NCBI GenBank assembly: GCA_905221605.1
Contig: CAJNDS010002142.1
Span: forward strand, 113,501 to 177,500
Direction: 5' to 3'
DNA from: Symbiodinium natans
Lineage: Eukaryota > Sar > Dinophyceae > Suessiales > Symbiodiniaceae
DNA length: 64,000 nucleotides
Notes under the pieces: model-generated
Told to the model about the DNA's origin: nothing
The model's input: only the letters and a program-made list of their open reading frames with translations
Databases searched by the model: none
Made by a program: the position numbers and the translations under genes
Shown here: positions 1 through 64,000 of the stretch, in pieces
Layout of the letters: each line of letters begins with the position of its first letter
Numbering within the stretch: the stretch's first letter is position 1

Positions 1-150
1 GCGGGGGAGGAAGAAAAGCACGTTGCAACCGAGGATTTTGTCCTGCTTGAAGGTTTCAGCACGTTGGCGTACGTTGGCCCCCAGCAGCGTGAGCACGACT
101 TCAGAGTCGCTATCGACCTTGTTGCGATTGCAGAGCTCTATGTCATGGGG
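1..150 (+). CDS. Partial exon entering from the left edge, unknown protein
   Basis: Frame 1 is open from the first base and reads an acidic, well-mixed sequence containing TEDFVLLEGF, STLAYVGPQQ and FRVAIDLVAIAEL. At base 150 the codons ATG GGG are followed by GTTTTC, a usable GT donor; beyond it the frame soon stops (TGA at 187-189). There is no start codon, so this is an internal exon cut by the window edge. The composition is GC-balanced and unlike the repeat-rich sequence that follows. No family recognised. Confidence 0.55.
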
Positions 151-672
151 GTTTTCCCTGCAGTTTTTGGGGGAGGTTCCTCTGCTTGAGGGTTTAGGGT
201 TCAGGGTCTAGGGCTTCGGGTTTCGGACTTAGGGTTTAGGGTAAGGATTACCTTGTAGTATTTCAGGGGGCATATTTGGGGGGTACCCTAAAGCCATGGC
301 TCCTGCATCAACTTCAGGCCTAGAAACGAGTTGCCAACTCTTCAACTGCTGGGGGCTTTCGAAAATGAGGGACCCCTAAACCCTAAACCCTAAACCCTAA
401 ACCCTAAACCCTTAACCCTTAGCCCTTGACCCTTAACTCTTAAACCCTTAACCCTTAAACCCTTAAACCCTGAATCCGTGAACCCTTAACCCCTAAATCT
501 TAAACCCCCAAATAGTAGGATTCCTGTATAGTCAGTACCTTCACAAGGTAGCCTGATCTCGGAAACCACCAGTTAAAAATGAGGCAGCAGCCTTGCCAGC
601 CTTGAAAGTTTGACCCCTAAACCGTGCGCCCCGTATAAACCCTTGAGGGCTCTGATCCCCAAAAGCCCCTGG

Positions 673-778
673 GTAGCCCAGTGGTCACCTTTTCCCTTTT
701 TTGGTTCAAGGTTCCCTTACAAAGTAACCAACTCCCAAAAAAAATGCCCTCATGAAAATATGGTCACTGGGCTACCAG
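673..778 (+). mobile_element. Introner-like element, family B, copy 1
   Basis: Terminal inverted repeats GTAGCCCAGTGG and CACTGGGCTACCAG enclose a conserved core (CCTTTTCCC, GGTTCCCTTACAAAGTAACCAAC, CATGAAAATATGG). The element starts with GT and ends with AG, like the copies at 11719, 25356 and 44257. Flanking sequence here is not evidently coding, so this copy may sit inside a larger intron. Confidence 0.7.
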
Positions 779-839
779 AGCCCTGAACCCTGAAAGCCCT
801 CCAACCCTCTATAGCAGAGGCTCTGAGCCCTGGGCCCTT

Positions 840-933
840 TACCCAATGGCTCCAATGAAGTTCCTTTTTGGGTTAGTTATAGGGGATTCTAGTATTCTAC
901 CCCAAAAAGGTACTACATAGGAGCCTTTGGGTA
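840..933. mobile_element. Inverted-repeat element (MITE-like), family C, copy 1
   Basis: The ends TACCCAATGGCTCC and GGAGCCTTTGGGTA are inverted repeats, and the interior holds a second inverted pair (TTCCTTTTTGGG and CCCCAAAAAGG). A near-identical element lies at 48715-48800. Its ends are not GT...AG, so it is called a MITE and not an introner. Confidence 0.65.
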
Positions 934-1004
934 CATTCCTCCCCTAGTCTTGGACATCGGCTCAGGGTGTGAGTGCGGTTCTTGCCTCCGAGCGCGGCGG
1001 CTCA

Positions 1005-1105
1005 AGGTTAGGGTTTAGGGTTTAGGGTTTAGGGTTTAGGGTTTAGGGTTTAGGGTTTAGGGTTTAGGGTTTAGGGTTTAGGGTTTAGGGTTTAGGGTTG
1101 AGGGT
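1005..1105 (+). repeat. Internal telomere-like array (TTTAGGG)n
   Basis: About 14 nearly perfect tandem TTTAGGG units, G-rich on the + strand. Similar arrays of either orientation recur through the window, so this is not a chromosome end. Confidence 0.95.
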
Positions 1106-1201
1106 TTAGGGTAGCCCCCTTTAAACCCAACAAAAGGGCACCCTTTGTGGATGACTCTTGGGCCTAGGTTCAGAGTTTCGGGTTTGATTATCTGCAATGA
1201 G

Positions 1202-1366
1202 CTCCTTCAGGCAATCCTCGACGCAGAAATCCCGCGAAAAATGGCTTGGTTTGCCGGGCTCTCGGACTTGTTTCTTGCAGGGAAAACTCAAACCTACACC
1301 CTCCAGTTGCAGTTGAAATTTGGGGAAACCCAGTCTTCGTATTGTCTAAGACAACCACAAACTTAG
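1202..1366 (+). CDS. Candidate exon, unknown protein
   Basis: After CTGCAATGAG the frame reads LLQAILDAEIPRKMAWFAG and LSDLFLAGKTQTYTLQLQLK, which looks like folded protein and contains no repeat-derived peptide until the end. The start is taken after an AG acceptor in phase 0, matching the phase in which the exon ending at 150 leaves. The 3' end is uncertain: a GT inside (TTG|GTTTGCC, about 1243) with an acceptor TTCTTGCAG (about 1290) would split it in two; otherwise the frame runs to TAG at 1364-1366. Confidence 0.4.
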   Translation, partial: LLQAILDAEIPRKMAWFAGLSDLFLAGKTQTYTLQLQLKFGETQSSYCLRQPQT

Positions 1367-1707
1367 CCCTAAACTCGAAATCCTAAACCCTAAGCCCTGA
1401 ACCCTAAACCCTAAATCCTAAACCCTAAATCCTAAATCCCAAATCCTAAATCCTAAACCCTAAACCCGAAACCCTAAAGAAGAAGCCGTCCAGCCTCGGG
1501 CCTAGACCCGAAGAAACGAAAGCCTGTGCAACCGCGAGCCCCAAACCCCTAAACCTTCCTCAGCCCCTAGCCATCCTGAAACCCAAAGGCAGGGTTTAGG
1601 GTGTTGGGTTTAGGGTTTGCGGTTTAGGGTCTAGGCGTTTAGGGTTTAGGGTACTCGTCACCGCTCTTGTTCGCGTTTGTTTGGTGCTGACCTACGGCTC
1701 TCCGCAG

Positions 1708-1800
1708 CTTTGACCTGGAAGAGGAGATCTCACTTTGATTTGAAACCCAGCATCCCCGACAGCCTTGCTGCCCAGAGAGCCCAAAAACCCAAGATTTCAG
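1708..1800 (+). CDS. Candidate exon, unknown protein
   Basis: The acceptor CTCTCCGCAG is followed, in phase 1, by an open stretch reading LTWKRRSHFDLKPSIPDSLA. The donor is not obvious; the frame closes in telomere-like and A+T-rich sequence downstream. Basic followed by amphipathic composition supports coding, but only one splice signal is clear. Confidence 0.35.
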
Positions 1801-2069
1801 GAATAAGCCTTTAACCATAGAGGGATCCTTGTTCTGGTTTAAGGTAGAATCCTTAAATGGAGGGGGATTGGGCTCTTTGCCTCGTTACCGTTGATGGTTT
1901 AGGCCTTAGGGTGGTTGAGGGAGTGATCTTTGATTCGACTCCTAGAATGGTGGACACTGCATCCTATGCATGTGCTCAACATTCTCTTGCCTCTCAACCC
2001 GAAAGCCCCGACGAAAAAAACCCCAAGCTTATAGCCCCAAAGATGACCTCTAACCCCGGCGCTTTCCAG

Positions 2070-2160
2070 TAATATAGGGGTCGGAATAATTGCCAATAGT
2101 ATTCCCTTCCCTTTAGACTCTACCCAAAGCCCTATTCTACTATTCAGGCTACCATAGTAG
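2070..2160. mobile_element. Inverted-repeat element, family D, copy 1
   Basis: Begins TAATATAGGGGTCGGAATAATT and shares this start with an element at 58300-58448; both carry TATTCCCTT and CCCTATTCTA inside. A more distant relative lies at about 50345-50480. The termini are roughly inverted (AATATAGGGG and CCCCCTACATTA in the better copy). Confidence 0.5.
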
Positions 2161-2360
2161 TGGCAGGTGTTGCTCCATGCCTTGGTGTTGCCGGGTTGTG
2201 GGCTTCGGGAAGAAGAAGGGAAAGGAAGAGGCGAATGTTTAGGGGCCTAGGGCAAGCCAGACCCCTGGGAGGATCCAAAAAGTAGAACCCCCAAAATATA
2301 GTGTTCTTAATACTCATGGGTCATTCTTAGGAACCCTACCTTTTTGGGCTTGATGCTGAG

Positions 2361-2490
2361 ATAAAGGCCTCGAGCCCGTGAAAGAGTTTGTGCATCCTAG
2401 CACCTTAAGGCGTCTTCATCCTCATCCACCGCCTGCGACGTTTCAGCCCGAAACCTCGAACTCGTTTTTACCTTCAGCGACCCTGAGTAG
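2361..2490 (+). CDS. Candidate exon, 130 nt, unknown protein
   Basis: After GATGCTGAG the sequence is open in phase 1 and reads LEPVKEFVHPST then Pro/His-rich LHPHPPPATFQPETS and NSFLPSATLS, ending at a good donor (GAGTAG|GTAAAAG, phase 2). Both flanks are non-coding. The His/Pro content suggests a linker. No family recognised. Confidence 0.5.
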
Positions 2491-2624
2491 GTAAAAGCCC
2501 AAAAAGCCCCAAACCCACAAAATTGCACATGTGGATAAATGGAGTCCCAGGTAAGCCCACAAGATCCCCCCCCCCCCCTAAACCCTAAACCCGAGAAACC
2601 CTTACAACCCTAAAAACCCTAAAG

Positions 2625-2850
2625 CCCAAACCCTAAACCCTAAACCCTAAACCCTAAACCCTAAACCCTAAACCCTAAACCCTAAACCCTAAACCCTAAA
2701 CCCTAAACCCTAAACCCTAAACCCTAAACCCTAAACCCTAACCTAAACCCTAAACCCTAAACCCTAAACCCTAAACCCTAAACCCTAAACCCTAAACCCT
2801 AAACCCTAAACCCTAAACCCTAAACCCTAAACCCTAAACCCTAAACCCTA
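2625..2850 (-). repeat. Largest internal telomere-like array (CCCTAAA)n
   Basis: About 30 near-perfect units in CCCTAAA orientation on the + strand, with one 6-nt unit (near 2740). It lies directly upstream of a coding exon, so it is internal and probably intronic. Confidence 0.95.
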
Positions 2851-2856
2851 CCATCT

Positions 2857-2950
2857 GAGGACGGACCGAGCGCGGGGGCGCACCTCGTCCCACAGGGGCT
2901 ACTGCCCTGGTTGCAGAGGTGCATGAAGCCCAACCTGTTGCCCCCTGAAG
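2857..2950 (+). CDS. Exon ending PPE-, spliced to 3014
   Basis: Open frame reading LPWLQRCMKPNLLPPE and leaving in phase 1 at CTGAAG|GTGGTT. The start could be after ATCTGAG (2857) or TCCCACAG (2896); both keep the frame. The single leftover G joins AC of the next exon to make GAC, giving PPE-D-SKWVEWSK across the junction. The tryptophan/leucine-rich sequence is protein-like; family unknown. Confidence 0.6.
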
Positions 2951-3013
2951 GTGGTTAGGATTTAGGGTTTAGGGTTTAGGGTTTAGGGTTTAGGGTTTAG
3001 GGTTTAGGGCCAG
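2951..3013 (+). other. 63-bp intron made of telomere-like repeat
   Basis: Starts GTGGTTAGG, continues as six TTTAGGG units and ends GGGCCAG. Both flanking exons are open and their phases match (1 out, 1 in), so splicing of an almost pure TTTAGGG tract is predicted. Confidence 0.6.
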
Positions 3014-3045
3014 ACAGCAAGTGGGTTGAGTGGTCCAAGCGTGTG
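3014..3045 (+). CDS. Small exon SKWVEWSKRV
   Basis: A 32-nt exon entered in phase 1 after GGCCAG and left in phase 0 at CGTGTG|GTATCT. It reads (D)SKWVEWSKRV when joined to the exon ending at 2950. The next candidate exon begins at 3103. Confidence 0.5.
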
Positions 3046-3102
3046 GTATCTGCGATGCCCAGTCGTAGCACGCTATTCCCTATGTGAGAGTAACCGCAGC
3101 AG

Positions 3103-3157
3103 GTCGCGGGGTGTGGAAGGGATGGAACTATCTGAGAAAATCCTGCAGCTACTGTTT
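3103..3157 (+). CDS. Exon with amphipathic helix, interrupted by family-E element
   Basis: After CCGCAGCAG the frame (phase 2 in) reads SRGVEGMELSEKILQLLF, then meets an 86-bp inverted-repeat element (3158-3243). If that element is spliced as a GC-AG intron, the reading continues in phase as QFVGSRCKRRAG before a TAA at about 3280. Whether that TAA is the real end or lies past another donor is unclear. Confidence 0.45.
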
Positions 3158-3243
3158 GCTTAAGAACCCCCAAAAAACAAAAATGATAATCTCTGTATTG
3201 GCCTCATATGGAAGAATATGTTGTGTTTTTGGGGGTTCTTAAG
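3158..3243 (+). mobile_element. Inverted-repeat element, family E; possible GC-AG introner
   Basis: Near-perfect terminal inverted repeats GCTTAAGAACCCCCAAAAA and TTTTTGGGGGTTCTTAAG, with an unrelated A+T-rich centre. It begins GC and ends AG, and excision keeps the surrounding frame open. Only this copy was noticed. Confidence 0.55.
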
Positions 3244-3404
3244 CAATTCGTAGGCAGCCGTTGCAAGAGGAGAGCGGGCTAAGTTTTACCGATGTCCGGG
3301 CGAAGGTTAGGACAAATGGCGATGCAGTGGTCTTCATGTGTTACATGTTCACGGCAACGTTTTGACAGCAGTGTGAACAGTGCAATTTGTTTTTCCCCGC
3401 GTAG

Positions 3405-3468
3405 CCTTCCAGCACCAGCAGTTTCCTGCACCAGTGCGCATGGCCATCAGCAGAATCCTGAACACAGG
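3405..3468 (+). CDS. Candidate exon, amphipathic
   Basis: The acceptor TTTTTCCCCGCGTAG has a good pyrimidine tract; the exon then reads FQHQQFPAPVRMAISRILNT in phase 2. It ends at AACACAGG|GCCCTAAACCC, a GC-type donor running straight into a CCCTAAA array. Confidence 0.5.
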
Positions 3469-4265
3469 GCCCTAAACCCTAAACCCTAAACCCTAAACCC
3501 TAAACCCTAAACCCTAAACCCTAAACCTTGCATGTGTGGGTGTGTGTGTGGCTATACCCTAACACCCAGCATCGGAAGGCTGATCGCTTGCCGGCTGAGC
3601 TCAGCTCCTTGGTCAGATGCCCAGAGAGCTCAACATCCCTCAGACTTGCTTGTAGACAGCCCTGAACTCAACAAGCTAAACTCTGGGTTTAGGGTTTAGG
3701 GTTTAGGGTTTAGGGTTTAGGGTGTATGGTGTAGGGTATATATATAATATAAGAGGCCCTAAGCGCTAGACCCTTGCCGAGTCGAGGCTGTTGGGCTCTC
3801 TAGGTGGGCCATTAGTCAGAGGCGCGCCAATTCTCCCGAAAAAAATGGCAAGTACCACAACCCAGAAGTCCCATGATTGGGCCCAGAGTGTACGGTGTAG
3901 GGTTTAGGGTTTAGGGTTTAGGGTGTCAGGGCTTAGAGTTTAGGGCATAGGGTGTCAGGGTGTCTGGGACCCAGAGTAGGCCCTTCTTCCCTTTTTTCAT
4001 CGCTTAGGTTCCCTTATAAGCCCCTTCAAACCAAAAAAAGGGTACCCTTTCTTATTCCTAGGTTACTTTTGGGTCTAGGTGTAGAGCCCTCCCTAGTTTA
4101 GGGTTTAGGGTAGGTTTAGGGCTTGGCATAGTAGCCATGCTACTTGGTGACACTAAGCCTTATAAACCCTCTCAGCTCTTAAAGCCCCCAACACCTAAAA
4201 ATCCACCCTGAAGCCCAAAACCCTACCCCCCCACATTTGTGCATGCCGAATGTCTCACACCACAG

Positions 4266-4371
4266 GACAAAAGGAGCCAAGTGTCAGGTGCATCAAAGAA
4301 CGCACTGTGCTGGAGCCCGCCCTGCGCGAAGCAGGACGTATGGTTTCTTGCTCCTTCGAAGCACCCCAGAC
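4266..4371 (+). CDS. Candidate exon, unknown protein
   Basis: After CACACCACAG the frame reads KEPSVRCIKERTVLEPALRE then AGRMVSCSFEAPQT before telomere-like repeat. Mixed charge and no repeat-like peptide. The donor is uncertain. Confidence 0.4.
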
Positions 4372-4491
4372 CCTAAACCCTAAACGCTAAACCCTAAACC
4401 CTAAATGCTAAACCCTAAACCCTAGACCCTAAACCCTAAACCCTAAACCCTAAACCCTGCAAACCCTGAACTCTCAAGAACTGTCACACAG

Positions 4492-4667
4492 GAAGCCCCC
4501 TACGAACGGTCGCAGCTTCGCAAGGGCGATGCTCCAACCTTTTGTAGAGTTGCAGGGAAGGCCTTGCCGCTGGAGGTTGCACTGAATAGCGGGCGCCACC
4601 TCCATGGTGTTGCAGGGACTCGTCGGTCTGGCCAAGGGATGGCTCGTTTGGACAATTTTGGCTTTTG
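4492..4667 (+). CDS. 176-nt exon spliced in phase to 4739
   Basis: The acceptor CTGTCACACAG is followed by 58 open codons reading EAPYERSQLRKGDAP, FCRVAGKALPLEVALNSGRH and GQGMARLDNFGFW. It leaves in phase 2 at GGCTTTTG|GTGTTAG. Length, even composition and phase agreement with the next exon make it one of the firmest exons here. Family unknown. Confidence 0.65.
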
Positions 4668-4738
4668 GTGTTAGTGTCTCGGGTTTAGGGTTTAGGGTTT
4701 AGGGTTTAGGGTTTAGGGTTTAGGGTTTAGGGTTGGAG
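4668..4738 (+). other. 71-bp intron made of telomere-like repeat
   Basis: GTGTTAGTGTCTCGGG, then seven TTTAGGG units, then GGTTGGAG. The phase is 2 on both sides: TG plus G restores a Trp codon. Confidence 0.65.
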
Positions 4739-4922
4739 GTTGTATCGAGCGATTTCCGGCCAGGATGCGAGCGTTAACGACGCTGATATCGCCTCAGGCG
4801 ACACTGACCGACAGCGAGCCGGCTCTCTTCAGTCGCCCGCAACAAATCGCCACCGCTTTGGGTTTGTGCCCTTTGTTTCGGGGGGCAGAACCTACCATTT
4901 GAGAGGGTTTGGGAGCTTCCAG
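4739..4922 (+). CDS. 184-nt exon continuing the same protein
   Basis: Enters with one base (phase 2), then 61 open codons reading LYRAISGQDASVNDADIASG, Arg/Ser-rich DRQRAGSLQSPATNRHR and FGFVPFVSGGRTYHLRGFGS, leaving in phase 0 at CTTCCAG|GTTGCG. Together with 4492-4667 it gives about 120 residues of uninterrupted sequence. Family unknown. Confidence 0.65.
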
Positions 4923-5182
4923 GTTGCGTTTCGTGCCGGATTCGTAGTTTCGTGGCCTTAAGTTGCAATCTCTGCGGACACTGAGCATGCCCCCAGGAGC
5001 ACTCCTGTATACTTCCCCCTTGTTTTTGGGGATGGGCTCCCCCTTTCGGCTACATGGTGCTCAAGTTACGTAAACTGGGCAGCCCTAAACCCTTCGCCCT
5101 TAACCCTAAACCCTAGAGTCTAAACCAACCCTAGATGACCCGCAGTGTGGGGGCTGGATTTATTCATAGCCTATCGCACAAG

Positions 5183-5241
5183 GAATTCTGGTGCATCACA
5201 GGAGAGGCCAGAATGAACATCAACCTTGTCGTGCGGACTGG
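5183..5241 (+). CDS. Exon FWCITGEAR..., spliced in phase to 5358
   Basis: After TCGCACAAG the exon reads EFWCITGEARMNINLVVRT and leaves in phase 2 at GACTGG|GTTTAGGG, where the donor is itself the start of the repeat tract. Joined to the next exon it reads LVVRTG-FVVERALAAAV. Confidence 0.6.
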
Positions 5242-5357
5242 GTTTAGGGTTTAGGCTTTAGGGCTTAGGGCTTTAGGCTTTAGGCCTTAGGCTTTAGGCT
5301 TTAAGGCTTTAGGCTTTAGGCTTTAGGCTTTAGGCTTTAGGCCTTGTTTTCCACCAG
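5242..5357 (+). other. Intron of TTTAGGC/TTTAGGG variant repeat
   Basis: Starts GTTTAGGGTTTAGG, becomes a homogenised TTTAGGC-type (AGGCTTT) array, and ends TTTTCCACCAG. Phase 2 agrees on both sides. The variant unit differs from the usual TTTAGGG, so it expanded in place. Confidence 0.6.
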
Positions 5358-5451
5358 GTTCGTGGTTGAGCGTGCTTTGGCGGCTGCAGTCCCTCCCAGG
5401 ACCCCCCAAGAGCATGTTCAGCTGCAGCCCAACATGCTCTCAAATCCCCAG
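5358..5451 (+). CDS. Exon FVVERALAAAVPPRTPQ...
   Basis: 94 nt, phase 2 in and phase 0 out (CCCCAG|GTTTCC). Reads FVVERALAAAVPPRTPQEH and VQLQPNMLSNPQ. Followed in phase by 5594-5643. Confidence 0.6.
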
Positions 5452-5593
5452 GTTTCCCAAAACCCATGGGTCCAATAGCCCCAAAACCCTAAACCCTAAA
5501 CCTTATAAACACTAAAGCGGTAGCCCTAAAGGGTTTAGAAGCTTCGGGTTTCAGCCCCCCCCCCCCCCCCCCGAAGCCTCCGACCCTCCGCAG

Positions 5594-5643
5594 ACAATGG
5601 TGAGACACGAGAAGTTGGGCTGGATTCCAGATGGATGTCGCAG
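5594..5643 (+). CDS. Small exon TMVRHEKLGWIPDGC
   Basis: Clean acceptor CCTCCGCAG, phase 0 in, and donor CGCAG|GTGCGC, phase 2 out. It reads TMVRHEKLGWIPDGCR. The one-base carry-over fits the exon at 5809. Confidence 0.55.
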
Positions 5644-5808
5644 GTGCGCCCGAAGCCACAGCCCGAACCCCCTAATCCCCAAAGAAAATTGATTAATCCC
5701 TAAACCCTAAACCCTAAACCCTCAACCCTAAACCCTAAACCCTAAACCGTGGAAAACCCTAAAGCCCTGAACCCTAACCCCAAGCCCTGAGCCGGCCCTA
5801 CACCGCAG

Positions 5809-5857
5809 TTTAGGTTCGGTCTTGTCGGTTTGGCGAGGCCATGTGACATTTTCCTGG
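5809..5857 (+). CDS. Small exon LGSVLSVWRGHVTFSW
   Basis: Acceptor CACCGCAG. The carried AG plus T gives Ser, then LGSVLSVWRGHVTFSW, ending at TCCTGG|GCCCTG, a GC-type donor. Phase agrees with the exon ending at 5643. Confidence 0.45.
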
Positions 5858-5989
5858 GCCCTGAACCCTAAATCCTTCTGACCCCCATAAACCCTAAGCC
5901 CCCTAAACCCCGTAAACCCCCTAAAGCCCCGAAAGCCCCTAAACCCCCTAAAGCCCCTAAAGCCCCTAACCCCCTCTAAACTCCCTAAA

Positions 5990-6050
5990 CACCCTAACCC
6001 CCCTAAACCCCCTAAACCCCCTAAACCCCCTAAACCCCCTAAACCCTAAA
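5990..6050 (-). repeat. Variant telomere-like array (CCCCCTAAA)n
   Basis: A run of homogenised 9-nt units, CCCCCTAAA, next to ordinary CCCTAAA blocks. A local unit change like this points to in-place slippage after seeding. Confidence 0.85.
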
Positions 6051-6334
6051 ACCCTCTTTTAAGTCCTCAGCCCCCAACCATCCGAACCCATGTAAACCCC
6101 TTTAGATCCCCTAAACCTCTAAGATCTAAACCCTTCTACTAAGCCCACAACCCCAAACCCTAAACCCTAAACCCTAAACCCGAAGCCCTAAACCCTAAAC
6201 CCTAAACCCTAAACCCTCCAAGCCCATGCGCAAGCCTAAGCCCCCCCCCAAGGCCGGCTCTTGACCCTTGTACACCGACCTTCAAGCTTTGTACATATAT
6301 CACGAAGCCCCACGCCCTAAACCTAAACCCTTAA

Positions 6335-6339
6335 CAATC

Positions 6340-6371
<32 letters not shown>

Positions 6372-6445
6372 ATATATTATTATATATATATTATATATAT
6401 ATATTGTATTATATATATATATATCAATATACATATATACATATT
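6335..6445. repeat. (TA)n microsatellite
   Basis: Long TATATA tracts with short interruptions, followed by ATACATAT-type repeats. ORFs read from it (YIYIYI) are artefacts. Confidence 0.95.
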
Positions 6446-6806
6446 CATTTGTATGTATAGATAGATAGGTGTATTTATTTCTTTATACACATACATATAC
6501 GTGTACGGGTAGTCATGAAGTGCCCGCAAGCTTTGAGTGGACGGATACTTTGGGCTTTGAGGGTGTCGGGTGGCTGGGTCCGAAGTCGAGGCTGGGACCC
6601 TGAAAGCTCCAAAACCCCAAACCCAAATCCCCCTCATCACTACCCGAAACCCTAAACCCTAAACCCTGAACCCTGAACCCTAAACCCTAAACCCTAAACC
6701 CTAAACCCTAAACCCTAAACCCTAAACCCTAAACCCTAAACTCTGCAATGGGGTTTAGGGTTTAGGCTTGAAATGCCCCCTCTTTTTTCGGGTGGCCGCG
6801 CGCCAG

Positions 6807-6854
6807 GCGCCTCTACCCTCGCTGCGGAGCCTTCGAGGCATGGCCGGGGCTCAG
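6807..6854 (+). CDS. Candidate small exon
   Basis: GCGCGCCAG acceptor, 16 open codons reading APLPSLRSLRGMAGAQ, then CAG|GCGTTT, a possible GC donor. Phase 0 in and out. Weak because it is short and GC-rich. Confidence 0.3.
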
Positions 6855-7293
6855 GCGTTTGGGGCTCTAGGGCTTGAGGGGTTTAGGGTTTAGGGTTTAG
6901 GGTTTAGGGTTTAGGGTTTAGGGTTTAGGGTTTAGGGTTTAGGGTTTAGGGTTTAGGGTTTAGGGTTTAGGGTTTGGTCAAGTTTCTTTGGGGTTTAGGG
7001 TCGGGCTGCGGCGTTTGGGGACAAGTTAGGCCTTTCAAGTGGTTCAGATTGAGGGCTGTGGGACCGGTTAGGCTGATACGGGGTACCCCAACCCCACCTG
7101 AAACCCCATAAGCATCGGGGTTTCGGGCCCCAAAGCTCCGAAAACCCGAAGTTTCCAACCTCCTGCACAGAGCCTTCTAGACCCTGAGTACCAAAGCCCG
7201 AACCCCAAAGCCCTTAACCCTAAACCCTACACCCTAAACCCTAAACCCTAAACCCCAAACCCTAAACCCCAAACCCTGAAGCCCAAGCCACAG

Positions 7294-7351
7294 GTGTGCC
7301 TGCACTACCGGGGAGAAAGGCAAAAGGCCGGTGCCCCTTCTTGCCAGGAAC
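7294..7351 (+). CDS. Candidate small exon
   Basis: After AAGCCACAG the frame reads VCLHYRGERQKAGAPSCQE and leaves at GGAAC|GTCCTT in phase 1. Flanked by telomere-like repeats on both sides, as for other exons here. Confidence 0.4.
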
Positions 7352-8123
7352 GTCCTTTGGGGTTTAGGGGGTTTAGGGTTTAGGGTTTAGGGTTTAGGGC
7401 AAAAGGGATCAGGAGGGTTTAGGGTTTAGAGTTTCGGGTTTAGGGGGTTTATGGGTTTAGGGTTTAGTAGGGCTTAGGGTTTAGGGTTTAGGGTTTGAGT
7501 TTAGCGTCGTTATTCAGGGTTTGCGAAAGGATTTAGTATAAGGGGTTTTTTGTGACCACAGCCTACAGAGATGTTGAGTATTTATGTCAAGGATCTCAGA
7601 ACATGTTTTCAAGGGCAAGCCTACAAAGATGTTAGGTTTGGCATTCTCAAGGTAGGGGGAATCGGGTAGTTGATCTAATTTGGGCTGCTTGTGGGTTCAA
7701 GTCTTACGGCCCAGGGCTTGCGAGGTCTAGGGATTAGTGCGGAGGATGCTACGAGTTTTGGGGGTTCATGGCACTCAGGGTTTACAGACCCTGAATCTAG
7801 AAACCTACAGGGTTTCAGGTGTAGTTTTCAGGGCTAGGTTTCAATCGGGGATGCGCAGAGACTGCTCTGGCTACTGGGAGGTTCATGGGCAGATACATTC
7901 TTAGCAAGTAGGTTCAGTAAGTTGGGTCATTTTCACTTCGTGTTTTTTTTTTTAATGTTGTATAGGTTTCTAGAGGGTGCCATGTAGACTTACTAAGTCA
8001 AAAGGGCTTCCGAGTGTAAGTTGGGTTCTAATTATGGTAGCTCTAATTATAAAGCCAGCCATTGTTGGCCACCAAGACGTGCTAGCAGACCATGTGGCCC
8101 GTGGCAGTGCAGATTTGCTCTCA

Positions 8124-8229
8124 TGAATGAGCGGCTGCAGCGACTGCAGCTGGCCTTGTTCCTGGAAGCGACGGAGTGGCTCCAGTTCGCAATTCCGGAG
8201 AGCTACATCCGGCTCCCTCCCCCCAAGGG
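8124..8229 (+). CDS. Candidate exon with amphipathic helix
   Basis: Open frame reading MNERLQRLQLALFLEATEWL then QFAIPESYIRLPPPK. Downstream the frame remains open to 8374, so the donor is undecided. The opposite strand is also open (8121-8687) but reads through a poly-C/poly-G tract into Gly repeats, so the + strand is preferred. Confidence 0.4.
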
Positions 8230-8429
8230 AAGGCGTTCTCTTGCCCCCACACTCGCTGAGATTCAGCCTGGGTGGCTGACCGGAGGATGGCATCCTTGTC
8301 TGGACTTCCCCTTGCGCGGAAGAGTTTGTCCACGAACGCGGGCACGTTGTTTTGTAAACTTATCTCTTTCTTGATTTTTGTAGGCTGGCGTTTCTGAGAG
8401 TGAATTCTTACTGTCAACACGTGATTAAA

Positions 8430-8512
8430 CCCACCCCCCCCTCCTCCCCCCCCCTCCTCCCCCCCCCTTCCCCCCCCTTCCCCCCCCTCCCCCCCCCCCC
8501 CCCCTGCCCCCC
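8430..8512. repeat. Poly-C / CCCCTCC tract
   Basis: An 80-nt, almost uninterrupted C-rich pyrimidine tract. Minus-strand ORFs across it give only Gly/Glu runs. Confidence 0.9.
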
Positions 8513-9619
8513 ACTGAAGGGACTGGTTTAAAAGGAAATTTGTTGAGTCAAAGGATCGTTTAAAGGGAAAAATCGCGGCTCCGTGACTTGAGTTGCTAAT
8601 AGGTGGGGGGGGGTTGAACGCAGCCAGGGAATCTATGAATATGGGGCAAATTGCGTCACCTGAAACCTGAAAAATGATCATAATCATTGAGCTTCAACCA
8701 TCACAGCTCATCCACTTCTTCCATGATGGAAAAAACTAAAGAAGGTGCGTGCCAATCCCTCAACCCTTTCTGCATGAAGCCTGACAACCCGGGAGCCGCG
8801 AGATGAATCTAGGGTTTAGGGTTTAGGGTTTAGGGTTTAGGGCTTCGGATTCAGGAGTTCAAGGTTTCGTTTGCTGGGCCCCTATTGTTGTTAACACCTC
8901 CCTAAACCCTGAAACCCAACATCCGAAAACCCAAAACCCTAAACCCTGCAACCCTGAGCCCTAAAACCCTAAAACTTCAAACCCTACTTAAGACCTGGAA
9001 CCCTTCAACCTTAACACCTTAAACCCTATAAGTCCTAAAACAAACTAAGACCCCAAACCATCAAACCAGGTTCCCTATGAGGCACTTGTAACCCTAAACC
9101 TTAAACCCTAAATGGTAGCCTTTATATTCCTAGGTTCCTCCTGGGTCTAGACGAGTGAGGGCTCAGAGTTAAGATGGCCAGGTCCATGCCCAGGACCTCT
9201 CTATGGGTTTCGGGTTTCGGGTTTAGGGTTTAGGTAGGGTTTGAGGATTTCGGGTTTAGGGTATAGGGTTTCGACGCTGTAAGAGTGGGCTTGGTTTGAG
9301 AGCTTTGGGTAGGTGATGGGGCTGTAAGTGGGTCATGGTGGTCAACATGGCGTTATGAGGATACTTCTGAGGCCTTAAACCCGAAACCTTACAAGCCTAC
9401 AATCCTACACAACCCTATGGCCCTATAAGTCTATGACTAGGCAGCCGTGCAACCCTACAAGTCCTTCAACCTTAAGTGACCATATAAACCTGATACACCC
9501 GCCCCGATAAGCCCTCTAAAGCGCCATGCATCCTCTAAACGCCCTATAAACCCTCCAGACTTTAGACCGTAAACCCCTTAAACCCTAAACCCTAAACCCT
9601 AAACCCTTGCTCGACCAAG

Positions 9620-9703
9620 GTCTTCTCGAAGCTCGAAGAAATGAAGTGGCCGAACCCTGATTGGCTGGCCCGGCGCATCCTCAAGGCGCGCCATAGAACA
9701 CAG
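9620..9703 (+). CDS. 84-nt exon, phase 0-0
   Basis: After TCGACCAAG the exon reads VFSKLEEMKWPNPDWLARRI then LKARHRTQ, ending in a strong donor ACACAG|GTACTG. Exactly 28 codons. The W-P-N-P-D-W-L-A-R-R pattern is clearly protein-like, but I do not know the family. Confidence 0.6.
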
Positions 9704-11607
9704 GTACTGCGTGGAAGCTCTTTAGGGTTTTAGGGTTTAGGGTTTAGGGTTTAGGGTTTAGGGTTAGTCTACTTAGCATCCCCTGTTATAATCCCTATAG
9801 CCCAACTGACTAACCCCTGCTTAGGAAGTGCAAAGGGCTGCAAAGTACCCCTTAATGCTCTGGTTCATGGGTAGTAAGTAGGGCTATAATTAGGGTAGCT
9901 ATATACTTATGGCCTTATTTAGGGTACTTACAGCCCTACTTAGAATTGCCCTGAACCTTACAAGCCTTACAGTAGGGTTTAAGCTTCTGTAGGGGTTAGG
10001 GTTGAGGGTTCAATGGAGGAATAGGGCTTAGGGTTTAGGATTCAGGGCTTATGGTTCCCAAACTGTAGTTCCCGATTTTTTGGGACCTGATGCTCCCAAT
10101 CGTACACCCCCCCCCTCCCCCCCCCCCTCCCGCCCCCCCTCCCCCTCCCCCTCCCCCAAACAAAAAAAAAACACAACTGTTGGCCAGGTAGGGGCTTAGG
10201 GTTTAGGGTGGCGGGTTTAGGGTGATGCAAAAAGTAATTTCCACCCAGCAGTTTGATCCAATAATTGGCAGAGTCTTATAGGAGACTACTACTGCAGCTC
10301 ACCCCGCGCTCCGAAGCGTGTGTGCAAGCTGTCTTGCAATCTAGAGTGAGTGAGTCAGTCTGCGTGCGAACGGGCGTGTGCGATTTTGTGGATGGGAGAT
10401 TCACCGCAGTGCCAGCACAGTCGAAGCCCAAACCTTACATGAACCCTAAACCCCCATCCCTTGCTTTGAGGTTCAGGGTACTTATAGCCCTAATTTTCTG
10501 AAGCAGGGTTTACATTACTGCTATCGGTGAGTGCATATAAGGTTCCTTTAATATTGGTGAGTGTATATATTGGCTGTCCTGTTGAGGATACAAGAAATAT
10601 TTAAACCCTACTTCATATCTGTACTTATTACTCGTAAGCCCCCTACGTCCCCTAAGTAGGTTGTAAGTAGACTTATATCTGTGGTTATAAGTACCCATGA
10701 ACCTCCAAGTACGTGATGCAAAGCAAAGCTCAGCTTGTTTATGGTGCTATTAACCCCACACTGCCTGACAGTACCTAGACTTGTACAGACCCCCAGTGGC
10801 AGTTCCTTGTTTTTTTCCACCTATTATATATACATATATATATATATGTATATATTACATTTTGGGGAGTGGGAGGTTCCTAGTTGAACTAAGTATTCTG
10901 CTATCCATAAACTTAGACAAGGTCAGGTATCCCCAAAACGGAACACAACAAACTACGATTGGAGGTCTAGGTCAGTGCCCCCCCGACTGCCTATCATTTT
11001 TCGACTGCACGGGGAACACTGTATGCCCCATCATTTGTAGGGCTGTGGGGTTTGGAGTAACGGGCTCTCCATTTGGTGATCTGAGCCCCGCAGATCGTGG
11101 ATGAGCGCGAGGCCGAGTACGAGGCCGGCCCCCCACAGTATGGGCCTTGGGTTGTATAGGCTTAAGGGGTCAGTAGCTAGGGTAATTACCCAAACAGGGG
11201 ACCAGAATTCATATAGGGATCCTTAGTATGATCTAAGGGTCTATTCCTTAATTATTCTAAGAAGAATTCAACATATCCCAAACCCGTACCCCTTAATCAC
11301 ACCCCCTAAATTTCTCTTAAGGGTATGCCCAAGGGGTATGTTGAGTCGTTTTTTAGAATTCTAAGGGGCCCTAAACCCTAAAACCTTAAACCCTAAACCC
11401 TAAACCCTAAACCAAGGGGTTGAGGGTGTAGGGTTTAAGGGTGGTATCGGGCTCTCTGGGGACCCTAAGCCCCGTTGCAGGGCTAAAGCTGCTGCCCCTC
11501 CAGCTGTTGGGGATTAGGGTTTAGGATTTAGTGTTTAGGTTTAGGGTTTAGTGTTTAGGGTTTAGCATTTAGGGTTTTGCGTTTAGGGTTTAGGGTTTAG
11601 GGTGTAG
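9704..11607. other. Non-coding stretch with repeats and inverted-repeat elements
   Basis: Contains a family-A-like element (9863-9964), poly-C/CCCCTCC (10107-10157), a second family-A relative ending ACCCATGAACCTCCAAG at 10709, and inverted TTCTAAGAAGAATTC-type sequence near 11260. No exon could be supported. Confidence 0.4.
9863..9964 (+). mobile_element. Introner-like element, family A, diverged copy
   Basis: GTTCATGGGTAGTAAGTAGGG at the start and CCCTACTTAG...CCTGAACCTTACAAG at the end match the family-A consensus, GT...AG. Flanks are not evidently coding. Confidence 0.55.
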
Positions 11608-11718
11608 TGACCCGAAACCCTGAACCCCGGAGAGAGCCTTCGGTACTTGATGCAATGTCTAAGCTGAAGATGACCTTGCTTCGACCAGGTGAGCTTGGGC
11701 CTGTCACTAAAAGTCTTG
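11608..11718 (+). CDS. Exon split from 11828 by a family-B introner
   Basis: Enters after GGGTGTAG (phase 1) and reads EPSVLDAMSKLKMTLLRPG then ELGPVTKSL, leaving in phase 1 at AGTCTTG|GTAGCCC. The donor is the first base pair of a family-B inverted-repeat element. Joining to 11828 gives KSL-E-GQAYRTF. Confidence 0.65.
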
Positions 11719-11827
11719 GTAGCCCAGTGGTACCCTTTACCCCCTTTTTTTGGTTATGGGTTCCCTTTAAAATAACCAAACCCCAAAAAGGGTGCCCTTA
11801 GTATAATATGTTTACTGGGCTACCAAG
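11719..11827 (+). mobile_element. Introner, family B, copy 2, inside a coding frame
   Basis: 109 bp. Ends GTAGCCCAGTGGTACCC and TACTGGGCTACCAAG are inverted repeats beginning GT and ending AG. Open, protein-like frames on both sides join in phase when exactly this element is removed. Core sequence matches copies at 673, 25356 and 44257. Confidence 0.75.
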
Positions 11828-11964
11828 AAGGTCAAGCCTACCGCACTTTTCGCTTGCAAACGACATTGCAGTGCAAGCGTCACGAATTCAACAGAGGACG
11901 GCCGAAAAATCACGGGGCCTACTTGGACTATACCCCTGCAAGAATTCCTCTGTATCGACCATAA
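11828..11964 (+). CDS. Exon continuing 11608-11718
   Basis: After the introner the frame reads GQAYRTFRLQTTLQCKRHEF, NRGRPKNHGAYLDYTPARI and PLYRP before TAA at 11962-11964. The stop may be real, or a GT just upstream (CTCT|GTATCG) may be the donor. Strong protein-like composition; family unknown. Confidence 0.6.
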
Positions 11965-12305
11965 GGCCTGTCAGGGTTAGAGTTTAGGGTTTGAATGGGG
12001 TTTATAGGGTTTGGGGTTTATGGCGGGCCAAGCCGCGGGCGCCTTACAAACGACGCCAACCCCGTAACCAGTCTCCGGCTGAAACAGCCAGAATAGAAGC
12101 CCTCAACCCCAAGCCCTCTGGGGTTTAGGGTTTTGGGTTTAGGGTGTACGTAGGGCAGGCCCTAAACCCCAAGCCCTTTTGAGGTTTAGGGTTTAGGCTT
12201 TAGGGCTTTCGGGGCCCTACACCCTAAAAACTAAACCCTAAACCCTAAACCCTAAGCCCTAAACCCTAAACCCTAAACCCTAAACCCTAAACCCTAAACC
12301 CTACG

Positions 12306-12409
12306 CCCCGAACGCAACAAGTCGACCTGCTCAGAGGCACGGCAGCCCCAGCACAGCCGAGACATGAGCCCCCCGCCTTCCACGTCCTCCTCGCAGGATC
12401 CTCGGGTGT
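12306..12409 (+). CDS. Candidate exon, Ser/Pro-rich
   Basis: Directly after a CCCTAAA array the frame reads ERNKSTCSEARQPQHSRDM then SPPPSTSSSQDPRV, with a GT donor near CTCGG|GTGTGTGG. Likely a disordered segment. The acceptor is unclear. Confidence 0.4.
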
Positions 12410-12622
12410 GTGGGCGGGAGGGGGGAGGGTTTAGGGTTTAGGGTTTAGGGTTTAGGGTTTAGGGTTTAGGATTTAGGATTTAGGGTTTAGGGTTTAGGGT
12501 TAGGGTTTAGGGACTAGGGAACCCAGAACCCTTAAAACCCCAAACCTTCAACACGCGGGAGAGCTCGAGGGCAGAGGGTTTGTGCTTGGAAGTTCATGGG
12601 GTACTTTCAATCTCCCTTGCAG

Positions 12623-12718
12623 CTCAGAATGGCCGCTCTAGATGGCATGTCGATCGCCAGCCTTGATGCAGCACAGCTCTGGGTAGCAGAGATTGCAAGA
12701 AGGGGCATTTTCTTCTGA
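12623..12718 (+). CDS. Terminal exon of the leftmost gene
   Basis: The acceptor CTCCCTTGCAG is followed by 31 codons reading LRMAALDGMSIASLDAAQLW then VAEIARRGIFF and a TGA stop. The hydrophobic/Ala-rich helix and natural stop fit a C-terminus. The repeat-free DNA after it also marks the gene end. If instead the internal ATG were a start it would be a 29-residue peptide, which is less likely. Confidence 0.5.
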   Translation, partial: LRMAALDGMSIASLDAAQLWVAEIARRGIFF

Positions 12719-12858
12719 GGCAAACATTTGCTAGGAGCCTCATGGAGTTGTCGTTTAACCGAGTTTAAACTGGGGAGGAGAATGTTTCCGACCCCAAAAC
12801 GCAAAGTCAGCGTCTGGAGCCGAAGGAGGCGGATTCTGCACCAACAGAGGACCCCTAA

Positions 12859-12989
12859 GGGTCCATGTACCTAAATAGGGAATACTTGGGTCTTAAAGCA
12901 CTTCCTATATAGGGATCTTGGGGTCTTAAAGTACTTCCTATATAGGGATTTTGGGGCCCAAGTTATATACTTGTAAGGGACATGGACCC
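12859..12989. mobile_element. Inverted-repeat element between genes
   Basis: Ends GGGTCCATGTAC and GGGACATGGACCC are inverted repeats. The interior holds a duplicated 35-bp block, GGGTCTTAAAGCACTTCC followed by TATATAGGGAT, twice in tandem. It lies between the last exon of the left gene and the WWE-PARP gene. Confidence 0.6.
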
Positions 12990-13337
12990 CTGGTGGACAT
13001 TGAGCGACTGTCAAAGTTATTGGCACGTTATTGTTGCATGGGATGGCCATCGCGGTGCAGAACGATAGGGGACACGTAGAAAACGATAACCCCAAAACAT
13101 CCAACGATCTGGCTGTTTTCATGTTTCGTGAAATATTAGTAGAGTGTGTCCTGCAGAGCGATACGGTACACGCAGAGAAGGAGAACCGCGAACTCCATGT
13201 CCTTCAGTCGAACAAGTAGTGTTGACTGTTGCAGGACAGTGCTACATACCTGCTGAGTGGACTCAGCCATCCGGAACTGTTTGGCTGACGGCTAGCTCGC
13301 TTCACACGGTAGCCAGTCTGCTTGCCCAACAAGCCTG

Positions 13338-14663
13338 ATGTGGCTGCCGCGTTCCAACAAGACTCCTGGAGCCTACAAGCTCTTGCCCATGCCCAAGGAG
13401 GGCTCCGTGGACCACCTGGGCCCCTACTCAATGGAGTTTGTGGATGACTTCACCGACATCATGCCAGGAGCACCACGCTGGGGCCCAGGTGAAGGATACT
13501 TCGATGTATCGGACTTGCCGGCAGAAGATTCCATGCTGTGGCAAAGCCGTACGCGGTTCGGCGGAATTGCGCAAGACTGGACAAATTATCCACCACATGT
13601 ACAGGCAACGTTGAATGCGGCCAAGATGAGCGGCAAGTCAACGGTTGAGATATGCTTCAATGCTTCTCTTTTCATAGTGGATTTGAAGCACATGAAGCAG
13701 TACAACGCAGCTGATGACACCAAGGTGAGAGATGTACGCCTCAGCGCGGCGCATCCAAAGAAGTGGCTTCTGATCTCTAAGAGCGAAGAAGGACATTGGA
13801 TCGTGCTGGACCAGGACAGTTGCAAAGAGATCGATGAAGGCCGTGGAAAGCGGCACCTCTGCCATGGCGCCGTCCTCTTTGAGATCTCGAGTTGCAGGGT
13901 GGGCAGGGTGTATGTGGACAAGGCCAGGCACCGGGCTTACCACTGCCTACACGCAGATGCATTCAGAGGCCTGCTTGCCTTGCCAATGTCGGTTTGGAAC
14001 CAGGTACAGCAAGGGCCGCAAGACATCTCCCTGCCATTTTCTTCTGAGTGGCACCAGCTCTTGTTCTGCCATTTTGAACAGACGAAGTTTGGCGGCAAGA
14101 GGGGCAGGCGCGTGCTGCACGAAGACATTGTTGTCGGTGAGATCACGGCCCATCTTCGAAAAAGGCTTTACTTGCAATTCTTGGAGAAAATCCAGAGTTG
14201 GGGCGGCCAGGTCCGCCTCCTGCTGTGCTTCCATGGAACAAAGGAGGCCAACCGAGCCGAAATCATCGAGAACAACTTTTCCATGAGCAAGATTGGCGCA
14301 GGCACCGGCAACCAAGGCTGGTTTGGCAAGGGCATCTACTTCGGACGACGTGCTTATACATCCTTGGGGTATAACGACGGGGCCGAACTGCTTTGCTGCC
14401 TTGTGGCAGTGAAAGATGTCTTCACCACACCTCCACCAGATAGCCATAAGAACAGCTACCACGGCAAGCCTTGCAAGGAGGGCTACGATGCACATTTGTC
14501 GCCCAGCGGCAAGGAGCTGGTCGTCTTCAATCCACGCCAGATTCTTCCCTGCTTCACCTTGCACCTGTCACGGGAAGTACACCTCTCAGGCCAGCAGGTT
14601 ATGTCTGTTGCCGCATCGAGTTACGGCAAGAGCTCGCGCAGCGACTATGGCCCTTCTTTGTAG
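13338..14663 (+). CDS. WWE-domain / PARP-catalytic-domain protein (ADP-ribosyltransferase)
   Basis: A 441-residue single open frame. Residues about 65-137 resemble a WWE domain (DWTNYPPHVQATLNAA, then VEICFNASLFIVDLKHMKQY), a fold that in other proteins binds ADP-ribose-type ligands. Residues about 290-412 are a PARP catalytic domain: HGT at 299-301, GWFGKGIYF with Tyr334, and ELVVFNPRQILP with Glu393, i.e. a complete H-Y-E triad. Known families with H-Y-E move ADP-ribose from NAD+ to protein and can often make chains; activity here is inference. Residues 140-290 match no domain I know. ATG 13338 is the first Met after an in-frame TAG (about 13290); a splice acceptor at GACTGTTGCAG (13236) could add 5' sequence. 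Unlike its neighbours it has no intron and no telomere repeats inside. Confidence 0.85.
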   Translation: MWLPRSNKTPGAYKLLPMPKEGSVDHLGPYSMEFVDDFTDIMPGAPRWGPGEGYFDVSDLPAEDSMLWQSRTRFGGIAQDWTNYPPHVQATLNAAKMSGKSTVEICFNASLFIVDLKHMKQYNAADDTKVRDVRLSAAHPKKWLLISKSEEGHWIVLDQDSCKEIDEGRGKRHLCHGAVLFEISSCRVGRVYVDKARHRAYHCLHADAFRGLLALPMSVWNQVQQGPQDISLPFSSEWHQLLFCHFEQTKFGGKRGRRVLHEDIVVGEITAHLRKRLYLQFLEKIQSWGGQVRLLLCFHGTKEANRAEIIENNFSMSKIGAGTGNQGWFGKGIYFGRRAYTSLGYNDGAELLCCLVAVKDVFTTPPPDSHKNSYHGKPCKEGYDAHLSPSGKELVVFNPRQILPCFTLHLSREVHLSGQQVMSVAASSYGKSSRSDYGPSL

Positions 14664-14828
14664 GACGAGGAGCAGATTCCCAGCCTCACAGCCAGGGATG
14701 CTCAAGATCAGAGCCAATTGTGACAACAACTCCGGCATGTGATGTACAAGTCTCATGGCGATTTTTTTTTAAGCAGAGTCCTACCTTCCAAGTCCTCCGT
14801 GCAAAAAGCTGTGCACACGCGTTGGCAG

Positions 14829-14907
14829 TTGATGAGCTGGATCTCAGCTCACGCCCTCAGTCCCCCTTCACTCCGAGGTTCGGGCGCTCGCACCTGATCA
14901 AGGCCAG
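14829..14907 (+). CDS. Candidate exon
   Basis: The acceptor CGCGTTGGCAG leads, in phase 1, to DELDLSSRPQSPFTPRFGRS then HLIKAR, followed by a G-run and telomere-like repeat. Probably the first recognised exon of the gene after the PARP gene; the donor is unclear. Confidence 0.4.
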
Positions 14908-15212
14908 GGGGGAGGGGGGTATTTTGGGCAAGGGGTTTAGGGGCTTAGGGGCTTAGGGGCTTAGGGGTTTAGGGGTTTAGGGTTGTAGGGTTTAGTGTAT
15001 TTTGAGCAAGAGGGGGTAGGGAGATTGTCGGATGCGGGTGGTAGGGTTAGAGTCCCAACTAAGGCTGTGGGGATTTCAGTGCTTCTCCAGGCGAGCTATA
15101 GGAAAGGGGATAAGATGAGTCGTCCCACGCTCTAGAGACGGATGTGCGGGTGTCATCTCTGCGCTTCGGGTTTTGGATTTTGATACCCTTCAGTCACCCT
15201 AAACACTCATAG

Positions 15213-15283
15213 GCGCTTCTGCGCGACCCTGAGCTGGAGAGGCGACGTCCGAAACCGACCTCAGCACCGCGGTCCCCTCGGAG
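15213..15283 (+). CDS. Arg/Pro-rich exon, spliced in phase to 15933
   Basis: After AACACTCATAG the exon reads ALLRDPELERRRPKPTSAPR then SPR, leaving in phase 2 at CTCGGAG|GTGGGC. The next candidate exon enters with one base and continues the same kind of basic, Ser/Pro-rich sequence. Confidence 0.55.
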
Positions 15284-15784
15284 GTGGGCAGAGTTAGGGG
15301 CTTATGTAGGTCTGAGTTTAGGGTGTGGGGGGGGGGGGGTTAGGGTTCTAGGCGTTTATGGTTTTTTTGGGGTTTTGGGTTTTTTAGGGTTTGGTTTACG
15401 GGGCTATAAAGGAGGTTTTGGGGTTTTGGGCGTTTGTAGGGCTCGGGGGGGGATGGGGTTTAGGGTTTTTGGGGGGCCTGAAAGCCCCCAAACTCAAGAC
15501 CCTAAACCCACTTCGGGGTTGTTAGGGTGGCTCCCTTTGCATCAAACATCTTGTTTCAAAAAGGGCACCCAAAAAGAAGGGGACCCGAATTTCGACGACA
15601 ACCTCCATAGATGTAACCTTGCCTCTCTGCCTAAACCCTAAGTTTTAATGGTGGGGTGGGATGGGGGTGATCCAAACCCTGCGCGCTTTTCGGGTCTCCT
15701 GTATCATAGAAAGTTTTCTTTAGTAAGAGCCCCTAAACCGAAGCCCTAAACCCAAAACCTTTAGCCCTAAGCCCTAATTAAGCC

Positions 15785-15915
15785 CTAAACCCTAAACCCT
15801 AAACCCTAAACCCTAAACCCTAAACCCTAAACCCTAAACCCTAAACCCTAAACCCTAAACCCTAAACCCTAAACCTAAACCCTAAACCCTAAACCCTAAA
15901 CCCTAAACCCTAAAC
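15785..15915 (-). repeat. Internal telomere-like array (CCCTAAA)n
   Basis: About 18 near-perfect units immediately upstream of an exon. Confidence 0.95.
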
Positions 15916-15932
15916 TCCAACCGATTCGGAAG

Positions 15933-16016
15933 CTCTGGCTCCCCAAGCGAACACAAGAGCAGGCTCCCGGCACCACCTGCGAGTCGGAGGCCTCTACCTT
16001 GGACTTTTGCTTGGAG
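15933..16016 (+). CDS. Ser/Pro/Arg-rich exon
   Basis: After GATTCGGAAG the frame (phase 2) reads GSPSEHKSRLPAPPASRRPL then PWTFAW, leaving at CTTGGAG|GTTCAGGG, directly into a TTTAGGG array. Composition and phase match 15213-15283, so both look like a disordered basic segment of one protein. Confidence 0.5.
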
Positions 16017-16583
16017 GTTCAGGGTTAGGGTTTAGGGTTTAGGGTTTAGGGTTTAGGGTTTAGGGTTTAGGGTTTAGGGTTTAGGGTTTAGGGTTTAGGG
16101 TTTAGGGTTTAGGGGGGTACTTACTAACCAATTATAACTGTACTTATAACTGTACTTATAAGCCCCTTAAGCGCCCTAATATGGTTAAAAGTTCAGTTAT
16201 AAGCACAGAGACAATGTATTTGGTTAGTAAGTGCCTTGAGCCGCCAAGTGAGGTTGCAGGGGACCCTGAGAGATGATCCCTAAACCCTAAACCCTAAACC
16301 CTAAACCCTAAACCCTGAATAAGGGGGCTCCTCCCAGAAGCGCCTTCGGGGCTCAGGGTTTTGGGGTTTACGGGCCGAGGGGTTTAGGGCATGGGGTTTA
16401 GATTTTTTGGGGTTTGGGATTTTTGGGGTTTGGGGTTTGGGGTTTGCGGTGTCGGGAGTCGGGGTTCAGGGTTTGGGGTGTAGGGTTTTGGGGTTTGGGG
16501 TGTCGGGCGTCGGGGTTCAGGGTTTGGGGTGTAGGGTTTTGGGGTGTGGGGTTTAGGTTTGGGGTTCAGGGTTTAGTGGTTTA

Positions 16584-16895
16584 CACATCGCTAGGCTTAA
16601 AGACGAAGAGATTGCCCAGGGCTGGGTGATAGAAGTGCCAGGAGGCGAGCCAGCCGCCAGGAAAAGATGGCCCAAGGGCATAGCCATCGGCAAACTCAAT
16701 GTCGTGCAGGCAGAGGGGAAGGACCCTCGCATGGTTCTGGACAACTCCGTCTGCAACGTCCCAAATGCACCGTGCCTGAGCGCGTCTGCCCACATCCGCA
16801 GACGTCCTAAGCAGAACCAGAACTCAAGGATGCCACCCGCACCGTGGAGTTGTGAAGGGGTGCGTTTTGCATGGCCTGCGTGGCGGAGTAATTGA
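16584..16895 (+). pseudogene. Reverse-transcriptase fragment (retroelement remnant)
   Basis: A frame open from the edge of a telomere-like tract reads RLKDEEIAQGWVIEVPGGEP, RWPKGIAIGKLNVVQAEGKD and PRMVLDNSVCNVPNAP. This matches, from memory of the family, the fingers/early palm part of RT-like proteins abundant in dinoflagellate genomes (gK(L)..V.AEG..PR.V.D..V..vN). The catalytic YxDD region is absent: after about 60 residues the similarity is lost and the frame ends at TAA. It is a 5'- and 3'-truncated relic, probably dead. Confidence 0.6.
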
Positions 16896-17539
16896 GTGGC
16901 CTTTTTCAATCTAAGGGGAGGGGCTTTGCCAGGGTCGCAAGGGCTTCATGGCGGCTGAAGAGATGGATAGAATTTTCGCCCTGCCGCAGTAGAGGGTCTA
17001 GCTAGATGGTGGCATCTCTACATCATGATCGATTTGGAGTCAGGGTTGCCTTCGGTTTGGTCTTTTGAGGTAGGTTTAAGCTTCAGGCTTTAGGGTTCGG
17101 GTTCAAGTGCTCAGACCCTAAACCCTAAACCCTAAACCAACCCAAAAAGCCCTAAAACCCTAAACCCCTAAAACCCTAAACCCATATTCCACCCTAAACC
17201 CCATCAACCCTAAACTCCTAAACCCCTACCCTAAATCCCTTAAACGCCTAAACCCCCAAACCCTAAAGCCCTAAACCCCCTTAAACCCCGTAAACCCCAA
17301 AACCCTGAGCCCTGAAAACCCGTCAACAACAAAAACCTTGAACAGCTTAAAACAACGTCACAAACAAAAGAAAGCAAAACCCCTAAAAGTCCCTAGACCC
17401 CAAACCCCAAACCCTAAAACCCTAAACCCTGAACCCCAAAGCCTAAACCCTAAACCCCAAACCCTAAACCCTAAGAAACCCCAAAACCCTGGGAGCCAGG
17501 CCTGGGCTCCTCGCTTTGGCGGCTCAGAGGCTGGAGTTC

Positions 17540-17950
17540 ATTTGTGGGTTTGGGGTTTGAGGGTTTGAGGGTTTGGGGTTTAGGGTTTGAGGGTTTGAGG
17601 GTTTGAGGGTTTGGGGTTTGGGGTTTCGGGTTTGGGGTTTTGGGTTTAGGGTTTGGGGTTTCGGGTTTAGGGTTCAGGGTGTGGGGTTGAAGGGTTTAGG
17701 GTTGAGGGTTAGGGTTTAGGGGTTGAGGGTTTAGGGTTTGGGGTTGAGGCTTTGAGGGTTTAGGGTTTGGGGGTTGAGGGTTTGAGGTTTTGGTATTAGG
17801 GGTTGGGGTTGAGGGTTTGAGGGTTTCGGGTTTAGGGCTCGGGGTTTAGGGTTTGGGGTTGAGGGTTTGGGGTTGAGGGTTTAGGGTTTGGCGTTTAGGG
17901 TTTAGGGTTGCAGGGTTGAAGGGTTTGAGGGTTTGAGGGTTCAGGGTAAC
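17540..17950 (+). repeat. Variant telomere-like array with TTTGAGGG and TTTGGGG units
   Basis: About 410 nt of interleaved GGGTTTGA, GGGTTTGG, GGGTTTAG and GGGTTCAG units. Several variants recur as short homogenised runs. Confidence 0.9.
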
Positions 17951-18229
17951 CCGAAATTGCAGCATGCTCAGCTGCTTCGCGCAAGCTCGGGGCTTGGGGT
18001 TTCAACCATCACGGTTGGACTTCGAAAACTCTGACGGCGAGAGGTTCGGGCTTGATGGTTCGTGGGTAACACAGGGGCCATAAAAACACCAAGATCATCC
18101 CCTTTCTACCAGTGCATTTTTCAACTATCACATCGACCACTGAATTGGGTTTATTGATGTTGGAGAAGGCCGCTCCAACAGGGGGGCCGGACCTGGCAAT
18201 TGTTTGCAGAGGCTTGCCACCCGACATGT

Positions 18230-18342
18230 GGGGGTTTAGAAATAAAGGGACCCCTAAAAGAGACCCCCAAATAGTAGGATTCCCTTATAAGAAGGACCCC
18301 AAGAATCGCCCAAGAAGGTACCCCGAAGTTCGGAAACCCCCC
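18230..18342. mobile_element. Inverted-repeat element, family G, copy 1
   Basis: Its reverse complement (GGGGGGTTTCCGAACTTCGG, GGTACCTTCTTGGG, ATAAGGGAATCCTACTATTT) matches the element at 20453-20640 closely. The ends are inverted (GGGGGTTT and AAACCCCCC). The copies lie in opposite orientation. Confidence 0.6.
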
Positions 18343-18348
18343 ATATTC

Positions 18349-18403
18349 TTCCGCTGGACATGCGCCGGACCCTCTAAAACCGAACGCTTCACGGCCATCG
18401 CAG
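18349..18403 (+). CDS. Candidate exon
   Basis: Reads FRWTCAGPSKTERFTAIA and ends at a canonical donor ATCGCAG|GTGAGCG (phase 1). The acceptor is not clear, and an alternative reading makes the same CAG an acceptor for a frame VSEVRADPPRQASGAPASPE ending in TGA at about 18489. One of the two is probably real. Confidence 0.35.
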
Positions 18404-19057
18404 GTGAGCGAGGTCAGAGCAGACCCACCGCGCCAAGCATCAGGGGCACCCGCCTCCCCGGAGCCCGTCAAGGACCTGTCTTGAACCTGGTGTTGTATGG
18501 GTTTAAGTTGGGGTTTTCCCCTTGTACATGACTAGCAGTCCTTAAAAGGGGATTAGAGTAGCAACTGATATAATCCCTACTAAGGACTGATAGTATAAGG
18601 GGGAACATCCCAAGGTTTAGGGGTCAGGGGTAGCTCGGGAAGAAGCTTCGGCAGTTAGGGTAGTCTAGGTTGGCTTAAGAAGCCAATTGGCTTCAGAAGC
18701 CAGCAAGCCAACGCAAGCCGCACCATTTCTTCAGTGGGTTTGCAGTTGTTTTGCAGTTCCAAGTAGGGCTTTGTGGCATTTTTTACTTTCCCTTATTGGG
18801 TTTAAGAGGATCGTATTCAGGAACCCTAAACCCAAAACCCTAAACACGAAACCCTAAACCCGAAACCAGACAGTTGAAGGGCCATCCTAGAATTCTATCT
18901 GCGGCCGAGTGAAGGGTTTAGGGTGGGCTTTTATCTAGGACCTCCAAACCAACCCCTAACCCCTAAACCCTAAACCCTAAACCCTAAAAGAGTTGAGGGC
19001 AAAATGAACCCGAGGGTCCGGGCTTAAGGATTACAGGTTTGATGCTCCCTCAATCCT

Positions 19058-19081
19058 CCCCCCCCCCCCCCCCCCCCCCCG
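19058..19081. repeat. Poly-C run
   Basis: More than 20 C in a row. Similar runs occur at 5557, 25268, 30866, 36727, 54280, 54737 and (as G) 57341, always in non-coding sequence. Confidence 0.95.
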
Positions 19082-19519
19082 AAGAAAATTATGCCCATAA
19101 ATTCTCGGGGTTTAGGGTTCCGGGTACAATAGTTTAGGGTCCTTGGAATAGCTTGTAGCAAGAGACGATAAACTTCATGCTGTTATGAGTCATATGTCGA
19201 CTAGAAAACTTGATTAAATAGCAAATGTCGTCATCTTCGTGATTATAGTAACAAAGATCAGAGAACTACATAGATCCAAGCACCACACGCACGTTACATT
19301 AACCCGTAAGTTAGCACTATAAACAACATGATGATGATGATCATCATCATCAAAGGCTTTTCTCCCACTTCTACATGGTAGGGGAAGGGACCCAAGTTTC
19401 ATCTGCGACCCAATGCCGGCACCGCAGGACTCGATTAGTCGAGACCAGGAGCCCGAACCAAGCAAAGGGGAGGAGGCAAGGAGTGTGTAGGGTTTAGGTT
19501 TTAGGATGCCCGTCATGAT

Positions 19520-20310
19520 TTTAATATTGGTTTCACAAAAGAGTGAAAGAGCCCAAAATGTTGTAATTACAAGCCCACGTTAACTTACCTTGAAATTAAA
19601 CTATTACGGGGGCGAGTGAATGAACGTAGTGAATTCACGTACACCCAACCCTCTATCTCTAGCTCCTGTTCATGGTTGATCTGGGGCTGAGTCTCAATGT
19701 CTTGAGTTACTAACCGGCTTAGAGACCATTCCAACCGCAGCACAGCACCCATCACACCTTGAGACCCTCACGCTTATATCTTGCTCTAACCGTTCACACC
19801 CTTGTCTCTTGGAATTCTAGTACAAATAAGCCCCACATGCTGGTCAGGAAAAAGAGCGTAAGAGTAGCAGCTGCTGATTAAGTTACGTTACGGCTCTTAC
19901 TTTACGACTATTCATTCTGTCGTAGTGTTGTAGGATGCATCTGGCAGCATACATGTGCACTGGTCGGCAGTGGCTAACCCTACAACTTTCTGGCAGTGCG
20001 TACTATAGGAAGGTGATGCAGTTGATGCAGTCACCATTGCCACTGTCGTTGCTGTAGTGGTCGTCCAAGGGGTGTGGTCGTGCCCATCACTGCTTGTTCC
20101 AGTGCGTTGACTACTTCTACATCGTGCATAACAGCCATCCGCTGTTCAGCACAGGGCGCCATGTGGTAGTTTTGCTTGTTCCGACAGCAACTCGTCCCAG
20201 TCTGCTCAACATACTTGTCCTGAGCCTTGATCCATTGAATGTTGCCTTACTTAATTCAGATCCAATACCTGCACGCCTACTTGCGCAAGCTGAATGAGTT
20301 GGCTCCGATA
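19520..20310. other. Unassigned, repeat-free 0.8-kb island
   Basis: Balanced base composition and no telomere-like units, unlike its surroundings. It contains a short pair of inverted ends (TGTTGTAGG at 19927 and CCTACAAC at 19978). The longest frame (20094-20297, 67 codons, MFQCVDYFYIVHNSHPLF...) has no support. It could be a mobile-element fragment; I cannot name it. Confidence 0.3.
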
Positions 20311-20387
20311 CCCTAAACCCTAAACCCTAGACCCCAAACCCTAAGCCCTAAACCCTAAACCCTAAACCCCAGGGTTTAAGTTTCAAG

Positions 20388-20443
20388 CGCTTGGAAGGTA
20401 GCGCCCGCGGTGCCCATGAAGCCGATGGAGCCCGCGAAGATGG
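20388..20443 (+). CDS. Candidate small exon
   Basis: After GTTTCAAG the frame reads RLEGSARGAHEADGAREDGG. No clear donor; a family-G element begins at once. Weak. Confidence 0.3.
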
Positions 20444-20452
20444 AGGAAACGG

Positions 20453-20640
20453 GGGTTTCCGAAATTGGGGGTACCTTCTTGGGGTCCTTACCCTGATTTG
20501 GGGATTTAGGGTGTAGGGTTTAGGGTTTAGGGTTTAGGTTGGCGATTTACGATATTGGGGGTACCTTCTTGGGGTCCTTAATGTAATATAAGGGAATCCT
20601 ACGACTTGGGGCCTTTATTGGGGGTCCCTTGCATCGTACA
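20453..20640. mobile_element. Inverted-repeat element, family G, copy 2, with internal duplication and telomere insert
   Basis: GGGGGTACCTTCTTGGGGTCCTTA occurs twice (20468 and 20554), with a TTTAGGG tract between, and the rest of the family-G body follows (AATATAAGGGAATCCTACGA, GGGGGTCCCTT). The telomere-like block appears to have been inserted or expanded inside the element. Confidence 0.55.
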
Positions 20641-20820
20641 CACCCAACGACTCAGGGTTTAGGGGCTTGTGGCGCAGTCAACTGGGGGTTGAGGGCTGGG
20701 GGTTTAGGATTTTAGGGTTTAGGGCTGGGATTGGGTAAGCTTTGTTCTGAAGCTTTGAGTTTAGGGCCCGGAAAACCCTGAAGCTTGAACTCAACGGATT
20801 CGAAACCCTAAAAAGTTCAG

Positions 20821-20871
20821 GCGACGTTCGCCGACATCTCACACTCAAACGTGGACATGGGGTTGTTCTAG
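20821..20871 (+). CDS. Candidate terminal exon
   Basis: After AAAAGTTCAG the frame reads ATFADISHSNVDMGLF and stops (TAG). The mixed composition is protein-like, but 16 codons are too few for confidence. Confidence 0.3.
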   Translation, partial: ATFADISHSNVDMGLF

Positions 20872-21597
20872 ATTATGGGCTCTTTTGGACCATAACCAAA
20901 AGGGTTTAGGGTTTAGGGCTCCCCAAGCTCAATGGGTTCTTCCGTGATAGAAGCGGGAAACCTTGACCAGGGATCACCATCTCAGATCAATCCGAACTTG
21001 GAACCCCAAACCCTAAACCCTAAACCCGAACCCTAAACCCTAAACCCTGAACCCTGAACCCTACACCCTAAACCCCAAACCCCAAACCCCCCCAAACCCT
21101 AAACCCTAAACCCTTATAAGGCCTCAGCAGTAGGAGGCAAGTGTTCAGGGGGGGGCATGACAAAGGTGCTCTCAGGGCTGAACACCCTCGACCCCAAAAC
21201 CCAAAACTTTTGAGTGACTCCATCATGAGACTTCGCATTTCTGTCCGGGAAAGGCTAGGGTTCAGGGTTTAGGGTTTAGGGTTGAGGGTTGAGGGTTTAG
21301 GGTTGAATTAGGGTTTAGGTTTTAGGGTTTAGGGTTTAGGGTTTAGGAGAAATGGAGCCCGTTCTAACCCATCTTGCAGAGTCCCTCCCTTTCAGAACCC
21401 CCAGGAAGGGACCCCTTGACTCTTCTCGCCAGCCCCTGTTTGAAAGGGTTTAGGGTTTAGGGTTTAGGGTTTAGGGTCTAGGGTTTAGGGTTTAGGGTTT
21501 AGGGTTTAGGGTTTAGGGTTTAGGGTTTAGGGTTTAGAGCCATCGCTTTCATGTGTTTAGGGCCAAGGGGTCGCTTTTCTCCTTGCTGTCGCGACAG

Positions 21598-21636
21598 GAC
21601 CACGATGAGCAAGTGTCAGGCAGGATGCGGGTGCAG
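21598..21636 (+). CDS. Small exon DHDEQVSGRMRVQ
   Basis: 39 nt, phase 0-0, between GCGACAG and GTGCAG|GGTTTG. Flanked by telomere-like repeats on both sides. Confidence 0.4.
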
Positions 21637-21953
21637 GGTTTGGGGCTCCAAACCCTAGACCCTGAATCCTAACCCTAAACCCTAAACCCTTGGATGTTCT
21701 TGTTGTGGCTCCCCGAGACCTGGGTTCCTTGTGTGGCTTACGGAATATTCCTTAATACAGCGGTATTGGAGCCTGTGAGTTGAACTTGACAGGGTGTAGG
21801 GTTTAGGGTTCAGGGTTTAGGGTTTAGGGTTTAGGGTTCAGGGTCTAGGGTTTAGGGTTTAGGGTTCAGGGTCTAGGGTTCAGGGTTTGGGGTTTCCGAT
21901 ACTACTAGGCAAGATTCCCCCAAGCGAGGCCTCATGGCCCCAGCCATGCGCAG

Positions 21954-21984
21954 GAGCTGCGCCTGCCCGATGAATGCTATCCTG
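21954..21984 (+). CDS. Small exon ELRLPDECYP
   Basis: Acceptor CATGCGCAG, donor ATCCTG|GTTTAGG, phase 0 in and 1 out. The donor is again supplied by a TTTAGG unit. Confidence 0.45.
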
Positions 21985-22666
21985 GTTTAGGCTAGGACCT
22001 AGAGTAAGCACTTATTTCCCTTAGCAAGTAGGGCGGGTTCTGAAGGTGGGCTATGGGGATGAATGAAGGGGGTTTAGGGGATACTAAGTAGACCTGCTGA
22101 GTCAAAAGGGCTTCCAAGTGCACCAACCTTCAAGGACTTCTTCCTTGGACCTGCCCGAAGCCCAAAACCATTCCCACACCCTTAAAACTGAGCCCCTGGA
22201 CCTTAGGATTTGCGCAGTCGTTGGGTACTTTGGTACAGAACGTCTTAGGGACATATTCCAAGTATGTTAGTATGTTCAGGGAGTCCTTTGGGGGTACTCT
22301 AAACCCTAAACCCTGAACCCTAAACCCTGAACCCTAAACCCTAAACCCTGAAGCCTAAACCCTGGACCCTGAACCCTAAACCCTGCACCCTACATCTTGA
22401 CCCCTACCTCAAATCTCAGGTCGGAACCATGGGCCCTTAGTTTGTCCCTTACCCTTGTTTAAAGGGAGCCGAAGTCTCGGCCCGCATTATGACAAGTGTT
22501 TAGGGTTTAGGGTTTAGGGTTTAGGGTTTAGGGTGAGAGGGACCCAAACCCTGGAGGTTGACCTCTCAACCCGAAGCTGAATCCTACACCCTCTGAACCC
22601 TAAACCCTACACCCTAAACCCTAGCCCTAAACCCTAGCCCTAAACCCTAAACCCAACACCTAGCAG

Positions 22667-22759
22667 GGTTACGAGGCTGTGTCCCTTGCAACCTGGGAGG
22701 TGGTGCGGTGCTTACCCGGATGCCCTCCAGGCCAGTGAGAACCGCAAAGAGTGCAGGGT
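22667..22759 (+). CDS. Candidate exon, frame ambiguous
   Basis: After ACCTAGCAG two frames are open: YEAVSLATWEVVRCLPGCPP with a GC donor near CTCCAG|GCCAGTG, or LRGCVPCNLGGGAVLTRM running to AGTGCAG. Exon-like, but the frame cannot be fixed by eye. Confidence 0.35.
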
Positions 22760-22848
22760 TCAGGGTTTAGGGTTTAGGGTTTAGGGTTAAGGCTTAAGGG
22801 TTTAGGGTTCAGGGTTCAGGGTTTTGAGTTCAGGGTTCATGGGACTTA

Positions 22849-22985
22849 ATAACCACTTATAACTGTACTTATAACCATACTTATAATGGGGATAACCCCT
22901 GTAAGGCCCTTTAGGGGTATTGGGTATTATAAGTAGGGTTATAAGTACAGTTACAATTGGTTAGTAAGTACCATGAACCTCCCAG
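22849..22985. mobile_element. Inverted-repeat element, family A2
   Basis: Inverted ends (ACTTAATAACCACTTATAACTGTACTTATAA and its partner TTATAAGTACAGTTACAATTGGTTAGTAAGT) enclose a short centre. A relative lies at 16109-16250. The centre resembles family A, but the ends differ. Confidence 0.6.
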
Positions 22986-23431
22986 TAGGGTTCAAGGTTT
23001 AGGGTTCCGGGTTAGGGTTCAGGGTTTTAGGGTTTAGTTCAGGGTTCAGGGTTTAGTTTAGGGTTTAGAGTTTAGGGTTCAGGATTCAGGGTTTAGGGTT
23101 TAGGCTGTAGTAGGAGAGAACCTTAAGACCCTAAGCCCTACAAGCTCTACAAGCACAATCCAAACACTTAAGCCGCTGAAGCCTTGAGCCGTAAAAACCC
23201 TTATCCCGAGCGCTCAACCTTGGACAAACCCCAAAACCCAAAACCATAAGGACCTCAACTGCAAAGCCTGCATCGAGTACTTTGCATGGACTAGGCTTCT
23301 TTACACGCCTTGAAGCAACTTCCTAAAACCTAAACCCTAAGCCCTAAACCCTAAGCCCCAAACCCCCTTGAGAAAGAAGCGAGTGCGTCGTAGCGAGTTT
23401 AGGACTCACCTGACCTCTCTATGAAAGGCAG

Positions 23432-23501
23432 AACGACAGCGAGTATGGCGATGACTTTGAAGAGGAGCCAGAGGAGGAGGAGGACACTGTGCCAGTTGCA
23501 G
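23432..23501 (+). CDS. Strongly acidic exon NDSEYGDDFEEEPEEEE
   Basis: After TGAAAGGCAG the exon reads NDSEYGDDFEEEPEEEEDTV then PVA and leaves in phase 1 before GGATAAG or GGTT. The Tyr-x-Asp-Asp-Phe-Glu core is like that of exons C and F of the repeat locus (SYDDEDFE, NYDDEPEAFE), so this neighbouring gene carries a related acidic motif. Confidence 0.5.
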
Positions 23502-23697
23502 GGATAAGTCTTGGGTTTAGGGTTTAGGGTTTAGGGTTTAGGGTTTAGGGTTTAGGCTTCAAGGTCTAGGGTTCAGCGTTTAGGGTTTAGGGATATCATG
23601 CCCCTCGTCGTATGCCAGGTACGCAAAACGAATTAGCGCTTTCTTCATTTAGTGTTTAGCACCCAAACAAAAACGGAGCTCCCGTCTTTGTTGTTAG

Positions 23698-23812
23698 GTT
23701 CCTGGGGAACCAGGACAGTTATGAGCTGATTCTTGCGCCCATCTGTCGGCGGATTCTGCATAGGTTTTTGCGGCTTTATGTTTACGATCTTAGGGTTTGG
23801 AGCTCAGGCTAG
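23698..23812 (+). CDS. Candidate exon LGNQDSYELILAPICRRIL...
   Basis: After TTGTTGTTAG (phase 2) the frame reads FLGNQDSYELILAPICRRIL then HRFLRLYVYDLRVW before TAG at 23810-23812. The end may lie earlier at a donor I cannot identify. Hydrophobic/basic, protein-like. Confidence 0.45.
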
Positions 23813-23916
23813 GATCGCGTTCCAGGGAACCCTACCTTACGAAAGGTTTCACATAAACCCTAAACCCAACTGACCACCTTAATCCTTCCGAAGGCCCTTT
23901 GGCCCTTTTGGCACAG

Positions 23917-23963
23917 ATGCCACAGCTCAGGAAGATGTGTGCTTGTCACTGCATGACTTGAAG
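23917..23963 (+). CDS. Exon ending exactly at a family-A introner
   Basis: Acceptor TTTGGCACAG; phase 1 in; reads TAQEDVCLSLHDLK and leaves in phase 0 at TTGAAG|GTTCATGGG, where the introner starts. Downstream the frame continues as PAGIQTIQASACMH. Confidence 0.6.
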
Positions 23964-24068
23964 GTTCATGGGTAGCTAGAAGTAGGGTAGGAGTATGGTA
24001 ACTGTACTTCTGACCTTATTTGGGGTTCGTCTAACCCTGCTTTTAGTTGCCCATGAACCTTCAAATAG
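23964..24068 (+). mobile_element. Introner, family A, copy in a coding frame
   Basis: GTTCATGGGTAGCTAG at the start and TTGCCCATGAACCTTCAAATAG at the end are inverted repeats with GT and AG at the tips. Flanking frames are open and join in phase 0. Confidence 0.65.
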
Positions 24069-24120
24069 CCTGCGGGCATACAAACAATCCAAGCAAGCGC
24101 GTGCATGCACACGCACACCC
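24069..24120 (+). CDS. Short exon after the family-A introner
   Basis: Reads PAGIQTIQASACMHTHT in phase 0, then runs into CCCTAAA repeats; the donor is uncertain. Confidence 0.35.
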
Positions 24121-24189
24121 TAAACCCTAAAGCCTAAATCCAAAACCCTAAGGCAGGATGTTGCTTTGCCTCCACCCTTTGTCCTGCAG

Positions 24190-24232
24190 CAAGAATCGGG
24201 CAAGCAACTATCTGAGCAACGTGTACTTGGAC
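24190..24232 (+). CDS. Exon QESGKQLSEQRVLG, split by an introner
   Basis: After TTTGTCCTGCAG the exon reads QESGKQLSEQRVLG and le one base (phase 1) at TTGGAC|GTTCAGGG. Removing 24233-24343 gives VLG-L-CFAEEVARP. Confidence 0.6.
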
Positions 24233-24343
24233 GTTCAGGGTTAGTTTTAAGTAGGGTTGTAAGTGCCCTAGATAAGGCTGCAAATGAATTTTCCATGCTT
24301 GTAACTTTTAACCCACATATTCCTATCCAAATGAACCTCCAAG
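24233..24343 (+). mobile_element. Introner, family A, copy in a coding frame
   Basis: GTTCAGGGTTAGTTTTAAGTAGGG start and CCAAATGAACCTCCAAG end, with the family-A body degraded in the middle. GT...AG; phase 1 on both sides. It happens to be open in the host frame, so an unspliced reading is also possible. Confidence 0.6.
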
Positions 24344-24426
24344 TATGCTTCGCGGAGGAGGTTGCACGGCCTGCAATAGTGGTTGTGGCTGCACCGCCTC
24401 CTCAGCCAGCGAAGGACGACAATTGA
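24344..24426 (+). CDS. Terminal exon, Pro-rich C-terminus
   Basis: Enters with two bases and reads CFAEEVARPAIVVVAAPPPQ then PAKDDN and TGA. The exon is 26 codons plus stop. This is taken as the end of the gene to the right of the PARP gene. Confidence 0.55.
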
Positions 24427-24949
24427 TGAGTTTCTGGAAATGGGTTTAGGGTTTAGGGTTTAGGGTTTCGGGTTCAGGGTTCAGGGTTTCGGGTTTCTGT
24501 TTCCAGTTCTTTCCGGTGGTTTCCGGTTGTAGCTGGTAAAGAAAAGATGCCCGTTTGGCTTCCAGGGGGTGGTGTCAGGATTTCTAGAAGGCATAGCATG
24601 AGGTTCGCAAGGACCCGCTTGGAGGGTTTAGGGTTTAGGGCCTTTAGCGTTTAGGGTTTAGGGTTTATTGTTTAGGGTTTAGGGTTAGGGTTACAAGTAT
24701 GGCAGTGACAAGTTTTCCGGGTACTTCGAACCCTACTTATGTAACTACCCATGAACCTCCAAGTAACCCCTTAAACCCTAAAGCCCATAACCCCCCTAAA
24801 CCCGTAAACCTTAACCTCCAAGTATAGTCAGATCTCTAAATTTCAAAATGCCCTATAAACCCAGAACAACCCTATTATCCCTTAAACCCTATAAGCCCTA
24901 TCAACCCTATGAGCCATAAACTCTGTTCTTGAACCCTAAACCCTAAGAC

Positions 24950-25150
24950 CCTATAAGCCCTTTAGAAGCCTTAACCCCTCACTTCTAAGCTCTGTTCTTG
25001 AATGTTTTTTGGGACCCTATAAGCCCTGTAAGCCCTATAACCCCTCACTTCTAAGCTCTGTTCTTGAATGTTTTTTGGGACCCTAGAAGCCCTTTGTAAG
25101 CCCTATAACCCCTCAATTCGAAGCTCTGTTCTTGCAAGTTTTTTGGAGGA
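24950..25150. repeat. Tandem repeat of about 73 bp, 2.7 copies
   Basis: The block CCCTATAACCCCTCACTTCTAAGCTCTGTTCTTGAATGTTTTTTGGGA recurs three times with small changes. Non-coding. Confidence 0.85.
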
Positions 25151-25355
25151 CTCTCCCGGCACGGTGCAAGCCAGCGAAGCTGTTCCTGCCTGGGCCCAGC
25201 AGGCCAAGGCAGGCTTCTTCACTTCCTTGTAGAGTAGGGAACCTTTAACCCTTTTTGGGGGTAATACCCCCCCCCCCCCCCCCCATATAATCCCAAAGGC
25301 TAACCTTTAGTCCCCCTAGGTACTGGACAACTAGGTTCGAGCTTAGGGTTTCCTG

Positions 25356-25463
25356 GTAGCCCAGTGGTACCCTTTACCCTTTTTGTTGGTTATGGGTTCC
25401 CTTATGAAATAACCAACCCAAAAAAGGTTGCCCTCATTACAATATGGTTGCTGGGCTGCCAAG
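25356..25463 (+). mobile_element. Introner-like element, family B, copy 3
   Basis: GTAGCCCAGTGGTACCC start and TTGCTGGGCTGCCAAG end; GT...AG. Body as in the other copies. Flanks are repeat-rich and not clearly coding. Confidence 0.7.
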
Positions 25464-25845
25464 GTTTCTGGGGTTTTGAGTTTCGGGTTTCTAGGGTTTA
25501 GGGTTTCTCGGGTTTAGGGTTTAGGGTTTCTAGGGTTTTGGGGGTTCTAGGGTATACGGTTTCTAGGGTTTAGAGTTTATAGGGTTCATAGGGCTTATGG
25601 GGTCTCTAGGGTCTAGGGTTTCTAGAGTTTAGGGTTTAGGGTTTAGGGGTCTTAGGGTTTCCGAAGCCTGTTTTTGCTGTAGGGTATTGTTCTTATGTAG
25701 TACTTTGCTTATTTTGAGTACTTATTTGTTTACTCATCTACTATGGTGTTTTTTGCGTACTCCGCTTCAACTCCCTTCCTGGTTCGTCTCAAGGTTCCTT
25801 TCGTCTTAGCTTGCTCACTGCAGTCCCCCAAGAGCGATGTAGCAG

Positions 25846-25942
25846 AACGCATCTTGTTCTATCGCCTTTGGCTGCGCATTGCAAGGGACCGAGTTGTTCC
25901 TCGACCTTGAAGAGGAATTGCAGCAACGGAATGCTGGACCTG
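25846..25942 (+). CDS. Exon with coiled-coil-like acidic helix
   Basis: After GATGTAGCAG the exon reads NASCSIAFGCALQGTELFLD then LEEELQQRNAGP, leaving in phase 1 at a strong donor GACCTG|GTATGTGG. The LEEELQQRN stretch is helical. A degraded echo (FDLEEEI) is seen near 1709 but out of the favoured frame. It could belong to the repeat-protein gene. Confidence 0.55.
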
Positions 25943-28900
25943 GTATGTGGTAAACCTCCAATTAAACCCCAAGACCTCTAGGAACCCAATAAGTTGGTAA
26001 ACCCTTGCGGCTGCGCTGTGGGGAGGCGAAAACTATGCCTAACAACAACAACCTGGCTGGGCGTGAGGAGGTCAAGGCTCGATTTAGAGGGGTTTTAGGG
26101 CTCACGGTTATTAAGGATCTGGCATCTATTGGCAAGTACTTGGAGGCTTCTGGGTAGGTTTAAGATGCACTATACTTAGAGACCTTTATTATAAGGTACT
26201 TAAAACCCTACTTAGAACTGCCCTGAATCTCCAGTGAAGGAACCTTGCACCTAAACCCTAAACCCTAAACCCTAAACCCTAAACCCTAAACCCTAAACCC
26301 TAAACCCTAAATCCTAAACCCTAAACCCTAAAAAGTTGGATGAGCTCAAGCTTGATTTCAGTGGGTGGGGGTGGAGGTGGGGGTGCGGGAGAGGGGGGGC
26401 TGAAGCCGAAGCACCAGCAGCCGGAAGTAAGCCTCCTAAACCCTAAACCCTAAACCCTAAAGAACCCTTCCAGGAGCCGGCGAAGGGAGACAAGGACTTG
26501 GCGCAGGCAAAGTCTCAGGTTTCGAGCCTAAGGCGAAAGGCTTTTGGGGATTTTCAGCTCAGTAAGGCATTTGAGGGCTTCGTTTTCCAGGGTCAGGGCA
26601 TGCTCTTCGGGTCCTTTCCTTCTAAACCCTAAACCCTAAACCCCAAACCCTAAACCCCAAACCCCAAACCCCAAACCCTAAACCCTAAACCCTAAACCCT
26701 AAACCCTAAACCCTTCCTTGATTGAGGAGGGGATTGGGCTCCCCCTGGGAGGTTCAGGCGGTTGTTGCACATTGTCAACCCTAACCTGCTAGGGAGGGGG
26801 TTCAGCCCAGCGACTCCAATACCCCTTAGTTTAAGGAATATTCCTTAAAGAATAAGAGGGTTTGAGGAATATTCCTTAAATAATAAGAGGGTTCCTTATA
26901 TAGTTTAAGGAATATTCCTTAAATAATATGAGGGTCCCTTATATGGTTTGAGGAATGGTCCTTAGAGAATAAGAGGGTTCCTTAGATGGTTTATAGGAAC
27001 ACTCTAAACAAAATAAGAGGGTGCTTTATATGGCTTCAAGGAATATTCCTGAATTAAGGGATTGGTAAACCCTAAACCCTAAACCCTACAATATCGAAGT
27101 AGCGTCTCTAGTACTCCTTCATTCAACATGAGGGCCGCTACAGGCTTTAAGCCAGCTGCATGGTGCTTGTAAACACTATAAACCCTGAACCCTGGCCCCG
27201 AAACCCTAAACCCTGAACCCTGAACCCTGAACCCTGAACCCTAAACCCTAAACCCTAAACCCCAGCCAAAGGCCACGTCTCCAGCGCAAGCTCCAGAAGA
27301 GGGCAGCGAAGTGGAAAGCAACTACGACGATGAGCAGGATGCATTCGAGCAGGCGAACTTCCTGCCTTGGGGTTTAGGGTTTAGGGTTTCAGGGTTTTGG
27401 GTTTGGGGTTTAGGGTTTAGGGTTTAGGGGTCTTTTCAGCGCCTTTCAGGGTTTAGAGTTTGAGATTTAGGGGTTAGGTGATCTAGTGAAGCTTTTCGGA
27501 AGCTCAACTCCCCCCCTTGTTGGGCAGACCGGGGACGCAGTATGCGTGTGTACGTGGCGGAGTGCGCACGCCTCTCATCTTGCTTGCGTGCGCAATGAAG
27601 CTGTTCCGTAGAGCCGGGGATAGCTTGATCATCTATCCATACAAGGGGTTTATGCCATCGCAAATGCCAGACGCAGCTTGACGAAGCGGAAACGAGGCCT
27701 GAGCTCTTGAACAAAATTTCGCAATCTGCGATGAAAGAAGAACCCGTAACGTCTCACTATAACATCCTCTGTGTGTGTGGGGGAACTGTTCGGTCCAGGC
27801 ACATGTGCCGTTTAGGGTCAAGGTTTATAGGGTTCACTATCCAACTAATGCCCGCATGATGCTTGGGTGACCAAACCGCACATTGATGGCATTTTTAGGG
27901 CAAGATATGCAGGGGATGCACGGCTTTCCTGCCTGGCTTGGCACTGACGCCCCAGATCGCAATCAGGACATCTAGCAATGGGATCCAGTTTGTTTACGAA
28001 CCAGCGAAAACATGGTCGCAAGTCCAGATCTTTTCGCTCCGTGTTGGCAAGTCAGGACCTTCTTTTCCGGAACCGCAGTCTCAGAAGGGCATGTGCACTT
28101 GCAAGCGAGCATGTTGAGCAACAATGAGTTGTGCCAGAGTTTGTACCGCACCATGTCGGTGGCTTTGACCCAAAACCCTAAGCCGTTTAAGAAATGGAAG
28201 CCGGATCTGTGTAGGTGGCTTTTGATCGCTCCCTGCAGATACACTGCCTTCCCACTTCATGAGATGCTCGCAGACCGCGTAATGCGGTTATTCTTGCAGG
28301 CCTCTCACCAAACAATCGCCTCCACCTTCACTACCCCTGCTGTTTTCGAGGCATCAGCACGCCACCATTCAACGCGCACACCACCATTCAACACGCACGT
28401 GCAACTGAAAAGCTGCTCTTTTAGCTTCGCAGACACAAGGCAGACCCATTGGCTCTCTTGAACGGCTGAATGCATTTTCCAGTCAGCCTCGATTGTCCGA
28501 AACAAAAGGTAGAAAAACCCTCACTTTCCACCACCCACTCCTGTCCAGAGTGATCCTGATGTGTCTTTCGCACGTTTTGAAGGTGCCGACCTGCAACCCC
28601 TGAGCCCCCTAAACCCCCTGCAAGGATTAGGGAAGTTCTTAGGGTATAGGGGTTAAGGGTTTTAGGGTTCTTAGGGTTTTATTTTAGAGTTAAGGGTTTA
28701 GAACTGTTGCAGGAGTCGTCGGAACCGACACCGGCGCCAGTGGCATCATCGCCCTTGAGATCAGCGGCAAGCTACGACGACGAGGAGTTCGAGGCCCGAG
28801 CCATGTAGGTTTTACCTAGCCGAAGCCACATCTTCACCCGCCCGGCATGAGCATGAACTATTTTTTGGGGGTACAGGGTGTACGCATCTTGTCTGAAGTT

Positions 28901-29789
28901 GCAGAACTGCCCTGCTGTTGACTTAGGATCGAACTTGCTTTTGACCCGGCAAGTTTTTTTGGGCTTGGGGCCATTGGACCCAAAGTGAGGGCCTGGAAGA
29001 GTTTTAGGGCTAAGTCCAAGGGCCCGTGCTTGTTCTCAGGGGGTGGCAAGCCCCTGAACCCTCATCCCTAAACCCTATAAACCCTAAAGCGTATCCAACC
29101 TTCAAACCAAAGCAGCTTTGACAATGATCCTTATAGGAGTCGCTTGATGCTTTCAGGGTTTGGGTAGGACTTTCGGGCTTTGCATGCCAGGCTAGGTTAC
29201 GGTGCTGCAACTGTTTTGGACCCGATAACCCCGATAGCCCCTCTAACCCCAATAGCTCCAATATCCCCTAAACCCTAAACCCTATAAGCCCTAAGCTTAC
29301 GTCCAGGAACAGCTTTCGGAAGAGCTCGGCGCCGATCCTCCGAAAGGCCCAGCAGGCTCGGGCATGCCGAACTCTGCACTTCGTCATTTAAAACCTCCAT
29401 AGAAGTATTTTGTTATTGCTAGTAGAACTTATCATTGTTAGTGATTATTCTTAGTAGTGCTAGTGTTATTTAGGTTGTATATACATATACCTACATATAC
29501 TGTTGATCGTATAGCTTGCATTAGCTCTTCTTATCAGTGTTAGTATTATGTGTGTTGTCCTCACATATACCTACATATATACATACACATGTGTATGATT
29601 ATGCACGTATGCATGTATTACATTGTATGCATATATGCATGTATGCACATATGCATGTATGCATGTATGCATGCATGCATGCATGCATGCATGCACGTAT
29701 GTATGTATGTATGTATGTATGTATGTATGTATGTATGTATGTATGTATGTATGTATGTATGTATGTATGTATGTATGTATGTATGTATG

Positions 29790-29820
<31 letters not shown>

Positions 29821-32800
29821 TGTATGTATGTGACACACACACACATATATATATATATGTATATGTATATACACATGTTTGTATGTATCAACTGCAAATA
29901 GCGCTACATGCCCGACCCGAACATCGAGAGAGCCCAGGAGATTTCCGGGTGGGGAAGTCGAAAGTGTAAGGGAGCTTTGAGCTCGGGGTTTATGTTTTCG
30001 AGAATTCTTGGGGCTTAGGATTCTTGGGGCTTCGGGCCGGGGGGGGAGAAACACAGAACCCGTGCCGTTCAGGTACGCCTCAAGGGGAGCGGTGGGCGGT
30101 GGGGCGGTACACACTGAGGCCCCTGGGAGGGGATTCGAGGTGGGAGCCTTCTCGAGCTTCCGGTTCCTCCTGGCGCATCGCCAGAAGTTCCAACAGCCTT
30201 TGCGAAGCCCACAAGCCTGTTTTGTTTTGGGGCTTCGCGATCCCATTCGAATTTTAACGCCTACTGGAGCTTTCTGGAAGCCTCGTACGGAGCCTTGCGG
30301 TGCTCGTGCCCCTTTGTTCAGCCGACGGCTGGAGCTCAGGAGCTCGTCCAACGTTTAGGCAAGCGGCGCCCCCCCCAACGCCACGCCACGAGCGGTCTGG
30401 GTGCTTTCAACAGCAGCAAGCCGGCCTACTACACACTTGAACACGTGCTAGTGTGTACTGCTTACCACATATCTAAACCGCAGAACCCCCAAACCACTCT
30501 TTGAGGAGCCCCCTCCACACCCAAGAGGGGTTTAGGGTTTAGGGTTTAGGGTTTAGGGTTTAGGGCTTGGTCACCCGAGGCCAGCAGCAGCCTGAGGCCG
30601 TCTCGGGGGCCTCCTCACCAGCAGAGGCCGTCTCCCTCAACCCTAAACCCTACACCCTAAACCCTACACCCTAAACCCTAAACCCTAAACCCTACACCCT
30701 AAACCCTAAACCCTAAACCCTAAACCCTAAACCCTAAACCCTAAACCCTAAACCCTAAACCCTAAACCCTAACCCCAAACCCGAAGCCCTAAACCCTAAC
30801 CCTGGACCCTAGACCCTAGACCCTAACCCCTAACCCTCAAACCCTAACTAGGCCCCAAACCTTACCCCCCCCCCCCCCCCTAGTCCTTAATATCCTAGAG
30901 ACCCTGTCAGTCGTAGACCCGACATCAAGCCCCAACTCCAAAGCCTCCACCTTGGGGTGGGTGTGGAATGGCTTTGCATCTTGGGCTTGGACTCATTCCG
31001 GGCCTTGGCTTGCCCTGCATTGATTTACAATTTCTTACACGGGGGGCCTCCACAAAATTTGACTTCTCAAGATTTTCCTGGGCCGTAGCTGGATCCGGCA
31101 TGGTATGTGGCACCTTTGTGCCAGGAGCAGATCTCCGAGGAGCTGGAGGATGTCGCTGAACCGAGCCGCCTGGCAGCATCGCAGGTTTCCGGCTTCGCTT
31201 GTCTGCAGCTGCTCCAGTGCGCGAGAAGACTTTTGAGATTCGGGTCTAGGCCCGTGGGAAACCCAAAATCCATAAGACACGATACGAAACCCGTCTTGCA
31301 TTGTCCATGTCGCCAGAGACGGAAAGTACTTTTGCTGCTTCGTGCTTGCACATCAGGGCTGCGGGTAACTTTGTATTCTGTAGATATGGAGGCTTCTAGA
31401 GACCAGCGCCAACACCTCAGCAAGACCCACGTTTCATCCTAGGCCCTATACGCCTACAAGCCCGAAGCACTTAAATCCTAGGCCCCCTAAACCCTGAGCT
31501 CGTTGTCCGAGGAACTGTGCCGCGAGATGGCTCGGTCCCGCACTCAAAAATGCAGTCCTTGCACCGCTGTGATCCCAACGAGCCCAAGACCGTAGGGACT
31601 ATTTCCGGATTCGGGGTCTATACCAACTCAAGTATACCCGATTGGCCAAGGTTGCATCTCCAGCGAAAGTTGTAGATGCGGGCAGCGAAGTGGCCAGCAA
31701 CTACGATGACGAGCCGGAAGCTTTTGAGCAGGCGGGGTTGTGGCGTGCACGCACGTGCGTGCGTCTTAGGATTGAGGGTTTTGGTAAGCTTGTCTTGTCC
31801 ATTGAAAGTTGACGCATCAGATTTGTATTATGTTATTATGTTATGACGATTTGCTACGCGGCTAGTTGCTCTTAAGCCATGGGGGTGGGGGGTTGGGGAG
31901 GGTGGGGTGGTGGGGGGGGTTGGGGGGTGGGGAGGGCCGGGGGCGAGTTGCGGGGTGGGAGGGCTGGGGGGGATGGTGGGGGGGGATGGTGGGGGGGGAT
32001 GGTGGGGGAACAGCCGGTTGTGATCCCCAACTTCACTGGCCCTTATTCCTTTTGTTTGTGACTCAAGAGGCCCGAAACCTCTCAACCCTCAAAGCCGGAA
32101 AGTGTTGTTACCCTAAAGCCTAAACGCTAAACTCTACACCCTAAACCCTAGACCCTAAACCCCTAAACCAGGGTTCGGGGGTTTGAGGACGTGTTGTGGG
32201 AATGGAGGGGGGCAGAGGCTTCGAACTCTTGGAGTGGTTGGCGTAAGGTTGCAACATAGGCAACCCCCCGTGAAACCTCAACCCTAGTCCCTAAATCCCA
32301 AACCCCTAACCCTAAACCCTACTTCCCTGATAAGCCCCTTGAAACCAAAAGGGTGCCTTCTTCATTCCTAGGTTGTTCTTGTGTTTAGTTTTTTTTCTGG
32401 AGCCGTCATTCCGAAACCCTGAACCCCAGGGTTTAGGGTTTGGGGTTTAGGGTTTAGGGTTTAGGGTTTAGGGTTTAGGGTTTAGGGCGCCCCAGTAAAC
32501 GACACGCGCATATGCAGCTGACAGCCTCTCCTACGCATTGGCCTTTTCCACGCGCACGCCCGGGGCGTATATTTGCTTCCCAAAAGAGAATGCCATGCCA
32601 CAGTCGCAGAATATAGCAATACATCAATCTGATACTACAAATCTATATAGCATGCATTAGCATGCTCTATGTTTCCTCCAAACCGAGTCATTGCAGGCGT
32701 CATCGGAACCGACGCCGGCAGGGATGGCTCCGTCAGTAGCAGCGACTGAGAGCTACGATGACGAGGACTTCAAGGCCACAAACGCCTGATGCTTTCACGT

Positions 32801-35800
32801 TTGCGCTTCGGGCTGGGGTGTTTTTTTTCTGGGTTTAGGGCTTAGGGTTGGGGTTTAGGGTTTAGGGTTTAGCAGCCTAAGTCCCATGGGCCGGGCTAAA
32901 TCGTGATCCGACTGGCTGGCCAGGAACAGGTTTCGGAAGAACTCGCGGCCGACCCTCCGAAAGGTCAGTCAGGCCTGGGCAGACTTATACCTGCACATTC
33001 ACATCTATCTATCTATACATACATATATATATATATATCCATACGACCTGTATATATATATATGTAAAAAATACATAAATAAATAAATAAATGTATATAT
33101 CTATCTATACATACATGTCTGTACATATATATATATATATAGGCCTTTACGTTTGGGTTTTGGGCAACCCTGAACCATGGCCTTTGTTCAGGAGTTTCCG
33201 ATTTTGAGTCTCAAGCTCCACGCCTTAGGAGAAGCATGCTGAGAAGCCGAAACTAGGGTCAGGGTTTTTTGAGGCTTTACTCTTTAGGGTTCTGTTGAGC
33301 CCTTGACTCGAAACCAGAACTTGAGACGAGCCTGAACGCGGTGAGGCCAGCCGGGCCGCGAGGCCGCCTCGCCAGCGGAGGCTGTGCGGGAACCATGAGC
33401 ACGCCACCAGTCGACATGCACAAGTCCTTGCAGACGCAAGCTCCCCCTAAACCTGCGCTTCTTTCTCCAAATCGAGCTCTCGCAGGCGGCTGAAGTGACA
33501 CCAGCACCGATGGCGCCATCGGAGGAAGCAGCTGACAGCTACGCTGACGAGGACTTCGAGGCCACGCTTAGCAATGTTTAGCAGTTAGGGTCTTATGTCG
33601 AGTGTCCCAAATATACCCTTTCAGACGGGACAGCTCGCTTATTTTGGGATGCGTGTATGGGTGTGTTGAAGTTACAGGTTTGCTCAAGACAGATTCGGGA
33701 TGGTTCGGTGATCGGGGCATGGCGGCATTTAGGTGGTAGGTGGCATGGTTTGTCCATGCAATTGCAGCTGGCCGAAAGTCTTGCGACCCTTCTGTTTTTC
33801 AAAGCCATTGCCGCAAGGATTTGGGGGTTTAGGGTTTAGGGTTTAGGGTTTAGGGTTTAGGGTTTAGGGTTTAGGGTTTAGGGTTTAGGTTTTGGCGTTT
33901 CGGGCTTTGGATTTTGGAGCTGAAGTGAGGCTGGAAGGCCTTGTGGTTCAGGATGTAGGGCCTGTCTAGGCACGTCATGGCGGCCCTCAGAAGAAAATGG
34001 CCGGACGCTGTCAGGGCGTCGGTGGGCCTGCTGGGGTTTCGGGTCTGTTTGGGCCCTGACTAGGTTCTCCCTAAACCCTAAACCCCAAACCCTAAACCCT
34101 AAACCCTGAACCCTAAACCCTGATTAATTCTGAGAGGCTGTAAGTGGTGAGGCTTTGTAAGGTTTGTCTGGGCCGCGGACCATTGCAGCTGGCCAGGAAC
34201 AGCCTTCTGAAGAACTCGCTGCCGACCCTCCGAAGGGGCAGTCAGGCCCATGCTCATATAGAACAATATCTATAGTAAATAATATATATATATAAGAGAG
34301 AGAGAGAGAGAATAATATAAATCTATATTATGTCATATAAATTGATCAAACAAATATGTAATAAAAACAAAAATATATATTTATATTTATCTATTTATAC
34401 ACACATTAGATGTAGGCATGTATTGGGCTTTGGGCTGTGGGCGTTGGGTTGCATAAGCCCGAAACCCCAAACCCTGAACCTTGCCCTGTGTTGAAGGGTC
34501 TCCGATGCTGAGTCCCAAGCCCCACGCCCTCGGAGAAGTTCGTTTAGGGTTTAGGGTTTAGGGTTTAGGGTTTAAGGTTTAGGGTTTAGGGTTTAGGGTT
34601 TAGGAGGTTCTCTTGAGCCCGTTGTCGGTGAGGCCAGCAGGGGCGTGAGGCCGTGGGCGTGGCCTCCTCGCCTGCACAAACGCCGAAAGAGGCGCTCCGC
34701 CTCCCCCCACTGCGGTGTATGTTTCTGGCTTCGGGCTCGATGTCTTAACGCCGAGCGTTTTGAGGTTGATGTTTTTTTTTGTTTAGGGGGGGGTTAAGGC
34801 TTAGACCCCGAGCCCTGTGCTTCTTTCTTCGAATCGAGCTCTCGCAGACGGCGTCAGAAGTGACACCAGCGCCGATGGCGCCGTCGGCGGAAGGAGCTGA
34901 GAGCTACGCTGACGAGGACTTCGAGGCCAGACGCGTCTAGGATTGAGGTCTTCCAGGAGAAACCCAAAATGCACTTTTCAAGCGGGAAAGCCCGAAAGTC
35001 ATGCGGCCCCTCTTCTTAAACCTTTGCTGCAATGATGTGGGTTTTGGTGCCTTTGGGGCTTAGGGTTTAGGGTTTAGGGTTTAGGGTTTAGGGTTTAGGG
35101 TTTAGGGTTTAGGGGTGAGGTCTTGCGGAACGCCTGTGGTTCTGGATTTAGGGCCCAGGGACCACGCCGCCTGGGAAGCGGCCCGTGCAGCTTGTTATAG
35201 CTTGTTCATAGAACCTTAGGGTTTAGGGTTTAGGGTTTAGGGTTTAGGGTTTAGGGTTTAGGGTTTGGGGTTTGGGGTTTCGGGTTGAGGGTTTAGGGTT
35301 TAGTCTGCACCCTAAACCCTTATATGAGCGACAGCTTAGATAAGTTTAGGCACATCACGGCAGCCCTCATAATAAGACGGCTTAACGCTTTCAGGGTGTC
35401 GGTAGCGCTTTCGGGTGTGCACGATGTCCTGACTAGGTTATGATAGGTTGTACATGGAAGGCGTGATGATCAAGGTTTATGACGGTTTAGGTAGGGTAGC
35501 CGCTGCCAGGAACAACCTTCCGAAGAACTCGCCGCCGACCCTCCGAAAGGGCAGTCAGGCCGTGGCATTGGGTCACATGAGCCCATAAACCCCAAACCCT
35601 GAACCCTGAACCCTAAAACCTAAACCCTAAACCCCAAACCCCAAACCCCAACCATGGCCGTTAAATTTGTTGAAGAGGCTCCGATCCCGAGTCCCAAGCT
35701 CCACGCCTTAGGAGAAGCATGCTGAGAAGCCTCAACCAGGGTCAGCGCTTTTGGGGCTTCTTAGGGTTGAAGGTTCTGTCACCCTAAACCCTAAACCCTA

Positions 35801-38800
35801 AACCCTAAACCCTAAACCCTAAACCCTAAACCCTAAACCCTAAACCCCGAACCTGGTGAGGTTTGCAGGGGCGCGAGGCCGTCGGCGGGGCCGCCGCGCC
35901 AGCGGAGGCTTGCCTCTCTTTTCCCCCACTGTGCGTTTAGGGTTTAGGGTTTAGGGTTTAGGGTTTAGGGTTTAGGGTTTAGGGTTTAGGGTTTAGGGTT
36001 TAGGGTTTGGGGATGTTTAGGGTTTAGAGGGGGTGTAGGGTTTAGAGTTTAGGCTTGATTCCTAACCTCGAAACACCACCAGTTGCACCTTGACCCAGCT
36101 TGATGTTTTTGGAGCCATGAGCACGCCACCACTCGACATGCACATGCAGCTCAAAAGCTGCTCCTATACATGTGCTTTGACTTTGACCCCATGTACGTCC
36201 GTAAGCGGAATAGAACTACTCGACTCGAACTGTTGAATCTCCCGTCATCTCCCCCGTCACGAACCCTCACTCCCATCCGCAGTTGACGAGGCCCAGCTTT
36301 AAGGTCTTAGGGTGGCTTATAGGGTTTAGGGTTTAGGGTTTAGGGATTGCAAGTGCCCTCGGAAACCTGTGCTCATTTCTCCGAGTCGAACTCTCGCAGG
36401 CGGCGTCAGAAGTGTCACCAGCGCCGATGGCGCCCTCGGTGGAAGAAGCTGAGAGCTACGCTGACGCGGACTTCGAGGCCAGACACGCTTAGCAATATTT
36501 GGCATTTGTAGAGTACACCAAATACCCTTTTAAACGAGCTCGCTTATTTTTGGATGGGTGTATGTGTGGTGTGTACCTTCGTTGAAGTTACCGTTTTGCT
36601 CAATGTGGGTTCGGGACGGTTTGGTGATCGGGGCATGGCGGCATTTAATTTAGGTGGTAGGTGGCATGGGTGTTGTCCACGCGATGGCAACTGGTGACCT
36701 GGCAGAGTGGGCAGGCCGAATGTCTTGCCCCCCCCCCCCCCGCCTTCCAGAAACCCTAAACCCTAAACCCAAAACCCTGAAACCCTAAACCCTAAACCCT
36801 ATAAGCCCTAAACCCTAAACCCTAAACCCTAAACCCTGAAACCCTGAAACCCTGAACCCTAAACCAAGGATTTATGTAGGCTTCAGGGCCGATCTCGCGA
36901 TCCGAGCAGCTGGCCAGGAACAGCCCTCTGAGGAGCTTCCTGCTGACCCGCCGAAAGAGCCGTCAGGCCGTGGCATTGGGTCACGTGAGCCCCCCAAACC
37001 CCAAACCCTAGACCCTAAACCCTAAACCCTAAACCCCAAACCCTGAACCGTGACCTTTAAATTTGTTGAGGAGTCGCCACTGAATCCAAGGCTCAACGCC
37101 TTATTTGGGAGAAGCATGCTGAGAAGCCTGAACAAATTTATAAGGCTTTTGGGGGGCTTTATTCTAAGGTGGCAGGCGTGGTTGAGTCGCGGGGTCTTTG
37201 AGGTAGGTTGAAGGTTGAGCCGTTCCCTAGGGTTCCAAGTATACAAATACGACCTACATTGAGGCCAAAGTTCTGAAATAAACCTACTTTGGTTAGCCGT
37301 TTCCCCGAGACCAGAACTATCCCTAAACCCTAAACCCTAAACCCTAAACCCTAAACCCTAAACCCTAAACCCCAAACCCTAAACCCTAAACCCTAATGAA
37401 GACCCCGAACGTGGTGAGGCCCGCAGGGGCGCGAGGCTGTCGGCGGAGCCGCCTCGCCAGCGGAGGCTTGATACCCCTCAGCCCGCCGCGGCTTGTGGTT
37501 TCGGGCCCTAAACCCTAAACCCTAAACCCTAAACCCTAAACCCTAAACCCTAAACCCTAAACCCTCAGGGTTTAGAGTTTTAGGGTTTGAAATCTCCCCC
37601 CCCTCCCTCCCCATCAGTTCCACCTTGACAGAGCTCGCCGACATGCACATGCAGCCGGGAAGCGGCCCCTTTTAGGGTTTAGGCTTTAGGATATAGGGTT
37701 TAGGGTGTGGGGTTTGGGGTTTAGGGTTTAGGGCTTAGGGATACACATGAAATGACTTTGATCCCATGTACTTCCCAAACGGAAGAGAACCACTTGAACC
37801 CCTAAGGCTCCCAAAGTAGGTGTTATTTACAGACTTTAGACCCCAATGTAGGTATTATTTGTATACTTGGAGCCGTAGGGAACTATATGCAAATTGAATC
37901 TTCGTCATCTCCCGTCACCAGCCCCCACTCCAGATCATCCGGAACGAGCCCCAGCTTTATGATTTTGGGGCAGCTTGTAAGGCTTACGCTGCAAGCGCCC
38001 CCCAAGCGCCCCCAAACCCTAAACCCTAAAATCCGAACTCTGGCAGGCGCCGTCAGAAGTGACGCCCGCGCCGATGGTGCCATCGGAGGAAGCAGCTGAG
38101 AGCTACGCTGACGAGGACTTCGAGGCCAGACGCGCTTAGCAATGTCTAGCATGTAGGTCTTATGTAGAGTCACCCAAATATACCCTTTCGGACGGGAACA
38201 CGGCCTCTTTTTTTGGAATGTGTGTGTGGGTATGGGTATCCCGAAGTGTGTGTGTGTGTGTGTGTACACTTCGTATAGGTTCGGGACTGCTATAAGGGCA
38301 TGGAGGTGGTCGGTGGCTGAGTGAGTACACTTTACACTTTTTGGGATACGATAATTTCTACAAAGTTTAAAGGTGTACACTTGTTTGGGGCTCATGAACT
38401 CAGCAACTAAGGGTTTTTTCCACGCCGTTGCAGCTGGTGAGCTGGCATAGTGGGCTGGCTGCATGTCTTCGGTCCCCCTTTTGGAAGCCATGGCCGCTCT
38501 AGCATGTGGGTTGGGTCGTTTTGAGCTTAGGATTTTGGAGCTGAAGTGACGTCCCTAAACCCTAAACCCTAAACCCTCAACCCTCAGGCTTTACAAGCTG
38601 ATGTAGGGTTCAGGGCCGATCTCGCGATCCGGGCAGCTGGCCAGGAGCAGGCTTCCGAAGAGCTCGTTGCCGACCCTCCGAAAGAGCCGTCAGGCCCGGG
38701 CATTGGGTCACGTGAGCCCCCCAAACCCAAACCCTGAACCGTGGGGGGTTTGTTGAGGAGATTTTGAAGAGCTTCCGATCCCGAAGCCTGTTTTGGGTTT

Positions 38801-39652
38801 AGGGTTTAGGGTTTAGGGTTTAGGGTTTAGGGTTTAGGGCGTTGGGGTTGAAGCTTCTGTTGAGCCGTTTCCTCGAGACCAGAACTCGAAGAGCCCGAAC
38901 GTGGTGAGGCCAGCAAGGGCGCGAGGCGCCTGCCCTGCCAGCGGAGGCTGAGCGAACGCTGAAGGAGGCACGTGCAGCTGAAAGTTTGCTCCTGTACACT
39001 GGCTTTGACTATTGTTTCCATGTACTTCCCAAGCGGAAACGGAAGAGAACCATTTGAAGGTCAGCTTCCCGCCAGCATCCATGCAGCCGCTACATTCGCG
39101 CTGCACTAACCCCCACTCCCATCCGGAACGAGCCCCAGCTTTAGGATTAAAGGGCGTCTTGTAAGGCTTACACTGCAAGCGCCCCCCCAAACCAGCGCTT
39201 CTTTCTCCGGACTCGAACTCTCGCAGGCGGCGTCGGCAGTGACACCAGCGCCGATGGCGCCATCGGTGGAAGAAGCTGAGAGCTACGCTGACGAGGACTT
39301 CGAGGCCAGACACGCTTGGCAATGTTTCGCATGTAGGTCTCATGGAGAGTAACCCAATTAAATATACACTTTCACACGGGAAAGCTTGCTTATTTTTGGA
39401 TGCGTGTGTGGGTGTGCATGTGTGTATAAGTGTACCTTTATTGAAGTTAGAGGTTTGCTCAATGCAGGTTCGGGATGGTTCGGTGATTGGGGCATGACGG
39501 CATTTTGTCCACGCCGTTGCAGCTGGTGGGCTGGCATAGTTGGCGGGCCGAACGTCTTCGTACATTCCCCGTTTTTGAATCATTGCCGCTAGAATATATG
39601 TGTATCTACATGTGTATATATTTATATACATACATATTCATTCATACATACA

Positions 39653-39683
<31 letters not shown>

Positions 39684-42600
39684 GTATACATGTTCTTTAT
39701 GTGCTTTGGATTCTGGAGCGGAAGTGAGTTCCGAGTTCCTGAGGCTTTACAAGCTTGTGCAGGGTTCAGGGCCTGTCTCGTGATCCCAGCAGCTGACCAG
39801 GAACAGCCTTCCGAAGAACTCGCCGCCGACCCTCCAAAAGAGCAGTCAGGCCCGGGCATTGGGTCACATGAGCCTCCAAACCCAAACCATGGACCGTGGG
39901 TCGTTTGTTGAAGAGACATTGAAGAGTCTCCGATCCCGAGTCCCAAGCTCCGCGCCTTAGAAGAAGCATGCTGAGAAGCCTAAACTAGGGTCACGGTTTT
40001 TGGGGGGGCTTTCGGGTTGAAGGTTCTGTTGAGCCGTTGCCTCGAGACCAGAACTCCCAGAGCCCGAACGTGGTGAGGCCAGCAAGGGCGCAAGGCGGCC
40101 GCCCCGCCAGCGGAGGCTGAGCGAACGCTGAAGGAGGCTTGCGCCCCTGCCCTCACTAGCCCTCCCCAGCCCTCCCCCTGCGGTTCCTGGTTTCGGGGCC
40201 TGACGTCTTTGGAAGCATCAGCACGCCACCATTCGACATGCGCATGCAGCTGAAAAGTTGCTCCTGTACACTGGCTTTGACTTTTGTTTCCCTTCCCAAA
40301 CGCGAGAGAGCCACTTGAACTGTTGAATCTCCCGTCAGCTTCCCGCCAGCGCCCATGCAGCCGCTACATTCGCGCCGCACCAAATTCCAGTCCCATCCGG
40401 AACGAGAGATCATTGCAGCTTTAGATTATAGGGTGGATTATACGGCTCACACTGCAAGCGCCCCCGAAACCTGCGCTTCTTGTCTGAAGTCGAACTCTCG
40501 CAGGCGGCGTCGGCAGTGACACCAGCGCCGATGGCGCGATCGGTGGAAGAGGCTGAGAGCTATGCTGACGAGGACTTCGAGGCCAGACGCGCTTAGCATT
40601 GAGGTCGTAGAGCAACGGAAATACCCTTTCACATGGGAAAGCTTGCTAATTTTGGGTGTATGTATGTCAATGTGTGTATGTGTGCAAGCGTGCCTTTGTT
40701 GAAGTTACAGGTTTGCTCAACATAGATTCGGGATTGTTCGGTGATTGGCGCATAAGGGAATGTAGGTGCCAGGCTAGGGGGCATGGATTTGTCCACGCCA
40801 CTGCAGCTGGTGAGCTGGCAAAGTGTGCGGTCCGAATGTCTTTGGACATTCCCCCTTTTTGAAGCATTGGCGCAAGGTTTTGGATGTTGGTGTTTTGGGC
40901 TTAGGATTCTGGAGCGCAAGTGAGTTCCGAGTTCCTGAGGCTTTACAAGCTTGTGTATCTTGTGTAGGGTTCAGGGCCTGTCTCGTGATCCCAGCAGCTG
41001 ACCAGGAACAGCCTTCCGAAGAACTCGCCGCCGACCCTCCAAAAGAGCAGTCAGGCCCGGGCATTGGGTCACATGAGCCTCCAAACCCAAACCATGGACC
41101 GTGGGTCGTTTGTTGAAGAGATTTGAAGAGTCTCCGATCCCGAGTCCCAAGCTCCGCGCCTTAGAAGAAGCATGCTGAGAAGCCTAAACTAGGGTCGCGG
41201 TTTTTGCGGGGCTTTACGGTTGAAGGTTCTGTTGAGCCGTTGCCTCGAGACCAGAACTCCCAGAGCCCGAACGTGGTGAGGCCAGCAAGGGCGCGAGGCG
41301 GCCGCCCCGCCAGCGGAGGCTGAGCGAACGCTGAAGGAGGCTTGCGCCCCTGCCCTCACTAGCCATCCCCAGCCCTCCCCCTGCGGTTCCTGGTTTCGGG
41401 GCCCGACGTCTTTGGAAGCATCAGCACGCCACCATTCGACATGCGCATGCAGCTGAAAAGTTGCTCCTGTACACTGGCTTTGACTTTTGTTTCCATGTAC
41501 TTCCCAAACGCGAGAGAGCCACTTGAACTGTTGAATCTCCCGTCAGCCGCCCGCCAGCGGCCAGGCAGCTGCTACATTCGCACTGCACCAAATTCCGGTC
41601 CCATCCGGAACGAGAGCTTCTCATCTCTGGAGTCGAACTCTCGCAGGCGGCATCGGCAACACCAGCGCCGATGGCGCCATCGGTGGAAGAGGCTGAGAGC
41701 TACGCTGACGAGGACTTCGAGGCCAGACGCGCTTAGCAGTGAGGTCGTAGAGCAACGGAAATACCCTTTCACATGGGAAAGCTTGCTATTTTTTGGGTGT
41801 ATGTATGTCAATGTGTGTATGTGTGCAAGCGTGCCTTTGTTGAAGTTACAGGTTTGCTCAACATAGGTTCGGGATTGTTCGGTGATTGGGGCATAAGGAA
41901 ATGTAGGTGCCAGGCTAGGTGGCATGGATTTGTCCACGCCATTGCAGCTGGTGAGCTGGCATAGTGTGCGGTCCGAATGTCTTTGGACATTCCCCCTTTT
42001 TGAAGCATTGGTGCAAGGTTTTGGATGTTGGTGTTTTGGGCTTAGCATTCTGGAGCGCAAGTGAGTTCCGAGTTCCTGAGGCTTTACAAGCTTGTGTATC
42101 TTGTGTAGGGTTCAGGGCCTGTCTCGTGATCCCAGCAGCTGACCAGGAACAGCCTTCCGAAGAACTCGCCGCCGACCCTCCAAAAGAGCAGTCAGGCCCG
42201 GGCATTGGGTCACATGAGCCTCCAAACCCAAACCATGGACCGTGGGTCGTTTGTTGAAGAGATTTGAAGAGTCTCCGATCCCGAGTCCCAAGCTCCGCGC
42301 CTTAGAAGAAGCATGCTGAGAAGCCTAAACTAGGGTCGCGGTTTTTGCGGGGCTTTACGGTTGAAGGTTCTGTTGAGCCGTTGCCTCGAGACCAGAACTC
42401 GAAGAGCCCGAACGTGGTGAGGCCAGCAAGGGCGCGAGGCGGCCGCCCCGCCAGCGGAGACTGAGCGAACGCTGAAGGAGGCTTGCGCCCCTGCCATCAC
42501 TAGCCCTCCCCCTGCGGTTCCTGGTTTCGGGGCCCGACGTCTTTGGAAGCATCAGCACGCCACCATTCGACATGCGCATGCAGCTGAAAAGTTGCTCCTG

Positions 42601-45600
42601 TACACTGGCTTTGACTTTTGCTTCCATGTACTTCCCAAACGCGAGAGGACCATTTGAAGTGTTGAATCTCCCGTCAGCTTCCCGGCAGCCTCATGTCAGC
42701 CTCCTGTCCTTGCAGACACTACGTTCGCGCTCCACCAACCCCCACTCCCATCCGAAACGAGCCCCAGCTTTAAGATTGTGGCGTGGCTTGTGCTGCAATG
42801 GCCCCCGAAACCTGCGCTTCTTTCTCCGGAGTCGAACTCTCGCAGGTGGCGTCGGCAGTGACACCCGCGCCGATGGCGCCATCGGTGGAAGAAGCTGAGA
42901 GCTACGCTGGCGAGGACTTCGAGGCACGCTTAACAATTGGCATATTGGTGTTACGTAGAGTATAGCCCAAGTAGCCATTTATGCGGGAAAACTTGCTTAT
43001 GACTTTGGTGTGTATGTGTGTGTGTGTGTGTGGGCGCGCGCGCTCGCGTGCGTACCTTCGCTGAAATTACAGGTTGCTCAATGCAGGTTCGAGGTGTTGT
43101 GGTATCGGTTCATGAGGGCATTTAGGTGTTGGGTTGCATGGATTCTGTCCACGCGCATTGCAACTGGCCAGCTGGCAGAGTGGGCTGGCCGAAAGTCCTG
43201 TCGCCGCCCCTTTTAAAAGTCGTTGCCGCAAGGATTTGGGCTGGGTGTCTTGGGCCCAGGATTCCCGAGCTGAAGTGAGTTGCTTTAGCGCCTTGTTGTT
43301 CAGGGATACCACTGCGTACTAAGAGGCCTTTGCAGCTTGTTCTCAGAAGTTCAGTTCTGTGGCCACCTAAACCCAAAACCCTCAACCGTAATGAACGGCA
43401 GCTTTGATAAGACGCTGCTATTTAGGCCAGTCGCTGATGCCTTCTGGGTTTGGGTGGGATTTTCGGGGCCTTCGGCTCGGACTAGGTTATGATGGTCACT
43501 AAGGCTGTTAGGAGCATCACGTGGAGGTTCATGGGTAGTTATAAGTCGGGTTGGAATTCTGGCACCTATACCTAAAAAAACCATGTAGGGTACCTATAAC
43601 CCTACTTATACCTACCCACGAACCTCCAAGGTATGTAAAGAAACTGCCAGCAACAGCCACAAAAGTGCCATCATCTTACATACTCAGGGGGTTTAGGTAC
43701 CCACGAACCTCCAAGCAGGGTTCCCAACCCACAGACTCCAACACCCCTTATTTACGGAATATTCCTTAGGTGTAATGGGGTTCCTTACATAGGGAACAGT
43801 CCTTAATTTTAACCCTACGCGACCCGCCTCGGCCTGGCCCAGCGCAGCCCCTGGGCACCTTGAAGCTCTGCAGCTGCACAGGGTCATATAGATGTCTGGG
43901 GCTGACAAATTCAATTTGCGCAAAACATTCGAGCGGGTTGGGGGGGTGGGGGGAGCAGTTGGAGGGCGTTTACAAGAGGGGTGCGGAGCCTGTGGCCGAG
44001 CCCAAAGTGTCCCCTGGTCCTGATGCACGGTCGCTCCCGCACACCAGTTGGCTAGGGGTGGGGGGGGTGTACCCATTTCAGCCAATGAGGGGCGCGCAAG
44101 TGGTCATGGTGTGGTGGGGAGGGGATTAGAGGTGGGGCACCTGTTTCACGCTCCCCCTACTCCTATCCCAAAACCCTAAACCCTAAACCCTAAGCCCGGA
44201 GTCTCTGGGAAGCTCTGGACCGGCTCACGATCTGCTCGGCTGGCCAGGAAGACTTGGCAGCCCAGTGGTACCCTTTACCCCTTTTTTGGTTCACCCTAAA
44301 CCCTAAACCCTAAACCCTAAACCCTAAACCCTAAGGTTCCCTTATAAAGTAACCAACCCCCAAAAAAGGGGTGCCCTGAATATAATATGGTTACTACCCT
44401 TTTTTTGGTTCAAGGTTCCCTCATCAAGTAACCAACCCAAAAAAGGGTTCCCTTATAAAGTAACCAACCCAAAAAAAGGGTTCCCTTATAAAGTAACCAA
44501 CCCAAAAAAGGGGTTCCCTTATAAAGTAACCAACCCCAAAAAAGAGGGGTGCCCTTATTATAATATGGTTGCTGGGCTACCAGGAAGAGCTCGCTGCCGA
44601 CCCTCCCAGAGGCCAGTCAGGCCCGGGCATGAGGGACTCTGCCGGTTTAGGGTTTAGGGTTTAGGGGTTTAGGGGTTTAGGGGTTTAGGGTTTAGGGTTT
44701 AGGGTTTAGGGTTAGTGTTTAGGGGTTTAGGGGTTTAGGGGTTTAGGGGTTTAGGGGTTTAGGGGTTTAGGGTTTAGGGATTCAGGGTCTACTGTAGGGT
44801 CTATACGGCCCAGGGTTTAGGATTTAGGGGTTTAGGGCGTTTAGGGTTTAGGGCTTTTGGGGTTTGGGGTAGGTCTTCTTCAAGCCCCTCCCCCTCCATT
44901 TTTTCAAACCCTCAGACATTTGGGGTGGCTCGTCAGCCCAACCGGGCATCATGAGGATCAGATGCAAAAGGCTTTAGGGGCCAGATGATCGAAACCGCGC
45001 ATCATGAATGAGCATCAGCTGCCACAAGCCTTTTGGGGCTAGGCAGGTCAAACCGGGCAGCATGAGCATCAGCTGCAACCGGGCATCATGAGCATCAGCT
45101 GCCACAGGCCTGCGGGGCTGGGCAGCCCACAGCTGCCATGTCATCGTTCTCCCAAGAAGGGTCACTTACTAATTATTGGTTTTGTTTGCGGTTTTTTTGG
45201 CCGGGGGAGTGTGGGAGGGTACTGAATCCATTGTCTATTGGCTTCACCCTAAACCCTAAACCCTAACCCTAAACCCTAAACCTTAACCCCTAGCCCTAAA
45301 TCCTAAACCCTACACCCTAACCCTGAACCCTAAACCTTAAACCCTAAACCCTAAACCCAAAACTTGTAAACTGCAGCCAGGCCAGCAGGGCTCGGATGCG
45401 GTCGCTGGGGCCTCCTCGCCTGCGGAGGCTGAGCGAACACGGGAGGGGATGCAGGTTCCCTGCTCCCGTTGAGGGGTTTTCGGGTTTAGGGTTTAGGGTT
45501 TAGGGTTTAGGGTTTAGGGGTATTTTCTATCACCTCCATCTTCACTGACTCTGATGTCTTGGAAACCGTCATCACGCCACCACTCAAGACGAACATGCCG

Positions 45601-48600
45601 CTGAAAAGCTGCTCCTGCAAACTGGCTTCTCACACGTTGGGTGGTCGGGGAGGGGTCCCTTCACCGTGCGTGTGTGCATCCCAAACCAAAGAGAACCACC
45701 CGAACAGCTGAATCTCCGTCATTTCTAGTCAGCCTCCAGTCCACTACTTATACTTAGCCAAAAGCTAAACTTTAAACCTTTTGGGTTTCCTGAATAAGTT
45801 TTGTTTCGCTTGGTTATTGGAAAAAGAAAGACTATTTTCGCCCTCCCAACAACGCGCCCAACCCTCCAAGAAGCTGCGGCACACATACACTTATCCTGAC
45901 TGACCCGAAAGTTTACGGTTTCAGGGTGTTTCTTTATAAGGCTTACACTGCAAGCGCCCCCGAACCCTGCGCTTCTCCGGAGTCGAACTCTCGCAGGCGG
46001 TCGCGGAACCGACACCAGCGCCGATGGCGCCATCGGTGGAGGCAGCTGAGAGCTACGCTGACGAGGACTTCGAGGCCAGACCTTCTCGATGTCTTCAGGC
46101 TTTGGGTTTTGGACCTTCGGGCTTTAGGGGGCCAGGCAATGACTGAAGGGTCAATGACGACAGGTGAAAACAGTTGTTATTCGGAGTTCTTTATACTTTT
46201 TTATTTGCACGATTACTATCATCATTGTTAGTATTGCTAGTACTGTGACTATTACTGTTACTGTTACTGTTACTATTACTACTACCATTACTTTGACTAT
46301 GACCTTTACCTGTTTTTTTTTATTACTATGGTTTTTACTGGTGTTTTATTGTGTTTGTTCCATTGCTCTTGCTATGATTATTACTACTATTATTGCAAAA
46401 TGTGTCTGCTGTGCGGGATGTCGGGTTCCAGGGCCGGACTCTCTCTTTGAGACGCCAGGAGCGGCTTTCGGAAGAGCTCACTGCCGACCCCCCGAAAGGC
46501 CAGTCAGGCCCGGGGGGTTAGGGTTTAGGGTTTAGGGTTTAGGGTTTAGGGTTTAGGGTTTAGGGTTATGAGGGTCTCTGCAGGTTAAGGGGCTTAGGGG
46601 AAAAGAGGTTTAGGGTTTGGGATTTAGGGGTGTAGAGTTTAGGGGTGAAGTACTTGGAGGTTGGAGGTTTGCGATAAGCAGGGTTTAGGGTTCAGGGTTT
46701 ATAAGGTTTAGGGTTGAAAGGGTTATAACTCTGGTACCTAGACTTATAACCCCATTTAGGCAACGTCCTCCCCGACTTTTGACTACCCATGAACCTCCAA
46801 GTACGAGTCCCTTCTTGTTGAGCCTCTCCCCTTTCCAGACTGTTCAAATCCTCCGAGCAGCCCCCACAATCTGCAATCTTATCCTTTTATCAGTTGTTTT
46901 GTTTATCCGAAACGCTCTGCACAGAACCCGAAGCCATGGCCCCTGGGGACTTTTGAACCCTGAACCCCTATAGCTGCGGAGAAGCATGCTAAGAAGCCTC
47001 ACCAGGGCTCAGGGGTTCTGGGATTTAGGGTGAAGGGTTTGGGGTTTAGGGTTACCCTAAACCCTATACCCTAAACCCTAAACCCCCCAGACAGCCGGAA
47101 GACCCTGCGGCGAGGCCAACAGGGGTCCGACGCCGTCGGCGGGGCCTCCCTGCCAGCGGAGGCCGAGCGAATGCAGGGGGTAGGCTTATTGGTATATGCG
47201 TGTATATGATGTGGCGTGCCTATATATATATATACACATAATGAATACATATATATATATATACATACAAGGTCACATGATGTTTTCATGTTTTGTTTTT
47301 TCATGGCTATGTATCTGCGCATATAGATATACATGTATGTATGTATGTCTGTCTGTATGTCTGTATATATATATATGTATGTATATATGTATATACGTAT
47401 ATATACATAATATATATGTATATATGTGTTTCCATCCTATTTATGTATATATGTACACACATGTACGCTGAATCTTTGGGAGGGTACTACATCTTTATGT
47501 ATAAAATCCCTATATATGACAGTATGTAGTCTGTCTTATTTCTCGCTTACATAGTCAATATGTTGTGTATTGTCAGTTGTACATGAATGGTGGTTCATGT
47601 TATGTAATGTACTTCCTTTATTGAAAATGTCTGGCATACGCTGTGTCATATATATATATATACATATGTATATATATATATATATATAAATTGTTGATTA
47701 ATTCATATCAAGTATCATGCTTATACCTTATATGTTTTAGGGATATAGGCTTTAGGGGTTGCGGGTTCATGTTCCCTAAATAAAGCCTTGGATCCAATCA
47801 GTTTTTAGGGTTTAGGGTTGAGGGTTCAGGGTAGACCCCCCCCAAACTCTTAGCCGATAAATCCTACACTCCACAATCTTGGCCCCTTCAAATCCGAAGC
47901 TCTCAACGCCCTCAGCCACAAGACTCAGCCGTTGCTTGGGGTGCCTGTGTGAGTGCGGAAAGGGGTGCGGCTCGAGAGTCGTTCAGGAGCCTTTGCTTAT
48001 CGCTAGGTTTGCGAGTTCCCTCCCCCCCAAAGTTGTCCACAAAGATTCACTTCAGAAGGCTTCGTGTGTGGTGTTCTCCGCCTTCGTCAGTTCGTCAGGA
48101 GCAGATCTCCGAGGAGCTGGAGGATGTTGCTGAACCGAGCCGCCTGGCAGCATGCTCACGTGCCCGCCCTGGGCCGCTTGAAAGAGGGAGATTCGGAAAT
48201 AAGTTGACCACGAAACGTGCTTGGAAAACCCCATGTGGCGAGTTCTCTAAATTAGGGTCCCTTGCTTGGGTGCCCGAAGTAAGAGGGGCCGCCTTCGACC
48301 ATGTAAGCTTTGCAGGTTGAGGAGTTTGGGCTTCATGCTTGGCTTGGTGCGCAGGTGCTGTGTTGTGAAGCTAAGCAATTCAACTCGTGGCGTTTGAAGA
48401 AAACCTCATAGATGGCGCCACTCGATGACAGAGGCGCATTGGAAAGAAGATGCCCTGTAAACCGAATGGTACCAAAACCCCCAAAATGCGTCAACATAGT
48501 TGCCCTTTTCTATGGGTTTTCCGGGCATTTTTTAACGTACTTGTGGGGGATTCCGGGTATAACTTAACAACCGTATCTAAACCCTAAACCCGAAAACCCT

Positions 48601-51600
48601 AAACCCTATACCCTAACATAGTTTTGGGCTCAGTTTGGTCCTCAGTTTGGTCTCTTAGAGGTTGCCCAGATGTGCCAAAGTTGAAGGATTCGAAACCAAG
48701 TACGGTTTAGGGTTTACCCAAAGGCTCCAATGTAGTTCCTTTTTGGGTTAGTTCTAGTATGCTATACCCCAAAAAGGTACTACATAGGAGCCTTTGGGTA
48801 GGGTGCGAACTTGGCTACCCTAAGCCCGAAGCTCTAAACCCGAAACTCTAAACCCTAAACCCTAAACCCTAAACCCTAAACCCTAAACCCTAAACCCTAA
48901 ACCCTAAACCCTAAACCCTAAACCAACCCAACATCCGAAGCAAGAAGTCGGTCGTCCGAGGAACCCTGGGGCTGGATGGCTCGGCCCCGCGCCCGGTGAT
49001 ATTGTCCTTGCACCGCAGCGAGTAGTGATCCCAAGGAACCCAATGTCCATGTGTGGATTAGGGTTTAGGGTTTAGGGTTTAGGGTTTAGGATTTAGGGTT
49101 TAGGGTTTAGGGTTTAGGGTTTAGGATTATTCTTGCATGGGGAATGGGGCTCTACAAGCCAAGGACGCGACTCCAGCGCAAGCTGCGGAGGAGGGTAGCG
49201 AAGCGGAAAGCAACTACGATGACGACACGGAAGCCTTCGAGCAGGTAGGGTTTAGGGTTTAGGGTTAAAGGGTTTAGGGTTTAGGGTTTAGGGTTTAGGG
49301 TTGCAGGGTGCAAGCGTGCGTGCATGTAGCTGATTCTGAGCGTATTTTTTTCTTGGTAGGCTTGTTCTTCCGCATGTGCGCTGACAGGGAAAGAGGGTAG
49401 TTATAAGTAGGGTTATACGTATGGTGCCTATACTTACAACCCTAGTTAGGGCACTTTCCTAAACCCGAAACCCTTATAAGTACCCAAGTGAACCTCCAAG
49501 TGGTCGTGTGTTGCTTGAAGGGGCTATCTGTGACGAGCTTCTGCGATGTACAGTGCTATAAGTGGCTGCTTCGTGACTCCCTTTGACCACTTTCGCCCTC
49601 CACAACCCATACCTCGAAAATGGGTTGAGGGTTCAGGGTTTTAGTGTTCAGGGTTTTGGGGCGGGATGTGGGGGCGGGTCGGAATGTGTGCGACCAGGCC
49701 TGGCATCGGGTCTGGTTATCAGACTGTCACATTGGATGCGTTGGCTTGCCCAAGCTTGCGACTTGACCCTAAACCCTAAACGGGCTTGTGGGTGGTTTGG
49801 GTTCAGAGACTTCTGGATTCTTGTGGAGAAGCTTCTCAGAAGCTCAGCTGTCACAACTCAACGCTTGTCGGGCAGACTAGTGCGGGCATGTGTGTATCAG
49901 TGTTTGCACGTGCGCGTAAGCACGTGCATGCAAGCACGCGTGCAAATGGCCTCCATCCTCCGCAGAATAGAGTTCGCACTTTCGACAACCCCCAAAACCC
50001 CCTGAAACCTCGGAACTCAGACTGCTAGCCCCGAACCCTACGCGTCTTTCGTCGAAATCGAACTCTCGCAACTCTCGCAGGCGCCGGAACCGACACCGGC
50101 GCCGAAGGCGCCAGCCCCTGTGGGAGCAGCCGAGAGCTACGATGACGAGGACTTCGAGGCCAAGCGCTGGGTTCTGCTTTTAGGTTTTGCCGTTATTACA
50201 CCGAGTAATTGACCCGTATACCCTGCCAGAAGGGACTTGCTCTGCTTACAAAGCAGGGATGTTTTTTGATCAAGCTGAAGGGTCGCTCAGCCCGCTCTAG
50301 TGGTCGAATTTCAAGGAATCACTATCTCATGACATGCCCTTCTGGTTCGTATATTTAGTTACACCATAGTAACCCCCATGAAGGCCCCTATATAAGAGTT
50401 GCAATGGTCCCTACAATATCATTATACTAGAACAACCCCTCAAGACCCCTATTCTAATTGTTAAGTCCCCCTATATTAGGTGGGTTTCAAGGCAGGAAGA
50501 CATTTGGTGCGTAGTGGCTGGTTTATCCACGTGATTGCAATTGATGAGCCGACGCAGGGGTCCCTGATTCGAAATTCTTTGGCACCCTTCTTAAGGAAGC
50601 ATAGCCGCGAGGAGTTTAGGATTAGGATTTGTTTTGGGGTGTTTTAGACTTAGGATTCTGGAGCCAAACTTTGCCAGAGTGGGGTAACATCTTTTATTCT
50701 TTAAAGGGTACTTCAACTCAATATTAGGAAAAACAAAAAAGTGTACTTCAACTCAGTATAAGGAAATACAAAAAAGTAGTGCTATCCCAACCACGAACAA
50801 GAAGTCAGGGCCCTGGAATGCCTGTTGCTCCTTAGTTTAGGGTTTAGGGTTTAGGGTTTAGGGTTTAGGGTTTAGGGTTTAGGGTTTAGGGTTTAGGGCA
50901 TGGGGCCCATGCTTCGGAGGCTTCTGCGGCCTGTTGCAGCAGCAACTTGTACAAGAGCCAGCTTTTGAAGTATGGGCCCTTAGGGTTTAGGGTTTAGGGT
51001 TTAGGGTTTAGGGTTTAGGGTTTAGGGGTTTAGGGCATGTAAGGGTTAGGGGCCCATATTTAGGGATCATGTAACAACCCTAAGATGTCTTGGGGCAAAG
51101 CGGCCGAAGTTCCAGGAAACTAGGGTTTTAAGGGTTTTAAGGGTTTCGGTTTCTCGAGTCATGGGAGGGTTATGGGGACAGGGGTTTAGGGTTTAGGGTC
51201 ATAGGGTTTAGGGTTTAGGGTTTAGGACGATCTCAAGAATTCGAGCCACTGGCCAGGAGCAGCTTTCGGGAGAACTCCCTGCCGACCCTCCGAAAGGCCA
51301 GTCTGGCTTGGACATGGAGAACCATGCAGTCCTCGACTAAGAACAACAGTAAAAGTAACAATAATACATAAGAAATGAAGATGAATACATACATATATAT
51401 ATAGAGAGAGAGAGAGAGAGAAAAAAATGTTGATGTGCATACATGCGCATAGAAGCATTTTTTATGTATATACATCTACATGTACATTTTGCATACCCTG
51501 AAACATCCCCCTGATGCGGGCTCTCCGAACTGTGAACCCGAAGCTCCACCCACACCCGAGGATAAGCATGCCCAGATGCCTACATTTCATGGATTGCGGG

Positions 51601-53552
51601 TTTTAGCTTGTGTATGAGGGTTTTGGGGTACAAAACCGTAAACCCTAAACCCCCTTCAACCCCTAAGCCTCGAAAGCCCCTAAACCCTAAACCCTAAACC
51701 CTAAACCCTAAACCCTAAACCCTAAACCCTAAACTCTAAACCCTAAACCCTAAACCCTAAACCCTAAACCCCAAACCCCAAACCCCAAACCCCAAACCGG
51801 AACTGATCACAACACTGGCGAGGCCAGCAGGGTTCCGATGCTGCCGGCGGCGCCTCACAACCAGCGGAGGCTGAGTGAATGCTCAAGTGTAGGCGTTTAG
51901 GGTGCAGCCTTTGGGGAGCCTAGGGCTCAGGAATGTTCGCGGGTTTAGGTACATTTATAGGTCAAGTCGAAAGTCGATGAAGCCCAGACCCTGAGCCCTA
52001 TCATCCTGGACCCTATCATGCGTAGATCCGAAAAATGCCAGCCCGTAAGTCATTCTACCCATCTCAAACCCTACAATTCCTGACCCCTCAACGCCCTGAA
52101 CCCTGAACCCGGCTGCTGCGTGGGGTGCATGTCTGGAATGGGGATTGCATCTTTCGGTTCGAGTCATTCCGGAGCCTGCGCCTGGCGTTTGGTTTATGAG
52201 GCCTCCGCGAAAATTGACGTCTCAAAGTTTCCAGGACTCTAGGATCTTGCGACTCTTGCGGGTGGTTCTTTCCACTTTCACCTTGTCAGGAGCAGATCTC
52301 CGAGGAGCTGGAGGATGTCGCTGAACCGAGCCGCCTGGCAGCATCGCAGGTTTCCGGCTCCGCCTGACTGCAGCTGCTCCAGGGTGCGAGAAGACTTTGA
52401 GATTCGGGTCTAGGCACTTGGGAAACCCAAAAGCCCTAAAGCACGATGCGAACCCTGAACCTTCCGGGTCTCGGATTGTGCGTTGTAGTAGAGGAGATAG
52501 TGGTATGCTGGACGTCTGCATCTCAGCATGGAGGTTGGCATAAATTGGAGCAAGTATAGGTACAATTTTGCGCCTAAACCCTAACCCTAAATCCTTAATT
52601 AACCCTGAACCCTAAACCCTATGCATGGTTTGACCCGATGACAACAAGGGACAGTCTGTAGAACCGAGAAGTGTTTGCAGCTTGAGAACCTTGGGAGCAG
52701 CTGGCCGCACGCGCATTGCATACATGGGGTTTAGGGTTTAGGGTTTAGAGTTTAGGGTTTAGGGTTTAGGGCTTGGGGTTTAGGGTTTAGGGTGAGACGG
52801 GGGGTCCCCGTTTAAGGGCCCATACTCAGGGACCATGTAACTACCCCAAGAGTCTGGCCTGGGTCCTGGGTCTTACAACTCGTGTCTGGGCTTCTACAAA
52901 GATGTCGGGGTTTCTAGCGCGCATGCTTTCAGACTCCAAGGTCTAGAGCCTCTCAAATGGTGCCTGGCGCTCATAACCTTGTAAGCCCTCCAAACATAAA
53001 TCCGAAACCATGACCCTGAACCCTAAACCATGAGGTCGTTAGTGCGCGGTGACATCTTAAGTCCATCATCCTATGCTTGTATGCCAACCCAAGGCTCCAC
53101 CTCGTCACGCCCTCCAACTGCGGGCACCTAGACGCCTTAAATTCTAACTCCTAACGCCTAGTTCCGGGATTTATCGGGTTTTCCTACTATGGGGTTGCCC
53201 TAGCCCTAAACCGCGAACCCTAAATCCTGGATCCTCATGTCTAGTTTCGGGGTTTATAGGGTTTTGGGTTCCTTAAATTCCCAGATCCTACAGCGTCTCA
53301 TTCTCCATCCTGGCATCCTGTACCCTTAAATCCGAAAACCGAAAGGGTTTAATTAGGGTTTAGGGTTTAGGGTTTAGGGTTTAGGGTTTAGGGTTCAGGG
53401 TTCAGGGTTTAGGGTTTAGGGTTTAGGGTTTAGGGTTTAGGGACCAAAACATATCCTGGAACCCTCAACTCTTCGTCCGAGGAACCCTGCCGCTCGAGGG
53501 CTCAGTCTCGCCCTCGATGATGGCGTGCTTGCAGCGCTGTGATACGAAGGAG
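25846..53552 (+). CDS. Exon-repeat locus: one giant gene predicted, modules F-(CAB)n-D-G
   Basis: Six exon types recur in strict order. F, 81 nt, phase 0-0, ends SNYDDEPEAFEQ. C, 75-81 nt, phase 0-0, reads TPAPMAPSVEEAESYADEDF plus E. A, 40 nt, phase 0-1, reads EQPSEELAADPPK. B, 35-47 nt, phase 1-0, reads QQGSDAVGGASSPAE. D, about 60 nt, phase 0-0, reads EQISEELEDVAEPSRLAASQ. G, about 90 nt, reads VRGTVPRDGS. The order is F-CAB-D-G, F-CAB x10-D-G, F-CAB-D-G. Every C, A and B copy keeps its phase, and C and B length differences are whole codons, so selection on a protein is likely. C and probably B end at GAG|GC, a GC-type donor. The twelve CAB units alone give about 620 residues, acidic and Pro/Ala-rich, probably disordered. 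Alternative: C ends in a stop (…RRA, TAG) in many copies, so each CAB could be a separate tandem gene, but then exons A and B would have no start codon. Function unknown. Confidence 0.6.
26035..26145 (+). CDS. Probable 5' coding exon of the repeat-protein gene
   Basis: ATG at 26035 opens MPNNNNLAGREEVKARFRGV then LGLTVIKDLASIGKYLE, 37 codons, leaving in phase 0 at TTGGAG|GCTTCTGGG where a family-A element with a GC start follows. It is the only ATG-led exon before the F-C-A-B array, hence the proposed start, though the frame is open for some codons upstream too. Confidence 0.5.
26146..26234 (+). mobile_element. Introner-like element, family A, with GC start
   Basis: GCTTCTGGGTAGG start and CTGCCCTGAATCTCCAG end; body as family A (CACTATACTTAGAGACC, TTAAAACCCTACTTAG). 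The exon before it ends exactly at its tip. Confidence 0.55.
26336..26427 (+). CDS. Candidate exon, Gly/Trp then Ala/Glu-rich
   Basis: Begins LDELKLDF, passes a G-rich tract and ends AEAEAPAAG at a consensus donor GGAA|GTAAGCC. The G-rich middle might instead be a short intron; phases do not settle it. Confidence 0.35.
26474..26518 (+). CDS. Small exon EPAKGDKDLAQAKSQ
   Basis: 45 nt, phase 0-0, between CCCTTCCAG and TCTCAG|GTTTCG. Followed after a 39-bp intron by 26558. Confidence 0.55.
26558..26623 (+). CDS. Exon LSKAFEGFVFQGQGMLFGS
   Basis: After GGGGATTTTCAG (39-bp intron GTTTCGAG...TTTTCAG) the exon reads LSKAFEGFVFQGQGMLFGSF in phase 0. It ends in CCCTAAA repeats; the donor is unclear. 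Confidence 0.5.
26822..27062. repeat. Short-period repeat, GGAATATTCCTTAA units
   Basis: Five to six copies of a roughly 40-60-bp unit around the palindrome AAGGAATATTCCTTAA, with ATAAGAGGGTTCCTTATATGG between. Single copies occur near 21740 and 43750. Confidence 0.8.
27272..27352 (+). CDS. Module exon F, copy 1
   Basis: 27 codons after GCCAAAG: ATSPAQAPEEGSEVESNYDD then EQDAFEQ, ending GAGCAG|GCGAAC (GC donor). Aligns codon for codon with copies at 31651 and 49164. Confidence 0.6.
27353..28712. other. Intron-like stretch between F and C, copy 1
   Basis: Starts with TTTAGGG repeats, then about 1 kb without them. Part (27485-27560) resembles 49830-49910, the sequence after F copy 3, and 28360-28420 resembles the B-to-C intron of the tandem units (CGCCACCATTCAACACGCACGTGCA...). 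So introns were duplicated with the exons. The ORF 28012-28461 crosses both and has no independent support. Confidence 0.45.
28713..30626 (+). CDS. CAB unit 1 (C 28713-28793, A 29307-29346, B 30580-30626)
   Basis: C reads ESSEPTPAPVASSPLRSAA then SYDDEEFE; A reads EQLSEELGADPPK; B reads QQQPEAVSGASSPAE. This unit is among the most diverged and keeps the EPTPAP start found in the outer copies. The A-B gap holds the 29.6-kb microsatellite and about 0.6 kb of GC-rich sequence (29880-30500) with no supported exon. Confidence 0.6.
29590..29870. repeat. (ATGC)n / (GTAT)n microsatellite
   Basis: Pure tetranucleotide arrays; GTAT repeats run for about 120 nt. All long ORFs here (MYVCMYVCM, HTYIHTYI) are translations of the repeat. 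Confidence 0.98.
30640..30775 (-). repeat. Internal telomere-like array (CCCTAAA / CCCTACA)
   Basis: About 19 units, the first ones alternating CCCTACA and CCCTAAA. Follows exon B of unit 1. Confidence 0.9.
31125..31184 (+). CDS. Module exon D, copy 1
   Basis: Exactly 20 codons, EQISEELEDVAEPSRLAASQ, between TTGTGCCAG and TCGCAG|GTTTCC, phase 0-0. The start EQxSEEL is shared with exon A, so A and D probably derive from one ancestor. Confidence 0.65.
31499..31591 (+). CDS. Module exon G, copy 1
   Basis: After ACCCTGAG the frame reads LVVRGTVPRDGSVPHSKMQS then LHRCDPNEPK, leaving near AAGACC|GTAGGG in phase 0. It aligns with 48948 and 53470 (VRGT…DGS…SL.RCD). Confidence 0.55.
31651..31731 (+). 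CDS. Module exon F, copy 2
   Basis: VASPAKVVDAGSEVASNYDD then EPEAFEQ; GAGCAG|GCGGGG (GC donor). Opens the large CAB block. Confidence 0.6.
32697..33380 (+). CDS. CAB unit 2 (C 32697-32774, A 32924-32963, B 33346-33380)
   Basis: C reads SSEPTPAGMAPSVAATESYD then DEDFK: the final Glu is Lys here. A reads EQVSEELAADPPK with the only perfect GT donor of the A set (AAAG|GTCAGTC). B is the shortest copy, QPGREAASPAE. Confidence 0.6.
33486..34679 (+). CDS. CAB unit 3 (C 33486-33560, A 34197-34236, B 34633-34679)
   Basis: C is one codon short (AEVTPAPMAPSEEAADSYADE then DFE). A reads EQPSEELAADPPK. B reads QQGREAVGVASSPAQ and lacks the usual GAG|GC end. Confidence 0.6.
34848..35907 (+). CDS. CAB unit 4 (C 34848-34925, A 35510-35549, B 35861-35907)
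   Basis: C starts TASEVTPAPMAPSAEGAESY. A reads EQPSEELAADPPK from GAACAACCTTCC. B reads LQGREAVGGAAAPAE, with GTTTGCAGG replacing GCCAGCAGG at its start but the phase kept. TTTAGGG arrays fill the introns. Confidence 0.6.
36400..37465 (+). CDS. CAB unit 5 (C 36400-36477, A 36918-36957, B 37419-37465)
   Basis: C reads SYADADFE (Glu to Ala). A reads EQPSEELPADPPK. B reads RQGREAVGGAASPAE. A poly-C run and CCCTAAA arrays lie between C and A. Confidence 0.6.
37225..37299 (-). mobile_element. Inverted-repeat element, family H, copy 1 (reverse)
   Basis: CCCTAGGGTTCCAAGTATAC to AAACCTACTTTGGTTAGCCG is the reverse complement of the element at 37801-37880. It lies in the A-to-B intron of unit 5, where other units lack it. 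Confidence 0.6.
37801..37880 (+). mobile_element. Inverted-repeat element, family H, copy 2
   Basis: CCTAAGGCTCCCAAAGTAGG to GTATACTTGGAGCCGTAGGG; about 80 bp, with imperfect inverted ends and an internal inverted pair (AAAGTAGGTGTTATTT and AATGTAGGTATTATTT are direct copies). Lies between B of unit 5 and C of unit 6. Confidence 0.6.
38047..38946 (+). CDS. CAB unit 6 (C 38047-38124, A 38645-38684, B 38909-38946)
   Basis: C reads PSEVTPAPMVPSEEAAESYA then DEDFE. A reads EQASEELVADPPK. B reads QQGREAPALPAE, the 38-nt form shared by units 6-9. Confidence 0.6.
39227..40115 (+). CDS. CAB unit 7 (C 39227-39304, A 39800-39839, B 40078-40115)
   Basis: C reads ASAVTPAPMAPSVEEAESYA then DEDFE; the trailing TAG found after C in other units is TGG here. 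A and B are nearly identical to those of units 8 and 9. Confidence 0.6.
40504..41318 (+). CDS. CAB unit 8 (C 40504-40581, A 41006-41045, B 41281-41318)
   Basis: Start-to-start distance of A from unit 7 is 1206 bp and to unit 9 is 1141 bp. Exons and introns are nearly identical between these units, so they are recent tandem duplicates. TTTAGGG arrays are absent from these introns. Confidence 0.65.
41647..42459 (+). CDS. CAB unit 9 (C 41647-41721, A 42147-42186, B 42422-42459)
   Basis: Near copy of unit 8. C lacks one codon (GTG), so the frame is kept. B ends GAG|ACT instead of GAG|GCT, which would remove the GC donor if that is the real splice site. Confidence 0.6.
42846..45427 (+). CDS. CAB unit 10 (C 42846-42923, A 44248-44256 + 44584-44611, B 45381-45427)
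   Basis: C reads VASAVTPAPMAPSVEEAESY then AGEDFE. Exon A is split by a family-B introner: GAAGACTTG, then the element, then GAAGAGCTC…AGAG. Spliced, A reads EDL-EELAADPPR, one codon shorter than its sisters and in the same phase. B reads QQGSDAVAGASSPAE, the GSDAV form of the outer units. Confidence 0.65.
43473..43680 (+). CDS. Coding-like sequence split by a family-A introner (43527-43630)
   Basis: Before the element: VTKAVRSITW plus AG. After it: G TAT GTA ... reading YVKKLPATATKVPSSYIL up to ACTCAG. Phase 2 on both sides. It lies between C and A of unit 10, where other units have no such exon, so it may be an inserted fragment from another gene and not part of the repeat protein. Confidence 0.45.
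43527..43630 (+). mobile_element. Introner, family A, best-preserved copy
   Basis: GTTCATGGGTAGTTATAAGTCGGG at the start and CCTACTTATACCTACCCACGAACCTCCAAG at the end are near-perfect inverted repeats over about 28 bp. GT...AG, 104 bp. Confidence 0.75.
44257..44583 (+). mobile_element. Introner, family B, inserted in exon A of unit 10
   Basis: Starts GCAGCCCAGTGGTACCC (GC in place of GT) and ends TTGCTGGGCTACCAG. The 6-mer GGAAGA flanks the insertion on both sides (44247-44252 and 44583-44588), a possible target-site duplication. It has grown to 327 bp: a CCCTAAA array of six units interrupts GGTTCA|AGGTTCCC, and the AACCAACCCAAAAAAGGG / TTCCCTTATAAAGT core is repeated about four times. Confidence 0.75.
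44640..44860 (+). repeat. Variant telomere-like array (TTTAGGGG)n
   Basis: Runs of the 8-nt unit TTTAGGGG flanking ordinary TTTAGGG units. Confidence 0.9.
45997..47161 (+). CDS. CAB unit 11 (C 45997-46074, A 46459-46498, B 47115-47161)
   Basis: C reads VAEPTPAPMAPSVEAAESYA then DEDFE; A reads ERLSEELTADPPK; B reads QQGSDAVGGASLPAE. The EPTPAP and GSDAV forms mark this as an older-type unit, like 1 and 12. Confidence 0.6.
46660..46801 (+). mobile_element. Introner-like element, family A, with telomere-like insert
   Basis: Ends GAGGTTGG and CTACCCATGAACCTCCAAG; the 5' half contains TTTAGGG-type sequence. Lies in the A-B intron of unit 11. Confidence 0.5.
47190..47700. repeat. A+T-rich ATAC/TATG microsatellite region
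   Basis: Blocks of TATATA, ATACATAC and GTATGTAT. No exon seen. Confidence 0.85.
48099..48155 (+). CDS. Module exon D, copy 2
   Basis: EQISEELEDVAEPSRLAA, then TGCTCACGTG in place of TCGCAG|GTTTCC. The usual donor is lost; GCTCAC|GTGCCC may replace it but would change the phase. Possibly skipped or decayed. Confidence 0.5.
48715..48800. mobile_element. Inverted-repeat element (MITE-like), family C, copy 2
   Basis: TACCCAAAGGCTCCAATGTA start and TACATAGGAGCCTTTGGGTA end: near-perfect inverted repeat of about 36 bp per arm. Matches 840-933. Confidence 0.75.
48948..49025 (+). CDS. Module exon G, copy 2 (damaged)
   Basis: Reads SVVRGTLGLDGSAPRPVILS then LHRSE and hits TAG at 49023; similarity to copy 1 resumes after a small shift, so this copy has a frameshift or uses the donor GAGTA|GTGATC. 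Confidence 0.45.
   Translation, partial: SVVRGTLGLDGSAPRPVILSLHRSE
49164..49244 (+). CDS. Module exon F, copy 3
   Basis: DATPAQAAEEGSEAESNYDD then DTEAFEQ, ending GAGCAG|GTAGGGTTTAGGG: here the donor is GT, where the other two copies have GC. Confidence 0.6.
49360..49581 (+). CDS. Exons 49360-49396 and 49501-49581 around a family-A introner
   Basis: After TCTTGGTAG the phase-0 frame reads ACSSACALTGKE, then the 104-bp element, then VVCCLKGLSVTSFCDVQCYK plus WLLRDSL and TGA (49579-49581). A second frame is also open across the same splice (LFFRMCADRERG, GRVLLEGAICDELLRC). Both need exact removal of the element. Its place after F copy 3 is unlike the other two F copies. Confidence 0.45.
49397..49500 (+). 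mobile_element. Introner, family A, in a coding frame
   Basis: GTAGTTATAAGTAGGG at the start and CTTATAAGTACCCAAGTGAACCTCCAAG at the end; 104 bp; GT...AG. The outer GTTCATGG of the left arm is missing relative to the consensus, yet a GT is still at the tip. Confidence 0.6.
50081..51869 (+). CDS. CAB unit 12 (C 50081-50158, A 51257-51296, B 51823-51869)
   Basis: C reads APEPTPAPKAPAPVGAAESY then DDEDFE; A reads EQLSGELPADPPK; B reads QQGSDAAGGASQPAE. Closest in type to units 1, 2 and 11. Confidence 0.6.
50345..50790. other. Intron of unit 12 with element remnants
   Basis: Holds a diverged family-D relative (50345-50480) and a 100-bp sequence (50695-50790: TGGGGTAACATCTTTTATTC ... TGCTATCCCAACCACGA) that recurs at 58122-58205. 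No exon seen. Confidence 0.45.
52290..52349 (+). CDS. Module exon D, copy 3
   Basis: EQISEELEDVAEPSRLAASQ identical in translation to copy 1, with the same CAG|GTTTCC donor. The 100 nt on either side are also alike, so this is a recent copy. Confidence 0.65.
53470..53552 (+). CDS. Module exon G, copy 3
   Basis: Reads FVRGTLPLEGSVSPSMMACL then QRCDTKE, leaving in phase 0 at AAGGAG|GTGAATG. The AG acceptor of the other copies is not clear here (CAACTCTTCG). Confidence 0.5.
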
Positions 53553-53865
53553 GTGAATGCCTATTAAATCCTAAACCCTAAACCCTAAAGCCCTTATTCC
53601 TCTTGTTTGAGGTTGAAGGCTCCCTGAGAAGCCCTTTAAGCCAAAAGGGCCACCCCCTTTTATTCCTAGGTTACTCTTCGGTCCAAATTAATTCTACTGC
53701 TTTGTTTTAAGGGCTCAGTGCGGGTGGTCGGGCTTCTGGTGCGAAAGAAGGGCTTGTAGGGCTTGTGGCTTGTGGGCCTTGTAGGACTCTCGGAGAGCTT
53801 TCTGGGAAGGGCCCGGACCAGACTCCTTCCTTAAGAAGTGTGGAATATACCCTTTTAGGGTATAG

Positions 53866-53962
53866 GGTTTTAGGGTTTTAGGGTTTTAGGGTTTTAGGGT
53901 TTTAGGGTTTTAGGGTTTTAGGGTTTTAGGGTTTTAGGGTTTTAGGGTTTTAGGGTTTAGGG
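53866..53962 (+). repeat. Variant array (TTTTAGGG)n
   Basis: About 12 units of the 8-nt motif TTTTAGGG, the telomere type known from Chlamydomonas, inside a TTTAGGG genome. Most simply a local expansion of a one-base variant. Confidence 0.95.
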
Positions 53963-53988
53963 GTTAGTTATCTAATTGCTCTGGCCAG

Positions 53989-54084
53989 CTTCTGGAGCGC
54001 ACAACAAGGCACAAAAGGGCGCCCAAGACAGCGTGGACAAGAAGAGAGGGCCATCTTCTACAGCCTTTCAGAACGAATCATGGG
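53989..54084 (+). CDS. Exon FWSAQQGTKG...SERIMG
   Basis: After CTCTGGCCAG (phase 2) the exon reads FWSAQQGTKGRPRQRGQEER then AIFYSLSERIM and leaves in phase 2 at ATGGG|GTTTAGGG. The donor is the first TTTAGGG unit. Another frame is also open but less protein-like. Confidence 0.5.
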
Positions 54085-54550
54085 GTTTAGGGTTTAGGGT
54101 TTAGGGTTTAGGGTTTAGGGTTTAGGGTTTAGGGTTTAGGGTTTAGGGTTTAGGGCATGGTTTCATGAAGTAAGGAGTGCTGAGGTCTCTACCAAAGCCC
54201 GATACCCCTGCCACAGTCCCAACGAAACTTCGTCGCATCGGGTTTAGGCAGCAGACCCCCTCTTTCCGAGGGACCCACCCCCCCCCCCCCCCCCCCTCCG
54301 AGAAACTCTTGGGGTTTAGGGCTTACTCGGACCCAGCCTAGGCCCTTATTTCCTTTTTTTAGGGTGAAGGTTCCCTTACAAGCCCCTTCAAACCAAAAAG
54401 GGCCACCCGTTTTGGTCCTAGGCTACTCCTGGGCCACCCTAAACCCCAAACCCTAAACCCCAAACCCTAAACCCTAAACCTCCTCGGTTCCTCTTGGGTC
54501 TAGTTTAGGGTTCTTGGCCTCGGGAAGCTCTCCAAAGTTGTGGTGCCAAG

Positions 54551-54599
54551 GCGCGAGAGCATGTCGAGGAAGGCTTCCAGGACCAGAGCCCATCCCCAA
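54551..54599 (+). CDS. Candidate exon, basic
   Basis: After GGTGCCAAG one base completes a Gly codon with the previous exon, then RESMSRKASRTRAHPQ; leaves at CCCCAA|GTTTAC. Phase agrees with 53989-54084. Confidence 0.4.
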
Positions 54600-55312
54600 G
54601 TTTACCCTATACCCTAAACCCTAAACCCTAAACCCTATGAGGGATATTCCAGGGGCCAAGTAAACCCTCGGCCGTTAAGCCACAAACGCAAGGTCCAGCG
54701 CCCAAACCCTAATCTCTGCGCACTTCCTAAGAACCCCCCCCCCCCCCGGGCCGTTCTCAAAGAAATCTAAGACATCTCTCTCCCCTTTCCGTTCCCTCCC
54801 CCCCCTCCCCCCCGTCCCTCCTAAACCCTAGCCCTAAACCCTAAACCCGAAACCCCTAAACCCTACTGAAACCCTGATCCTCGAACCAGAGAACCCCGGG
54901 GAAGGAGCTGGAGGTGAGCCCGATTTCACACCTCAGCAGCTCCACGGCTTACAAGGGCTTCAAGGTTTTTGGGGCTTAGTAGGGGTGGGACCCTAAACCC
55001 GAAACCCTAAACCCTAAACCCTAAACCCTAAACCCTAAACCCTTCAGGGCTCAGCAGGATTTTCGGGTTTAGGGCTTGAGGGTTTAGGCTGTTTGGGGTT
55101 TTTAGGGTTTAGGGTTTAGGGTGTTTTGGGGGGGTTTAGGGGGGTTGATAGCAGGTTTATGGGGGCTTGTAGAGGGTGCTTGTAGGGGGGCTTGCAGTGG
55201 CTTGAGGGGCGGACCCTAAACCATAAACCCTAAACCCTAAACCCTAAACCCCAAACCCCAAACCCTAAACCCTAAACCCTAAACCCTAAACCCTGACCCT
55301 TCCGCGTGTGAG

Positions 55313-55365
55313 GTGATCCCAGCGGCCCTTACGAGGCGGAGGCCATCTTCACGCGCGTGATGTAA
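55313..55365 (+). CDS. Candidate terminal exon
   Basis: After CGTGTGAG the frame (phase 1) reads DPSGPYEAEAIFTRVM and TAA. A second frame from the same acceptor reads VIPAALTRRRPSSRA and TGA. Short, so uncertain. Confidence 0.3.
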
Positions 55366-55433
55366 AGCATGTCTTACTGGTTCCTGGAGGGGGATGAGGG
55401 AATTCGGTAAACTCTAGAATCCCTGGAGGGTAT

Positions 55434-55618
<185 letters not shown>

Positions 55619-55884
55619 GGGTATTCGGTGCCTAATTTCCTCAAGTCGGGCTGAGGCAAAGTATCCCCCAAACTGGGGTTGGCTTTGGAATGGCTTTTCA
55701 CCTTCTATGGGCCCTCATCGCTATCTAAACTCATAGAAGTATCGATTTTTATAGGGCCCGCACCCCTGAACCTAGAACCCCAAACCCTAGACCAGAAAGT
55801 TTGTGTGTAACCAGTACACTGAAACCCCAAACCCTAAACCCTTAAAGGGTTCTAGGTGTGAACTCTCCGAAGCCCCTGTCGCAG

Positions 55885-55947
55885 ATCGACTCCGGCATGG
55901 AAGACCTGGATACATCCGGCGACTTCCCCGACAGTGAGGCCGTCGGG
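55885..55947 (+). CDS. Acidic exon IDSGMEDLDTSGDFPDSE
   Basis: After CCCTGTCGCAG, 21 codons reading IDSGMEDLDTSGDFPDSEAV plus G, leaving in phase 0 at GTCGGG|GTTTCGG. Acidic, probably disordered. Confidence 0.5.
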
Positions 55948-56506
55948 GTTTCGGGTTGAGAGCCCAGCTCCCTGAACCCCTAAACCCTTAAACCCCTACA
56001 CCCCTAAACCCCTACACCCCTAAACCCCTAAAGCCCTAAACCCCTACACCCCTAAACCCCTAAACCCCTAAACCCTTAAACCCCTGAACCCCAAACCCCT
56101 AAACCCCTAAACCCCTAAACCCCAAATGAACTTGGGGTTTGGGTATTGGGGTTAGGCTTTAGGCTTTAGACTTTAGACTTTAGGCTTTAGGGTTTAGGGT
56201 CTAGGGTCTAGGGTTTGGGGTGCACCTGCACGCACGCACACATGTGTATGGGGGTCCGCCTTCTACAGTGTACAGGCTACTCAGGGTGTTTAGATCGTTC
56301 GTCCAGATTCAGCAGCCCTCAAGTCCTAAGCCCTAAGCCTGAAAAGGTAGTTCAAATACCTCATCCTGAACCCCTCAACCCTAAACCCTATGCCCTATAC
56401 CCTATAAACCCTGAACCCTAAACCCTCTAAACCCTCTAAACCCTCTAAACCCTATAAACCCTATAAACCCTAAACCCGCGGTTCAGGGTTTAGGCCTTGC
56501 ACTGAG

Positions 56507-56564
56507 AAAGGAGCCCATGAAGGTCATCGAGGAGACGTTTGCATCCAGCTCCTCCTGGGCTTGT
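56507..56564 (+). CDS. Exon KEPMKVIEETFASSSSWAC
   Basis: After TTGCACTGAG (phase 2) the exon reads KEPMKVIEETFASSSSWAC and leaves in phase 0 at GCTTGT|GTACGG. Flanked by telomere-like repeats. Confidence 0.5.
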
Positions 56565-56569
56565 GTACG

Positions 56570-56765
56570 GTTTAGGGTTTATAGGATTTAGGGTTTAGGA
56601 TTTAGGGTTTAGGATTTAGGGTTTGGGGTTTAGGATCTAGGGTTTTGGATTTAGGGTTTAGGATTTAGGGTTCAGGGTATAGGATTTCGGGTTCAGGGTT
56701 TAGGATTTAGGGTTCAGGGTTTAGGATTTAGGGTTTAGGATTTAGGCTTGAGGGTGTAGGGTTGA
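56570..56765 (+). repeat. Higher-order telomere-like array, TTTAGGGTTTAGGA dimers
   Basis: About 12 repeats of a 14-nt dimer in which every second unit is TTTAGGA, with some TTCAGGG variants. The dimer, not the 7-mer, is the amplified unit. Confidence 0.9.
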
Positions 56766-57591
56766 AGCACAATGCTGTGCCCCAGCCCTTTTGTTCATGT
56801 TTTTTTTATTTTTTTGGGGGGTGCCTAACTTCCTCATTAGAGCACCCGAACCGTAACAGAGGTCCCAAAAAGCAAAGGAGGGTATCCTCTAAGCCTTGAA
56901 CCCTAAACCCTGAACCCTGAACCCTGAAGCTGCTTGGGGAAGATGAAAAGAGCCCAACTTGGCAGCCCATGGCAAATTATTCGACACAAGGCTCTACAGG
57001 GAAAGGGTTTTGCGTGTACTTGGAGGTTCATTGGGTGGTACTACGTAGGATGGTAAGTAAAGCAGTTATACTCCTTAAACCCCGCAAACCCGAGAAAAAC
57101 AAAAACAAAAAAAACTTTGGGGCCTGAACCTCTTAAACCCCTTATACCCCTTAAAGATCCTTAGCTAGCCGAACCAGTGGGTTCCAAAGCCACAATCCCG
57201 AGGCGTGCTGGGGGTTTGGGGGTTAAGGCGGGAAAGCTGTGGCGCCTATCATGGGTTACCCTACTACCCCCCTCTATACTATCCCCCCTAGGTTCCCCCC
57301 TTTGATTTGCCTGCATTAGCCTGAATTCTGGGGGGAACCTGGGGGGGGGGGGGGGGCAGCATAGAGGGAGGCAGTAGGGGAACCCATGAACCTAGAAGCG
57401 GGCGAATCACAAGCCTGCCCTCTGGTTGTTCTTCGGTACCCTCTTGGGAGGACGGTGCCTTGACCTCCAATTGTAGTTCTCGGTACCCTTGGGGTCATTT
57501 CTCTAACTTATGGTCCTTCTTGGGCTTACCATTATAAGCCGGCCCTTATTCTTTAGGGCACCCAAAAAACCCTTGTCAACTTGTCTTCCAG

Positions 57592-57674
57592 ATGCTGTCT
57601 TGTCGGGGTTCGGATGCGATCGTCCGCACAGGCCTCTGCAGTATGCCTTTCGTCGGGCTGCGTCCTACCCCAGG
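57592..57674 (+). CDS. Exon spliced in phase to 57800
   Basis: After TTGTCTTCCAG (phase 1): AVLSGFGCDRPHRPLQYAFR then RAASYPR, leaving in phase 0 at CCCCAGG|GTATAC. A second frame (MLSCRGSDAIVRTGL…) is also open; the first is favoured by codon make-up and phase. Confidence 0.5.
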
Positions 57675-57799
57675 GTATACAAACTCATGCTCCTTCAACC
57701 CAAAAGAGGGAACCCCAAACCCTAAACCCTAAACCCTAAGCCTCTTTCATCCTCTTTCGGCAAGTCCTACTAAGCCCTAAGCAAGCCTTTGCCCCACAG

Positions 57800-57860
57800 G
57801 AGGGGGACGCCATTTTCAACGACCTGGGGATGCGCCAGGCCAGGAAGCTTAATCAACAGG
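57800..57860 (+). CDS. Exon EGDAIFNDLGMRQARKLNQQ
   Basis: After TTGCCCCACAG exactly 20 codons, EGDAIFNDLGMRQARKLNQQ, then G|GTTTAGGG or CAG|GG. The acceptor is strong and the donor lies in a telomere-like unit. Confidence 0.6.
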
Positions 57861-58299
57861 GTTTAGGGTTTAGGGTTTTGGGTTTTTGTTTAGGGTTTGG
57901 GTGTAGAGTGCGACCTTAAACCCTAAGCCGCCGGAGTCATGTCCGGTGCCCCTTGAGAAGCTAAGAGCATGGGGAAACTAAAACGTGCGGTCGCAACAAT
58001 GTCCTTAGGACTTCATTTGCTCGTGTTGTCGCTTTAGCCCACTGGTGATTTCACTCTCCTAAGGCCCACACTGTAAGGATCCCTAGGAGCAGTAGGCATT
58101 GCCTTGAGTAGGCATTACCTTGTCATAGTGGGGTAACATTTTGCATGTACTTAAACTCAATAAGGAATAGATATGTAGGTTTTTGAAATACTATCCCAAC
58201 CATGAGCTAGGTTAGATGTCTTCATGGCTGTTCTGATGAGGCTGAGAGGTGAGATGGGTCTGAGATTTTCCCTCCCTGCCTTCCCGCTCATGTGAAGGG

Positions 58300-58448
58300 T
58301 AATATAGGGGTCGGAATAATTACTAATAGTATTCCCTTAGGGTCGCTATATAACTTTCATCAGCCCCCAAAACCCTATTCTAATTTTTATAAGGCCCTTA
58401 AGCCCTGAACCCTAAACCCTATTCTAATTATTAAACCCCCTACATTAG
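58300..58448. mobile_element. Inverted-repeat element, family D, copy 2
   Basis: TAATATAGGGGTCGGAATAAT start; TCTAATTATTAAACCCCCTACATTAG end, roughly inverted; a CCCTGAACCCTAAACCC tract has been added near the 3' end. Confidence 0.55.
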
Positions 58449-58666
58449 CTGTACGTGCGTTGCGGTCACGGTGGGATGAGACGTTCGTTCCGCTGAGGCC
58501 GAAGCGGGAGGCAGGCCTAAGGTTTTCAGGGTTTTAGGATTTAGGGTTTAGGGTTTTCCCTGCCTTACACTTTGGTGTGACTGTACGTCCACAACTTGAA
58601 GTACATGCTTGGGCTTTAAGGGCCGCTACAAAGTAAGAATAAAGGAGAGGGGTGCGTCCCTTCCAG

Positions 58667-58754
58667 CTTTGCGGGCTTTCCGGGCTCCCTCCGTGCTGGT
58701 GTGTTCTGGTCGGGACGGAGACTTCAGGAAACAGCGCGGAAACGGGACTCCATA
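58667..58754 (+). CDS. Candidate exon LRAFRAPSVLVCSGRDG
   Basis: After CGTCCCTTCCAG (phase 1): LRAFRAPSVLVCSGRDGDFR then KQRGNGTP, leaving in phase 2 at CTCCATA|GTGTAG. Its out-phase does not match the favoured start of the next exon (58897), so an exon may be missing. Confidence 0.4.
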
Positions 58755-58896
58755 GTGTAGTGGTGGTCTGCTCTTCCTTCCAGGCCCTACTTTTCTTTGT
58801 GGTGCTTTACTGTAACTTTAGATCCTTAGCCGTTTTGGGTTTATTTGGTTTCTTAATAAGGCGGCTAAAAGTTTAATTTTTTACTACCCTCCTAAG

Positions 58897-59043
58897 TGCC
58901 GCCAAGTTTTGAAGGTGCCTTTTAATGGGCAAGCAGACGACGCCTCTCACCTGGCATGCCTGGTGGCACCCCATCGAGGCGATGTCCTCTCTCGCCATTA
59001 TGTTGCCCCCGTGGTTCTCCCCGATCATGTGATAGCCTTCGAG
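58897..59043 (+). CDS. Multi-exon gene, exon a (49 codons)
   Basis: After ACTACCCTCCTAAG: CRQVLKVPFNGQADDASHLA, CLVAPHRGDVLSRHYVAPVV and LPDHVIAFE, leaving in phase 0 at TTCGAG|GTGTCC. This and the next five exons form a phase-consistent chain with short, GT-rich introns (about 80-160 bp) free of telomere-like repeats, unlike the genes to the left. No family recognised. Confidence 0.6.
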
Positions 59044-59200
59044 GTGTCCATGGTTGTGTTTCCTGTGCGGGGGTTTGATGGTGACGGGTATGCCTCAGTG
59101 TCTTCGTTGCTCGCGCCCCCTTTCGCCGGTGCATGACTTGTTGTAGTGTGGGAGCTATGTAATGAGTGCGTGGACACCCCTCTTGGGCTAGTTGGTCCAG

Positions 59201-59401
59201 GATACAGACGGCCTCCTTACATGCTTCTTGGCTGGCTGCGGCTTGCGTCGAGTTGATAGTTGCGGTACTCGGTGGCAGTGGTTGTTCGTTGCTCCTGCGC
59301 AGCGCTATGCCTCGAAGATTCCCCTGACGACCCTTGGTCGAGCTGCTGCTCCTTTTTGCCGTGAGCTCCCGTTGGAAGGGGAAGGGGGTTCGCGAGCTGG
59401 C
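59201..59401 (+). CDS. Multi-exon gene, exon b (67 codons)
   Basis: Acceptor GTTGGTCCAG; DTDGLLTCFLAGCGLRRVD, TRWQWLFVAPAQRYASKIPL, TTLGRAAAPFCRELPLEGEG; phase 0 out at GCTGGC|GTGCAA. Several Cys but no clear zinc-binding pattern. Confidence 0.6.
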
Positions 59402-59525
59402 GTGCAATATCTCCGGCTCCATGTCCTGGAAGTGGTTTGGTTGCGCCCCCTCCTGGGTGACCTCCTCCTCCCTCTGCTGCGTCTTGGCGCGGTCGGTTCT
59501 CGGGGCTGGCGGATCTCTGGTTGAG

Positions 59526-59823
59526 GTGTGTTGGACTCAGGGGCATGCGCAGAACACGCCTATAGAGGTGAAGCTGAGAGAGCTGTTTGCGCCGAGATCC
59601 ATTCGACCCTCGTTTTCGCGGTCGGTCATCCCAGCAACGGCAAGTGGGTTAGGCGCACATGAGGCCTTTCCCATTGGGGCAGCACTGAGGAGTCACGAAG
59701 GGTCATGTTGCACAGGCGCGCAAAGAACGTCGACTCGGAGCGAGGAGTGTCGACTTGATTCTTCAGTATTTTGCATGATGAGCCACGCAGGCAACCGTCG
59801 CACTCACGCACGGTGCAAAGGGG
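59526..59823 (+). CDS. Multi-exon gene, exon c (99 codons)
   Basis: After TCTGGTTGAG: VCWTQGHAQNTPIEVKLREL, FAPRSIRPSFSRSVIPATAS, a Cys-containing stretch (GSCCTGAQR, SEECRLDSSVFC) and HAGNRRTHARCKG; leaves in phase 1 at AAAGGGG|GTTGACC. The longest exon of this gene. Confidence 0.6.
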
Positions 59824-59891
59824 GTTGACCAGCGCGAGAGATGTGGTCGTTGTAGCTTTGGTTGTGGCTACCAGGTCGCTGTTTTTAGCAG

Positions 59892-59992
59892 TGCATGCGG
59901 TGACCGACTGCCCGAAGTTGTATCCGGTCATGCAGTATTTGCAGCACTGCCGCGACGTGATCGACGAGCTCGCAGTCCCTGGGAAGAGAGAG
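59892..59992 (+). CDS. Multi-exon gene, exon d
   Basis: After TTTTTAGCAG (phase 1): HAVTDCPKLYPVMQYLQHCR then DVIDELAVPGKRE; phase 0 out at AGAGAG|GTGTCC, the same donor as exon a. Helical, soluble-looking. Confidence 0.65.
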
Positions 59993-60110
59993 GTGTCCTT
60001 GGTTAATGTGGTGTGCGCCTCAGACTTGTAGACTGGTACTGTGCTTGCTGTTTTTGGTTGTGTGGTATAGGGGGTTATTCTGGGGGGTTCGTGTTTGTTT
60101 TAACGCTGAG

Positions 60111-60183
60111 GCACAAAAGCTGATGAACTCCGACTTTGATTTCAGTGCGTTGCACGGCACGTACGAGAAAGCCAAGAAGCGGT
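60111..60183 (+). CDS. Multi-exon gene, exon e
   Basis: After TAACGCTGAG: AQKLMNSDFDFSALHGTYEK then AKKR; donor either AAGCG|GTGTGT or AAGCGGT|GTGTAT. The second keeps phase with exon f. Confidence 0.6.
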
Positions 60184-60272
60184 GTGTATTTGGGCATGCA
60201 GTTAGTGTTTTTGTGAGGGCCGACTCCGTTTGTGAGTTTGTTGTGAATGCATGTCGGTTGACGAGGATGAAG

Positions 60273-60313
60273 CGTTGAAGACTCTCGGGATTCCTGGAGA
60301 TGCCTTTTCGCAG
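60273..60313 (+). CDS. Multi-exon gene, exon f
   Basis: After GAGGATGAAG (phase 1): LKTLGIPGDAFSQ; phase 0 out at TCGCAG|GTGTGG. If not spliced there, the frame continues VWFPEDCSVFLAAQR to a TGA at about 60380. Confidence 0.5.
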
Positions 60314-60401
60314 GTGTGGTTTCCAGAGGACTGCAGCGTATTTTTGGCAGCGCAGCGCGTTGGGATTTCCTGGTTCGTTTGAGCAGATTTGGGTTTTGCA
60401 G

Positions 60402-60494
60402 GATGAACTTGTTCTGGCGGCGGACTGTGCAGACCACATTTTGGCGATTTTGCAGAAGACGAGGCGGGGTATGAGCTATGAGTCACGTGCGTGA
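60402..60494 (+). CDS. Multi-exon gene, exon g (end or near end)
   Basis: After GGGTTTTGCAG: DELVLAADCADHILAILQKT then RRGMSYESRA and TGA. GTGCGTGAG overlaps the stop and could instead be a donor, in which case the gene continues. Confidence 0.55.
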   Translation, partial: DELVLAADCADHILAILQKTRRGMSYESRA

Positions 60495-61253
60495 GTTTGT
60501 GTTGGTTTGATTTTTCAGTGCCTTTGGTCCCTGTGTTGGTGTTGTTGTATCGTATTGTCAGGAAAGTCACTGTCTGCTGACAGAACTTTCGCACTTCTTG
60601 GAACACAAGAGTTGCATGAACGTCGAGGAGTGGTGACAGACGAGTGAGCGCCAAAACTAGCTCGCTTGCAAAACCATGCCAAAAAGCATCTCTACATGCA
60701 GACTTCAGTTGCTTGACTTGCCGAGTTTGGCATGCATCGTCTGCGTTCAAGCCCTTTTTCATACGCAACTCTCTGGCCATCTAGCGCTCTCTTTCAACTC
60801 TTAACAGCTGCTTTTACTTTTGCCTTTGCTTTTCCTTTTGCTTTTGATGAGAAGTTTCATTCGGTTCATTAGAATGTTTTGGTGAATCAAACACGTTAAA
60901 TGAAGCAAATGTGTTAAGTTAATACAACTCATTGAATCAACGCAATCAACAAATCTAGGCTAAGAAGGATCCATGGCTTATTTGCCGCAGTGACAATTGA
61001 TGACGGTTCTCCAGCAATTGCTCAATTGAAATCATTGTTTCGTGGTTTTAATTCCTCGAACCCATCAAACCAGTTTAAGTAATTCAGATACAGTAAGTAG
61101 ACTAATAAAGTTTGTGAGTTCAAATAATTCAAAAAGTAATCAGCCTAATGAAATTCCTAAATTTTTTTCAGTACTTATTTCAGCTCGCGTGTGGCTCGCA
61201 CTAGCTTTGCGCTCGCCTTGCACTCGTTTGGTACTGGTTTGCATTTGCTGCAG
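60495..61253. other. Transition into A+T-rich DNA, no supported exon
   Basis: A minus-strand frame (60202-60780) has a plausible start (MARELRMKKGLNADDACQTR) but overlaps exons e-g of the + gene antisense, and its C-terminal half is their shadow. From about 60800 the sequence becomes A+T-rich. Confidence 0.35.
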
Positions 61254-61451
61254 GTTCCGCGAGATGCTACCGCCAGGATGTTTTGGTTCTCCATGGGTTA
61301 TACTTCGGTGCCCACGTTGGAGCACCGGCGGACCCAATGTGGCGAAGCTTGGGCGATCTCAGACCCCCCCCCGACCGCCTCCGGGCAGTTTGCGGTGGGG
61401 CAGCGGCTGTGTCGACTCTTGGCGGACGTTGGCTATAGATCTATAGACCAG
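61254..61451 (+). CDS. GC-rich exon of 66 codons in an A+T-rich block
   Basis: Acceptor TTGCATTTGCTGCAG, donor AGACCAG|GTTCCC, phase 0-0. Reads VPRDATARMFWFSMGYTSVP, TLEHRRTQCGEAWAISDPPP, TASGQFAVGQRLCRLLADVG, YRSIDQ. GC content jumps exactly with the exon. The intron downstream repeats TTTGCATTTGCATTTGCTGCA, close to the acceptor sequence. Family unknown. Confidence 0.6.
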
Positions 61452-61519
61452 GTTCCCTTTGCACTTTGGATTCTACCTGCTTTGCATTTGCATTTGCTGC
61501 ACGTTGGCGTTGCGTCTGC

Positions 61520-62450
61520 TTAATTCGTTTAACTAATCTAGTAAATTTCCTTCATTCTCTGCATCTTATTCATTTATTAGCTTAATGAATTGAACTCAGT
61601 TACTTAAAAGATGTTCATTCAGCTAGTTAGATGAATATAACCCTTTTTTAAACTCATTTAAATATTTTAATTCGTTTAATTGATTTGATTTATTGCAATA
61701 AATCACTTAATTAACTTTATTTAATTATAAGGTAGTTCGTGTCCTAATTTAATTCATTGAGTTGTTCTGAATCATTCTGTTAGTGCAATTACTCTAAGTA
61801 ATTTAGTTATCTTAATTGGTTTGATAAAGTCAGTTAATTTCATTTATGTAGCTAATCCAACTTGTTGAATTTGTTTATCAAAATTTCATCTAATTCGTTT
61901 GATTAGTTGAGTTCGTTTAATTTACATTAGAAAAATGTTGACAGATATTCAGTAATACTCCATCTGTTCAAGTAATTTTTAAGTACTCTAATTATTATTC
62001 ATGAATTTACTAATTTCCAATTGAGTTAGTTAATCTTAATGAATCTGTTGAACTTTTAATTCTCTTAAGTGATACTGAATGAACTGAGCTAATCTTTAAA
62101 TCTGATGAATTCAAGAATTTTGCATTTTTCATTAATACTCAACCAATGTACTTAACATGAATTGAACTGGTACCTAATTCATGTATTTCAACAACTAGTT
62201 TATGTTTAGTCAATATTTAATAGATGTCTAATCAACTGAACTCATATTCATATGACTTCATTAATTTAGTTAATATACAATTCAGTGAAAATTAAGTATA
62301 TTGATAGTCAATTCATGTAAGTAATATCTAGTTAAGATTTACTTAACACTTAATTAGTATTTAGTTTATTGAGTTTAAGTAGTATTTCGTTAATTTCTAA
62401 TTTAATTGAATTTTCTTTCTTGATTTTTTTCAGAAAGTTGAGCATTTCCA
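61520..62450. repeat. A+T-rich low-complexity block
   Basis: Built of degenerate AATTCATT, TAATTNGTTNA and GAATT-type words with very low G+C and stops in all frames. Possibly an eroded short-period array that grades into the 21-bp array to its right. Confidence 0.6.
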
Positions 62451-62900
62451 TTGATGTTAATAAGGTTTCAAATTATTTTGCAACGATTTCAAATATGTTT
62501 AATGGCAATAATTAATCTCAAGTGATTTTTCTAATAGTTTTTAATAGGATGTCAACAACTCTTCATGGGGTTTCTATTAATTTTAGTAGGGTTCCTGCTA
62601 TTTGTTCACAGTGTTTTTTGTTAGTTCTAATCACATTCCAATTAATTTGCTTCCAAGTAACTTGAACAGGGTTTCAATTTGTTCTAATACGGTTTCGAAT
62701 AATTGCATTTGCAGTTCAACTACTTTGTATTGGATTTCTAGTACTTGTACTAGGTCTCTTATTAATCTTAGTAGGGTTTCATGGGTTTTATAGGATTTCT
62801 ATGAGTTTTGATACATTTCAATTGGACTTACTGGATTACAATTTATTTTTCCTAACGTTGCTACTAATTTGAATAGCAATTCTATCAATTTGGACAGGAT
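62450..62900 (-). repeat. Degenerate 21-bp array reading as coiled-coil heptads on the minus strand
   Basis: Units start with GGGTTTC or GGATTTC about every 21 bp on the + strand. On the minus strand each unit is seven codons with consensus E-T-L-L-K-L-I. A stop-free run from 62798 down to 62634 reads ETLLRLI, RDLVQVL, EIQYKVV, ELQMQLF, ETVLEQI, ETLFKLL. Stops and one frameshift break the rest. Confidence 0.6.
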
Positions 62901-62935
62901 TTCTGGTGTTTTTGCTTGAGGATCCATATTTGGGG

Positions 62936-63028
62936 GTTCCTGGGTAGCTTCAAGTAAAGTGACAGCTATGGTACCTACACTTAGAATTGATACCCTTATC
63001 GATAACTACCAAGTGAACCTCCACGTAG
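62936..63028 (+). mobile_element. Introner-like element, family A, right-hand copy
   Basis: GTTCCTGGGTAGCTTCAAG start and CAAGTGAACCTCCACGTAG end, GT...AG, with the conserved ATGGTACCTACACTTAGA centre. Confidence 0.6.
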
Positions 63029-63084
63029 GGTCTAGGTGATTCGAGAGCCGCGAAAAAGAACCACACCCCCTTGCGGCTCATTGT

Positions 63085-63160
63085 TGTCGTCGTTGTCGTC
63101 GTCGTCATTGTTGTTGTTCTTCTTCTTCTTGGTCTTGTTGTTGTGGTTGTTGCTGCTCGT
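63085..63160. repeat. (GTT/GTC)n trinucleotide tract
   Basis: Imperfect TTGTTGTCGTCGTTGTCGTC-type repeat. The poly-Thr ORF on the minus strand comes from it. Confidence 0.9.
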
Positions 63161-63459
63161 GTTATGACTTCGGTGTTCGTCTGTACCCTACTAAAGCTCA
63201 AACACCTAGACCCGAAACCCTACACCCTATAAACCCCTAACCCTAAGCCCTAAACTTCCAGACCGGACCAAAAGGACGATCGGGCTGGAGCTTTCAGTGC
63301 CCGAAGAAAAACACCCCAAAACCCTCAATCCCAAAGCCCTAGACCTTCAAAACCCCAAAACCCTAAACCCTACAATCCGGTTTAGGGTTTAAGGTTTGGG
63401 GTGAGGGTGTGGGGCCGAAGCCCTAAGCCCACAAGGCCCCGGACTTTAGGAGTTCCCAG

Positions 63460-63534
63460 GATCGCCTCCCGACAGTGGATGAGAACTCCTCCGAGGACGA
63501 TGATGAGGCCCTCGGGGGCTGTAGACAGCTTGAG
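63460..63534 (+). CDS. Acidic exon DRLPTVDENSSEDDDEALGG
   Basis: After GAGTTCCCAG, exactly 25 codons: DRLPTVDENSSEDDDEALGG then CRQLE; donor CTTGAG|GTGTAGGG, phase 0-0. Followed by telomere-like intron sequence. Confidence 0.6.
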
Positions 63535-63884
63535 GTGTAGGGTTTAGAGGGTTTAGGGCTTAGGGTTAAACGGGTCTGGGGTTAAGTTTAGAGTTTTAAG
63601 GGTTTAGAGCGTTTCGGGGCAGAAGGGTTTTAAGGGTTAAAATGGTTGAAAGGGTTTGCCAGTGTTCAGGGTTGGTTGCCGGGTTTAGGGTTTGGAGGGT
63701 TTGGGAGGGTCTATATGGTTTGCCAGGGCTTCAGGGTTTGGAGGGTCCATAGGGTCTGCCAGGATGTAGGGTTTCCCTGGACCTTGCAGCACCAGCGAGG
63801 TTTAGGGTGCTAAACCCTAAACCCTAAACCCTAAACCCGAAACCCGAAACCCTAAACCCTAAACCCTAAACCACAAACACCCAG

Positions 63885-63955
63885 GGTTTGGGGCCATTCC
63901 TCGGAAGGAGGACAACTTCGACGTCGAGCCGAGCAGTGTCTTCTCAAGGCGGATG
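63885..63955 (+). CDS. Exon of a gene running off the right edge
   Basis: After AAACACCCAG (phase 1): FGAIPRKEDNFDVEPSSVFS then RRMQ, followed at once by TTTAGGG units to the window end. A tiny exon (63790-63799, between CCTTGCAG and GCGAG|GTTTAG) may precede it. Confidence 0.5.
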
Positions 63956-63962
63956 CAGTGCA

Positions 63963-64000
63963 GTTTAGGGTTTAGGGTTTAGGGTTTAGGGTTTAGGGTC
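63963..64000 (+). repeat. Telomere-like array at the right edge
   Basis: Five TTTAGGG units, cut by the window end and directly following an exon, so probably intronic and not a chromosome end. Confidence 0.9.

Follow-up and report, generated by a model that had tools for sequence, protein, structure and literature searches.

A nested array of small, phase-symmetric exons that probably encodes an acidic, disordered repeat protein

Organisation of the exon array

The stretch of DNA analysed here, a window of 64,000 nt, carries 42 small exon-like blocks on its forward (+) strand between positions 27272 and 52337. We located the blocks by motif search in all six frames and partly by eye, inspecting positions 27000-55000 directly, and set their edges by hand by comparing copies. 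Five block types follow one another in the order F C A B D, F (C A B)x10 D, F C A B D, and the 12 copies each of C, A and B and three each of F and D that had been listed in a preliminary description of the locus were all recovered in this fixed order. The first larger block consists of F1 (27272-27352), C1 (28713-28793), A1 (29307-29355), B1 (30580-30626) and D1 (31125-31172). The second opens with F2 (31651-31731) and runs through units 2-11, namely C2 (32697-32774), A2 (32924-32972) and B2 (33346-33380); C3 (33486-33560), A3 (34197-34245) and B3 (34633-34673, donor uncertain); C4 (34848-34925), A4 (35510-35558) and B4 (35861-35907); C5 (36400-36477), A5 (36918-36966) and B5 (37419-37465); C6 (38047-38124), A6 (38645-38693) and B6 (38909-38946); C7 (39227-39304), A7 (39801-39849) and B7 (40078-40115); C8 (40504-40581), A8 (41006-41054) and B8 (41281-41318); C9 (41647-41721), A9 (42147-42195) and B9 (42422-42459); C10 (42846-42923), A10 (44584-44620) and B10 (45381-45427); and C11 (45997-46074), A11 (46459-46507) and B11 (47115-47161), before it closes with D2 (48099-48146). 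The third comprises F3 (49164-49244), C12 (50081-50158), A12 (51257-51305), B12 (51823-51869) and D3 (52290-52337). As D3 is the last supported exon, the array ends at 52337 and not at 53552, where its end had been placed.

Each block type keeps its phases in every copy, with 0-0 in C, F and D, 0-1 in A and 1-0 in B, which for C, A and B agrees with the preliminary description. C measures 78 nt in nine copies, 75 nt in two and 81 nt in one; A measures 49 nt in 11 copies and 37 nt in one; and B measures 47 nt in six copies, 38 nt in four, 35 nt in one and 41 nt in one. All three copies of F have 81 nt and all three of D have 48 nt. The length differences within C, A and B are whole codons throughout, as had been proposed for C and B, but the restriction to these two types falls, since A varies too, A10 being 12 nt shorter than the other copies. 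A C-A-B unit corresponds to 54-59 residues. As all larger pieces have phase 0 at both ends, the array can hold any number of units.

Exon boundaries

With the chosen boundaries, all 42 acceptors read AG, the donors are GC in 40 of the 42 blocks, GT in F3 and AC in B9 (at the homologous site), and all but one of the 42 blocks begin with G; since AG and GC edges were selected as such, the AG and GC counts are partly built in. Support that does not depend on this choice comes from the diverged copies (hand-picked: six of the 12 copies of C, A and B each, and every copy of F and D), in which identity drops a few bases past the edges. In six diverged unit pairs the exons are 0.73-0.84 identical, compared with 0.43-0.55 for the 80-nt flanks and with a background of 0.46 (sd 0.09) at which 60 unrelated pairs align. 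Five middle unit pairs have exons at 0.80-0.90 and flanks at 0.50-0.68, and two recent pairs have exons at 0.96-1.00 and flanks at 0.65-0.99, the similarity of these flanks being what would be expected of younger duplicates. The end of B is the least certain edge, because the donor of B9 is AC, B3 has no GC at the homologous donor position, so that a GC 6 nt upstream was taken instead, and B6-B11 carry extra in-frame codons past the chosen donor (AER or TER...), with other possible donors seen by eye beyond them.

Signs of selection at the codon level

Joined end to end, the 42 blocks form 2406 nt, or 802 codons, with no stop. Non-exon segments of matched lengths from the same region served as control and are open with a mean probability of 0.42, from which the joint probability of open frames is 4e-17 for all 42 blocks and 3e-9 for 21 hand-picked diverged blocks; because frames were picked for being open, up to 3^5 choices are uncorrected in these figures, and about 8e-7 is left for the 21. 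Minimal changes per alignment column, counted by codon position, number 35/45/85 (chi-square p = 3e-6), the counts deriving from related copies that are not fully independent. The proposal of a single repeat protein, which had been staked on such a codon-position bias, therefore survived this test. A dN/dS comparison that had been suggested alongside it (NG86, all pairs, which share history and are not independent tests) gave 0.42 for C, 0.15 for A, 0.33 for B and 0.34 for F. The D exons contain no amino-acid change and two synonymous differences over three pairs. Given the third-position excess, the low dN/dS, the whole-codon length changes and the open joined frame, selection at the codon level appears to be the best reading of the 42 blocks and a well-supported one.

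The same observations bear on the idea that the locus is a non-coding tandem array, conserved as DNA, in which the open frame has arisen incidentally. The units are indeed DNA duplicates, introns included, and the region is rich in repeats, but the excess of third-position changes, the whole-codon indels in C, A and B and the way in which conservation of the diverged copies stops at the AG and GC edges all disfavour this idea, and we regard it as extremely improbable. Another possibility was that each C exon ends at its own TAG as a separate gene. Reading past the C donor, an in-frame stop is met after 4-6 codons in eight of the 12 copies (C1-C6, C8, C9) and after 13-23 codons in the other four (C7, C10, C11, C12). 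With the stop placed anywhere from 4 to 23 codons past the donor, no conserved gene end lies there, which weakens this alternative to the point that we rejected it.

The AC donor of B9, the missing homologous GC of B3 and the shortened A10, which has an inserted-looking element at its acceptor, suggest that some units may be decaying. Extended to the whole locus, these features would fit an exon array that once worked but has turned into a decaying pseudogene region, its codon signal being historical. However, all 802 codons are open, the youngest copies (units 7-8 and 8-9) have a dN/dS of ~0.3, on only 4 and 8 changes, and the D exons are identical in protein though the flanks of D2 are at background identity, so that decay of the locus as a whole seems highly unlikely. 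Frame, phase, codon-position bias and the conservation of exons over introns instead lend good support to the preliminary proposal that one long acidic Pro/Ala-rich repeat protein is probably made, and we infer that the blocks are spliced into one continuous transcript that is expressed.

The predicted protein

The predicted product of 802 residues contains 19.5% Ala, 18.3% Glu and 12.8% Pro, and has a net charge of -171 and a pI of 4.05; the Uversky plot places it on the disordered side. Along its length, Pro/Ala linkers space 15 acidic Tyr...Phe motifs, one per F or C exon. The motif is SY[AD]DEDFE-like in C, from which C1, C2, C5 and C10 each depart by one residue, and NYDD...FEQ in F. In the C exon the last eight columns have a mean entropy of 0.31 compared with 0.81 for the rest, and an EQxSEEL-like segment is found in 14 of the 15 A and D exons, A10 keeping only EEL.

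A 296-residue part of the product had no significant match in Pfam. The best hit was to DSS1/SEM1 (PF05160), a family considered for its acidic-aromatic motif, and at 9.9 bits (E 1.1) it lies below the gathering score of 32.2 bits, so that membership was rejected. A 74-residue part matched no solved structure at E 10 or better and had no relative among viral contigs or the genomes of bacteria and archaea, where none was expected. This gene is mentioned in none of the titles and abstract starts surveyed in an open-access library, and the matches there to DDFE-type motifs were unrelated. Binding to partners is common among conserved acidic-aromatic motifs that are set on disordered linkers. The composition and the conservation of the motifs suggest that the product could serve as a multivalent tether or scaffold with many contacts to a basic surface of its partner.

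Extent of the gene

Three further segments on the + strand, G1 (31505-31573), G2 (48954-49022) and G3 (53475-53543), are 73-76% alike over 70-93 nt and had been taken for exons in the preliminary description. Their changes by codon position in the three + frames (8/9/11, 9/11/8 and 11/8/9) show no third-position excess, and every + frame has a stop in at least one copy. As it is conserved without a codon signal, G was rejected as a coding exon and is not counted here. When blocks 1 and 2 or blocks 2 and 3 are compared, the conservation of G stands out, the other strong intron matches nearby being telomere-like repeats. In the comparison of blocks 1 and 3, the introns that follow D1 and D3 are 88% alike as well over their first 119 nt, which suggests that the conservation of G may in part reflect recent sharing. 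Possible roles for G are an untranslated region, a splicing signal or, if the three blocks were separate genes, a gene end.

On the other side of the array, the gene may extend upstream of 27272. We scored candidate exons with a codon model trained on the 42 exons and on an open frame of the window with a PARP match (see below), with reversed sequences as controls. The candidate NDSEYGDDFEEEPEEEEDTVP (23432-23494, + strand; phase 0-0, donor GT) is acidic, has a motif similar to that of the array and scores 18.4 over 23428-23494; for comparison, the highest scores in the region 14700-27271 are 10.7 in the controls and 7.2 on the minus strand, and the forward candidates that rank next have 14.5, 11.7 and 11.2. 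A second, weak candidate, EPAKGDKDLAQAKSQ (26474-26518, + strand, phase 0-0, donor GT), scores 11.7 against the control maximum of 10.7 in the same region. Outside this region, however, scores rise to 17.9 in the downstream controls and to 15.0 on the minus strand of 1-13200, and training on acidic exons biases the model towards acidic sequence. The exon at 23432-23494 is therefore plausible rather than proven. Downstream candidates at 55313, 55856, 57800, 63436 and 63908 were rejected, the best scores being 12.8, 12.0 and 11.8 against 17.9 in the controls and 12.6 on the minus strand.

These features can also be read as three tandem genes, each of the form F-(CAB)n-D with G untranslated, that would yield separate mRNAs by spliced-leader trans-splicing. 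The blocks share order and orientation, and the conservation of G between them in the absence of a codon signal might be that of an untranslated region. F3 is preceded by an in-frame ATG at a distance of 9 codons, and tandem arrays are common in dinoflagellates (PMC11453091). However, there is no conserved in-frame ATG before F (none within 30 codons of F1 and F2) and no conserved stop after D (none within 30 codons of D1 and D2, and one in D3), and the D-to-F gaps measure just 478 nt and 1017 nt. Moreover, a blastn search of the masked window (E up to 1e-4), in which a diverged copy could be missed, gave no match to the candidate exon at 23432 among the 120 of 124 matches listed with a side outside the array. 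We therefore consider three separate genes unlikely and treat the blocks as parts of one gene in what follows.

Duplication history of the array

The array contains recent duplicates that extend through introns. The tracts 40483-41558 and 41626-42689 (units 8 and 9, offset 1143 nt) are 96.3% identical over 1077 nt, and the tracts 39703-40408 and 40899-41616 (units 7 and 8, offset 1196 nt) are 95.3% identical over 720 nt, introns included in both cases; units 7 and 9 share one tract that is 88% alike over 913 nt. In a matrix of all units, 7, 8 and 9 stand at 95-98% and unit 1 at 70-75% to all others. Mean unit identity falls from 0.86 at lag 1 to 0.74 at lag 11 and the end units are the most diverged, a pattern that would be expected of unequal exchange. 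As the tracts of units 7/8 and 8/9 are 95-96% identical with their introns, the array probably grew by unequal crossing-over within introns. Exon shuffling had also been invoked for this locus. Strictly taken, it would bring in modules from elsewhere; the evidence shows duplication in place.

The higher-order blocks carry traces of their own history. D1 and D3 are 94% identical over 80 nt downstream of the exon and only 0.53 upstream of it, so that blocks 1 and 3 share a tract absent from block 2, which arose either by later duplication or by conversion. Between D2 and its counterparts D1 and D3 one synonymous base differs, a low level of synonymous change, though over ~11 synonymous sites only, and the flanks of D2 are at background identity. 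The downstream flanks of F1 and F3 align at 0.86, from which nothing is drawn, as these 80 nt are largely TTTAGGG-like repeats. By direct inspection F resembles C and D resembles A in protein sequence, and the outer frame may therefore descend from the same kind of unit.

A repeated element at exon A10

Within the C10-A10 intron, next to the old acceptor, lies an inverted-repeat element (44255-44581, + strand) whose end coincides with the acceptor of A10, 2 nt short of the exon. Further copies occur at 671-776, 11717-11824 and 25354-25460. In three of the four copies found, the termini TGG(T/C)AGCCCAGTG ... CTGGGCT(A/G)CC are inverted repeats of one another, and the copy at 671 begins GGGTAGCC. 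Direct repeats were seen by eye as GGAAGA on both sides of 44255-44581 and as GGTTTC at 25354; the copies at 671 and 11717 have no exact target-site duplication by eye. Because GGAAGA stands on both sides of the element, the old and the new acceptor of A10 both read CCAG/GAAGA, and it looks as though a mobile element moved the acceptor of this exon. In its inverted terminal repeats and in the short direct repeat that by eye spans the A10 acceptor, the element appears close to the introners of dinoflagellates and other eukaryotes, as described in two reports (PMC7789003, PMC9860276). It differs from them in sitting at the end of a pre-existing intron, where it made no obvious new one.

Telomere-like repeats and dinoflagellate characteristics

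Short perfect telomere-like arrays are scattered through the window, 68 of TTTAGGG and 70 of CCCTAAA after merging; in a simpler count, they are present in none of the 42 exons and at least once in 25 of the 41 introns. Their orientation alternates along the window at 80 of 137 steps compared with 69.0 expected (sd 5.8; p 0.035), with p 0.057 for relative position. Pooled 6-mer counts at intron ends (348/193 vs 256/380) lean towards TTTAGGG near donors and CCCTAAA near acceptors. Counted by intron, in the 34 of 41 introns that are at least 240 nt long, the balance is 16 vs 15 with 3 ties (Wilcoxon p 0.24), and a fixed orientation of the arrays relative to the splice sites was rejected on this test.

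TTTAGGG telomeres, which are also of the plant type, occur in dinoflagellates, and 25-74% of the donors in Symbiodiniaceae are GC or GA, according to one account (PMC11453091). In a chlorarachniophyte rich in introns, the telomere repeats are TAACCC and the boundaries of the 26 introns that were examined are GT-AG (PMC12730881), and neither trait fits a locus with TTTAGGG and GC-AG. It is thus the frequent TTTAGGG arrays in both orientations and the GC-AG introns (40 of 42 donors, chosen with that in mind), rather than sequence relatives, that make a nuclear gene of dinoflagellate kind likely.

Discussion

We assign a probability of roughly 0.7 to the reading that the locus represents the repeat-carrying portion of a single protein-coding nuclear gene, probably from a dinoflagellate, that has grown by in-place duplication of phase-symmetric units and whose product is acidic and disordered. 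On the molecular level, the three-exon unit C-A-B, which has phase 0 in and out, would have been duplicated between F and D, which are symmetric themselves. The larger block F-(CAB)n-D would also have been copied to three, and the middle one would have reached n = 10 through unequal crossing-over of homologous introns. Copy number could then drift while the frame is kept and each unit stays under purifying selection, and the disordered acidic chain would present 15 short motifs with which to tether a basic partner many times over. A bolder version of this reading, which we offer tentatively and with considerable doubt, sees the locus as a two-level, frame-proof generator of repeats: with all levels phase-symmetric, recombination between repeat-laden introns would vary the number of motifs without cost to the frame, the valency of the scaffold might change from strain to strain, and a mobile element would have reset one acceptor along the way.

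Multi-exon symmetric units that are repeated in tandem within one gene are found in the triplicated exons of nebulin, the PEVK region of titin and kringle IV-2 of apolipoprotein(a). These are animal genes with known proteins, and we liken them to the present array by description, not by sequence. A further parallel is offered by the LRR genes of Tetrahymena, whose arrays of 90-bp exons vary in copy number and are attributed to unequal crossing-over, possibly with retrotransposition (PMC6564038); as here, an alveolate gene contains many copies of a small exon with fixed length and intron phase. Theirs is one 90-bp exon with phase 2 introns that encodes leucine-rich repeats in thousands of genes, whereas the present locus has a three-exon unit with an internal phase 1 intron and phase 0 ends, nested in a larger block, and its product looks acidic and disordered. 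Head-to-tail copies, some without stops between units, also make up the tandem gene arrays and polyproteins of dinoflagellates (PMC11453091); the units of those polyproteins are whole proteins, with Rubisco II attributed to retroposition, whereas the units here comprise 54-59 residues and are split by introns. The mode of growth is already known; the nested layout is unusual and the product has no match in the families searched.

If transcripts confirm this gene, it would provide a clear protist case of a protein repeat that grows by in-frame duplication of a multi-exon unit, with several stages side by side, old diverged units at the ends and near-identical ones in the middle, and it would allow the rate of array change to be measured between strains. 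The locus also cautions annotators that GC-AG exons as small as these (35-81 nt) are easy to overlook when the introns around them, as is often the case here, contain telomere-like repeats.

Additional features of the window

Searches of the window against Rfam (gathering scores) and for tRNAs returned nothing. We also looked for a spliced-leader relic and found no match when up to 3 mismatches were tolerated; at 1 mismatch, the 12-nt core has two matches compared with 0.63 expected, both within copies of the repeated element, and the relic was rejected. A second dispersed repeat family, partly palindromic by eye, surrounds GGAGGTTCATGGGTAG and its complement at 43514-43629, 23951-24064 and 24719-24763. 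An open frame of 112 residues on the + strand (16557-16892) recalls by eye the relic of a reverse-transcriptase polyprotein and has no Pfam match. Another + strand frame of 455 residues (13296-14660), apparently a single exon, matches the Pfam WWE (1.4e-08) and PARP catalytic (1.3e-07) domains.
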